Shown here piece after piece: positions 1-64,000 of a stretch of DNA of 64,000 bases. Under the pieces are notes generated by a model. That model saw nothing but the letters and a program-made list of their open reading frames with translations, was not told the DNA's origin and searched no databases. Source of the DNA: Henricia sp. BOLD:AAB3569 (Eukaryota > Echinodermata > Asteroidea > Spinulosida > Echinasteridae); NCBI GenBank assembly GCA_037783545.1, contig JBBELK010000096.1, positions 2,604,001 through 2,668,000 of the forward strand, read 5' to 3'. The position numbers were made by a program, and so were the translations under genes. The first letter of the stretch is position 1. Every line of letters starts with the position of its first letter.

Positions 1-115
1 GAGCAGGCAGGAAGCCCGAGCCCAGTTTTCCCTAAACTCTTAAATTTCTCGGCCATTTCCCGGCGAAAGTCTGTCAATTTTTCAGGAAAAGTGCGGAATA
101 TAGACTGTTTGGAGC
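1..115 (+). repeat. Partial monomer at the left window edge
   Basis: The window opens at base 144 of the monomer (GAGCAGGCAGGAAGCCCGAG) and runs to the next ATGCAAAATTT landmark at 116. It has CTCTTAAATTT where most monomers read CTCTGAAATTT, and GGAAAAGTGC where most read GGACAAGTGC. The array clearly continues to the left of the window. Confidence 0.95.
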
Positions 116-625
116 ATGCAAAATTTGAAGTTCGTCGGAAAATTTCTTGACTTCCAAATTTGCCGACGTTTGGACCACACTTTGACCAAATTCCCGTCCC
201 AAACAAGACTGAGCATGCGCACGAGTCATGAGTACACGGACAGCCACGGTCTGCAGAGCAGGCAGGAAGCCCGAGCCCAGTTTTCCCTAAACTCTTAAAT
301 TTCTCGGCCATTTCCCGGCGAAAGTCTGTCAATTTTTCAGGACAAGTGCGGAATATAGACTGTTTGGAGCATGCAAAATTTGAAGTTCGTCGGAAAATTT
401 ATTGACTTCCAAATTTGCCGACGTTTGGACCACACTTTGACCAAATTCCCGTCCCAAACAAGACTGAGCATGCGCACGAGTCAGGAGTACACGGACAGCC
501 ACGGTCTGCAGAGCAGGCAGGAAGCCCGAGCCCAGTTTTCCCTAAACTCTGAAATTTCTCGGCCATTTCCCGGCGAAAGTCTGTCAATTTTTCAGGACAA
601 GTGCGGAATATAGACTGTTTGGAGC

Positions 626-852
626 ATGCAAAATTTGAAGTTCGTCGGAAAATTTCTTGACTTCCAAATTTGCCGACGTTTGGACCACACTTTGACCAAA
701 TTCCCGTCCCAAACAAGACTGAGCATGCGCACGAGTCAGGAGTACACGGACAGCCACGGTCTGCAGAGCAGGCAGGAAGCCTGTCCGAGCCCATTTTTCC
801 CGAAAGTCTGGCAATTTTTCGGGACAAGTGCGGAATATAGACTGTTTGGAGC
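626..852 (+). repeat. Short monomer (227 bp)
   Basis: A stretch of about 32 bp is missing between TTTCCC and CGAAAGTC, so the sequence runs directly from TTTTTCCC into GAAAGTCTGGC. TTTCCC occurs at both ends of the missing segment in full monomers, which fits slippage or microhomology deletion. The monomer also carries GTCC inserted after GAAGCCT and reads TTTTTCGGGAC instead of TTTTTCAGGAC. It shares these marks with the short monomer at 1362. Confidence 0.9.
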
Positions 853-1361
853 ATGCAAAATTTGAAGTTCGTCGGAAAATTTCTTGACTTCCAAATTTGC
901 CGACGTTTGGACCACACTTTGACCAAATTCCCGTCCCAAACAAGACTGAGCATGCGCACGAGTCAGGAGTACACGGACAGCCACGGTCTGCAGAGCAGGC
1001 AGGAAGCCCGAGCCCAGTTTCCCTAAACTCTGAAATTTCTCGGCCATTTCCAGGCGAAAGTCTGTCAATTTTTCAGGACAAGTGCGGAATATAGACTGTT
1101 TGGAGCATGCAAAATTTGAAGTTCGTCGGAAAATTTCTTGACTTGCAAATTTGCCGACCTTTGGACCACACTTTGACCAAATTCCCGTCCCAAACAAGAC
1201 TGAGCATGCGCACGAGTCAGGAGTACACGGACAGCCACGGTCTGCAGAGCAGGCAGGAAGCCCGAGCCCAGTTTTCCCTAAACTCTGAAATTTCTCGGCC
1301 ATTTCCCGGCGAAAGTCTGTCAATTTTTCAGGACAAGTGCGGAATATAGACTGTTTGGAGC

Positions 1362-1589
1362 ATGCAAAATTTGAAGTTCGTCGGAAAATTTCTTGACTTC
1401 CAAATTTGCCGACGTTTGGACCACACTTTGACCAAATTCCCGTCCCAAACAAGACTGAGCATGCGCACGAGTCAGGAGTACACGGACAGCCACGGTCTGC
1501 AGAGCAGGCAGGAAGCCCGTCCGAGCCCAGTTTTCCCGAAAGTCTGTCAATTTTTTCGGGACAAGTGCGGAATATAGACTGTTTGGAGC
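1362..1589 (+). repeat. Short monomer (228 bp)
   Basis: It has the same internal deletion and the same GTCC insertion (GAAGCCCGTCCGAGCCC) as the short monomer at 626, and the same CGGGAC change, with one extra T in the T run. The shared marks show that both descend from one deletion event and were then amplified as part of a 736-bp trimer. Confidence 0.9.
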
Positions 1590-2955
1590 ATGCAAAATTT
1601 GAAGTTCGTTGGAAAATTTCTTGACTTCCAAATTTGCCGACGTTTGGACCACACTTTGACCAAATTCCCGTCCCAAACAAGACTGAGCATGCGCACGAGT
1701 CAGGAGTACACGGACAGCCACGGTCTGCAGAGCAGGCAGGAAGCCCGAGCCCAGTTTTCTCTAAACTCTGACATTTTCGGCCATTTCACGGCGAAAGTCT
1801 GTCAATTTTTCAGGACAAGTGCGGAATATAGACTGTTTGGAGCATGCAAAATTTGAAGTTCGTCGGAAAATTTATTGACTTCCAAATTTGCCGACGTTTG
1901 TACCACACTTTGACCAAATTCCCGTCCCAAACAAGACTGAGCATGCGCACGAGTCAGGAGTACACGGACAGCCACGGTCTGCAGAGTAGGCAGGAAGCCC
2001 GAGCCCAGTTTTCCCCAAACTCTGAAATTTCTCGGCCATTTCTCGGCGAAAGTCTGTCAATTTTTCAGGACAAGTGCGGAATATAGACTGTTTGGAGCAT
2101 GCAAATTTTGAAGTTCGTCTGAAAATATCTTGACTTCCAAATTTGCCGACGTTTGGACCACACTTTGACCAAATTCCCGTCCCAAACAAGACTGAGCATG
2201 CGCACGAGTGATCAGGAGTACACGGACAGCCACGGTTTGCAGAGCAGGCAGGAAGCCCGGGCCCAGTTTTCCCTAAACTCTGAAATTTCTCGGCCATTTC
2301 CCGGCGAAAGTCTGTCAATTTTCCAGGACAAGTGCGGAATATAGACTGTTTGGAGCATGCAAAATTTGAAGTACGTCGGAAAATTGTTGACTTCCAAATT
2401 TGCCGACGTTTGGACCACACTTTGACCAAATTCCCGTCCCAAACAAGACTGAGCATGCGCACGAGTGATCAGGAGTACACGGACAGCCACGGTCTGCAGA
2501 GCAGGCAGGAAGCCCGGGCCTAGTTTTCCCTAAACTCTGAAATTTCTCGGCCATTTCCCGGCGAAAGTCTGTCAATTTTCTAGGACAAGTGCGGAATATA
2601 GACTGTTTGGAGCAAGCAAAATTTGAAGTACGTCGGAAAATTTCTTGACTTCCAAATTTGCCGACGTTTGGACCACACTTTGACCAAATTCCCGTCCCAA
2701 ACAAGACTGAGCATGCGCACGAGTGATCAGGAATACACGGACAGCCACGGTCTGCAGAGCAGGCAGGAAGCCCGAGCCCAGTTTTCCCTAAACTCTGAAA
2801 TTTCTCGGCCATTTCCCGGCGAAAGTCTGTCAATTTTCCAGGACAAGTGCGGAATATAGACTGTTTGGAGCAAGCAAAATTTGAAGTACGTCGGAAAATT
2901 TCTTGACTTCCAAATTTGCCGACGTTTGGACCACACTTTGACCAAATTCCCGTCC

Positions 2956-2973
2956 CATGCTCAGTCGAGCATG
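2956..2973 (+). repeat. H-type perfect hairpin (7-bp stem, 4-nt loop), first of 41
   Basis: CATGCTC-AGTC-GAGCATG forms a perfect inverted repeat at monomer bases 85-102. It recurs in monomers starting at 2872, 3645, 5192, 5708, 6740, 7256, 8288, 9835, 10351, 11897, 12413, 13186, 16780, 19084, 21124, 22659, 24078, 25497, 28304, 29839, 31258, 35351, 36640, 36897, 38702, 39611, 42941, 44230, 44487, 46292, 47201, 49768, 50677, 54007, 55296, 55553, 57619, 59681, 59938, 61743 and 63548. The other monomers have AAACAAGACT in place of ATGCTCAGTC. In all but the F and D-like mosaics it goes with an AAGC head. Confidence 0.95.
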
Positions 2974-4434
2974 CGCACGAGTGATCAGGAGTACACGGAC
3001 AGCCACGGTCTGCAGAGCAGGCAGGAAGCCCGAGCCCAGTTTTCCCCAAACTCTGAAATTTCTCGGCCATTTCTCGGCGAAAGTCTGTCAATTTTTCAGG
3101 ACAAGTGCGGAATATAGACTGTTTGGAGCATGCAAATTTTGAAGTTCGTCTGAAAATATCTTGACTTCCAAATTTGCCGACGTTTGGACCACACTTTGAC
3201 CAAATTCCCGTCCCAAACAAGACTGAGCATGCGCACGAGTGATCAGGAGTACACGGACAGCCACGGTTTGCAGAGCAGGCAGGAAGCCCGGGCCCAGTTT
3301 TCCCTAAACTCTGAAATTTCTCGGCCATTTCCCGGCGAAAGTCTGTCAATTTTCCAGGACAAGTGCGGAATATAGACTGTTTGGAGCATGCAAAATTTAA
3401 AGTACGTCGGAAAATTGTTGACTTCCAAATTTGCCGACGTTTGGACCACACTTTGACCAAATTCCCGTCCCAAACAAGACTGAGCATGCGCACGAGTGAT
3501 CAGGAATACACGGACAGCCACGGTCTGCAGAGCAGGCAGGAAGCCCGAGCCCAGTTTTCCCTAAACTCTGAAATTTCTCGGCCATTTCCCGGCGAAAGTC
3601 TGTCAATTTTCCAGGACAAGTGCGGAATATAGACTGTTTGGAGCAAGCACAATTTGAAGTACGTCGGAAAATTTCTTGACTTCCAAATTTGCCGACGTTT
3701 GGACCACACTTTGACCAAATTCCCGTCCCATGCTCAGTCGAGCATGCGCACGAGTGATCAGGAGTACACGGACAGCCACGGTCTGCAGAGCAGGCAGGAA
3801 GCCCGAGCCCAGTTTTCCCCAAACTCTGAAATTTCTCGGCCATTTCTCGGCGAAAGTCTGTCAATTTTTCAGGACAAGTGCGGAATATAGACTGTTTGGA
3901 GCATGCAAATTTTGAAGTTCGTCTGAAAATATCTTGACTTCCAAATTTGCCGACGTTTGGACCACACTTTGACCAAATTCCCGTCCCAAACAAGACTGAG
4001 CATGCGCACGAGTGATCAGGAGTACACGGACAGCCACGGTTTGCAGAGCAGGCAGGAAGCCCGGGCCCAGTTTTCCCCAAACTCTGAAATTTCTCGGCCA
4101 TTTCTCGGCGAAAGTCTGTCAATTCTTCAGGACAAGTGCGGAATATAGACTGTTTGGAGCATGCAAAATTTTAAGTACGTCGGAAAATTTCTTGACTTCC
4201 AAATTTGCCGACGTTTGGACCACACTTTGACCAAATTCCCGTCCCAAACAAGACTGAGCATGCGCACGAGTGATCAGGAATACACGGACAGCCACGGTCT
4301 GCAGAGCAGGCAGGAAGCCCGAGCCCAGTTTTCCCTAAACTCTGAAATTTCTTGGCCATTTTCCGGCGAAAGTCTGTCAATTTTTCAGGACAAGTGCGGA
4401 ATATAGACTGTTTGGAGCATGCAAAATTTGAATT

Positions 4435-4472
4435 ACGTCGGAAAATTTCTTGACTTCCAAATTTTCCGACGT
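4435..4472 (+). repeat. Perfect 14-bp dyad in N monomer
   Basis: ACGTCGGAAAATTT and AAATTTTCCGACGT are exact reverse complements separated by the 10-nt CTTGACTTCC. In ordinary Y monomers the right arm is AAATTTGCCGACGT and pairs at 13 of 14 positions; N restores the last pair. Confidence 0.93.
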
Positions 4473-6239
4473 TTGGACCACACTTTGACCAAATTCCCGT
4501 CCCAAACAAGACTGAGCATGCGCACGAGTGATCAGGAATACACGGACAGCCACGGTCTGCAGAGCAGGCAGGAAGCCCGAGCCCAGTTTTCCCTAAACTC
4601 TGAAATTTCTCGGCCATTTCCCGGCGAAAGTCTGTCAATTTTTCAGGACAAGTGCGGAATATAGACTGTTTGGAGCATGCAAAATTTGAAGTACGTCGGA
4701 AAATTGTTGACTTCCAAATTTGCCGACGTTTGGACAACACTTTGACCAAATTCCCGTCCCAAACAAGACTGAGCATGCGCACGAGTGATCAGGAATACAC
4801 GGACAGCCACGGTCTGCAGAGCAGGCAGGAAGCCCGAGCCCAGTTTTCCCTAAACTCTGAAATTTCTCGGCAATTTCCCGGCGAAAGTCTGTCAATTTTT
4901 CAGGACAAGTGCGGAATATAGACTGTTTGGAGCATGCAAAATTTGAAGTTCGTCGGAAAATTTCTTGACTTCCAAATTTGCCGACGTTTGGACCACACTT
5001 TGACCAAATTCCCGTCCCAAACAAGACTGAGCATGCGCACGAGTGATCAGGAATACACGGACAGCCACGGTCTGCAGAGCAGGCAGGAAGCCCGAGCCCA
5101 GTTTTCCCTAAACTCTGAAATTTCTCGGCCATTTCCCGGCGAAAGTCGGTCAATTTTCCAGGACAAGTGCGGAATATAGACTGTTTGGAGCAAGCAAAAT
5201 TTGAAGTACGTCGGAAAATTTATTGACTTCCAAATTTGCCGACGTTTGGACCACACTTTGACCAAATTCCCGTCCCATGCTCAGTCGAGCATGCGCACGA
5301 GTGATCAGGAGTACACGGACAGCCACGGTCTGCAGAGCAGGCAGGAAGCCCGAGCCCAGTTTTCCCCAAACTCTGAAATTTCTCGGCCATTTCTCGGCGA
5401 AAGTCTGTCAATTTTTCAGGACAAGTGCGGAATATAGACTGTTTGGAGCATGCAAATTTTGAAGTTCGTCTGAAAATATCTTGACTTCCAAATTTGCCGA
5501 CGTTTGGACCACACTTTGACCAAATTCCCGTCCCAAACAAGACTGAGCATGCGCACGAGTGATCAGGAATACACGGACAGCCACGGTTTGCAGAGCAGGC
5601 AGGATGCCCGGGCCCAGTTTTCCCTAAACTCTGAAATTTCTCGGCCATTTCCCGGCGAAAGTCTGTCAATTTTCCAGGACAAGTGCGGAATATAGACTGT
5701 TTGGAGCAAGCAAAATTTGAAGTACGTCGGAAAATTTCTTGACTTCCAAATTTGCCGACGTTTGGACCACACTTTGACCAAATTCCCGTCCCATGCTCAG
5801 TCGAGCATGCGCACGAGTGATCAGGAGTACACGGACAGCCACGGTCTGCAGAGCAGGCAGGAAGCCCGAGCCCAGTTTTCCCCAAACTCTGAAATTTCTC
5901 GGCCATTTCTCGGCGAAAGTCTGTCAATTCTTCAGGACAAGTGCGGAATATAGACTGTTTGGAGCATGCAAAATTTGAAGTACGTCGGAAAATTTCTTGA
6001 CTTCCAAATTTGCCGACGTTTGGACCACACTTTGACCAAATTCCCGTCCCAAACAAGACTGAGCATGCGCACGAGTGATCAGGAATACACGGACAGCCAC
6101 GGTCTGCAGAGCAGGCAGGAAGCCCGAGCCCAGTTTTCCCTAAACTCTGAAATTTCTTGGCCATTTTCCGGCGAAAGTCTGTCAATTTTTCAGGACAAGT
6201 GCGGAATATAGACTGTTTGGAGCATGCAAAATTTGAATT

Positions 6240-6277
6240 ACGTCGGAAAATTTCTTGACTTCCAAATTTTCCGACGT
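6240..6277 (+). repeat. Perfect 14-bp dyad in N monomer
   Basis: Same perfect inverted repeat with 10-nt spacer as at 4435, in the N monomer starting at 6224. Confidence 0.92.
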
Positions 6278-7787
6278 TTGGACCACACTTTGACCAAATT
6301 CCCGTCCCAAACAAGACTGAGCATGCGCACGAGTGATCAGGAATACACGGACAGCCACGGTCTGCAGAGCAGGCAGGAAGCCCGAGCCCAGTTTTCCCTA
6401 AACTCTGAAATTTCTCGGCAATTTCCCGGCGAAAGTCTGTCAATTTTTCAGGACAAGTGCGGAATATAGACTGTTTGGAGCATGCAAAATTTGAAGTTCG
6501 TCGGAAAATTTCTTGACTTCCAAATTTGCCGACGTTTGGACCACACTTTGACCAAATTCCCGTCCCAAACAAGACTGAGCATGCGCACGAGTGATCAGGA
6601 ATACACGGACAGCCACGGTCTGCAGAGCAGGCAGGAAGCCCGAGCCCAGTTTTCCCTAAACTCTGAAATTTCTCGGCCATTTCCCGGCGAAAGTCGGTCA
6701 ATTTTCCAGGACAAGTGCGGAATATAGACTGTTTGGAGCAAGCAAAATTTGAAGTACGTCGGAAAATTTATTGACTTCCAAATTTGCCGACGTTTGGACC
6801 ACACTTTGACCAAATTCCCGTCCCATGCTCAGTCGAGCATGCGCACGAGTGATCAGGAGTACACGGACAGCCACGGTCTGCAGAGCAGGCAGGAAGCCCG
6901 AGCCCAGTTTTCCCCAAACTCTGAAATTTCTCGGCCATTTCTCGGCGAAAGTCTGTCAATTTTTCAGGACAAGTGCGGAATATAGACTGTTTGGAGCATG
7001 CAAATTTTGAAGTTCGTCTGAAAATATCTTGACTTCCAAATTTGCCGACGTTTGGACCACACTTTGACCAAATTCCCGTCCCAAACAAGACTGAGCATGC
7101 GCACGAGTGATCAGGAATACACGGACAGCCACGGTTTGCAGAGCAGGCAGGATGCCCGGGCCCAGTTTTCCCTAAACTCTGAAATTTCTCGGCCATTTCC
7201 CGGCGAAAGTCTGTCAATTTTCCAGGACAAGTGCGGAATATAGACTGTTTGGAGCAAGCAAAATTTGAAGTACGTCGGAAAATTTCTTGACTTCCAAATT
7301 TGCCGACGTTTGGACCACACTTTGACCAAATTCCCGTCCCATGCTCAGTCGAGCATGCGCACGAGTGATCAGGAGTACACGGACAGCCACGGTCTGCAGA
7401 GCAGGCAGGAAGCCCGAGCCCAGTTTTCCCCAAACTCTGAAATTTCTCGGCCATTTCTCGGCGAAAGTCTGTCAATTCTTCAGGACAAGTGCGGAATATA
7501 GACTGTTTGGAGCATGCAAAATTTGAAGTACGTCGGAAAATTTCTTGACTTCCAAATTTGCCGACGTTTGGACCACACTTTGACCAAATTCCCGTCCCAA
7601 ACAAGACTGAGCATGCGCACGAGTGATCAGGAATACACGGACAGCCACGGTCTGCAGAGCAGGCAGGAAGCCCGAGCCCAGTTTTCCCTAAACTCTGAAA
7701 TTTCTTGGCCATTTTCCGGCGAAAGTCTGTCAATTTTTCAGGACAAGTGCGGAATATAGACTGTTTGGAGCATGCAAAATTTGAATT

Positions 7788-7825
7788 ACGTCGGAAAATT
7801 TCTTGACTTCCAAATTTTCCGACGT
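7788..7825 (+). repeat. Perfect 14-bp dyad in N monomer
   Basis: Same perfect inverted repeat with 10-nt spacer, in the N monomer starting at 7772, which is the 1548-bp copy of the one at 6224. Confidence 0.92.
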
Positions 7826-8029
7826 TTGGACCACACTTTGACCAAATTCCCGTCCCAAACAAGACTGAGCATGCGCACGAGTGATCAGGAATACACGGAC
7901 AGCCACGGTCTGCAGAGCAGGCAGGAAGCCCGAGCCCAGTTTTCCCTAAACTCTGAAATTTCTCGGCAATTTCCCGGCGAAAGTCTGTCAATTTTCTAGG
8001 ACAAGTGCGGAATATAGACTGTTTGGAGC

Positions 8030-9576
8030 AAGCAAAATTTGAAGTACGTCGGAAAATTTCTTGACTTCCAAATTTGCCGACGTTTGGACCACACTTTGAC
8101 CAAATTCCCGTCCCAAACAAGACTGAGCATGCGCACGAGTGATCAGGAATACACGGACAGCCACGGTCTGCAGAGCAGGCAGGAAGCCCGAGCCCAGTTT
8201 TCCCTAAACTCTGAAATTTCTCGGCCATTTCCCGGCGAAAGTCTGTCAATTTTCCAGGACAAGTGCGGAATATAGACTGTTTGGAGCAAGCAAAATTTGA
8301 AGTACGTCGGAAAATTTCTTGACTTCCAAATTTGCCGACGTTTGGACCACACTTTGACCAAATTCCCGTCCCATGCTCAGTCGAGCATGCGCACGAGTGA
8401 TCAGGAGTACACGGACAGCCACGGTCTGCAGAGCAGGCAGGAAGCCCGAGCCCAGTTTTCCCCAAACTCTGAAATTTCTCGGCCATTTCTCGGCGAAAGT
8501 CTGTCAATTTTTCAGGACAAGTGCGGAATATAGACTGTTTGGAGCATGCAAATTTTGAAGTTCGTCTGAAAATATCTTGACTTCCAAATTTGCCGACGTT
8601 TGGACCACACTTTGACCAAATTCCCGTCCCAAACAAGACTGAGCATGCGCACGAGTGATCAGGAGTACACGGACAGCCACGGTTTGCAGAGCAGGCAGGA
8701 AGCCCGGGCCCAGTTTTCCCCAAACTCTGAAATTTCTCGGCCATTTCTCGGCGAAAGTCTGTCAATTCTTCAGGACAAGTGCCGAATATAGACTGTTTGG
8801 AGCATGCAAAATTTGAAGTACGTCGGAAAATTTCTTGACTTCCAAATTTGCCGACGTTTGGACCACACTTTGACCAAATTCCCGTCCCAAACAAGACTGA
8901 GCATGCGCACGAGTGATCAGGAATACACGGACAGCCACGGTCTGCAGAGCAGGCAGGAAGCCCGAGCCCAGTTTTCCCTAAACTCTGAAATTTCTTGGCC
9001 ATTTTCCGGCGAAAGTCTGTCAATTTTTCAGGACAAGTGCGGAATATAGACTGTTTGGAGCATGCAAAATTTGAATTACGTCGGAAAATTTCTTGACTTC
9101 CAAATTTTCCGACGTTTGGACCACACTTTGACCAAATTCCCGTCCCAAACAAGACTGAGCATGCGCACGAGTGATCAGGAATACACGGACAGCCACGGTC
9201 TGCAGAGCAGGCAGGAAGCCCGAGCCCAGTTTTCCCTAAACTCTGAAATTTCTCGGCCATTTCCCGGCGAAAGTCTGTCAATTTTTCAGGACAAGTGCGG
9301 AATATAGACTGTTTGGAGCATGCAAAATTTGAAGTACGTCGGAAAATTGTTGACTTCCAAATTTGCCGACGTTTGGACAACACTTTGACCAATTTCCCGT
9401 CCCAAACAAGACTGAGCATGCGCACGAGTGATCAGGAATACACGGACAGCCACGGTCTGCAGAGCAGGCAGGAAGCCCGAGCCCAGTTTTCCCTAAACTC
9501 TGAAATTTCTCGGCAATTTCCCGGCGAAAGTCTGTCAATTTTTCAGGACAAGTGCGGAATATAGACTGTTTGGAGC
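8030..9576 (+). repeat. Block S-H-D-Y-N-V
   Basis: Monomers start at S 8030, H 8288, D 8546, Y 8804, N 9062 and V 9320. D-Y-N-V repeats the order at 3903-4933, with a one-base difference GTGCCGAAT near 8780 and CCAATTTCCCG near 9390. The preceding monomer ends with TTTTCTAGGACAAG, as the one before 11124 also does, so S and the tail of its left neighbour travel together. Confidence 0.9.
9078..9115 (+). repeat. Perfect 14-bp dyad in N monomer
   Basis: Same perfect inverted repeat with 10-nt spacer, in the N monomer starting at 9062. Confidence 0.92.
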
Positions 9577-12500
9577 ATGCAAAATTTGAAGTTCGTCGGA
9601 AAATTTCTTGACTTCCAAATTTGCCGACGTTTGGACCACACTTTGACCAAATTCCCGTCCCAAACAAGACTGAGCATGCGCACGAGTGATCAGGAATACA
9701 CGGACAGCCACGGTCTGCAGAGCAGGCAGGAAGCCCGAGCCCAGTTTTCCCTAAACTCTGAAATTTCTCGGCCATTTCCCGGCGAAAGTCGGTCAATTTT
9801 CCAGGACAAGTGCGGAATATAGACTGTTTGGAGCAAGCAAAATTTGAAGTACGTCGGAAAATTTATTGACTTCCAAATTTGCCGACGTTTGGACCACACT
9901 TTGACCAAATTCCCGTCCCATGCTCAGTCGAGCATGCGCACGAGTGATCAGGAGAACACGGACAGCCACGGTCTGCAGAGCAGGCAGGAAGCCCGAGCCC
10001 AGTTTTCCCCAAACTCTGAAATTTCTCGGCCATTTCTCGGCGAAAGTCTGTCAATTTTTCAGGACAAGTGCGGAATATAGACTGTTTGGAGCATGCAAAT
10101 TTTGAAGTTCGTCTGAAAATATCTTGACTTCCAAATTTGCCGACGTTTGGACCACACTTTGACCAAATTCCCGTCCCAAACAAGACTGAGCATGCGCACG
10201 AGTGATCAGGAATACACGGACAGCCACGGTTTGCAGAGCAGGCAGGAAGCCCGGGCCCAGTTTTCCCTAAACTCTGAAATTTCTCGGCCATTTCCCGGCG
10301 AAAGTCTGTCAATTTTCCAGGACAAGTGCGGAATATAGACTGTTTGGAGCAAGCAAAATTTGAAGTACGTCGGAAAATTTCTTGACTTCCAAATTTGCCG
10401 ACGTTTGGACCACACTTTGACCAAATTCCCGTCCCATGCTCAGTCGAGCATGCGCACGAGTGATCAGGAGTACACGGACAGCCACGGTCTGCAGAGCAGG
10501 CAGGAAGCCCGAGCCCAGTTTTCCCCAAACTCTGAAATTTCTCGGCCATTTCTCGGCGAAAGTCTGTCAATTCTTCAGGACAAGTGCGGAATATAGACTG
10601 TTTGGAGCATGCAAAATTTGAAGTACGTCGGAAAATTGTTGACTTCCAAATTTGCCGACGTTTGGACAACACTTTGACCAAATTCCCGTCCCAAACAAGA
10701 CTGAGCATGCGCACGAGTGATCAGGAATACACGGACAGCCACGGTCTGCAGAGCAGGCAGGAAGCCCGAGCCCAGTTTTCCCTAAACTCTGAAATTTCTC
10801 GGCAATTTCCCGGCGAAAGTCTGTCAATTTTTCAGGACAAGTGCGGAATATAGACTGTTTGGAGCATGCAAAATTTGAATTACGTCGGAAAATTTCTTGA
10901 CTTCCAAATTTTCCGACGTTTGGACCACACTTTGACCAAATTCCCGTCCCAAACAAGACTGAGCATGCGCACGAGTGATCAGGAATACACGGACAGCCAC
11001 GGTCTGCAGAGCAGGCAGGAAGCCCGAGCCCAGTTTTCCCTAAACTCTGAAATTTCTCGGCAATTTCCCGGCGAAAGTCTGTCAATTTTCTAGGACAAGT
11101 GCGGAATATAGACTGTTTGGAGCAAGCAAAATTTGAAGTACGTCGGAAAATTTCTTGACTTCCAAATTTGCCGACGTTTGGACCACAATTTGACCAAATT
11201 CCCGTCCCAAACAAGACTGAGCATGCGCACGAGTGATCAGGAATACACGGACAGCCACGGTCTGCAGAGCAGGCAGGAAGCCCGAGCCCAGTTTTCCCTA
11301 AACTCTGAAATTTCTCGGCCATTTCCCGGCGAAAGTCTGTCAATTTTTCAGGACAAGTGCGGAATATAGACTGTTTGGAGCATGCAAAATTTGAAGTACG
11401 TCGGAAAATTGTTGACTTCCAAATTTGCCGACGTTTGGACAACACTTTGACCAAATTCCCGTCCCAAACAAGACTGAGCATGCGCACGAGTGATCAGGAA
11501 TACACGGACAGCCACGGTCTGCAGAGCAGGCAGGAAGCCCGAGCCCAGTTTTCCCTAAACTCTGAAATTTCTCGGCAATTTCCCGGCGAAAGTCTGTCAA
11601 TTTTTCAGGACAAGTGCGGAATATAGACTGTTTGGAGCATGCAAAATTTGAAGTTCGTCGGAAAATTTCTTGACTTCCAAATTTGCCGACGTTTGGACCA
11701 CACTTTGACCAAATTCCCGTCCCAAACAAGACTGAGCATGCGCACGAGTGATCAGGAATACACGGACAGCCACGGTCTGCAGAGCAGGCAGGAAGCCCGA
11801 GCCCAGTTTTCCCTAAACTCTGAAATTTCTCGGCCATTTCCCGGCGAAAGTCGGTCAATTTTCCAGGACAAGTGCGGAATATAGACTGTTTGGAGCAAGC
11901 AAAATTTGAAGTACGTCGGAAAATTTATTGACTTCCAAATTTGCCGACGTTTGGACCACACTTTGACCAAATTCCCGTCCCATGCTCAGTCGAGCATGCG
12001 CACGAGTGATCAGGAGTACACGGACAGCCACGGTCTGCAGAGCAGGCAGGAAGCCCGAGCCCAGTTTTCCCCAAACTCTGAAATTTCTCGGCCATTTCTC
12101 GGCGAAAGTCTGTCAATTTTTCAGGACAAGTGCGGAATATAGACTGTTTGGAGCATGCAAATTTTGAAGTTCGTCTGAAAATATCTTGACTTCCAAATTT
12201 GCCGACGTTTGGACCACACTTTGACCAAATTCCCGTCCCAAACAAGACTGAGCATGCGCACGAGTGATCAGGAATACACGGACAGCCACGGTTTGCAGAG
12301 CAGGCAGGAAGCCCGGGCCCAGTTTTCCCTAAACTCTGAAATTTCTCGGCCATTTCCCGGCGAAAGTCTGTCAATTTTCCAGGACAAGTGCGGAATATAG
12401 ACTGTTTGGAGCAAGCAAAATTTGAAGTACGTCGGAAAATTTCTTGACTTCCAAATTTGCCGACGTTTGGACCACACTTTGACCAAATTCCCGTCCCATG

Positions 12501-12927
12501 CTCAGTCGAGCATGCGCACGAGTGATCAGGAGTACACGGACAGCCACGGTCTGCAGAGCAGGCAGGAAGCCCGAGCCCAGTTTTCCCCAAACTCTGAAAT
12601 TTCTCGGCCATTTCTCGGCGAAAGTCTGTCAATTCTTCAGGACAAGTGCGGAATATAGACTGTTTGGAGCATGCAAAATTTGAAGTACGTCGGAAAATTG
12701 TTGACTTCCAAATTTGCCGACGTTTGGACAACACTTTGACCAAATTCCCGTCCCAAACAAGACTGAGCATGCGCACGAGTGATCAGGAATACACGGACAG
12801 CCACGGTCTGCAGAGCAGGCAGGAAGCCCGAGCCCAGTTTTCCCTAAACTCTGAAATTTCTCGGCAATTTCCCGGCGAAAGTCTGTCAATTTTTCAGGAC
12901 AAGTGCGGAATATAGACTGTTTGGAGC
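9577..12927 (+). repeat. 2062-bp eight-monomer higher-order repeat, 1.6 copies
   Basis: Order F-H-D-H-V-N-S-V occupies 9577-11638. F-H-D-H-V restarts at 11639 and then continues with F at 12928. Over the five shared monomers I see one difference, GGAGAACACG at about 9953 against GGAGTACACG in the second copy. Both copies keep the AAATTTATTGAC mark in the first H (9835 and 11897). The unit is 2062 rather than 2064 bp because it contains two 257-bp V monomers. Confidence 0.92.
10882..10919 (+). repeat. Perfect 14-bp dyad in N monomer
   Basis: Same perfect inverted repeat with 10-nt spacer, in the N monomer starting at 10866. No N monomer occurs to the right of this one. Confidence 0.92.
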
Positions 12928-14205
12928 ATGCAAAATTTGAAGTTCGTCGGAAAATTTCTTGACTTCCAAATTTGCCGACGTTTGGACCACACTTTGACCA
13001 AATTCCCGTCCCAAACAAGACTGAGCATGCGCACGAGTGATCAGGAATACACGGACAGCCACGGTCTGCAGAGCAGGCAGGAAGCCCGAGCCCAGTTTTC
13101 CCTAAACTCTGAAATTTCTCGGCCATTTCCCGGCGAAAGTCTGTCACTTTTCCAGGACAAGTGCGGAATATAGACTGTTTGGAGCAAGCAAAATTTGAAG
13201 TACGTCGGAAAATTTCTTGACTTCCAAATTTGCCGACGTTTGGACCACACTTTGACCAAATTCCCGTCCCATGCTCAGTCGAGCATGCGCACGAGTGATC
13301 AGGAGTACACGGACAGCCACGGTCTGCAGAGCAGGCAGGAAGCCCGAGCCCAGTTTTCCCCAAACTCTGAAATTTCTCGGCCATTTCTCGGCGAAAGTCT
13401 GTCAATTTTTCAGGACAAGTGTGGAATATAGACTGTTTGGAGCATGCAAAATTTGAAGTTGGGCGGAAAATGTCTTGACTTCAAAATTTTTCGACGTTTG
13501 GACCACACTTTGACCAAATTCCCGTCCCAAACAAGACTGAGCATGCGCACGAGTGATCAGGAGTACACGGACAGCCACGGTCTGCAGAGCAGGCAGGAAG
13601 CCCGGGCCCAGTTTTCTCTAAACTCTGAAATTTCTCGGCCATTTCCCGGCGAAAGTCTGTCAATTTTTCAGGACAAGTGCGGAATATAGACTGTTTGGAG
13701 CATGCAAATTTTGAAGTTCGTCTGAAAATTTCTTGACTTCCAAATTTGCCGACGTTTGGACCACACTTTGACCAAATTCCCGTCCCAAACAAGACTGAGC
13801 ATGCGCACGAGTGATCAGGAGTACACGGACAGCCACAGTCTGCAGAGCAGGCAGGAAGCCCAGTTTTCCCTAAACTCTGAAATTTCTCGGCCATTTCCTG
13901 GCGAAAGTCTGTCAATTTTTCAGGACAAGTGTGGAATATAGACTGTTTGGAGCATGCAAAATTTGAAGTTGGGCGGAAAATGTCTTGACTTCCAAATTTG
14001 CCGACGTTTGGACCACACTTTGACCAAATTCCCGTCCCAAACAAGACTGAGCATGCGCACGAGTGATCAGGAGTACATGGACAGCCACAGTCTGCAGAGC
14101 AGGCAGGAAGCCCAGTTTTCCCTAAACTCTGAAATTTCTCGGCCATTTTCCGGCGAAAGTCTGTCAATTTTTCAGGACAAGTGCGGAATATAGACTGTTT
14201 GGAGC
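12928..14205 (+). repeat. Transition block: F-H-Gk-D2-Gq
   Basis: Monomers start at F 12928, H 13186, Gk 13444, D2 13702 and Gq 13954. This is the first appearance of GTTGGGCGG heads, CTTCAAAATTTTTCG, GTGTGGAAT, TACATGGAC, CCACAGTC and TTCCTGGCG, and of 252-bp monomers lacking six bases before CCAGTTTTCC. The H monomer at 13186 ends with GTGTGGAAT, a G-family mark, so the boundary lies inside a monomer. Confidence 0.9.
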
Positions 14206-16779
14206 ATGCAAAATTTGAAGTTGGTCGGAAAATTTCTTGACTTCCAAATTTGCCGACGTTTGGACCACACTTTGACCAAATTCCCCTCCCAAACAAGACT
14301 GAGCATGCGCACGAGTGATCAGGAGTACACGGACAGCCACGGTCTGCAGAGCAGGCAGGAAGCCCGTGCCCAGTTTTCCCCAAACTCTGAAATTTCTCGG
14401 CCATTTCCCGGCGAAAGTCTGTCAATTTTTCAGGACAAGTGCGGAATATAGACTGTTTGGAGCATGCAAATTTTGAAGTTCGTCTGAAAATTTCTTGACT
14501 TCCAAATTTGCCGACGTTTGGACCACACTTTGACCAAATTCCCGTCCCAAACAAGACTGAGCATGCGCACGAGTGATCAGGAGTACACGGACAGCCACGG
14601 TCTGCAGAGCAGGCAGGAAGCCCGTGCCCAGTTTTCCCCAAACTCTGAAATTTCTCGGCCATTTCCCGGCGAAAGTCTGTCAATATTTCAGGACAAGTGC
14701 GGAATATAGACTGTTTGGAGCATGCAAAATTTGAAGTTCGTCGGAAAATGTCTTGACTTCAAAATGTTTCGACGTTTGGACCACACTTTGACCAAATTCC
14801 CGTCCCAAACAAGACTGAGCATGCGCACGAGTGATCAGGAGCACACGGACAGCCACGGTCTGCAGAGCAGGAAGGAAGCCCGAGCCCAGTTTTCCCTAAA
14901 CTCTGAAATTTCTCGGCCATTTCCCGGCGAAAGTCTGTCAATTTTTCAGGACAAGTGCGGAATATAGACTGTTTGGAGCATGCAACATTTAAAGTTCGTC
15001 GGAAAATGTCTTGACTTCAAAATTTGCCGACGTTTGAACCACACTTTGACCAAATTCCCGTCCCAAACAAGACTGAGCATGCGCACGAGTGATCAGGAGT
15101 ACACGGACAGCCACGGTCTGCAGAGCAGGCAGGAAGCCCGAGCCCAGTTTTTCACAAACTCTGAAATATCTCGGCCATTTCCCGGCGAAAGTCTGTCAAT
15201 TTTTCAGGACAAGTGCGAAATATAGACTGTTTGGAGCATGCAAAATTTGAAGTACGTCGGAAAATTTCTTGACTTCCAAATTTGCCGACGTTTGGACCAC
15301 ACTTTGACCAAATTCCCGTCCCAAACAAGACTGAGCATGCGCACGAGTGATCAGGAATACACGGACAGCCACGGTCTGCAGAGCAGGCAGGAAGCCCAGT
15401 TTTCCCTAAACTCTGAAATTTCTCGGCCATTTTCCGGCGAAAGTCTGTCAATTTTTCAGGACAAGTGCGGAATATAGACTGTTTGGAGCATGCAAAATTT
15501 GAAGTTGGTCGGAAAATTTCTTGACTTCCAAATTTGCCGACGTTTGGACCACACTTTGACCAAATTCCCCTCCCAAACAAGACTGAGCATGCGCACGAGT
15601 GATCAGGAGTACACGGACAGCCACGGTCTGCAGAGCAGGCAGGAAGCCCGTGCCCAGTTTTCCCCAAACTCTGAAATTTCTCGGCCATTTCCCGGCGAAA
15701 GTCTGTCAATTTTTCAGGACAAGTGCGGAATATAGACTGTTTGGAGCATGCAAATTTTGAAGTTCGTCTGAAAATTTCTTGACTTCCAAATTTGCCGACG
15801 TTTGGACCACACTTTGACCAAATTCCCGTCCCAAACAAGACTGAGCATGCGCACGAGTGATCAGGAGTACACGGACAGCCACGGTCTGCAGAGCAGGCAG
15901 GAAGCCCGTGCCCAGTTTTCCCCAAACTCTGAAATTTCTCGGCCATTTCCCGGCGAAAGTCTGTCAATATTTCAGGACAAGTGCGGAATATAGACTGTTT
16001 GGAGCATGCAAAATTTGAAGTTCGTCGGAAAATGTCTTGACTTCAAAATGTTTCGACGTTTGGACCACACTTTGACCAAATTCCCGTCCCAAACAAGACT
16101 GAGCATGCGCACGAGTGATCAGGAGCACACGGACAGCCACGGTCTGCAGAGCAGGAAGGAAGCCCGAGCCCAGTTTTCCCTAAACTCTGAAATTTCTCGG
16201 CCATTTCCCGGCGAAAGTCTGTCAATTTTTCAGGACAAGTGCGGAATATAGACTGTTTGGAGCATGCAACATTTAAAGTTCGTCGGAAAATGTCTTGACT
16301 TCAAAATTTGCCGACGTTTGAACCACACTTTGACCAAATTCCCGTCCCAAACAAGACTGAGCATGCGCACGAGTGATCAGGAGTACACGGACAGCCACGG
16401 TCTGCAGAGCAGGCAGGAAGCCCGAGCCCAGTTTTTCACAAACTCTGAAATATCTCGGCCATTTCCCGGCGAAAGTCTGTCAATTTTTCAGGACAAGTGC
16501 GAAATATAGACTGTTTGGAGCATGCAAAATTTGAAGTACGTCGGAAAATTTCTTGACTTCCAAATTTGCCGACGTTTGGACCACACTTTGACCAAATTCC
16601 CGTCCCAAACAAGACTGAGCATGCGCACGAGTGATCAGGAATACACGGACAGCCACGGTCTGCAGAGCAGGCAGGAAGCCCGAGCCCAGTTTTCCCTAAA
16701 CTCTGAAATTTCTCGGCCATTTCCCGGCGAAAGTCTGTCAATTTTCCAGGACAAGTGCGGAATATAGACTGTTTGGAGC
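14206..16779 (+). repeat. 1284-bp five-monomer higher-order repeat, two copies
   Basis: Order L-D2-M-A-Y occupies 14206-15489 and again 15490-16779. Shared private marks include TTTTTCACAAACTCTG and GTGCGAAATATAG in A (14980 and 16264) and CAATATTTCAGG in D2. The last Y differs: the first copy is a 252-bp Y and the second is a full 258-bp Y, so the exchange point of the duplication lies inside that monomer. Confidence 0.92.
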
Positions 16780-17295
16780 AAGCAAAATTTGAAGTACGTC
16801 GGAAAATTTCTTGACTTCCAAATTTGCCGACGTTTGGACCACACTTTGACCAAATTCCCGTCCCATGCTCAGTCGAGCATGCGCACGAGTGATCAGGAGT
16901 ACACGGACAGCCACGGTCTGCAGAGCAGGCAGGAAGCCCGAGCCCAGTTTTCCCCAAACTCTGAAATTTCTCGGCCATTTCTCGGCGAAAGTCTGTCAAT
17001 TTTTCAGGACAAGTGTGGAATATAGACTGTTTGGAGCATGCAAAATTTGAAGTTGGGCGGAAAATGTCTTGACTTCCAAATTTGCCGACGTTTGGACCAC
17101 ACTTTGACCAAATTCCCCTCCCAAACAAGACTGAGCATGCGCACGAGTGATCAGGAGTACACGGACAGCCACGGTCTGCAGAGCAGGCAGGAAGCCCGAG
17201 CCCAGTTTTCCCCAAACTCTGAAATTTCTCGGCCATTTCCCGGCGAAAGTCTGTCAATATTTCAGGACAAGTGCGGAATATAGACTGTTTGGAGT

Positions 17296-17548
17296 ATGCA
17301 AAATTTGAAGTTCGTCGGAAAATGTCTTGACTTCAAAATTTTTCGACGTTTGGACCACACTTTGACCAAATTCCCGTCCCAAACAAGACTGAGCATGCGC
17401 ACGAGTGATCAGGAGTTACACGGACAGCCACAGTCTGCAGAGCAGGCAGGAAGCCCAGTTTTCCCTAAACTCTGAAATTTCTCGGCCATTTCCTGGCGAA
17501 AGTCTGTCAATTTTTCAGGACAAGTGTGGAATATAGACTGTTTGGAGC
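17296..17548 (+). repeat. K monomer with 1-bp insertion (253 bp)
   Basis: The monomer reads GGAGTTACACGG where relatives read GGAGTACACGG, giving 253 bp. Its head is GAGTATGC rather than GAGCATGC. The same insertion occurs in the K monomer at 19852, which ties the two positions together as copies. Confidence 0.88.
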
Positions 17549-19851
17549 ATGCAAAATTTGAAGTTGGGCGGAAAATGTCTTGACTTCCAAATTTGCCGAC
17601 GTTTGGACCACACTTTGACCAAATTCCCGTTCCAAACAAGACTGAGCATGCGCACGAGTGATCAGGAGTACATGGACAGCCACAGTCTGCAGAGCAGGCA
17701 GGAAGCCCAGTTTTCCCTAAACTCTGAAATTTCTCGGCCATTTCCCGGCGAAAGTCTGTCAATTTTTCAGGACAAGTGCGGAATATAGACTGTTTGGAGC
17801 ATGCAAAATTTGAAGTTGGTCGGAAAATTTCTTGACTTCCAAATTTGCCGACGTTTGGACCACACTTTGACCAAATTCCCCTCCCAAACAAGACTGAGCA
17901 TGCGCACGAGTGATCAGGAGTACACGGACAGCCACGGTCTGCAGAGCAGGCAGGAAGCCCGTGCCCAGTTTTCCCCAAACTCTGAAATTTCTCGGCCATT
18001 TCCCGGCGAAAGTCTGTCAATATTTCAGGACAAGTGCGGAATATAGACTGTTTGGAGCATGCAAAATTTGAAGTTCGTCGGAAAATGTCTTGACTTCAAA
18101 ATGTTTCGACGTTTGGACCACACTTTGACCAAATTCCCGTCCCAAACAAGACTGAGCATGCGCACGAGTGATCAGGAGCACACGGACAGCCACGGTCTGC
18201 AGAGCAGGAAGGAAGCCCGAGCCCAGTTTTCCCTAAACTCTGAAATTTATCGGCCATTTCCCGGCGAAAGTCTGTCAATTTTTCAGGACAAGTGCGGAAT
18301 ATAGACTGTTTGGAGCATGCAACATTTAAAGTTCGTCGGAAAATGTCTTGACTTCAAAATTTGCCGACGTTTGAACCACACTTTGACCAAATTCCCGTCC
18401 CAAACAAGACTGAGCATGCGCACGAGTGATCAGGAGTACACGGACAGCCACGGTCTGCAGAGCAGGCAGGAAGCCCAGTTTTCCCTAAACTCTGAAATTT
18501 CTCGGCCATTTCCCGGCGAAAGTCTGTCAATTTTTCAGGACAAGTGCGGAATATAGACTGTTTGGAGCATGCAAAATTTGAAGTACGTCGGAAAATTGTT
18601 GACTTCCAAATTTGCCGACGTTTGGACAACACTTTGACCAAATTCCCGTCCCAAACAAGACTGAGCATGCGCACGAGTGATCAGGAATACACGGACAGCC
18701 ACGGTCTGCAGAGCAGGCAGGAAGCCCGAGCCCAGTTTTCCCTAAACTCTGAAATTTCTCGGCAATTTCCCGGCGAAAGTCTGTCAATTTTTCAGGACAA
18801 GTGCGGAATATAGACTGTTTGGAGCATGCAAAATTTGAAGTTCGTCGGAAAATTTCTTGACTTCCAAATTTGCCGACGTTTGGACCACACTTTGACCAAA
18901 TTCCCGTCCCAAACAAGACTGAGCATGCGCACGAGTGATCAGGAATACACGGACAGCCACGGTCTGCAGAGCAGGCAGGAAGCCCGAGCCCAGTTTTCCC
19001 TAAACTCTGAAATTTCTCGGCCATTTCCCGGCGAAAGTCTGTCACTTTTCCAGGACAAGTGCGGAATATAGACTGTTTGGAGCAAGCAAAATTTGAAGTA
19101 CGTCGGAAAATTTCTTGACTTCCAAATTTGCCGACGTTTGGACCACACTTTGACCAAATTCCCGTCCCATGCTCAGTCGAGCATGCGCACGAGTGATCAG
19201 GAGTACACGGACAGCCACGGTCTGCAGAGCAGGCAGGAAGCCCGAGCCCAGTTTTCCCCAAACTCTGAAATTTCTCGGCCATTTCTCGGCGAAAGTCTGT
19301 CAATTTTTCAGGACAAGTGTGGAATATAGACTGTTTGGAGCATGCAAAATTTGAAGTTGGGCGGAAAATGTCTTGACTTCAAAATTTTTCGACGTTTGGA
19401 CCACACTTTGACCAAATTCCCGTCCCAAACAAGACTGAGCATGCGCACGAGTGATCAGGAGTACACGGACAGCCACGGTCTGCAGAGCAGGCAGGAAGCC
19501 CGGGCCCAGTTTTCCCTAAACTCTGAAATTTCTCGGCCATTTCCCGGCGAAAGTCTGTCAATTTTTCAGGACAAGTGCGGAATATAGACTGTTTGGAGCA
19601 TGCACATTTTGAAGTTCGTCTGAAAATTTCTTGACTTCCAAATTTGCCGACGTTTGGACCACACTTTGACCAAATTCCCGTCCCAAACAAGACTGAGCAT
19701 GCGCACGAGTGATCAGGAGTACACGGACAGCCACAGTCTGCAGAGCAGGCAGGAAGCCCAGTTTTCCCTAAACTCTGAAATTTCTCGGCAATTTCCCGGC
19801 GAAAGTCTGTCAATTTTTCAGGACAAGTGCGGAATATAGACTGTTTGGAGC

Positions 19852-20104
19852 ATGCAAAATTTGAAGTTCGTCGGAAAATGTCTTGACTTCAAAATTTTTC
19901 GACGTTTGGACCACACTTTGACCAAATTCCCGTCCCAAACAAGACTGAGCATGCGCACGAGTGATCAGGAGTTACACGGACAGCCACAGTCTGCAGAGCA
20001 GGCAGGAAGCCCAGTTTTCCCTAAACTCTGAAATTTCTCGGCCATTTCCTGGCGAAAGTCTGTCAATTTTTCAGGACAAGTGTGGAATATAGACTGTTTG
20101 GAGC
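19852..20104 (+). repeat. K monomer with the same 1-bp insertion (253 bp)
   Basis: It carries the same GGAGTTACACGG insertion and the same CTTCAAAATTTTTCG stretch as the monomer at 17296, and is followed by the same Gq monomer with the private mark CCCGTTCCAAAC. It is a copy of that monomer placed 2556 bp away. Confidence 0.88.
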
Positions 20105-20356
20105 ATGCAAAATTTGAAGTTGGGCGGAAAATGTCTTGACTTCCAAATTTGCCGACGTTTGGACCACACTTTGACCAAATTCCCGTTCCAAACAAGACTG
20201 AGCATGCGCACGAGTGATCAGGAGTACATGGACAGCCACAGTCTGCAGAGCAGGCAGGAAGCCCAGTTTTCCCTAAACTCTGAAATTTCTCGGCCATTTC
20301 CCGGCGAAAGTCTGTCAATTTTTCAGGACAAGTGCGGAATATAGACTGTTTGGAGC

Positions 20357-20614
20357 ATGCAAAATTTGAAGTTGGTCGGAAAATTTCTTGACTTCCAAAT
20401 TTGCCGACGTTTGGACCACACTTTGACCAAATTCCCGTCTCAAACAAGACTGAGCATGCGCACGAGTGATCAGGAGCACACGGACAGCCACGGTCTGCAG
20501 AGCAGGAAGGAAGCCCGAGCCCAGTTTTCCCTAAACTCTGAAATTTATCGGCCATTTCCCGGCGAAAGTCTGTCAATTTTTCAGGACAAGTGCGGAATAT
20601 AGACTGTTTGGAGC
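20357..20614 (+). repeat. Mosaic monomer: L head, M tail
   Basis: The first third has the L head (GTTGGTCGG, AAATTTGCCG). From about base 110 it has the M marks GGAGCACACGG, GCAGGAAGGAAG and AAATTTATCGG. Between the two lies CCCGTCTCAAAC instead of the CCCCTCCC of L. This is direct evidence of exchange or conversion with a breakpoint inside a monomer. Confidence 0.85.
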
Positions 20615-21123
20615 ATGCAACATTTAAAGTTCGTCGGAAAATGTCTTGACTTCAAAATTTGCCGACGTTTGAACCACACTTTGACCAAATTCCCGTCCCA
20701 AACAAGACTGAGCATGCGCACGAGTGATCAGGAGTACACGGACAGCCACGGTCTGCAGAGCAGGCAGGAAGCCCAGTTTTCCCTAAACTCTGAAATTTCT
20801 CGGCCATTTCCCGGCGAAAGTCTGTCAATTTTTCAGGACAAGTGCGGAATATAGACTGTTTGGAGCATGCAAAATTTGAAGTACGTCGGAAAATTTTTGA
20901 CTTCCAAATTTGCCGACGTTTGGACAACACTTTGACCAAATTCCCGTCCCAAACAAGACTGAGCATGCGCACGAGAGAACAGGAATACACGGACAGCCAC
21001 GGTCTGCAGAGCAGGCAGGAAGCCCGAGCCCAGTTTTCCCTAAACTCTGAAATTTCTCGGCAATTTCCCGGCGAAAGTCTGTCAATTTTTCAGGACAAGT
21101 GCGGAATATAGACTGTTTGGAGC

Positions 21124-21381
21124 ATGCAAAATTTGAAGTTCGTCGGAAAATTTCTTGACTTCCAAATTTGCCGACGTTTGGACCACACTTTGACCAAATT
21201 CCCGTCCCATGCTCAGTCGAGCATGCGCACGAGTGATCAGGAGTACACGGACAGCCACGGTCTGCAGAGCAGGCAGGAAGCCCGAGCCCAGTTTTCCCCA
21301 AACTCTGAAATTTCTCGGCCATTTCTCGGCGAAAGTCTGTCAATTTTTCAGGACAAGTGTGGAATATAGACTGTTTGGAGC
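21124..21381 (+). repeat. Mosaic monomer: F head, H tail
   Basis: The head is GCATGCAAAATTTGAAGTTCG (F type, ATGC not AAGC), yet the middle carries the H-type hairpin at 21208-21225 and an H-type tail ending GTGTGGAAT. It is the only hairpin monomer with an F head. An exchange between base about 24 and base 85 joining F to H explains it, replacing one full F plus part of H present in related blocks (18826-19341). Confidence 0.87.
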
Positions 21382-23684
21382 ATGCAAAATTTGAAGTTGG
21401 GCGGAAAATGTCTTGACTTCAAAATTTTTCGACGTTTGGACCACACTTTGACCAAATTCCCGTCCCAAACAAGACTGAGCATGCGCACGAGTGATCAGGA
21501 GTACACGGACAGCCACGGTCTGCAGAGCAGGCAGGAAGCCCGGGCCCAGTTTTCCCTAAACTCTGAAATTTCTCGGCCATTTCCCGGCGAAAGTCTGTCA
21601 ATTTTTCAGGACAAGTGCGGAATATAGACTGTTTGGAGCATGCAAATTTTGAAGTTCGTCTGAAAATTTCTTGACTTCCAAATTTGCCGACGTTTGGACC
21701 ACACTTTGACCAAATTCCCGTCCCAAACAAGACTGAGCATGCGCACGAGTGATCAGGAGTACACGGACAGCCACAGTCTGCAGAGCAGGCAGGAAGCCCA
21801 GTTTTCCCTAAACTCTGAAATTTCTGGGCAATTTCCCGGCGAAAGTCTGTCAATTTTTCAGGACAAGTGCGGAATATAGACTGTTTGGAGCATGCAAAAT
21901 TTGAAGTTCGTCGGAAAATTTCTTGACTTCAAAATTTGCCGACGTTTGGACCACACTTTGACCAAATTCCCGTCCCAAACAAGACTGAGCATGCGCACGA
22001 GTGATCAGGAGTACACGGACAGCCACGGTCTGCAGAGCAGGCAGGAAGCCCAGTTTTCCCTAAACTCTGAAATTTCTCGGCCATTTCCCGGCGAAAGTCT
22101 GTCAATTTTTCAGGACAAGTGCGGAATATAGACTGTTTGGAGCATGCAAAATTTGAAGTACGTCGGAAAATTGTTGACTTCCAAATTTGCCGACGTTTGG
22201 ACAACACTTTGACCAAATTCCCGTCCCAAACAAGACTGAGCATGCGCACGAGTGATCAGGAATACACGGACAGCCACGGTCTGCAGAGCAGGCAGGAAGC
22301 CCGAGCCCAGTTTTCCCTAAACTCTGAAATTTCTCGGCAATTTCCCGGCGAAAGTCTGTCAATTTTTCAGGACAAGTGCGGAATATAGACTGTTTGGAGC
22401 ATGCAAAATTTGAAGTTCGTCGGAAAATTTCTTGACTTCCAAATTTGCCGACGTTTGGACCACACTTTGACCAAATTCCCGTCCCAAACAAGACTGAGCA
22501 TGCGCACGAGTGATCAGGAATACACGGACAGCCACGGTCTGCAGAGCAGGCAGGAAGCCCGAGCCCAGTTTTCCCTAAACTCTGAAATTTCTCGGCCATT
22601 TCCCGGCGAAAGTCTGTCACTTTTCCAGGACAAGTGCGGAATATAGACTGTTTGGAGCAAGCAAAATTTGAAGTACGTCGGAAAATTTCTTGACTTCCAA
22701 ATTTGCCGACGTTTGGACCACACTTTGACCAAATTCCCGTCCCATGCTCAGTCGAGCATGCGCACGAGTGATCAGGAGTACACGGACAGCCACGGTCTGC
22801 AGAGCAGGCAGGAAGCCCGGGCCCAGTTTTCCCTAAACTCTGAAATTTCTCGGCCATTTCCCGGCGAAAGTCTGTCAATTTTTCAGGACAAGTGTGGAAT
22901 ATAGACTGTTTGGAGCATGCAAAATTTGAAGTTGGGCGGAAAATGTCTTGACTTCAAAATTTTTCGACGTTTGGACCACACTTTGACCAAATTCCCGTCC
23001 CAAACAAGACTGAGCATGCGCACGAGTGATCAGGAGTACACGGACAGCCACGGTCTGCAGAGCAGGCAGGAAGCCCGGGCCCAGTTTTCCCTAAACTCTG
23101 AAATTTCTCGGCCATTTCCCGGCGAAAGTCTGTCAATTTTTCAGGACAAGTGCGGAATATAGACTGTTTGGAGCATGCAAATTTTGAAGTTCGTCTGAAA
23201 ATTTCTTGACTTCCAAATTTGCCGACGTTTGGACCACACTTTGACCAAATTCCCGTCCCAAACAAGACTGAGCATGCGCACGAGTGATCAGGAGTACACG
23301 GACAGCCACAGTCTGCAGAGCAGGCAGGAAGCCCAGTTTTCCCTAAACTCTGAAATTTCTCGGCAATTTCCCGGCGAAAGTCTGTCAATTTTTCAGGACA
23401 AGTGCGGAATATAGACTGTTTGGAGCATGCAAAATTTGAAGTTCGTCGGAAAATTTCTTGACTTCAAAATTTGCCGACGTTTGGACCACACTTTGACCAA
23501 ATTCCCGTCCCAAACAAGACTGAGCATGCGCACGAGTGATCAGGAGTACACGGACAGCCACGGTCTGCAGAGCAGGAAGGAAGCCCGAGCCCAGTTTTCC
23601 CTAAACTCTGAAATTTATCGGCCATTTCCCGGCGAAAGTCTGTCAATTTTTCAGGACAAGTGCGGAATATAGACTGTTTGGAGC

Positions 23685-23819
23685 ATGCAACATTTAAAGT
23701 TCGTCGGAAAATGTCTTGACTTCAAAATTTGCCGACGTTTGAACCACACTTTGACCAAATTCCCCGGCGAAAGTCTGTCAATTTTTCAGGACAAGTGCGA
23801 AATATAGACTGTTTGGAGC
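23685..23819 (+). repeat. Deletion monomer At (135 bp), copy 1
   Basis: It begins with the A head (ATGCAACATTTAAAG) and runs to CCAAATTCCC, then jumps straight to CGGCGAAAGTC. The missing part corresponds to monomer bases 81-203, 123 bp. Short runs of C lie at both breakpoints. The tail carries GTGCGAAATATAG. Confidence 0.93.
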
Positions 23820-25103
23820 ATGCAAAATTTGAAGTACGTCGGAAAATTTCTTGACTTCCAAATTTGCCGACGTTTGGACCACACTTTGACCAAATTCCCG
23901 TCCCAAACAAGACTGAGCATGCGCACGAGTGATCAGGAATACACGGACAGCCACGGTCTGCAGAGCAGGCAGGAAGCCCGAGCCCAGTTTTCCCTAAACT
24001 CTGAAATTTCTCGGCCATTTCCCGGCGAAAGTCTGTCAATTTTCCAGGACAAGTGCGGAATATAGACTGTTTGGAGCAAGCAAAATTTGAAGTACGTCGG
24101 AAAATTTCTTGACTTCCAAATTTGCCGACGTTTGGACCACACTTTGACCAAATTCCCGTCCCATGCTCAGTCGAGCATGCGCACGAGTGATCAGGAGTAC
24201 ACGGACAGCCACGGTCTGCAGAGCAGGCAGGAAGCCCGGGCCCAGTTTTCCCTAAACTCTGAAATTTCTCGGCCATTTCCCGGCGAAAGTCTGTCAATTT
24301 TTCAGGACAAGTGTGGAATATAGACTGTTTTGAGCATGCAAAATTTGAAGTTGGGCGGAAAATGTCTTGACTTCAAAATTTTTCGACGTTTGGACCACAC
24401 TTTGACCAAATTCCCGTCCCAAACAAGACTGAGCATGCGCACGAGTGATCAGGAGTACACGGACAGCCACGGTCTGCAGAGCAGGCAGGAAGCCCGGGCC
24501 CAGTTTTCCCTAAACTCTGAAATTTCTCGGCCATTTCCCGGCGAAAGTCTGTCAATTTTTCAGGACAAGTGCGGAATATAGACTGTTTGGAGCATGCAAA
24601 TTTTGAAGTTCGTCTGAAAATTTCTTGACTTCCAAATTTGCCGACGTTTGGACCACACTTTGACCAAATTCCCGTCCCAAACAAGACTGAGCATGCGCAC
24701 GAGTGATCAGGAGTACACGGACAGCCACAGTCTGCAGAGCAGGCAGGAAGCCCAGTTTTCCCTAAACTCTGAAATTTCTCGGCAATTTCCCGGCGAAAGT
24801 CTGTCAATTTTTCAGGACAAGTGCGGAATATAGACTGTTTGGAGCATGCAAAATTTGAAGTTCGTCGGAAAATTTCTTGACTTCAAAATTTGCCGACGTT
24901 TGGACCACACTTTGACCAAATTCCCGTCCCAAACAAGACTGAGCATGCGCACGAGTGATCAGGAGTACACGGACAGCCACGGTCTGCAGAGCAGGAAGGA
25001 AGCCCGAGCCCAGTTTTCCCTAAACTCTGAAATTTATCGGCCATTTCCCGGCGAAAGTCTGTCAATTTTTCAGGACAAGTGCGGAATATAGACTGTTTGG
25101 AGC

Positions 25104-25238
25104 ATGCAACATTTAAAGTTCGTCGGAAAATGTCTTGACTTCAAAATTTGCCGACGTTTGAACCACACTTTGACCAAATTCCCCGGCGAAAGTCTGTCAA
25201 TTTTTCAGGACAAGTGCGAAATATAGACTGTTTGGAGC
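25104..25238 (+). repeat. Deletion monomer At (135 bp), copy 2
   Basis: It has the same junction, head and GTGCGAAAT tail as the copy at 23685, lying 1419 bp further on as part of the tandem higher-order repeat. Confidence 0.93.
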
Positions 25239-28200
25239 ATGCAAAATTTGAAGTACGTCGGAAAATTTCTTGACTTCCAAATTTGCCGACGTTTGGACCA
25301 CACTTTGACCAAATTCCCGTCCCAAACAAGACTGAGCATGCGCACGAGTGATCAGGAATACACGGACAGCCACGGTCTGCAGAGCAGGCAGGAAGCCCGA
25401 GCCCAGTTTTCCCTAAACTCTGAAATTTCTCGGCCATTTCCCGGCGAAAGTCTGTCAATTTTCCAGGACAAGTGCGGAATATAGACTGTTTGGAGCAAGC
25501 AAAATTTGAAGTACGTCGGAAAATTTCTTGACTTCCAAATTTGCCGACGTTTGGACCACACTTTGACCAAATTCCCGTCCCATGCTCAGTCGAGCATGCG
25601 CACGAGTGATCAGGAGTACACGGACAGCCACGGTCTGCAGAGCAGGCAGGAAGCCCGAGCCCAGTTTTCCCCAAACTCTGAAATTTCTCGGCCATTTCTC
25701 GGCGAAAGTCTGTCAATTTTTCAGGACAAGTGTGGAATATAGACTGTTTGGAGCATGCAAAATTTGAAGTTGGGCGGAAAATGTCTTGACTTCCAAATTT
25801 GCCGACGTTTGGACCACACTTTGACCAAATTCCCCTCCCAAACAAGACTGAGCATGCGCACGAGTGATCAGGAGTACACGGACAGCCACGGTCTGCAGAG
25901 CAGGCAGGAAGCCCGAGCCCAGTTTTCCCCAAACTCTGAAATTTCTCGGCCATTTCCCGGCGAAAGTCTGTCAATATTTCAGGACAAGTGCGGAATATAG
26001 ACTGTTTGGAGCATGCAAAATTTGAAGTTCGTCGGAAAATGTCTTGACTTCAAAAATTTTCGACGTTTGGACCACACTTTGACCAAATTCCCGTCCCAAA
26101 CAAGACTGAGCATGCGCACGAGTGATCAGGAGTACACGGACAGCCACGGTCTGCAGAGCAGGCAGGAAGCCCGGGCCCAGTTTTCCCTAAACTCTGAAAT
26201 TTCTCGGCCATTTCCCGGCGAAAGTCTGTCAATTTTTCAGGACAAGTGCGGAATATAGACTGTTTGGAGCATGCAAATTTTGAAGTTCGTCTGAAAATGT
26301 CTTGACTTCCAAATTTGCCGACGTTTGGACCACACTTTGACCAAATTCCCGTCCCAAACAAGACTGAGCATGCGCACGAGTGATCAGGAGTACACGGACA
26401 GCCACAGTCTGCAGAGCAGGCAGGAAGCCCAGTTTTCCCTAAACTCTGAAATTTCTCGGCCATTTCCTGGCGAAAGTCTGTCAATTTTTCAGGACAAGTG
26501 TGGAATATAGACTGTTTGGAGCATGCAAAATTTGAAGTTGGGCGGAAAATGTCTTGACTTCCAAATTTGCCGACGTTTGGACCACACTTTGACCAAATTC
26601 CCGTCCCAAACAAGACTGAGCATGCGCACGAGTGATCAGGAGTACATGGACAGCCACAGTCTGCAGAGCAGGCAGGAAGCCCAGTTTTCCCTAAACTCTG
26701 AAATTTCTCGGCCATTTCCCGGCGAAAGTCTGTCAATTTTTCAGGACAAGTGCGGAATATAGACTGTTTGGAGCATGCAAAATTTGAAGTTGGTCGGAAA
26801 ATTTCTTGACTTCCAAATTTGCCGACGTTTGGACCACACTTTGACCAAATTCCCCTCCCAAACAAGACTGAGCATGCGCACGAGTGATCAGGAGTACACG
26901 GACAGCCACGGTCTGCAGAGCAGGCAGGAAGCCCGTGCCCAGTTTTCCCCAAACTCTGAAATTTCTCGGCCATTTCCCGGCGAAAGTCTGTCAATTTTTC
27001 AGGACAAGTGCGGAATATAGACTGTTTGGAGCATGCAAATTTTGAAGTTCGTCTGAAAATTTCTTGACTTCCAAATTTGCCGACGTTTGGACCACACTTT
27101 GACCAAATTCCCGTCCCAAACAAGACTGAGCATGCGCACGAGTGATCAGGAGTACACGGACAGCCACAGTCTGCAGAGCAGGCAGGAAGCCCAGTTTTCC
27201 CTAAACTCTGAAATTTCTCGGCCATTTCCTGGCGAAAGTCTGTCAATTTTTCAGGACAAGTGTGGAATATAGACTGTTTGGAGCATGCAAAATTTGAAGT
27301 TGGGCGGAAAATGTCTTGACTTCCAAATTTGCCGACGTTTGGACCACACTTTGACCAAATTCCCGTCCCAAACAAGACTGAGCATGCGCACGAGTGATCA
27401 GGAGTACATGGACAGCCACAGTCTGCAGAGCAGGCAGGAAGCCCAGTTTTCCCTAAACTCTGAAATTTCTCGGCCATTTCCCGGCGAAAGTCTGTCAATT
27501 TTTCAGGACAAGTGCGGAATATAGACTGTTTGGAGCATGCAACATTTAAAGTTCGTCGGAAAATGTCTTGACTTCAAAATTTGCCGACGTTTGAACCACA
27601 CTTTGACCAAATTCCCGTCCCAAACAAGACTGAGCATGCGCACGAGTGATCAGGAGTACACGGACAGCCACGGTCTGCAGAGCAGGCAGGAAGCCCAGTT
27701 TTCCCTAAACTCTGAAATTTCTCGGCCATTTCCCGGCGAAAGTCTGTCAATTTTTCAGGACAAGTGCGGAATATAGACTGTTTGGAGCATGCAAAATTTG
27801 AAGTACGTCGGAAAATTGTTGACTTCCAAATTTGCCGACGTTTGGACAACACTTTGACCAAATTCCCGTCCCAAACAAGACTGAGCATGCGCACGAGTGA
27901 TCAGGAATACACGGACAGCCACGGTCTGCAGAGCAGGCAGGAAGCCCGAGCCCAGTTTTCCCTAAACTCTGAAATTTCTCGGCAATTTCCCGGCGAAAGT
28001 CTGTCAATTTTTCAGGACAAGTGCGGAATATAGACTGTTTGGAGCATGCAAAATTTGAAGTTCGTCGGAAAATTTCTTGACTTCCAAATTTGCCGACGTT
28101 TGGACCACACTTTGACCAAATTCCCGTCCCAAACAAGACTGAGCATGCGCACGAGTGATCAGGAATACACGGACAGCCACGGTCTGCAGAGCAGGCAGGA

Positions 28201-30864
28201 AGCCCGAGCCCAGTTTTCCCTAAACTCTGAAATTTCTCGGCCATTTCCCGGCGAAAGTCTGTCACTTTTCCAGGACAAGTGCGGAATATAGACTGTTTGG
28301 AGCAAGCAAAATTTGAAGTACGTCGGAAAATTTCTTGACTTCCAAATTTGCCGACGTTTGGACCACACTTTGACCAAATTCCCGTCCCATGCTCAGTCGA
28401 GCATGCGCACGAGTGATCAGGAGTACACGGACAGCCACGGTCTGCAGAGCAGGCAGGAAGCCCGAGCCCAGTTTTCCCCAAACTCTGAAATTTCTCGGCC
28501 ATTTCTCGGCGAAAGTCTGTCAATTTTTCAGGACAAGTGTGGAATATAGACTGTTTGGAGCATGCAAAATTTGAAGTTGGGCGGAAAATGTCTTGACTTC
28601 AAAATTTTTCGACGTTTGGACCACACTTTGACCAAATTCCCGTCCCAAACAAGACTGAGCATGCGCACGAGTGATCAGGAGTACACGGACAGCCACGGTC
28701 TGCAGAGCAGGCAGGAAGCCCGGGCCCAGTTTTCCCTAAACTCTGAAATTTCTCGGCCATTTCCCGGCGAAAGTCTGTCAATTTTTCAGGACAAGTGCGG
28801 AATATAGACTGTTTGGAGCATGCAAATTTTGAAGTTCGTCTGAAAATTTCTTGATTTCCAAATTTGCCGACGTTTGGACCACACTTTGACCAAATTCCCG
28901 TCCCAAACAAGACTGAGCATGCGCACGAGTGATCAGGAGTACACGGACAGCCACAGTCTGCAGAGCAGGCAGGAAGCCCAGTTTTCCCTAAACTCTGAAA
29001 TTTCTGGGCAATTTCCCGGCGAAAGTCTGTCAATTTTTCAGGACAAGTGCGGAATATAGACTGTTTGGAGCATGCAAAATTTGAAGTTCGTCGGAAAATT
29101 TCTTGACTTCAAAATTTGCCGACGTTTGGACCACACTTTGACCAAATTCCCGTCCCAAACAAGACTGAGCATGCGCACGAGTGATCAGGAGTACACGGAC
29201 AGCCACGGTCTGCAGAGCAGGCAGGAAGCCCAGTTTTCCCTAAACTCTGAAATTTCTCGGCCATTTCCCGGCGAAAGTCTGTCAATTTTTCAGGACAAGT
29301 GCGGAATATAGACTGTTTGGAGCATGCAAAATTTGAAGTACGTCGGAAAATTGTTGACTTCCAAATTTGCCGACGTTTGGACAACACTTTGACCAAATTC
29401 CCGTCCCAAACAAGACTGAGCATGCGCACGAGTGATCAGGAATACACGGACAGCCACGGTCTGCAGAGCAGGCAGGAAGCCCGAGCCCAGTTTTCCCTAA
29501 ACTCTGAAATTTCTCGGCAATTTCCCGGCGAAAGTCTGTCAATTTTTCAGGACAAGTGCGGAATATAGACTGTTTGGAGCATGCAAAATTTGAAGTTCGT
29601 CGGAAAATTTCTTGACTTCCAAATTTGCCGACGTTTGGACCACACTTTGACCAAATTCCCGTCCCAAACAAGACTGAGCATGCGCACGAGTGATCAGGAA
29701 TACACGGACAGCCACGGTCTGCAGAGCAGGCAGGAAGCCCGAGCCCAGTTTTCCCTAAACTCTGAAATTTCTCGGCCATTTCCCGGCGAAAGTCTGTCAC
29801 TTTTCCAGGACAAGTGCGGAATATAGACTGTTTGGAGCAAGCAAAATTTGAAGTACGTCGGAAAATTTCTTGACTTCCAAATTTGCCGACGTTTGGACCA
29901 CACTTTGACCAAATTCCCGTCCCATGCTCAGTCGAGCATGCGCACGAGTGATCAGGAGTACACGGACAGCCACGGTCTGCAGAGCAGGCAGGAAGCCCGG
30001 GCCCAGTTTTCCCTAAACTCTGAAATTTCTCGGCCATTTCCCGGCGAAAGTCTGTCAATTTTTCAGGACAAGTGTGGAATATAGACTGTTTGGAGCATGC
30101 AAAATTTGAAGTTGGGCGGAAAATGTCTTGACTTCAAAATTTTTCGACGTTTGGACCACACTTTGACCAAATTCCCGTCCCAAACAAGACTGAGCATGCG
30201 CACGAGTGATCAGGAGTACACGGACAGCCACGGTCTGCAGAGCAGGCAGGAAGCCCGGGCCCAGTTTTCCCTAAACTCTGAAATTTCTCGGCCATTTCCC
30301 GGCGAAAGTCTGTCAATTTTTCAGGACAAGTGCGGAATATAGACTGTTTGGAGCATGCAAATTTTGAAGTTCGTCTGAAAATTTCTTGACTTCCAAATTT
30401 GCCGACGTTTGGACCACACTTTGACAAAATTCCCGTCCCAAACAAGACTGAGCATGCGCACGAGTGATCAGGAGTACACGGACAGCCACAGTCTGCAGAG
30501 CAGGCAGGAAGCCCAGTTTTCCCTAAACTCTGAAATTTCTCGGCAATTTCCCGGCGAAAGTCTGTCAATTTTTCAGGACAAGTGCGGAATATAGACTGTT
30601 TGGAGCATGCAAAATTTGAAGTTCGTCGGAAAATTTCTTGACTTCAAAATTTGCCGACGTTTGGACCACACTTTGACCAAATTCCCGTCCCAAACAAGAC
30701 TGAGCATGCGCACGAGTGATCAGGAGTACACGGACAGCCACGGTCTGCAGAGCAGGAAGGAAGCCCGAGCCCAGTTTTCCCTAAACTCTGAAATTTATCG
30801 GCCATTTCCCGGCGAAAGTCTGTCAATTTTTCAGGACAAGTGCGGAATATAGACTGTTTGGAGC

Positions 30865-30999
30865 ATGCAACATTTAAAGTTCGTCGGAAAATGTCTTGAC
30901 TTCAAAATTTGCCGACGTTTGAACCACACTTTGACCAAATTCCCCGGCGAAAGTCTGTCAATTTTTCAGGACAAGTGCGAAATATAGACTGTTTGGAGC
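30865..30999 (+). repeat. Deletion monomer At (135 bp), copy 3
   Basis: It has the identical deletion junction (AAATTCCCCGGCGAAAG) and GTGCGAAAT tail. It lies 5761 bp from copy 2, inside the long duplication described for this region. Confidence 0.93.
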
Positions 31000-31773
31000 A
31001 TGCAAAATTTGAAGTACGTCGGAAAATTTCTTGACTTCCAAATTTGCCGACGTTTGGACCACACTTTGACCAAATTCCCGTCCCAAACAAGACTGAGCAT
31101 GCGCACGAGTGATCAGGAATACACGGACAGCCACGGTCTGCAGAGCAGGCAGGAAGCCCGAGCCCAGTTTTCCCTAAACTCTGAAATTTCTCGGCCATTT
31201 CCCGGCGAAAGTCTGTCAATTTTCCAGGACAAGTGCGGAATATAGACTGTTTGGAGCAAGCAAAATTTGGAGTACGTCGGAAAATTTCTTGACTTCCAAA
31301 TTTGCCGACGTTTGGACCACACTTTGACCAAATTCCCGTCCCATGCTCAGTCGAGCATGCGCACGAGTGATCAGGAGTACACGGACAGCCACGGTCTGCA
31401 GAGCAGGCAGGAAGCCCGAGCCCAGTTTTCCCCAAACTCTGAAATTTCTCGGCCATTTCTCGGCGAAAGTCTGTCAATTTTTCAGGACAAGTGTGGAATA
31501 TAGACTGTTTGGAGCATGCAAAATTTGAAGTTGGGCGGAAAATGTCTTGACTTCCAAATTTGCCGACGTTTGGACCACACTTTGACCAAATTCCCCTCCC
31601 AAACAAGACTGAGCATGCGCACGAGTGATCAGGAGTACACGGACAGCCACGGTCTGCAGAGCAGGCAGGAAGCCCGAGCCCAGTTTTCCCCAAACTCTGA
31701 AATTTCTCGGCCATTTCCCGGCGAAAGTCTGTCAATATTTCAGGACAAGTGCGGAATATAGACTGTTTGGAGC

Positions 31774-32032
31774 ATGCAAAATTTGAAGTTCGTCGGAAAA
31801 TGTCTTGACTTCAGAAAATTTTCGACGTTTGGACCACACTTTGACCAAATTCCCGTCCCAAACAAGACTGAGCATGCGCACGAGTGATCAGGAGTACACG
31901 GACAGCCACGGTCTGCAGAGCAGGCAGGAAGCCCGGGCCCAGTTTTCCCTAAACTCTGAAATTTCTCGGCCATTTCCCGGCGAAAGTCTGTCAATTTTTC
32001 AGGACAAGTGCGGAATATAGACTGTTTGGAGC
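31774..32032 (+). repeat. K monomer with 1-bp insertion (259 bp)
   Basis: It reads CTTCAGAAAATTTTCG at about 31814, where the related K monomers at 26013, 40127 and 47717 read CTTCAAAAATTTTCG. The extra G makes 259 bp and is private to this copy, so it arose after the duplication that produced the copy of 26013. Confidence 0.88.
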
Positions 32033-34318
32033 ATGCAAATTTTGAAGTTCGTCTGAAAATGTCTTGACTTCCAAATTTGCCGACGTTTGGACCACACTTT
32101 GACCAAATTCCCGTCCCAAACAAGACTGAGCATGCGCACGAGTGATCAGGAGTACACGGACAGCCACAGTCTGCAGAGCAGGCAGGAAGCCCAGTTTTCC
32201 CTAAACTCTGAAATTTCTCGGCCATTTCCTGGCGAAAGTCTGTCAATTGTTCAGGACAAGTGTGGAATATAGACTGTTTGGAGCATGCAAAATTTGAAGT
32301 TGGGCGGAAAATGTCTTGACTTCCAAATTTGCCGACGTTTGGACCACACTTTGACCAAATTCCCGTCCCAAACAAGACTGAGCATGCGCACGAGTGATCA
32401 GGAGTACATGGACAGCCACAGTCTGCAGAGCAGGCAGGAAGCCCAGTTTTCCCTAAACTCTGAAATTTCTCGGCCATTTCCCGGCGAAAGTCTGTCAATT
32501 TTTCAGGACAAGTGCGGAATATAGACTGTTTGGAGCATGCAAAATTTGAAGTTGGTCGGAAAATTTCTTGACTTCCAAATTTGCCGACGTTTGGACCACA
32601 CTTTGACCAAATTCCCCTCCCAAACAAGACTGAGCATGCGCACGAGTGATCAGGAGTACACGGACAGCCACGGTCTGCAGAGCAGGCAGGAAGCCCGTGC
32701 CCAGTTTTCCCCAAACTCTGAAATTTCTCGGCCATTTCCCGGCGAAAGTCTGTCAATTTTTCAGGACAAGTGCGGAATATAGACTGTTTGGAGCATGCAA
32801 ATTTTGAAGTTCGTCTGAAAATTTCTTGACTTCCAAATTTGCCGACGTTTGGACCACACTTTGACCAAATTCCCGTCCCAAACAAGACTGAGCATGCGCA
32901 CGAGTGATCAGGAGTACACGGACAGCCACAGTCTACAGAGCAGGCAGGAAGCCCAGTTTTCCCTAAACTCTGAAATTTCTCGGCCATTTCCTGGCGAAAG
33001 TCTGTCAATTTTTCAGGACAAGTGTGGAATATAGACTGTTTGGAGCATGCAAAATTTGAAGTTGGGCGGAAAATGTCTTGACTTCCAAATTTGCCGACGT
33101 TTGGACCACACTTTGACCAAATTCCCGTCCCAAACAAGACTGAGCATGCGCACGAGTGATCAGGAGTACATGGACAGCCACAGTCTGCAGAGCAGGCAGG
33201 AAGCCCAGTTTTCCCTAAACTCTGAAATTTCTCGGCCATTTCCCGGCGAAAGTCTGTCAATTTTTCAGGACAAGTGCGGAATATAGACTGTTTGGAGCAT
33301 GCAAAATTTGAAGTTGGTCGGAAAATTTCTTGACTTCCAAATTTGCCGACGTTTGGACCACACTTTGACCAAATTCCCCTCCCAAACAAGACTGAGCATG
33401 CGCACGAGTGATCAGGAGTACACGGACAGCCACGGTCTGCAGAGCAGGCAGGAAGCCCGTGCCCAGTTTTCCCCAAACTCTGAAATTTCTCGGCCATTTC
33501 CCGGCGAAAGTCTGTCAATTTTTCAGGACAAGTGCGGAATATAGACTGTTTGGAGCATGCAAATTTTGAAGTTCGTCTGAAAATTTCTTGACTTCCAAAT
33601 TTGCCGACGTTTGGACCACACTTTGACCAAATTCCCGTCCCAAACAAGACTGAGCATGCGCACGAGTGATCAGGAGTACACGGACAGCCACAGTCTACAG
33701 AGCAGGCAGGAAGCCCAGTTTTCCCTAAACTCTGAAATTTCTCGGCCATTTCCTGGCGAAAGTCTGTCAATTTTTCAGGACAAGTGTGGAATATAGACTG
33801 TTTGGAGCATGCAAAATTTGAAGTTGGGCGGAAAATGTCTTGACTTCCAAATTTGCCGACGTTTGGACCACACTTTGACCAAATTCCCGTCCCAAACAAG
33901 ACTGAGCATGCGCACGAGTGATCAGGAGTACATGGACAGCCACAGTCTGCAGAGCAGGCAGGAAGCCCAGTTTTCCCTAAACTCTGAAATTTCTCGGCCA
34001 TTTCCCGGCGAAAGTCTGTCAATTTTTCAGGACAAGTGCGGAATATAGACTGTTTGGAGCATGCAAAATTTGAAGTTGGTCGGAAAATTTCTTGACTTCC
34101 AAATTTGCCGACGTTTGGACCACACTTTGACCAAATTCCCCTCCCAAACAAGACTGAGCATGCGCACGAGTGATCAGGAGTACACGGACAGCCACGGTCT
34201 GCAGAGCAGGCAGGAAGCCCGTGCCCAGTTTTCCCCAAACTCTGAAATTTCTCGGCCATTTCCCGGCGAAAGTCTGTCAATATTTCAGGACAAGTGCGGA
34301 ATATAGACTGTTTGGAGC
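32033..34318 (+). repeat. 762-bp trimer higher-order repeat, exactly three copies
   Basis: D2-Gq-L (252 + 252 + 258 bp) repeats at 32033, 32795 and 33557 and ends at 34318. The first D2 has AAAATGTCTTGAC while the next two have AAAATTTCTTGAC. The second and third share the private change GTCTACAGAG (32935 and 33697), which destroys the CTGCAG site, so they are the youngest pair. The L monomers all carry CCCCTCCC and GAAGCCCGTGCCC. Confidence 0.94.
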
Positions 34319-36896
34319 ATGCAAAATTTGAAGTTCGTCGGAAAATGTCTTGACTTCAAAATGTTTCGACGTTTGGACCACACTTTGACCAAATTCCCGT
34401 CCCAAACAAGACTGAGCATGCGCACGAGTGATCAGGAGCACACGGACAGCCACGGTCTGCAGAGCAGGAAGGAAGCCCGAGCCCAGTTTTCCCTAAACTC
34501 TGAAATTTATCGGCCATTTCCCGGCGAAAGTCTGTCAATTTTTCAGGACAAGTGCGGAATATAGACTGTTTGGAGCATGCAACATTTAAAGTTCGTCGGA
34601 AAATGTCTTGACTTCAAAATTTGCCGACGTTTGAACCACACTTTGACCAAATTCCCGTCCCAAACAAGACTGAGCATGCGCACGAGTGATCAGGAGTACA
34701 CGGACAGCCACGGTCTGCAGAGCAGGCAGGAAGCCCGAGCCCAGTTTTCCACAAACTCTGAAATATCTCGGCCATTTCCCGGCGAAAGTCTGTCAATTTT
34801 TCAGGACAAGTGCGGAATATAGACTGTTTGGAGCATGCAAAATTTGAAGTACGTCGGAAAATTTCTTGACTTCCAAATTTGCCGACGTTTGGACCACACT
34901 TTGACCAAATTCCCGTCCCAAACAAGACTGAGCATGCGCACGAGTGATCAGGAATACACGGACAGCCACGGTCTGCAGAGCAGGCAGGAAGCCCGAGCCC
35001 AGTTTTCCCTAAACTCTGAAATTTCTCGGCAATTTCCCGGCGAAAGTCTGTCAATTTTTCAGGACAAGTGCGGAATATAGACTGTTTGGAGCATGCAAAA
35101 TTTGAAGTTCGTCGGAAAATTTCTTGACTTCAAAATTTGCCGACGTTTGGACCACACTTTGACCAAATTCCCGTCCCAAACAAGACTGAGCATGCGCACG
35201 AGTGATCAGGAATACACGGACAGCCACGGTCTGCAGAGAAGGCAGGAAGCCCGAGCCCAGTTTTCCCTAAACTCTGAAATTTCTCGGCCATTTCCCGGCG
35301 AAAGTCTGTCAATTTTCCAGGACAAGTGCGGAATATAGACTGTTTGGAGCAAGCAAAATTTGAAGTACGTCGGAAAATTTCTTGAGTTCCAAATTTGCCG
35401 ACGTTTGGACCACACTTTGACCAAATTCCCGTCCCATGCTCAGTCGAGCATGCGCACGAGTGATCAGGAGTACACGGACAGCCACGGTCTGCAGAGCAGG
35501 CAGGAAGCCCGAGCCCAGTTTTCCCCAAACTCTGAAATTTCTCGGCCATTTCTCGGCGAAAGTCTGTCAATTTTTCAGGACAAGTGCGGAATATAGACTG
35601 TTTGGAGCATGCAAAATTTGAAGTACGTCGGTAAATTTCTTGACTTCCAAATTTGCCGACGTTTGGACCACACTTTGACCAAATTCCCGTCCCAAACAAG
35701 ACTGAGCATGCGCACGAGTGATCAGGAATACACGGACAGCCACGGTCTGCAGAGCAGGCAGGAAGCCCGAGCCCAGTTTTCCCTAAACTCTAAAATTTCT
35801 TGGCCATTTCCCGGCGAAAGTCTGTCAATTTTTCAGGACAAGTGCGGAATATAGACTGTTTGGAGCATGCAAAATTTGAAGTACGTCGGAAAATTTCTTG
35901 ACTTCCAAATTTGCCGACGTTTGGACCACACTTTGACCAAATTCCCGTCCCAAACAAGACTGAGCATGCGCACGAGTGATCAGGAATACACGGACAGCCA
36001 CGGTCTGCAGAGCAGGCAGGAAGCCCGAGCCCAGTTTTCCCTAAAATCTGAAATTTCTCGGCCATTTCCCGGCGAAAGTCTGTCAATTTTTCAGGACAAG
36101 TGCGGAATATAGACTGTTTGGAGCATGCAAAATTTGAAGTACGTCGGAAAATTGTTGACTTCCAAATTTGCCGACGTTTGGACAACACTTTGACCAAATT
36201 CCCGTCCCAAACAAGACTGAGCATGCGCACGAGTGATCAGGAATACACGGACAGCCACGGTCTGCAGAGCAGGCAGGAAGCCCGAGCCCAGTTTTACCTA
36301 AACTCTGAAATTTCTCGGCAATTTCCCGGCGAAAGTCTGTCAATTTTTCAGGACAAGTGCGGAATATAGACTGTTTGGAGCATGCAAAATTTGAAGTTCG
36401 TCGGAAAATTTCTTGACTTCAAAATTTGCCGACGTTTGGACCACACTTTGACCAAATTCCCGTCCCAAACAAGACTGAGCATGCGCACGAGTGATCAGGA
36501 GTACACGGACAGCCACGGTCTGCAGAGCAGGCAGGAAGCCGGGGCCTAGTTTTCCCTAAACTCTGAAATTTCTCGGCCATTTCCCGGCGAAAGTCTGTCA
36601 ATTTTCCAGGACAAGTGCGGAATATAGACTGTTTGGAGCAAGCAAAATTTGAAGTACGTCGGAAAATTTCTTGACTTCCAAATTTGCCGACGTTTGGACC
36701 ACACTTTGACCAAATTCCGTCCCATGCTCAGTCGAGCATGCGCACGAGTGATCAGGAGTACACGGACAGCCACGGTCTGCAGAGCAGGCAGGAAGCCCGA
36801 GCCCAGTTTTCCCCAAACTCTGAAATTTCTCGGCCATTTCTCGGCGAAAGTCTGTCAATTTTTCAGGACAAGTGCGGAATATAGACTGTTTGGAGC

Positions 36897-37154
36897 ATGC
36901 AAATTTTGAAGTTCGTCTGAAAATTTCTTGACTTCCAAATTTGCCGACGTTTGTACCACACTTTGACCAAATTCCCGTCCCATGCTCAGTCGAGCATGCG
37001 CACGAGTGATCAGGAGTACACGGACAGCCACGGTCTGCAGAGCAGGCAGGAAGCCCGAGCCCAGTTTTCCCCAAACTCTGAAATTTCTCGGCCATTTCTC
37101 GGCGAAAGTCTGTCAATTTTTCAGGACAAGTGCGGAATATAGACTGTTTGGAGC
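36897..37154 (+). repeat. Mosaic monomer: D-like head with hairpin
   Basis: The head is D-like (ATGCAAATTTTGAAGTTCGTCTGAAAATTTC), yet the middle carries the H-type hairpin at 36981-36998. It also reads GTTTGTACCACAC, a change otherwise seen only in the subfamily A monomer at 1844. Copies lie at 44487, 55553 (head with ATATC) and 59938 (with the usual GTTTGGACC). Confidence 0.87.
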
Positions 37155-39217
37155 ATGCAAAATTTGAAGTACGTCGGTAAATTTCTTGACTTCCAAATTT
37201 GCCGACGTTTGGACCACACTTTGACCAAATTCCCGTCCCAAACAAGACTGAGCATGCGCACGAGTGATCAGGAATACACGGACAGCCACAGTCTGCAGAG
37301 CAGGCAGGAAGCCCGAGCCCAGTTTTCCCTAAACTCTGAAATTTCTTGGCCATTTCCCGGCGAAAGTCTGTCAATTTTTCAGGACAAGTGCGGAATATAG
37401 ACTGTTTGGAGCATGCAAAATTTGAAGTACGTCGGAAAATTTCTTGACTTCCAAATTTGCCGACGTTTGGACCACACTTTGACCAAATTCCCGTCCCAAA
37501 CAAGACTGAGCATGCGCACGAGTGATCAGGAATACACGGACAGCCACGGTCTGCAGAGCAGGCAGGAAGCCCGAGCCCAGTTTTCCCTAAACTCTGAAAT
37601 TTCTCGGCCATTTCCCGGCGAAAGTCTGTCAATTTTTCAGGACAAGTGCGGAATATAGACTGTTTGGAGCATGCAAAATTTGAAGTACGTCGGAAAATTG
37701 TTGACTTCCAAATTTGCCGACGTTTGGACAACACTTTGACCAAATTCCCGTCCCAAACAAGACTGAGCATGCGCACGAGTGATCAGGAGTACACGGACAG
37801 CCACGGTCTGCAGAGCAGGCAGGAAGCCCGGGCCTAGTTTTCCCTAAACTCTGAAATTTCTCGGCCATTTCCCGGCGAAAGTCTGTCAATTTTCCAGGAC
37901 AAGTGCGGAATATAGACTGTTTGGAGCATGCAAAATTTGAAGTACGTCGGTAAATTTCTTGACTTCCAAATTTGCCGACGTTTGGACCACACTTTGACCA
38001 AATTCCCGTCCCAAACAAGACTGAGCATGCGCACGAGTGATCAGGAATACACGGACAGCCACGGTCTGCAGAGCAGGCAGGAAGCCCGAGCCCAGTTTTC
38101 CCTAAACTCTGAAATTTCTTGGCCATTTCCCGGCGAAAGTCTGTCAATTTTTCAGGACAAGTGCGGAATATAGACTGTTTGGAGCATGCAAAATTTGAAG
38201 TACGTCGGAAAATTTCTTGACTTCCAAATTTGCCGACGTTTGGACCACACTTTGACCAAATTCCCGTCCCAAACAAGACTGAGCATGCGCACGAGTGATC
38301 AGGAGTACACGGACAGCCACGGTCTGCAGAGCAGGCATGAAGCCCGGGCCTAGTTTTCCCTAAACTCTGAAATTTCTCGGCCATTTCCCGGCGAAAGTCT
38401 GTCAATTTTCCAGGACAAGTGCGGAATATAGACTGTTTGGAGCAAGCAAAATTTGAAGTACGTCGGAAAATTTCTTGACTTCCAAATTTGCCGACGTTTG
38501 GACCACACTTTGACCAAATTCCCGTCCCAAACAAGACTGAGCATGCGCACGAGTGATCAGGAATACACGGACAGCCACCGTCTGCAGAGCAGGCAGGAAG
38601 CCCGAGCCCAGTTCTCCCTAAACTCTGAAATTTCTCGGCCATTTCCCGGCGAAAGTCTGTCAATTTTCCAGGACAAGTGCGGAATATAGACTGTTTGGAG
38701 CAAGCAAAATTTGAAGTACGTCGGAAAATTTCTTGACTTCCAAATTTGCCGACGTTTGGACCACACTTTGACCAAATTCCCGTCCCATGCTCAGTCGAGC
38801 ATGCGCACGAGTGATCAGGAGTACACGGACAGCCACGGTCTGCAGAGCAGGCAGGAAGCCCGAGCCCAGTTTTCCCCAAACTCTGAAATTTCTCGGCCAT
38901 TTCTCGGCGAAAGTCTGTCAATTTTTCAGGACAAGTGCGGAATATAGACTGTTTGGAGCATGCAAAATTTGAAGTACGTCGGTAAATTTCTTGACTTCCA
39001 AATTTGCCGACGTTTGGACCACACTTTGACCAAATTCCCGTCCCAAACAAGACTGAGCATGCGCACGAGTGATCAGGAGTACACGGACAGCCACGGTCTG
39101 CAGAGCAGGAAGGAAGCCCGAGCCCAGTTTTCCCTAAACTCTGAAATTTATCGGCCATTTCCCGGCGAAAGTCTGTCAATTTTTCAGGACAAGTGCGGAA
39201 TATAGACTGTTTGGAGC

Positions 39218-39352
39218 ATGCAACATTTAAAGTTCGTCGGAAAATGTCTTGACTTCAAACTTTGCCGACGTTTGAACCACACTTTGACCAAATTCCCCGG
39301 CGAAAGTCTGTCAATTTTTCAGGACAAGTGCGAAATATAGACTGTTTGGAGC
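39218..39352 (+). repeat. Deletion monomer At (135 bp), copy 4
   Basis: It has the same deletion junction, with a private change CTTCAAACTTTGCC at 39260. It sits in the first copy of the 7590-bp unit, after a Yt monomer whose tail has M-type marks. Confidence 0.93.
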
Positions 39353-40384
39353 ATGCAAAATTTGAAGTACGTCGGAAAATTTCTTGACTTCCAAATTTGC
39401 CGACGTTTGGACCACACTTTGACCAAATTCCCGTCCCAAACAAGACTGAGCATGCGCACGAGTGATCAGGAATACACGGACAGCCACGGTCTGCAGAGCA
39501 GGCAGGAAGCCCGAGCCCAGTTTTCCCTAAACTCTGAAATTTCTCGGCCATTTCCCGGCGAAAGTCTGTCAATTTTCCAGGACAAGTGCGGAATATAGAC
39601 TGTTTGGAGCAAGCAAAATTTGAAGTACGTCGGAAAATTTCTTGACTTCCAAATTTGCCGACGTTTGGACCACACTTTGACCAAATTCCCGTCCCATGCT
39701 CAGTCGAGCATGCGCACGAGTGATCAGGAGTACACGGACAGCCACGGTCTGCAGAGCAGGCAGGAAGCCCGAGCCCAGTTTTCCCCAAACTCTGAAATTT
39801 CTCGGCCATTTCTCGGCGAAAGTCTGTCAATTTTTCAGGACAAGTGTGGAATATAGACTGTTTGGAGCATGCAAAATTTGAAGTTGGGCGGAAAATGTCT
39901 TGACTTCCAAATTTGCCGACGTTTGGACCACACTTTGACCAAATTCCCCTCCCAAACAAGACTGAGCATGCGCACGAGTGATCAGGAGTACACGGACAGC
40001 CACGGTCTGCAGAGCAGGCAGGAAGCCCGAGCCCAGTTTTCCCCAAACTCTGAAATTTCTCGGCCATTTCCCGGCGAAAGTCTGTCAATATTTCAGGACA
40101 AGTGCGGAATATAGACTGTTTGGAGCATGCAAAATTTGAAGTTCGTCGGAAAATGTCTTGACTTCAAAAATTTTCGACGTTTGGACCACACTTTGACCAA
40201 ATTCCCGTCCCAAACAAGACTGAGCATGCGCACGAGTGATCAGGAGTACACGGACAGCCACGGTCTGCAGAGCAGGCAGGAAGCCCGGGCCCAGTTTTCC
40301 CTAAACTCTGAAATTTCTCGGCCATTTCCCGGCGAAAGTCTGTCAATTTTTCAGGACAAGTGCGGAATATAGACTGTTTGGAGC

Positions 40385-41908
40385 ATGCAAATTTTGAAGT
40401 TCGTCTGAAAATGTCTTGACTTCCAAATTTGCCGACGTTTGGACCACACTTTGACCAAATTCCCGTCCCAAACAAGACTGAGCATGCGCACGAGTGATCA
40501 GGAGTACACGGACAGCCACAGTCTGCAGAGCAGGCAGGAAGCCCAGTTTTCCCTAAACTCTGAAATTTCTCGGCCATTTCCTGGCGAAAGTCTGTCAATT
40601 TTTCAGGACAAGTGTGGAATATAGACTGTTTGGAGCATGCAAAATTTGAAGTTGGGCGGAAAATGTCTTGACTTCCAAATTTGCCGACGTTTGGACCACA
40701 CTTTGACCAAATTCCCGTCCCAAACAAGACTGAGCATGCGCACGAGTGATCAGGAGTACATGGACAGCCACAGTCTGCAGAGCAGGCAGGAAGCCCAGTT
40801 TTCCCTAAACTCTGAAATTTCTCGGCCATTTCCCGGCGAAAGTCTGTCAATTTTTCAGGACAAGTGCGGAATATAGACTGTTTGGAGCATGCAAAATTTG
40901 AAGTTGGTCGGAAAATTTCTTGACTTCCAAATTTGCCGACGTTTGGACCACACTTTGACCAAATTCCCCTCCCAAACAAGACTGAGCATGCGCACGAGTG
41001 ATCAGGAGTACACGGACAGCCACGGTCTGCAGAGCAGGCAGGAAGCCCGTGCCCAGTTTTCCCCAAACTCTGAAATTTCTCGGCCATTTCCCGGCGAAAG
41101 TCTGTCAATTTTTCAGGACAAGTGCGGAATATAGACTGTTTGGAGCATGCAAATTTTGAAGTTCGTCTGAAAATTTCTTGACTTCCAAATTTGCCGACGT
41201 TTGGACCACACTTTGACCAAATTCCCGTCCCAAACAAGACTGAGCATGCGCACGAGTGATCAGGAGTACACGGACAGCCACAGTCTGCAGAGCAGGCAGG
41301 AAGCCCAGTTTTCCCTAAACTCTGAAATTTCTCGGCCATTTCCTGGCGAAAGTCTGTCAATTTTTCAGGACAAGTGTGGAATATAGACTGTTTGGAGCAT
41401 GCAAAATTTGAAGTTGGGCGGAAAATGTCTTGACTTCCAAATTTGCCGACGTTTGGACCACACTTTGACCAAATTCCCGTCCCAAACAAGACTGAGCATG
41501 CGCACGAGTGATCAGGAGTACATGGACAGCCACAGTCTGCAGAGCAGGCAGGAAGCCCAGTTTTCCCTAAACTCTGAAATTTCTCGGCCATTTCCCGGCG
41601 AAAGTCTGTCAATTTTTCAGGACAAGTGCGGAATATAGACTGTTTGGAGCATGCAAAATTTGAAGTTGGTCGGAAAATTTCTTGACTTCCAAATTTGCCG
41701 ACGTTTGGACCACACTTTGACCAAATTCCCCTCCCAAACAAGACTGAGCATGCGCACGAGTGATCAGGAGTACACGGACAGCCACGGTCTGCAGAGCAGG
41801 CAGGAAGCCCGTGCCCAGTTTTCCCCAAACTCTGAAATTTCTCGGCCATTTCCCGGCGAAAGTCTGTCAATATTTCAGGACAAGTGCGGAATATAGACTG
41901 TTTGGAGC
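40385..41908 (+). repeat. 762-bp trimer higher-order repeat, two copies
   Basis: D2-Gq-L repeats at 40385 and 41147 and ends at 41908, followed by M as at 34319. Both D2 monomers keep CTGCAG, unlike the 32935 and 33697 copies. The first D2 has AAAATGTC and the second AAAATTTC, as in the block at 32033. Confidence 0.94.
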
Positions 41909-44900
41909 ATGCAAAATTTGAAGTTCGTCGGAAAATGTCTTGACTTCAAAATGTTTCGACGTTTGGACCACACTTTGACCAAATTCCCGTCCCAAACAAG
42001 ACTGAGCATGCGCACGAGTGATCAGGAGCACACGGACAGCCACGGTCTGCAGAGCAGGAAGGAAGCCCGAGCCCAGTTTTCCCTAAACTCTGAAATTTAT
42101 CGGCCATTTCCCGGCGAAAGTCTGTCAATTTTTCAGGACAAGTGCGGAATATAGACTGTTTGGAGCATGCAACATTTAAAGTTCGTCGGAAAATGTCTTG
42201 ACTTCAAAATTTGCCGACGTTTGAACCACACTTTGACCAAATTCCCGTCCCAAACAAGACTGAGCATGCGCACGAGTGATCAGGAGTACACGGACAGCCA
42301 CGGTCTGCAGAGCAGGCAGGAAGCCCGAGCCCAGTTTTCCACAAACTCTGAAATATCTCGGCCATTTCCCGGCGAAAGTCTGTCAATTTTTCAGGACAAG
42401 TGCGGAATATAGACTGTTTGGAGCATGCAAAATTTGAAGTACGTCGGAAAATTTCTTGACTTCCAAATTTGCCGACGTTTGGACCACACTTTGACCAAAT
42501 TCCCGTCCCAAACAAGACTGAGCATGCGCACGAGTGATCAGGAATACACGGACAGCCACGGTCTGCAGAGCAGGCAGGAAGCCCGAGCCCAGTTTTCCCT
42601 AAACTCTGAAATTTCTCGGCAATTTCCCGGCGAAAGTCTGTCAATTTTTCAGGACAAGTGCGGAATATAGACTGTTTGGAGCATGCAAAATTTGAAGTTC
42701 GTCGGAAAATTTCTTGACTTCAAAATTTGCCGACGTTTGGACCACACTTTGACCAAATTCCCGTCCCAAACAAGACTGAGCATGCGCACGAGTGATCAGG
42801 AATACACGGACAGCCACGGTCTGCAGAGAAGGCAGGAAGCCCGAGCCCAGTTTTCCCTAAACTCTGAAATTTCTCGGCCATTTCCCGGCGAAAGTCTGTC
42901 AATTTTCCAGGACAAGTGCGGAATATAGACTGTTTGGAGCAAGCAAAATTTGAAGTACGTCGGAAAATTTCTTGAGTTCCAAATTTGCCGACGTTTGGAC
43001 CACACTTTGACCAAATTCCCGTCCCATGCTCAGTCGAGCATGCGCACGAGTGATCAGGAGTACACGGACAGCCACGGTCTGCAGAGCAGGCAGGAAGCCC
43101 GAGCCCAGTTTTCCCCAAACTCTGAAATTTCTCGGCCATTTCTCGGCGAAAGTCTGTCAATTTTTCAGGACAAGTGCGGAATATAGACTGTTTGGAGCAT
43201 GCAAAATTTGAAGTACGTCGGTAAATTTCTTGACTTCCAAATTTGCCGACGTTTGGACCACACTTTGACCAAATTCCCGTCCCAAACAAGACTGAGCATG
43301 CGCACGAGTGATCAGGAATACACGGACAGCCACGGTCTGCAGAGCAGGCAGGAAGCCCGAGCCCAGTTTTCCCTAAACTCTAAAATTTCTTGGCCATTTC
43401 CCGGCGAAAGTCTGTCAATTTTTCAGGACAAGTGCGGAATATAGACTGTTTGGAGCATGCAAAATTTGAAGTACGTCGGAAAATTTCTTGACTTCCAAAT
43501 TTGCCGACGTTTGGACCACACTTTGACCAAATTCCCGTCCCAAACAAGACTGAGCATGCGCACGAGTGATCAGGAATACACGGACAGCCACGGTCTGCAG
43601 AGCAGGCAGGAAGCCCGAGCCCAGTTTTCCCTAAAATCTGAAATTTCTCGGCCATTTCCCGGCGAAAGTCTGTCAATTTTTCAGGACAAGTGCGGAATAT
43701 AGACTGTTTGGAGCATGCAAAATTTGAAGTACGTCGGAAAATTGTTGACTTCCAAATTTGCCGACGTTTGGACAACACTTTGACCAAATTCCCGTCCCAA
43801 ACAAGACTGAGCATGCGCACGAGTGATCAGGAATACACGGACAGCCACGGTCTGCAGAGCAGGCAGGAAGCCCGAGCCCAGTTTTACCTAAACTCTGAAA
43901 TTTCTCGGCAATTTCCCGGCGAAAGTCTGTCAATTTTTCAGGACAAGTGCGGAATATAGACTGTTTGGAGCATGCAAAATTTGAAGTTCGTCGGAAAATT
44001 TCTTGACTTCAAAATTTGCCGACGTTTGGACCACACTTTGACCAAATTCCCGTCCCAAACAAGACTGAGCATGCGCACGAGTGATCAGGAGTACACGGAC
44101 AGCCACGGTCTGCAGAGCAGGCAGGAAGCCGGGGCCTAGTTTTCCCTAAACTCTGAAATTTCTCGGCCATTTCCCGGCGAAAGTCTGTCAATTTTCCAGG
44201 ACAAGTGCGGAATATAGACTGTTTGGAGCAAGCAAAATTTGAAGTACGTCGGAAAATTTCTTGACTTCCAAATTTGCCGACGTTTGGACCACACTTTGAC
44301 CAAATTCCGTCCCATGCTCAGTCGAGCATGCGCACGAGTGATCAGGAGTACACGGACAGCCACGGTCTGCAGAGCAGGCAGGAAGCCCGAGCCCAGTTTT
44401 CCCCAAACTCTGAAATTTCTCGGCCATTTCTCGGCGAAAGTCTGTCAATTTTTCAGGACAAGTGCGGAATATAGACTGTTTGGAGCATGCAAATTTTGAA
44501 GTTCGTCTGAAAATTTCTTGACTTCCAAATTTGCCGACGTTTGTACCACACTTTGACCAAATTCCCGTCCCATGCTCAGTCGAGCATGCGCACGAGTGAT
44601 CAGGAGTACACGGACAGCCACGGTCTGCAGAGCAGGCAGGAAGCCCGAGCCCAGTTTTCCCCAAACTCTGAAATTTCTCGGCAATTTCTCGGCGAAAGTC
44701 TGTCAATTTTTCAGGACAAGTGCGGAATATAGACTGTTTGGAGCATGCAAAATTTGAAGTACGTCGGTAAATTTCTTGACTTCCAAATTTGCCGACGTTT
44801 GGACCACACTTTGACCAAATTCCCGTCCCAAACAAGACTGAGCATGCGCACGAGTGATCAGGAATACACGGACAGCCACAGTCTGCAGAGCAGGCAGGAA

Positions 44901-47900
44901 GCCCGAGCCCAGTTTTCCCTAAACTCTGAAATTTCTTGGCCATTTCCCGGCGAAAGTCTGTCAATTTTTCAGGACAAGTGCGGAATATAGACTGTTTGGA
45001 GCATGCAAAATTTGAAGTACGTCGGAAAATTTCTTGACTTCCAAATTTGCCGACGTTTGGACCACACTTTGACCAAATTCCCGTCCCAAACAAGACTGAG
45101 CATGCGCACGAGTGATCAGGAATACACGGACAGCCACGGTCTGCAGAGCAGGCAGGAAGCCCGAGCCCAGTTTTCCCTAAACTCTGAAATTTCTCGGCCA
45201 TTTCCCGGCGAAAGTCTGTCAATTTTTCAGGACAAGTGCGGAATATAGACTGTTTGGAGCATGCAAAATTTGAAGTACGTCGGAAAATTGTTGACTTCCA
45301 AATTTGCCGACGTTTGGACAACACTTTGACCAAATTCCCGTCCCAAACAAGACTGAGCATGCGCACGAGTGATCAGGAGTACACGGACAGCCACGGTCTG
45401 CAGAGCAGGCAGGAAGCCCGGGCCTAGTTTTCCCTAAACTCTGAAATTTCTCGGCCATTTCCCGGCGAAAGTCTGTCAATTTTCCAGGACAAGTGCGGAA
45501 TATAGACTGTTTGGAGCATGCAAAATTTGAAGTACGTCGGTAAATTTCTTGACTTCCAAATTTGCCGACGTTTGGACCACACTTTGACCAAATTCCCGTC
45601 CCAAACAAGACTGAGCATGCGCACGAGTGATCAGGAATACACGGACAGCCACGGTCTGCAGAGCAGGCAGGAAGCCCGAGCCCAGTTTTCCCTAAACTCT
45701 GAAATTTCTTGGCCATTTCCCGGCGAAAGTCTGTCAATTTTTCAGGACAAGTGCGGAATATAGACTGTTTGGAGCATGCAAAATTTGAAGTACGTCGGAA
45801 AATTTCTTGACTTCCAAATTTGCCGACGTTTGGACCACACTTTGACCAAATTCCCGTCCCAAACAAGACTGAGCATGCGCACGAGTGATCAGGAGTACAC
45901 GGACAGCCACGGTCTGCAGAGCAGGCAGGAAGCCCGGGCCTAGTTTTCCCTAAACTCTGAAATTTCTCGGCCATTTCCCGGCGAAAGTCTGTCAATTTTC
46001 CAGGACAAGTGCGGAATATAGACTGTTTGGAGCAAGCAAAATTTGAAGTACGTCGGAAAATTTCTTGACTTCCAAATTTGCCGACGTTTGGACCACACTT
46101 TGACCAAATTCCCGTCCCAAACAAGACTGAGCATGCGCACGAGTGATCAGGAATACACGGACAGCCACCGTCTGCAGAGCAGGCAGGAAGCCCGAGCCCA
46201 GTTCTCCCTAAACTCTGAAATTTCTCGGCCATTTCCCGGCGAAAGTCTGTCAATTTTCCAGGACAAGTGCGGAATATAGACTGTTTGGAGCAAGCAAAAT
46301 TTGAAGTACGTCGGAAAATTTCTTGACTTCCAAATTTGCCGACGTTTGGACCACACTTTGACCAAATTCCCGTCCCATGCTCAGTCGAGCATGCGCACGA
46401 GTGATCAGGAGTACACGGACAGCCACGGTCTGCAGAGCAGGCAGGAAGCCCGAGCCCAGTTTTCCCCAAACTCTGAAATTTCTCGGCCATTTCTCGGCGA
46501 AAGTCTGTCAATTTTTCAGGACAAGTGCGGAATATAGACTGTTTGGAGCATGCAAAATTTGAAGTACGTCGGTAAATTTCTTGACTTCCAAATTTGCCGA
46601 CGTTTGGACCACACTTTGACCAAATTCCCGTCCCAAACAAGACTGAGCATGCGCACGAGTGATCAGGAGTACACGGACAGCCACGGTCTGCAGAGCAGGA
46701 AGGAAGCCCGAGCCCAGTTTTCCCTAAACTCTGAAATTTATCGGCCATTTCCCGGCGAAAGTCTGTCAATTTTTCAGGACAAGTGCGGAATATAGACTGT
46801 TTGGAGCATGCAACATTTAAAGTTCGTCGGAAAATGTCTTGACTTCAAAATTTGCCGACGTTTGAACCACACTTTGACCAAATTCCCCGGCGAAAGTCTG
46901 TCAATTTTTCAGGACAAGTGCGAAATATAGACTGTTTGGAGCATGCAAAATTTGAAGTACGTCGGAAAATTTCTTGACTTCCAAATTTGCCGACGTTTGG
47001 ACCACACTTTGACCAAATTCCCGTCCCAAACAAGACTGAGCATGCGCACGAGTGATCAGGAATACACGGACAGCCACGGTCTGCAGAGCAGGCAGGAAGC
47101 CCGAGCCCAGTTTTCCCTAAACTCTGAAATTTCTCGGCCATTTCCCGGCGAAAGTCTGTCAATTTTCCAGGACAAGTGCGGAATATAGACTGTTTGGAGC
47201 AAGCAAAATTTGAAGTACGTCGGAAAATTTCTTGACTTCCAAATTTGCCGACGTTTGGACCACACTTTGACCAAATTCCCGTCCCATGCTCAGTCGAGCA
47301 TGCGCACGAGTGATCAGGAGTACACGGACAGCCACGGTCTGCAGAGCAGGCAGGAAGCCCGAGCCCAGTTTTCCCCAAACTCTGAAATTTCTCGGCCATT
47401 TCTCGGCGAAAGTCTGTCAATTTTTCAGGACAAGTGTGGAATATAGACTGTTTGGAGCATGCAAAATTTGAAGTTGGGCGGAAAATGTCTTGACTTCCAA
47501 ATTTGCCGACGTTTGGACCACACTTTGACCAAATTCCCCTCCCAAACAAGACTGAGCATGCGCACGAGTGATCAGGAGTACACGGACAGCCACGGTCTGC
47601 AGAGCAGGCAGGAAGCCCGAGCCCAGTTTTCCCCAAACTCTGAAATTTCTCGGCCATTTCCCGGCGAAAGTCTGTCAATATTTCAGGACAAGTGCGGAAT
47701 ATAGACTGTTTGGAGCATGCAAAATTTGAAGTTCGTCGGAAAATGTCTTGACTTCAAAAATTTTCGACGTTTGGACCACACTTTGACCAAATTCCCGTCC
47801 CAAACAAGACTGAGCATGCGCACGAGTGATCAGGAGTACACGGACAGCCACGGTCTGCAGAGCAGGCAGGAAGCCCGGGCCCAGTTTTCCCTAAACTCTG

Positions 47901-47974
47901 AAATTTCTCGGCCATTTCCCGGCGAAAGTCTGTCAATTTTTCAGGACAAGTGCGGAATATAGACTGTTTGGAGC
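41909..47974 (+). repeat. Second copy of the 7590-bp unit, non-trimer part
   Basis: The monomer order is identical to 34319-40384, each start shifted by 7590 bp: M 41909, A 42167, Y 42425, Fk 42683, H 42941, Yt 43199, Y 43457, V 43715, Fk 43972, H 44230, D/H mosaic 44487, Yt 44745, Y 45003, V 45261, Yt 45518, Y 45776, S 46034, H 46292, Yt 46550, At 46808, Y 46943, H 47201, Gq 47459, K 47717. The private marks listed for the first copy recur. One private difference is CGGCAATTTCTCGG at 44683. Confidence 0.93.
46808..46942 (+). repeat. Deletion monomer At (135 bp), copy 5
   Basis: It has the same junction and tail as the other At copies and lies 7590 bp from copy 4, with the ancestral CTTCAAAATTTGCC. 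Confidence 0.93.
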
Positions 47975-50283
47975 ATGCAAATTTTGAAGTTCGTCTGAAA
48001 ATGTCTTGACTTCCAAATTTGCCGACGTTTGGACCACACTTTGACCAAATTCCCGTCCCAAACAAGACTGAGCATGCGCACGAGTGATCAGGAGTACACG
48101 GACAGCCACAGTCTGCAGAGCAGGCAGGAAGCCCAGTTTTCCCTAAACTCTGAAATTTCTCGGCCATTTCCTGGCGAAAGTCTGTCAATTTTTCAGGACA
48201 AGTGTGGAATATAGACTGTTTGGAGCATGCAAAATTTGAAGTTGGGCGGAAAATGTCTTGACTTCCAAATTTGCCGACGTTTGGACCACACTTTGACCAA
48301 ATTCCCGTCCCAAACAAGACTGAGCATGCGCACGAGTGATCAGGAGTACATGGACAGCCACAGTCTGCAGAGCAGGCAGGAAGCCCAGTTTTCCCTAAAC
48401 TCTGAAATTTCTCGGCCATTTCCCGGCGAAAGTCTGTCAATTTTTCAGGACAAGTGCGGAATATAGACTGTTTGGAGCATGCAAAATTTGAAGTACGTCG
48501 GAAAATTTCTTGACTTCCAAATTTGCCGACGTTTGGACCACACTTTGACCAAATTCCCGTCCCAAACAAGACTGAGCATGCGCACGAGTGATCAGGAATA
48601 CACGGACAGCCACGGTCTGCAGAGCAGGCAGGAAGCCCGAGCCCAGTTTTCCCTAAACTCTGAAATTTCTCGGCCATTTCCCGGCGAAAGTCTGTCAATT
48701 TTTCAGGACAAGTGCGGAATATAGACTGTTTGGAGCATGCAAAATTTGAAGTACGTCGGAAAATTGTTGACTTCCAAATTTGCCGACGTTTGGACAACAC
48801 TTTGACCAAATTCCCGTCCCAAACAAGACTGAGCATGCGCACGAGTGATCAGGAGTACACGGACAGCCACGGTCTGCAGAGCAGGCAGGAAGCCCGGGCC
48901 TAGTTTTCCCTAAACTCTGAAATTTCTCGGCCATTTCCCGGCGAAAGTCTGTCAATTTTCCAGGACAAGTGCGGAATATAGACTGTTTGGAGCATGCAAA
49001 ATTTGAAGTACGTCGGTAAATTTCTTGACTTCCAAATTTGCCGACGTTTGGACCACACTTTGACCAAATTCCCGTCCCAAACAAGACTGAGCATGCGCAC
49101 GAGTGATCAGGAATACACGGACAGCCACGGTCTGCAGAGCAGGCAGGAAGCCCGAGCCCAGTTTTCCCTAAACTCTGAAATTTCTTGGCCATTTCCCGGC
49201 GAAAGTCTGTCAATTTTTCAGGACAAGTGCGGAATATAGACTGTTTAGAGCATGCAAAATTTGAAGTACGTCGGAAAATTTCTTGACTTCCAAATTTGCC
49301 GACGTTTGGACCACACTTTGACCAAATTCCCGTCCCAAACAAGACTGAGCATGCGCACGAGTGATCAGGAGTACACGGACAGCCACGGTCTGCAGAGCAG
49401 GCAGGAAGCCCGGGCCTAGTTTTCCCTAAACTCTGAAATTTCTCGGCCATTTCCCGGCGAAAGTCTGTCAATTTTCCAGGACAAGTGCGGAATATAGACT
49501 GTTTGGAGCAAGCAAAATTTGAAGTACGTCGGAAAATTTCTTGACTTCCAAATTTGCCGACGTTTGGACCACACTTTGACCAAATTCCCGTCCCAAACAA
49601 GACTGAGCATGCGCACGAGTGATCAGGAATACACGGACAGCCACCGTCTGCAGAGCAGGCAGGAAGCCCGAGCCCAGTTCTCCCTAAACTCTGAAATTTC
49701 TCGGCCATTTCCCGGCGAAAGTCTGTCAATTTTCCAGGACAAGTGCGGAATATAGACTGTTTGGAGCAAGCAAAATTTGAAGTACGTCGGAAAATTTCTT
49801 GACTTCCAAATTTGCCGACGTTTGGACCACACTTTGACCAAATTCCCGTCCCATGCTCAGTCGAGCATGCGCACGAGTGATCAGGAGTACACGGACAGCC
49901 ACGGTCTGCAGAGCAGGCAGGAAGCCCGAGCCCAGTTTTCCCCAAACTCTGAAATTTCTCGGCCATTTCTCGGCGAAAGTCTGTCAATTTTTCAGGACAA
50001 GTGCGGAATATAGACTGTTTGGAGCATGCAAAATTTGAAGTACGTCGGTAAATTTCTTGACTTCCAAATTTGCCGACGTTTGGACCACACTTTGACCAAA
50101 TTCCCGTCCCAAACAAGACTGAGCATGCGCACGAGTGATCAGGAGTACACGGACAGCCACGGTCTGCAGAGCAGGAAGGAAGCCCGAGCCCAGTTTTCCC
50201 TAAACTCTGAAATTTATCGGCCATTTCCCGGCGAAAGTCTGTCAATTTTTCAGGACAAGTGCGGAATATAGACTGTTTGGAGC

Positions 50284-50418
50284 ATGCAACATTTAAAGTT
50301 CGTCGGAAAATGTCTTGACTTCAAAATTTGCCGACGTTTGAACCACACTTTGACCAAATTCCCCGGCGAAAGTCTGTCAATTTTTCAGGACAAGTGCGAA
50401 ATATAGACTGTTTGGAGC
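50284..50418 (+). repeat. Deletion monomer At (135 bp), copy 6
   Basis: It has the same junction and GTGCGAAAT tail as the other five. It lies 3476 bp from copy 5 within the tandem duplication of that length. Confidence 0.93.
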
Positions 50419-50934
50419 ATGCAAAATTTGAAGTACGTCGGAAAATTTCTTGACTTCCAAATTTGCCGACGTTTGGACCACACTTTGACCAAATTCCCGT
50501 CCCAAACAAGACTGAGCATGCGCACGAGTGATCAGGAATACACGGACAGCCACGGTCTGCAGAGCAGGCAGGAAGCCCGAGCCCAGTTTTCCCTAAACTC
50601 TGAAATTTCTCGGCCATTTCCCGGCGAAAGTCTGTCAATTTTCCAGGACAAGTGCGGAATATAGACTGTTTGGAGCAAGCAAAATTTGAAGTACGTCGGA
50701 AAATTTCTTGACTTCCAAATTTGCCGACGTTTGGACCACACTTTGACCAAATTCCCGTCCCATGCTCAGTCGAGCATGCGCACGAGTGATCAGGAGTACA
50801 CGGACAGCCACGGTCTGCAGAGCAGGCAGGAAGCCCGAGCCCAGTTTTCCCCAAACTCTGAAATTTCTCGGCCATTTCTCGGCGAAAGTCTGTCAATTTT
50901 TCAGGACAAGTGTGGAATATAGACTGTTTGGAGC

Positions 50935-51192
50935 ATGCAAAATTTGAAGTTGGGCGGAAAATGTCTTGACTTCCAAATTTGCCGACGTTTGGACCACACT
51001 TTGACCAAATTCCCGTCCCAAACAAGACTGAGCATGCGCACGAGTGATCAGGAGTACACGGACAGCCACGGTCTGCAGAGCAGGCAGGAAGCCCGGGCCC
51101 AGTTTTCCCTAAACTCTGAAATTTCTCGGCCATTTCCCGGCGAAAGTCTGTCAATTTTTCAGGACAAGTGCGGAATATAGACTGTTTGGAGC
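50935..51192 (+). repeat. Mosaic monomer: Gq head, Gk/K tail
   Basis: The head is Gq (GTTGGGCGG, CCAAATTTGCCG), but the rest has CCCGTCCC, GAAGCCCGGGCCC and CCCTAAAC. Gq at 47459 has CCCCTCCC, GCCCGAGCCC and CCCCAAAC in those places. It replaces a Gq plus K pair, so one monomer was lost by exchange at this point, and the trimer block that follows begins directly. Confidence 0.86.
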
Positions 51193-52716
51193 ATGCAAAT
51201 TTTGAAGTTCGTCTGAAAATGTCTTGACTTCCAAATTTGCCGACGTTTGGACCACACTTTGACCAAATTCCCGTCCCAAACAAGACTGAGCATGCGCACG
51301 AGTGATCAGGAGTACACGGACAGCCACAGTCTGCAGAGCAGGCAGGAAGCCCAGTTTTCCCTAAACTCTGAAATTTCTCGGCCATTTCCTGGCGAAAGTC
51401 TGTCAATTTTTCAGGACAAGTGTGGAATATAGACTGTTTGGAGCATGCAAAATTTGAAGTTGGGCGGAAAATGTCTTGACTTCCAAATTTGCCGACGTTT
51501 GGACCACACTTTGACCAAATTCCCGTCCCAAACAAGACTGAGCATGCGCACGAGTGATCAGGAGTACATGGACAGCCACAGTCTGCAGAGCAGGCAGGAA
51601 GCCCAGTTTTCCCTAAACTCTGAAATTTCTCGGCCATTTCCCGGCGAAAGTCTGTCAATTTTTCAGGACAAGTGCGGAATATAGACTGTTTGGAGCATGC
51701 AAAATTTGAAGTTGGTCGGAAAATTTCTTGACTTCCAAATTTGCCGACGTTTGGACCACACTTTGACCAAATTCCCCTCCCAAACAAGACTGAGCATGCG
51801 CACGAGTGATCAGGAGTACACGGACAGCCACGGTCTGCAGAGCAGGCAGGAAGCCCGTGCCCAGTTTTCCCCAAACTCTGAAATTTCTCGGCCATTTCCC
51901 GGCGAAAGTCTGTCAATTTTTCAGGACAAGTGCGGAATATAGACTGTTTGGAGCATGCAAATTTTGAAGTTCGTCTGAAAATTTCTTGACTTCCAAATTT
52001 GCCGACGTTTGGACCACACTTTGACCAAATTCCCGTCCCAAACAAGACTGAGCATGCGCACGAGTGATCAGGAGTACACGGACAGCCACAGTCTGCAGAG
52101 CAGGCAGGAAGCCCAGTTTTCCCTAAACTCTGAAATTTCTCGGCCATTTCCTGGCGAAAGTCTGTCAATTTTTCAGGACAAGTGTGGAATATAGACTGTT
52201 TGGAGCATGCAAAATTTGAAGTTGGGCGGAAAATGTCTTGACTTCCAAATTTGCCGACGTTTGGACCACACTTTGACCAAATTCCCGTCCCAAACAAGAC
52301 TGAGCATGCGCACGAGTGATCAGGAGTACATGGACAGCCACAGTCTGCAGAGCAGGCAGGAAGCCCAGTTTTCCCTAAACTCTGAAATTTCTCGGCCATT
52401 TCCCGGCGAAAGTCTGTCAATTTTTCAGGACAAGTGCGGAATATAGACTGTTTGGAGCATGCAAAATTTGAAGTTGGTCGGAAAATTTCTTGACTTCCAA
52501 ATTTGCCGACGTTTGGACCACACTTTGACCAAATTCCCCTCCCAAACAAGACTGAGCATGCGCACGAGTGATCAGGAGTACACGGACAGCCACGGTCTGC
52601 AGAGCAGGCAGGAAGCCCGTGCCCAGTTTTCCCCAAACTCTGAAATTTCTCGGCCATTTCCCGGCGAAAGTCTGTCAATATTTCAGGACAAGTGCGGAAT
52701 ATAGACTGTTTGGAGC
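51193..52716 (+). repeat. 762-bp trimer higher-order repeat, two copies
   Basis: D2-Gq-L repeats at 51193 and 51955 and ends at 52716. It is followed by M and A, as after the blocks at 34318 and 41908. Offset from 40385-41908 is 10808 bp. The first D2 has AAAATGTC and the second AAAATTTC, the same order as in the other trimer blocks. Confidence 0.94.
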
Positions 52717-54522
52717 ATGCAAAATTTGAAGTTCGTCGGAAAATGTCTTGACTTCAAAATGTTTCGACGTTTGGACCACACTTTGACCAAATTCCCGTCC
52801 CAAACAAGACTGAGCATGCGCACGAGTGATCAGGAGCACACGGACAGCCACGGTCTGCAGAGCAGGAAGGAAGCCCGAGCCCAGTTTTCCCTAAACTCTG
52901 AAATTTATCGGCCATTTCCCGGCGAAAGTCTGTCAATTTTTCAGGACAAGTGCGGAATATAGACTGTTTGGAGCATGCAACATTTAAAGTTCGTCGGAAA
53001 ATGTCTTGACTTCAAAATTTGCCGACGTTTGAACCACACTTTGACCAAATTCCCGTCCCAAACAAGACTGAGCATGCGCACGAGTGATCAGGAGTACACG
53101 GACAGCCACGGTCTGCAGAGCAGGCAGGAAGCCCGAGCCCAGTTTTCCACAAACTCTGAAATATCTCGGCCATTTCCCGGCGAAAGTCTGTCAATTTTTC
53201 AGGACAAGTGCGGAATATAGACTGTTTGGAGCATGCAAAATTTGAAGTACGTCGGAAAATTTCTTGACTTCCAAATTTGCCGACGTTTGGACCACACTTT
53301 GACCAAATTCCCGTCCCAAACAAGACTGAGCATGCGCACGAGTGATCAGGAGTACACGGACAGCCACGGTCTGCAGAGCAGGCAGGAAGCCCGAGCCCAG
53401 TTTTCCACAAACTCTGAAATATCTCGGCCATTTCCCGGCGAAAGTCTGTCAATTTTTCAGGACAAGTGCGGAATATAGACTGTTTGGAGCATGCAAAATT
53501 TGAAGTACGTCGGAAAATTTCTTGACTTCCAAATTTGCCGACGTTTGGACCACACTTTGACCAAATTCCCGTCCCAAACAAGACTGAGCATGCGCACGAG
53601 TGATCAGGAATACACGGACAGCCACGGTCTGCAGAGCAGGCAGGAAGCCCGAGCCCAGTTTTCCCTAAACTCTGAAATTTCTCGGCAATTTCCCGGCGAA
53701 AGTCTGTCAATTTTTCAGGACAAGTGCGGAATATAGACTGTTTGGAGCATGCAAAATTTGAAGTTCGTCGGAAAATTTCTTGACTTCAAAATTTGCCGAC
53801 GTTTGGACCACACTTTGACCAAATTCCCGTCCCAAACAAGACTGAGCATGCGCACGAGTGATCAGGAATACACGGACAGCCACGGTCTGCAGAGAAGGCA
53901 GGAAGCCCGAGCCCAGTTTTCCCTAAACTCTGAAATTTCTCGGCCATTTCCCGGCGAAAGTCTGTCAATTTTCCAGGACAAGTGCGGAATATAGACTGTT
54001 TGGAGCAAGCAAAATTTGAAGTACGTCGGAAAATTTCTTGAGTTCCAAATTTGCCGACGTTTGGACCACACTTTGACCAAATTCCCGTCCCATGCTCAGT
54101 CGAGCATGCGCACGAGTGATCAGGAGTACACGGACAGCCACGGTCTGCAGAGCAGGCAGGAAGCCCGAGCCCAGTTTTCCCCAAACTCTGAAATTTCTCG
54201 GCCATTTCTCGGCGAAAGTCTGTCAATTTTTCAGGACAAGTGCGGAATATAGACTGTTTGGAGCATGCAAAATTTGAAGTACGTCGGTAAATTTCTTGAC
54301 TTCCAAATTTGCCGACGTTTGGACCACACTTTGACCAAATTCCCGTCCCAAACAAGACTGAGCATGCGCACGAGTGATCAGGAATACACGGACAGCCACG
54401 GTCTGCAGAGCAGGCAGGAAGCCCGAGCCCAGTTTTCCCTAAACTCTAAAATTTCTTGGCCATTTCCCGGCGAAAGTCTGTCAATTTTTCAGGACAAGTG
54501 CGGAATATAGACTGTTTGGAGC
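52717..54522 (+). repeat. M-A-Y-Y-Fk-H-Yt block with one extra monomer
   Basis: Monomers start at M 52717, A 52975, Y/A mosaic 53233, Y 53491, Fk 53749, H 54007 and Yt 54265. The block matches 41909-43456 with offset 10808 bp before the extra monomer and 11066 bp after it, a difference of exactly 258 bp. H at 54007 keeps the CTTGAGTTCC mark. Confidence 0.92.
53233..53490 (+). repeat. Extra mosaic monomer: Y head, A tail
   Basis: The head is Y type (GAAGTACGTCGG), but the tail repeats that of the preceding A monomer (TTTTCCACAAACTCTGAAATATCTC). The related blocks at 34577-34835 and 42167-42425 have a single A followed by a single Y. One monomer was therefore added by an exchange one repeat out of register, with the crossover inside the monomer. 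Confidence 0.88.
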
Positions 54523-57500
54523 ATGCAAAATTTGAAGTACGTCGGAAAATTTCTTGACTTCCAAATTTGCCGACGTTTGGACCACACTTTGACCAAATTC
54601 CCGTCCCAAACAAGACTGAGCATGCGCACGAGTGATCAGGAATACACGGACAGCCACGGTCTGCAGAGCAGGCAGGAAGCCCGAGCCCAGTTTTCCCTAA
54701 AATCTGAAATTTCTCGGCCATTTCCCGGCGAAAGTCTGTCAATTTTTCAGGACAAGTGCGGAATATAGACTGTTTGGAGCATGCAAAATTTGAAGTACGT
54801 CGGAAAATTGTTGACTTCCAAATTTGCCGACGTTTGGACAACACTTTGACCAAATTCCCGTCCCAAACAAGACTGAGCATGCGCACGAGTGATCAGGAAT
54901 ACACGGACAGCCACGGTCTGCAGAGCAGGCACGAAGCCCGAGCCCAGTTTTACCTAAACTCTGAAATTTCTCGGCAATTTCCCGGCGAAAGTCTGTCAAT
55001 TTTTCAGGACAAGTGCGGAATATAGACTGTTTGGAGCATGCAAAATTTGAAGTTCGTCGGAAAATTTCTTGACTTCAAAATTTGCCGACGTTTGGACCAC
55101 ACTTTGACCAAATTCCCGTCCCAAACAAGACTGAGCATGCGCACGAGTGATCAGGAGTACACGGACAGCCACGGTCTGCAGAGCAGGCAGGAAGCCGGGG
55201 CCTAGTTTTCCCTAAACTCTGAAATTTCTCGGCCATTTCCCGGCGAAAGTCTGTCAATTTTCCAGGACAAGTGCGGAATATAGACTGTTTGGAGCAAGCA
55301 AAATTTGAAGTACGTCGGAAAATTTCTTGACTTCCAAATTTGCCGACGTTTGGACCACACTTTGACCAAATTCCGTCCCATGCTCAGTCGAGCATGCGCA
55401 CGAGTGATCAGGAGTACACGGACAGCCACGGTCTGCAGAGCAGGCAGGAAGCCCGAGCCCAGTTTTCCCCAAACTCTGAAATTTCTCGGCCATTTCTCGG
55501 CGAAAGTCTGTCAATTTTTCAGGACAAGTGCGGAATATAGACTGTTTGGAGCATGCAAATTTTGAAGTTCGTCTGAAAATATCTTGACTTCCAAATTTGC
55601 CGACGTTTGTACCACACTTTGACCAAATTCCCGTCCCATGCTCAGTCGAGCATGCGCACGAGTGATCAGGAGTACACGGACAGCCACGGTCTGCAGAGCA
55701 GGCAGGAAGCCCGAGCCCAGTTTTCCCCAAACTCTGAAATTTCTCGGCCATTTCTCGGCGAAAGTCTGTCAATTTTTCAGGACAAGTGCGGAATATAGAC
55801 TGTTTGGAGCATGCAAAATTTGAAGTACGTCGGTAAATTTCTTGACTTCCAAATTTGCCGACGTTTGGACCACACTTTGACCAAATTCCCGTCCCAAACA
55901 AGACTGAGCATGCGCACGAGTGATCAGGAATACACGGACAGCCACAGTCTGCAGAGCAGGCAGGAAGCCCGAGCCCAGTTTTCCCTAAACTCTGAAATTT
56001 CTTGGCCATTTCCCGGCGAAAGTCTGTCAATTTTTCAGGACAAGTGCGGAATATAGACTGTTTGGAGCATGCAAAATTTGAAGTACGTCGGAAAATTTCT
56101 TGACTTCCAAATTTGCCGACGTTTGGACCACACTTTGACCAAATTCCCGTCCCAAACAAGACTGAGCATGCGCACGAGTGATCAGGAATACACGGACAGC
56201 CACGGTCTGCAGAGCAGGCAGGAAGCCCGAGCCCAGTTTTCCCTAAACTCTGAAATTTCTCGGCCATTTCCCGGCGAAAGTCTGTCAATTTTTCAGGACA
56301 AGTGCGGAATATAGACTGTTTGGAGCATGCAAAATTTGAAGTACGTCGGAAAATTGTTGACTTCCAAATTTGCCGACGTTTGGACAACACTTTGACCAAA
56401 TTCCCGTCCCAAACAAGACTGAGCATGCGCACGAGTGATCAGGAGTACACGGACAGCCACGGTCTGCAGAGCAGGCAGGAAGCCCGGGCCTAGTTTTCCC
56501 TAAACTCTGAAATTTCTCGGCCATTTCCCGGCGAAAGTCTGTCAATTTTCCAGGACAAGTGCGGAATATAGACTGTTTGGAGCATGCAAAATTTGAAGCT
56601 CGTCGCAAAATTTCTTGACTTCCAAATTTGCCGACGTTTGGACCACACTTTGACCAAATTCCCGTCCCAAACAAGACTGAGCATGCGCACGAGTGATCAG
56701 GAGTACACGGACAGCCACGGTCCGCAGAGCAGGCAAGAAGCCCGAGCCCAGTTTTCCCCAAACTCTGAAATTTCTCGGCCATTTCCAGGCGAAAGTCTGT
56801 CAATTTTTCAGGACAAGTGCGGAGGAATATGGACTGTTTGGAGCATGCACAATTTGAAGTACGTCGGTAAATTTCTTGACTTCCAAATTTGCCGACGTTT
56901 GGACCACACTTTGACCAAATTCCCGTCCCAAACAAGACTGAGCATGCGCACGAGTGATCAGGAATACACGGACAGCCACGGTCTGCAGAGCAGGCAGGAA
57001 GCCCGAGCCCAGTTTTCCCTAAACTCTGAAATTTCTTGGCCATTTCCCGGCGAAAGTCTGTCAATTTTTCAGGACAAGTGCGGAATATAGACTGTTTGGA
57101 GCATGCAAAATTTGAAGTACGTCGGAAAATTTCTTGACTTCCAAATTTGCCGACGTTTGGACCACACTTTGACCAAATTCCCGTCCCAAACAAGACTGAG
57201 CATGCGCACGAGTGATCAGGAGTACACGGACAGCCACGGTCTGCAGAGCAGGCAGGAAGCCCGGGCCTAGTTTTCCCTAAACTCTGAAATTTCTCGGCCA
57301 TTTCCCGGCGAAAGTCTGTCAATTTTCCAGGACAAGTGCGGAATATAGACTGTTTGGAGCAAGCAAAATTTGAAGTACGTCGGAAAATTTCTTGACTTCC
57401 AAATTTGCCGACGTTTGGACCACACTTTGACCAAATTCCCGTCCCAAACAAGACTGAGCATGCGCACGAGTGATCAGGAATACACGGACAGCCACCGTCT

Positions 57501-60500
57501 GCAGAGCAGGCAGGAAGCCCGAGCCCAGTTCTCCCTAAACTCTGAAATTTCTCGGCCATTTCCCGGCGAAAGTCTGTCAATTTTCCAGGACAAGTGCGGA
57601 ATATAGACTGTTTGGAGCAAGCAAAATTTGAAGTACGTCGGAAAATTTCTTGACTTCCAAATTTGCCGACGTTTGGACCACACTTTGACCAAATTCCCGT
57701 CCCATGCTCAGTCGAGCATGCGCACGAGTGATCAGGAGTACACGGACAGCCACGGTCTGCAGAGCAGGCAGGAAGCCCGAGCCCAGTTTTCCCCAAACTC
57801 TGAAATTTCTCGGCCATTTCTCGGCGAAAGTCTGTCAATTTTTCAGGACAAGTGCGGAATATAGACTGTTTGGAGCATGCAAAATTTGAAGTACGTCGGT
57901 AAATTTCTTGACTTCCAAATTTGCCGACGTTTGGACCACACTTTGACCAAATTCCCGTCCCAAACAAGACTGAGCATGCGCACGAGTGATCAGGAATACA
58001 CGGACAGCCACGGTCTGCAGAGCAGGCAGGAAGCCAGAGCCCAGTTTTCCCTAAACTCTGAAATTTCTTGGCCATTTCCCGGCGAAAGTCTGTCAATTTT
58101 TCAGGACAAGTGCGGAATATAGACTGTTTGGAGCATGCAAAATTTGAAGTACGTCGGAAAATTTCTTGACTTCCAAATTTGCCGACGTTTGGACCACACT
58201 TTGACAAAATTCCCGTCCCAAACAAGACTGAGCATGCGCACGAGTGATCAGGAATACACGGACAGCCACGGTCTGCAGAGCAGGCAGGAAGACCGAGCCC
58301 AGTTTTCCCTAAACTCTGAAATTTCTCGGCCATTTCCCGGCGAAAGTCTGTCAATTTTTCAGGACAAGTGCGGAATATAGACTGTTTGGAGCATGCAAAA
58401 TTTGAAGTACGTCGGGAAATTGTTGACTTCCAAATTTGCCGACGTTTGGACAACACTTTGACCAAATTCCCGTCCCAAACAAGACTGAGCATGCGCACGA
58501 GTGATCAGGAATACACGGACAGCCACGGTCTGCAGAGCAGGCAGGAAGCCCGAGCCCAGTTTTACCTAAACTCTGAAATTTCTCGGCAATTTCCCGGCGA
58601 AAGTCTGTCAATTTTTCAGGACAAGTGCGGAATATAGACTGTTTGGAGCATGCAAAATTTGAAGTTCGTCGGAAAATTTCTTGACTTCAAAATTTGCCGA
58701 CGTTTGGACCACACTTTGACCAAATTCCCGTCCCAAACAAGACTGAGCATGCGCACGAGTGATCAGGAGTACACGGACAGCCACGGTCTGCAGAGCAGGC
58801 AGGAAGCCCGGGCCTAGTTTTCCCTAAACTCTGAAATTTCTCGGCCATTTCCCGGCGAAAGTCTGTCAATTTTTCAGGACAAGTGCGGAATATAGACTGT
58901 TTGGAGCATGCAAAATTTGAAGTACGTCGGAAAATTTCTTGACTTCCAAATTTGCCGACGTTTGGACCACACTTTGACCAAATTCCCGTCCCAAACAAGA
59001 CTGAGCATGCGCACGAGTGATCAGGAATACACGGACAGCCACGGTCTGCAGAGCAGGCAGGAAGCCCGAGCCCAGTTTTCCCTAAAATCTGAAATTTCTC
59101 GGCCATTTCCCGGCGAAAGTCTGTCAATTTTTCAGGACAAGTGCGGAATATAGACTGTTTGGAGCATGCAAAATTTGAAGTACGTCGGAAAATTGTTGAC
59201 TTCCAAATTTGCCGACGTTTGGACAACACTTTGACCAAATTCCCGTCCCAAACAAGACTGAGCATGCGCACGAGTGATCAGGAATACACGGACAGCCACG
59301 GTCTGCAGAGCAGGCAGGAAGCCCGAGCCCAGTTTTACCTAAACTCTGAAATTTCTCGGCAATTTCCCGGCGAAAGTCTGTCAATTTTTCAGGACAAGTG
59401 CGGAATATAGACTGTTTGGAGCATGCAAAATTTGAAGTTCGTCGGAAAATTTCTTGACTTCAAAATTTGCCGACGTTTGGACCACACTTTGACCAAATTC
59501 CCGTCCCAAACAAGACTGAGCATGCGCACGAGTGATCAGGAGTACACGGACAGCCACGGTCTGCAGAGCAGGCAGGAAGCCGGGGCCTAGTTTTCCCTAA
59601 ACTCTGAAATTTCTCGGCCATTTCCCGGCGAAAGTCTGTCAATTTTCCAGGACAAGTGCGGAATATAGACTGTTTGGAGCAAGCAAAATTTGAAGTACGT
59701 CGGAAAATTTCTTGACTTCCAAATTTGCCGACGTTTGGACCACACTTTGACCAAATTCCGTCCCATGCTCAGTCGAGCATGCGCACGAGTGATCAGGAGT
59801 ACACGGACAGCCACGGTCTGCAGAGCAGGCAGGAAGCCCGAGCCCAGTTTTCCCCAAACTCTGAAATTTCTCGGCCATTTCTCGGCGAAAGTCTGTCAAT
59901 TTTTCAGGACAAGTGCGGAATATAGACTGTTTGGAGCATGCAAATTTTGAAGTTCGTCTGAAAATTTCTTGACTTCCAAATTTGCCGACGTTTGGACCAC
60001 ACTTTGACCAAATTCCCGTCCCATGCTCAGTCGAGCATGCGCACGAGTGATCAGGAGTACACGGACAGCCACGGTCTGCAGAGCAGGCAGGAAGCCCGAG
60101 CCCAGTTTTCCCCAAACTCTGAAATTTCTCGGCCATTTCTCGGCGAAAGTCTGTCAATTTTTCAGGACAAGTGCGGAATATAGACTGTTTGGAGCATGCA
60201 AAATTTGAAGTACGTCGGTAAATTTCTTGACTTCCAAATTTGCCGACGTTTGGACCACACTTTGACCAAATTCCCGTCCCAAGCAAGACTGAGCATGCGC
60301 ACGAGTGATCAGGAATACACGGACAGCCACAGTCTGCAGAGCAGGCAGGAAGCCCGAGCCCAGTTTTCCCTAAACTCTGAAATTTCTTGGCCATTTCCCG
60401 GCGAAAGTCTGTCAATTTTTCAGGACAAGTGCGGAATATAGACTGTTTGGAGCATGCAAAATTTGAAGTACGTCGGAAAATTTCTTGACTTCCAAATTTG

Positions 60501-63031
60501 CCGACGTTTGGACCACACTTTGACCAAATTCCCGTCCCAAACAAGACTGAGCATGCGCACGAGTGATCAGGAATACACGGACAGCCACGGTCTGCAGAGC
60601 AGGCAGGAAGCCCGAGCCCAGTTTTCCCTAAACTCTGACATTTCTCGGCCATTTCCCGGCGAAAGTCTGTCAATTTTTCAGGACAAGTGCGGAATATAGA
60701 CTGTTTGGAGCATGCAAAATTTGAAGTACGTCGGAAAATTGTTGACTTCCAAATTTGCCGACGTTTGGACAACACTTTGACCAAATTCCCGTCCCAAACA
60801 AGACTGAGCATGCGCACGAGTGATCAGGAGTACACGGACAGCCACGGTCTGCAGAGCAGGCAGGAAGCCCGGGCCTAGTTTTCCCTAAACTCTGAAATTT
60901 CTCGGCCATTTCCCGGCGAAAGTCTGTCAATTTTCCAGGACAAGTGCGGAATATAGACTGTTTGGAGCATGCAAAATTTGAAGTACGTCGGTAAATTTCT
61001 TGACTTCCAAATTTGCCGACGTTTGGACCACACTTTGACCAAATTCCCGTCCCAAACAAGACTGAGCATGCGCACGAGTGATCAGGAATACACGGACAGC
61101 CACGGTCTGCAGAGCAGGCAGGAAGCCCGAGCCCAGTTTTCCCTAAAGTCTGAAATTTCTTGGCCATTTCCCGGCGAAAGTCTGTCAATTTTTCAGGACA
61201 AGTGCGGAATATAGACTGTTTGGAGCATGCAAAATTTGAAGTACGTCGGAAAATTTCTTGACTTCCAAATTTGCCGACGTTTGGACCACACTTTGACCAA
61301 ATTCCCGTCCCAAACAAGACTGAGCATGCGCACGAGTGATCAGGAGTACACGGACAGCCACGGTCTGCAGAGCAGGCAGGAAGCCCGGGCCTAGTTTTCC
61401 CTAAACTCTGAAATTTCTCGGCCATTTCCCGGCGAAAGTCTGTCAATTTTCCAGGACAAGTGCGGAATATAGACTGTTTGGAGCAAGCAAAATTTGAAGT
61501 ACGTCGGAAAATTTCTTGACTTCCAAATTTGCCGACGTTTGGACCACACTTTGACCAAATTCCCGTCCCAAACAAGACTGAGCATGCGCACGAGTGATCA
61601 GGAATACACGGACAGCCACCGTCTGCAGAGCAGGCAGGAAGCCCGAGCCCAGTTCTCCCTAAACTCTGAAATTTCTCGGCCATTTCCCGGCGAAAGTCTG
61701 TCAATTTTCCAGGACAAGTGCGGAATATAGACTGTTTGGAGCAAGCAAAATTTGAAGTACGTCGGAAAATTTCTTGACTTCCAAATTTGCCGACGTTTGG
61801 ACCACACTTTGACCAAATTCCCGTCCCATGCTCAGTCGAGCATGCGCACGAGTGATCAGGAGTACACGGACAGCCACGGTCTGCAGAGCAGGCAGGAAGC
61901 CCGAGCCCAGTTTTCCCCAAACTCTGAAATTTCTCGGCCATTTCTCGGCGAAAGTCTGTCAATTTTTCAGGACAAGTGCGGAATATAGACTGTTTGGAGC
62001 ATGCAAAATTTGAAGTACGTCGGTAAATTTCTTGACTTCCAAATTTGCCGACGTTTGGACCACACTTTGACCAAATTCCCGTCCCAAACAAGACTGAGCA
62101 TGCGCACGAGTGATCAGGAATACACGGACAGCCACGGTCTGCAGAGCAGGCAGGAAGCCCGAGCCCAGTTTTCCCTAAACTCTGAAATTTCTTGGCCATT
62201 TCCCGGCGAAAGTCTGTCAATTTTTCAGGACAAGTGCGGAATATAGACTGTTTGGAGCATGCAAAATTTGAAGTACGTCGGAAAATTTCTTGACTTCCAA
62301 ATTTGCCGACGTTTGGACCACACTTTGACAAAATTCCCGTCCCAAACAAGACTGAGCATGCGCACGAGTGATCAGGAATACACGGACAGCCACGGTCTGC
62401 AGAGCAGGCAGGAAGACCGAGCCCAGTTTTCCCTAAACTCTGAAATTTCTCGGCCATTTCCCGGCGAAAGTCTGTCAATTTTTCAGGACAAGTGCGGAAT
62501 ATAGACTGTTTGGAGCATGCAAAATTTGAAGTACGTCGGGAAATTGTTGACTTCCAAATTTGCCGACGTTTGGACAACACTTTGACCAAATTCCCGTCCC
62601 AAACAAGACTGAGCATGCGCACGAGTGATCAGGAATACACGGACAGCCACGGTCTGCAGAGCAGGCAGGAAGCCCGAGCCCAGTTTTACCTAAACTCTGA
62701 AATTTCTCGGCAATTTCCCGGCGAAAGTCTGTCAATTTTTCAGGACAAGTGCGGAGAATAGACTGTTTGGAGCATGCAAAATTTGAAGTTCGTCGGAAAA
62801 TTTCTTGACTTCAAAATTTGCCGACGTTTGGACCACACTTTGACCAAATTCCCGTCCCAAACAAGACTGAGCATGCGCACGAGTGATCAGGAGTACACGG
62901 ACAGCCACGGTCTGCAGAGCAGGCAGGAAGCCCGGGCCTAGTTTTCCCTAAACTCTGAAATTTCTCGGCCATTTCCCGGCGAAAGTCTGTCAATTTTCCA
63001 GGACAAGTGCGGAATATAGACTGTTTGGAGC
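54523..63031 (+). repeat. Tandem duplication, units of 4385 and 4124 bp
   Basis: First unit 54523-58907: Y, V 54781, Fk 55038, H 55296 (257 bp), D/H mosaic 55553, Yt 55811, Y 56069, V 56327, X 56584 (261 bp), Yt 56845, Y 57103, S 57361, H 57619, Yt 57877, Y 58135, V 58393, Fk 58650. Second unit 58908-63031 has the same order without X: 58908, 59166, 59423, 59681, 59938, 60196, 60454, 60712, 60969, 61227, 61485, 61743, 62001, 62259, 62517, 62774. Shared private marks include TTTGACAAAATTC, GGAAGACCGAG and GTCGGGAAATTG. Differences are about ten single changes (for example 54930, 58035, 60281, 61147) plus X, so this pair is somewhat older than the 7590-bp pair or has exchanged patches since. 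Confidence 0.92.
56584..56844 (+). repeat. Divergent monomer X (261 bp), present once
   Basis: It carries many changes found nowhere else in the window: GAAGCTCGTCGCAAAATTTC, GGTCCGCAGAGCAGGCAAG (CTGCAG lost) and GCGGAGGAATATGG (three added bases and loss of the TAG seen in nearly every other monomer). TTTCCAGGCG is shared only with the subfamily A monomer at 853. Three other copies of the surrounding block (37671-37928, 45261-45518, 48737-48994) and the second tandem unit (60712-60969) go straight from V to Yt, so X was gained here. Its parent sequence must lie outside the window. Confidence 0.9.
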
Positions 63032-64000
63032 AAGCAAAATTTGAAGTACGTCGGAAAATTTCTTGACTTCCAAATTTGCCGACGTTTGGACCACACTTTG
63101 ACCAAATTCCCGTCCCAAACAAGACTGAGCATGCGCACGAGTGATCAGGAATACACGGACAGCCACGGTCTGCAGAGCAGGCAGGAAGCCCGAGCCCAGT
63201 TCTCCCTAAACTCTGAAATTTCTCGGCCATTTCCCGGCGAAAGTCTGTCAATTTTCCAGGACAAGTGCGGAATATAGACTGTTTGGAGCATGCAAATTTT
63301 GAAGTTCGTCTGAAAATATCTTGACTTCCAAATTTGCCGACGTTTGGACCACACTTTGACCAAATTCCCGTCCCAAACAAGACTGAGCATGCGCACGAGT
63401 GATCAGGAGTACACGGACAGCCACGGTCTGCAGAGCAGGCAGGAAGCCCGGGCCCAGTTTTCCCTAAACTCTGACATTTCTCGGCCATTTCCCGGCGAAA
63501 GTCTGTCAATTTTCCAGGACAAGTGCGGAATATAGACTGTTTGGAGCAAGCAAAATTTGAAGTACGTCGGAAAATTTCTTGACTTCCAAATTTGCCGACG
63601 TTTGGACCACACTTTGACCAAATTCCCGTCCCATGCTCAGTCGAGCATGCGCACGAGTGATCAGGAGTACACGGACAGCCACGGTCTGCAGAGCAGGCAG
63701 GAAGCCCGAGCCCAGTTTTCCCCAAACTCTGAAATTTCTCGGCCATTTATCGGCGAAAGTCTGTCAATTCTTCAGGACAAGTGCGGAATATAGACTGTTT
63801 GGAGCATGCAAAATTTGAAGTACGTCGGAAAATTTCTTGACTGCCAAATTTGCCGACGTTTGGACCACACTTTGACCAAATTCCCGTCCCAAACAAGACT
63901 GAGCATGCGCACGAGTGATCAGGAGTACACGGACAGCCACGGTCTGCAGAGCAGGCAGGAAGCCCGGGCCTAGTTTTCCCTAAACTCTGAAATTTCTCGG
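63032..64000 (+). repeat. Right-edge block S-D-H-Y (last partial)
   Basis: Monomers start at S 63032, D 63290, H 63548 and Y 63806, the last cut by the window end at its base 195. A true D monomer with AAAATATCTTG reappears here after being absent since about 12.2 kb (only a D-like head at 55553 lies between). The last Y has CTTGACTGCC. The array evidently continues to the right. Confidence 0.92.

What the first reader, a model, noticed from the sequence alone, without database searches (positions are those of the whole stretch)
2872..63805. Templated 10-base inversion created a hairpin now spread through 41 monomers
In H monomers bases 86-95 read ATGCTCAGTC where ordinary monomers read AAACAAGACT. 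ATGCTCAGTC is the exact reverse complement of GACTGAGCAT, which is bases 92-101 of the ordinary monomer, i.e. the immediately adjacent sequence. A single local template switch (copying the opposite strand for 10 bases) explains all the substitutions at once and produces the perfect CATGCTC-AGTC-GAGCATG hairpin. Because the variant always has the same boundaries and usually goes with the AAGC head, it looks like one event later amplified, a molecular tag for how the array expanded. Whether the hairpin itself promotes exchange or protein binding is inference.
Basis: partly seen in the sequence, partly recalled or inferred. Interest (0 to 1): 0.72.

Follow-up and report, generated by a model that had tools for sequence, protein, structure and literature searches.

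The report
Single copying slip tags satellite repeats
In a long tandem-repeat array, probably of a sea star, one brief copying slip onto the opposite DNA strand rewrote a short stretch of a single repeat into a perfect hairpin, and ordinary array turnover then multiplied that marked repeat more than a hundred times; the mutation type is known, but it makes an unusually clean natural marker of how such arrays grow.

Summary
The window is a ~258-bp tandem satellite, all on one strand. 41 of 246 parsed junction boxes read CATGCTCAGTC-GAGCATG instead of CAAACAAGACT-GAGCATG. The new stretch is the exact reverse complement of the 11 bases that abut and overlap it; eight bases change, not ten. Genome-wide there are 140 such boxes: 132 in a 172-kb stretch of contig C96, and 8 on the opposite strand that I could not locate. 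Ordinary boxes number 33,149.

Five genome-wide searches for largely or partly converted boxes returned only the 140. Isolated one-change variants, and three copies with two of the eight changes, do exist. Of the 132 local copies, 119 share one flanking core and 13 are one step from it; linkage decays on both sides. That means one origin followed by reshuffling. The geometry requires an inter-strand template switch under the four-point model.

I found no sign that the hairpin promotes exchange: repeated-block edges are not enriched for it.

Verdict: a real, clean new example of a known mutation process, useful as a marker of array turnover; no function shown.

The parts
1..64000 (+). tandem satellite array, ~258-bp monomer, about 247 monomers, all in one orientation; part of an array covering at least C96:2560001 to ~2811900 of the host genome
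200..217 (+). ordinary (Y) box, example: CAAACAAGACTGAGCATG; its last 11 bases (207-217, GACTGAGCATG) are the template segment
2956..2973 (+). H box 1 of 41: CATGCTC-AGTC-GAGCATG; inverted copy = first 11 bases, 7-bp stem, 4-base loop
3729..3746 (+). H box
5276..5293 (+). H box
5792..5809 (+). H box
6824..6841 (+). H box
7340..7357 (+). H box
8372..8389 (+). H box
9919..9936 (+). H box
10435..10452 (+). H box
11981..11998 (+). H box
12497..12514 (+). H box
13270..13287 (+). H box
16864..16881 (+). H box
19168..19185 (+). H box
21208..21225 (+). H box
22743..22760 (+). H box
24162..24179 (+). H box
25581..25598 (+). H box
28388..28405 (+). H box
29923..29940 (+). H box
31342..31359 (+). H box
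35435..35452 (+). H box
36723..36740 (+). H box
36981..36998 (+). H box
38786..38803 (+). H box
39695..39712 (+). H box
43025..43042 (+). H box
44313..44330 (+). H box
44571..44588 (+). H box
46376..46393 (+). H box
47285..47302 (+). H box
49852..49869 (+). H box
50761..50778 (+). H box
54091..54108 (+). H box
55379..55396 (+). H box
55637..55654 (+). H box
57703..57720 (+). H box
59764..59781 (+). H box
60022..60039 (+). H box
61827..61844 (+). H box
63632..63649 (+). H box 41 of 41
33024..40613 (+). 7,590-bp block of about 30 monomers (C96:2637024 onward) whose near-identical copy follows at 40614; an example of how H boxes were carried by block duplication
   Evidence: run of 31 monomers, lag 30

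Best explanation
One satellite monomer suffered a single short-range, inter-strand template switch. Synthesis left the ordinary template after CCC(A), copied 9-11 bases (GACTGAGCATG) off the opposite strand, and came back at GAGCATG. This replaced AAACAAGACT by ATGCTCAGTC with no change in length and left a perfect 7-bp stem with a 4-base loop. Shown: the templated match, the absence of largely converted forms in the searches made, the single core haplotype of the 132 C96 copies, and the decay of linkage with distance. Derived from geometry: under the four-point model the point order is 1-3-4-2 (or its mirror 3-1-2-4). In both readings point 2 lies ahead of point 1, so a nascent-strand fold-back cannot do it, and the loop itself is inverted. 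Inferred: the tagged monomer then spread by ordinary array turnover (duplication of multi-monomer blocks, unequal exchange and short conversion tracts) to 132 copies over 172 kb, and to 8 copies elsewhere. The hairpin is most likely a passive tag. Whether the switch was made by a replicative polymerase at a stalled fork or during break-induced repair cannot be told from the product.
For: Exact 11-base reverse-complement match abutting and overlapping its source; 8 changed sites within 9 bases, no length change. The 9-base span does not occur on the same strand within one monomer either side. Among 986 monomers it is the only equal-length replacement cluster of 4 or more differences; the other clusters are insertions or deletions, some with a substitution beside them, and one single-copy mixed replacement. 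Genome-wide: 140 H against 33,149 ordinary boxes, so H is taken as derived. Partial forms: none in four degenerate searches and none within 3 mismatches of H. One core haplotype for 119 of 132, the other 13 one step away. D' is 1 in size at all 11 common variant sites (25 copies or more) outside the box from -46 to +76; variants shared with H appear at -54 and beyond, and from +77. Core divergence from own consensus: 0.13% for H against 1.96% for ordinary monomers of the same domain. Spread in blocks: 98 of 132 H lie in repeated runs of 3 or more near-identical monomers; 81 of 100 runs of H are of length 1. Precedents seen: PMC8794818 (abstract, introduction, first results section), PMC7954356 (abstract, passages), PMC8604942 (passages; yeast REG2 shows arm conversion plus spacer inversion in one event).
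Against: Point variants that share one of the eight changes exist: T at the second position is common on C81 (491 boxes match the open pattern with T there, of which 140 are H), and three of the ~100 places listed carry two of the eight. In the C96 region one box has G at the third position and two have G at the eighth (984 parsed matches, three of them mis-parsed). They are on another contig or isolated, and nothing joins them to H. H is not one clade on a whole-monomer tree (19 changes), though recombination explains that. Entry microhomology is only 2 bases and exit none. Ordinary monomers all around carry the template segment, so the template could have been another monomer. The 8 opposite-strand H copies were not located, so their flanks beyond the two bases before and four after the box are unknown.
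Confidence: 0.88

Rival explanations
1. The inverted stretch was patched in from elsewhere: a microhomology-mediated break repair, or a conversion from a satellite copy lying in the opposite orientation, supplied the 11 bases in trans.
For: Ordinary boxes occur in similar numbers on both strands of the assembly (16,797 and 16,352), so inverted donors may exist; contig orientation is arbitrary, so this is weak. PMC8755829 (passages, abstract among them) argues for microhomology-mediated break-induced replication in microinversions with short flanking repeats.
Against: The patch lands exactly beside its own source, which a trans donor has no reason to do; entry microhomology is 2 bases and exit none (from the sequences).
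Confidence: 0.08
2. The hairpin arose stepwise by point mutations, kept because the dyad is useful (for example as a protein or cruciform site).
For: Single changes shared with H, and one double in three copies, exist on C81; isolated single ones on C96.
Against: No form within 3 mismatches of H, none with the adjacent pairs at positions 2-3, 5-6 or 7-8, or with the last four, short of full H; the loop, which need not pair, is also the exact inverse of the old sequence.
Confidence: 0.01
3. The same switch happened several times in different monomers (a mutational hot spot).
For: 19 state changes on the whole-monomer tree; two H haplotypes are identical outside the box to ordinary monomers; 8 copies lie elsewhere.
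Against: One core haplotype with one-step derivatives only among the 132; identical limits in all 140; 33,149 ordinary boxes genome-wide against 140 H. Identical H/Y pairs are also expected from short conversion tracts.
Confidence: 0.03
4. The hairpin drives its own spread by provoking breaks or biased conversion.
For: H folds to -6.1 kcal/mol as single-stranded DNA against 0 for the ordinary box; H monomers have more near-identical partners (mean 24.0 against 10.1).
Against: Edges of repeated blocks are not enriched for H (0.195, 0.180, 0.171 under three settings against about 0.196); monomers just outside carry it no more often (0.188) or less often (0.130, 0.132; 99% and 94% of label rotations were at least as high). 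None of the common variants from -46 to +76 is found on H. Seven single-base variants in the same monomers are commoner than H, though two of them (+91, +118) owe most of their copies to H. Adjacent H pairs 32 against 27.6 expected, sd 4.1. The high partner count follows from youth.
Confidence: 0.05

Closest known systems
Short-range template-switch mutations, four-point model (Loytynoja and Goldman 2017, recalled; Walker et al. 2021, PMC7954356, abstract and passages seen)
   Same: A cluster of substitutions explained by one reverse-complement copy from a few bases away; leaves a perfect inverted repeat; no length change here.
   Different: Walker et al. name 1-4-3-2 and 3-2-1-4 as the majority patterns; here the order is 1-3-4-2 or its mirror, and the event lies in a tandem satellite and was then amplified.
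Hairpin creation by template switching in RNA genes (PMC8794818; abstract, introduction and first results section read)
   Same: One event makes a perfect stem; in multicopy rRNA genes the authors found phylogenetic inconsistency that they ascribe to recombination, as here.
   Different: There it was sought in RNA genes; here it is in satellite DNA with no known transcript.
Inter-molecular switching with spacer inversion in yeast genes (PMC8604942, passages seen; REG2)
   Same: Arm conversion and spacer inversion in one event.
   Different: REG2 began with a 5-bp inverted repeat; here only 2 bases of microhomology existed.
Array turnover by unequal exchange or break-induced replication (PMC8997354, passages seen)
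   Same: Multi-monomer blocks are duplicated and variants spread.
   Different: No regular higher-order period was found here over lags 1-60, and no centromere evidence is available.

Membership tests
Short-range template-switch mutation | new segment is the reverse complement of nearby ancestral sequence | tested here: met
   11-base exact match abutting and overlapping its source
Short-range template-switch mutation | replaces a cluster of apparent independent changes in one step (no intermediates) | tested here: met
   only full H; one-change variants, and three copies with two changes, occur elsewhere or singly
Short-range template-switch mutation | ancestral and derived states resolved | tested here: met
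   33,149 ordinary against 140 H boxes genome-wide; by frequency only, no other species was available
Short-range template-switch mutation | significant log-probability ratio under the published pair HMM | not tested
   program not available; only a match-probability calculation was made
Inter-strand switch type | point 2 ahead of point 1 in both directions of synthesis | tested here: met
   point order worked out by hand from the coordinates and the rule stated in PMC7954356
Satellite higher-order repeat | regular multi-monomer period | tested here: not met
   mean difference by lag stays between 11.7 and 13.7 over lags 1-60; duplicated blocks have mixed lengths
Centromeric satellite with dyad | centromere protein occupancy | not testable with these tools
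   no chromatin data

The most novel reading that the evidence does not exclude
The switch-made hairpin is an active element: it stalls forks or favours conversion onto neighbours, so that one replication slip created a self-spreading satellite variant.
Probability: 0.05. Interest if true: 0.75.

Novelty: new member of a known kind. Interest (0 to 1): 0.4.

Why it matters
Variants in satellite arrays are usually single substitutions that can recur. An eight-site, one-step change is very unlikely to recur, so every copy marks descent from one monomer. That turns this array into a pedigree in which block duplication, conversion tract length and exchange points can be read directly. It is also a clear case of template switching seeding a satellite variant that then amplified.

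Tried and rejected
Breakpoint enrichment at H: none under three settings. Rfam scan of the window: no match at gathering scores. Higher-order period: none found over lags 1-60. Other templated replacements in the array: none among the variant strings of six letters or more compared with the consensus; shorter strings were not compared. Single-clade test on whole monomers: not useful, because monomers recombine. Literature, eight searches: five sought template switching together with satellites, hairpins, rDNA or inversion, one the short-template-switch papers, one sea star satellites (20 of 673 papers listed), one microinversions and satellites (12 of 483 listed). In their listings I saw no report of a template-switch-made, amplified satellite variant; the library is open-access papers only. 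Species: a sea star is inferred from mitochondrial gene order (small rRNA forward, large rRNA reverse, Leu/Gly/Tyr and Leu/Asn tRNAs reverse, COX1 forward); that this order marks Asteroidea is recalled, and no call names the organism.
Full report
WHAT IS THERE. The whole window is one tandem satellite with a monomer of about 258 bp, all copies in the same orientation. It lies at C96:2604001-2668000 of a 740.7-Mb genome. Together with 194 kb of neighbouring sequence that I fetched, the array fills everything from C96:2560001 to about 2811900 and then gives way to a different sequence; its left end was not reached. The ordinary junction box CCCAAACAAGACTGAGCATG has 33,149 exact copies genome-wide, on both strands. 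Mitochondrial gene order suggests a sea star: small rRNA forward, large rRNA reverse, Leu/Gly/Tyr and Leu/Asn tRNAs reverse ahead of COX1; that this order is typical of sea stars is recalled, not tested.

CHECK OF THE OBSERVATION. 41 boxes in the window read CATGCTCAGTCGAGCATG; of 246 boxes parsed, 204 are ordinary, 41 are H and 1 is a point variant. Eight of ten bases differ (positions 2, 3 and 5-10 after the C), not all ten. The inverted match is 11 bases, CATGCTCAGTC, the reverse complement of GACTGAGCATG, and the search found only this placement (with its two shorter sub-spans). A random 9-mer would match somewhere in reverse complement within a monomer either side about once in 1,000, and within 30-48 bases about twice in 10,000. 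As single-stranded DNA the 18-base H box folds at -6.1 kcal/mol, the ordinary box not at all; in a 52-base context the values are -7.5 and -3.0.

EXTENT. Genome-wide there are 140 H boxes, 132 on the + strand and 8 on the - strand. All 132 lie in C96:2606956-2778777. What is known of the 8 is that they share the box, two bases before it and four after it.

INTERMEDIATES. Four degenerate patterns, each fixing one group of changes (last four; positions 2-3; positions 5-6; positions 7-8) and leaving the other changed sites free between old and new letter, each returned exactly 132 + 8, the full H set. Up to 3 mismatches from the H 23-mer also gave only 132 + 8. Against this, T at position 2 alone is common on C81: 491 boxes match the open pattern with T there, 140 of them H, and three of the roughly 100 places listed carry a second shared change. 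In the C96 region, one box has G at position 3 and two have G at position 8 (three of its 984 matches are mis-parsed). These look like ordinary point mutations: not contiguous, and not amplified on H's array. Eight specified substitutions at the local divergence of about 4.5% (11.2 differences over 247 sites) would have a probability near (0.015)^8, about 3e-15 per monomer (my arithmetic).

ONE ORIGIN. Of 986 monomers aligned, 132 are H. With the box left out, the 77-site core around it is a single haplotype in 119 of 132 H monomers, and the other 13 are single-step derivatives of it; 194 ordinary monomers carry the same founder core. The 11 common variant sites outside the box from -46 to +76 (25 copies or more) never show the variant on H, although they do on ordinary monomers; further out some do. 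Mean divergence from own consensus in the core is 0.13% for H and 1.96% for ordinary monomers of the same domain; outside the core it is 1.22% and 3.04%. This is the signature of one recent founder whose outer parts were replaced by exchange with neighbours. On a tree of whole monomers without the box (450 rows after merging identical ones, 54 of them H) the label changes 19 times, against a mean of 51.9 and a minimum of 47 in 100 shuffles: strongly grouped but not one clade, as expected with recombination. Two H haplotypes are identical outside the box to ordinary monomers, as short conversion tracts would give. The 8 copies elsewhere are not part of these tests.

MECHANISM. In the four-point description (PMC7954356, passages seen) the points lie in the order 1-3-4-2 on the ancestral sequence, or 3-1-2-4 if synthesis ran the other way (worked out by hand). 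In both, the jump goes ahead of the growing end. By the rule in that paper this excludes a fold-back on the nascent strand and requires the opposite strand as template. The inverted loop (GACT to AGTC) says the same; yeast REG2 (PMC8604942, passages) is the nearest precedent seen, with arm conversion and spacer inversion in one inter-molecular event. Entry microhomology is 2 bases (CA), exit none. Ordinary monomers all around carry the template, so a neighbour could have served; adjacency favours the local one. Break-induced repair with microhomology (PMC8755829, passages) would leave the same product.

HOW IT SPREAD. 98 of 132 H monomers lie in runs of three or more monomers that recur near-identically elsewhere in the region (ordinary monomers of the domain 444 of 540). 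The largest repeated runs are 31 monomers (shift of 7,590 bp) and 29 monomers (8,000 bp). H boxes are mostly isolated: 81 of 100 runs are single, one run has 12; adjacent pairs are 32 against 27.6 expected (sd 4.1) (which parsed 937 boxes and dropped some variant ones, so neighbours are approximate). So H rode in blocks and was shuffled. There is no regular higher-order period over lags 1-60.

DOES THE HAIRPIN DO ANYTHING? Edges of repeated blocks carry H no more often than chance (0.195, 0.180, 0.171 under three settings, against about 0.196). Monomers just outside the edges carry it about as often or less (0.188, 0.130, 0.132; for the last two, 99% and 94% of label rotations were at least as high). 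Seven single-base variants in the same 986 monomers are commoner than H, although two of them (+91 and +118) owe most of their copies to H. The ordinary monomer already holds a stronger hairpin (-10.5 kcal/mol). H monomers do have more near-identical partners (mean 24.0 against 10.1), which youth explains but drive could too. A passive tag is the simplest reading. Self-promotion by biased conversion is not excluded, because loss of H by conversion leaves no trace in one assembly.

NOVELTY. The mutation type is established. In the listings of the eight literature searches I saw no report of a template-switch variant amplified in a satellite, but the listings were capped and the library covers open-access papers only. 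I file it as a new member of a known kind, with value as a one-time genealogical marker.

Noticed in passing
G000:C81, e.g. 425522-1039337: An ordinary-box point variant CATACAAGACT recurs many times on C81 (nearly all of the ~100 places listed), a second, independent local marker; three copies carry a further change.
   Followed up: no
each ordinary monomer, e.g. window 133-168: The ordinary monomer carries a near-perfect inverted repeat, CGTCGGAAAATTT...AAATTTGCCGACG; the form with one more outer pair folds at -10.5 kcal/mol as DNA.
   Followed up: partly
window 23624-23899, 25043-25318, 30804-31079, 39157-39432, 46747-47022, 50223-50498: Six places with a shortened 135-bp partial monomer, probably carried along by block duplications.
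   Followed up: no
C96:2565314 and 45 other monomers, also window ~780 and ~1520: A monomer class lacking 32 bases (CTAAACTC...CCCGG), matched in number by a 4-base insertion CCGT or CTGT nearby (35 + 11); possibly another single complex event.
   Followed up: no
C96:2785124: One monomer has a 95-bp insertion, part of which looks able to pair with itself (AACAATGG...CCATTGTT), perhaps a small mobile element.
   Followed up: no
AAGC head, C96 and elsewhere: The AAGC head 27-mer occurs 139 times genome-wide: 108 in the fetched C96 region and 31 elsewhere, two of them listed on C81. So it is not confined to H's array and may be older than H, or recurrent.
   Followed up: partly
G000:C955: Three COX1 copies spaced exactly 16,221 bp, the length of mitochondrial contig C2104: probably an assembly read-through of the mitochondrial circle.
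   Followed up: no
C96:~2811900 onward: At its right end the satellite breaks off inside a box and is followed by a different, apparently also repeated sequence (GTGAATAGCGTGAATACGTTTTCACC twice in the stretch printed).
   Followed up: no
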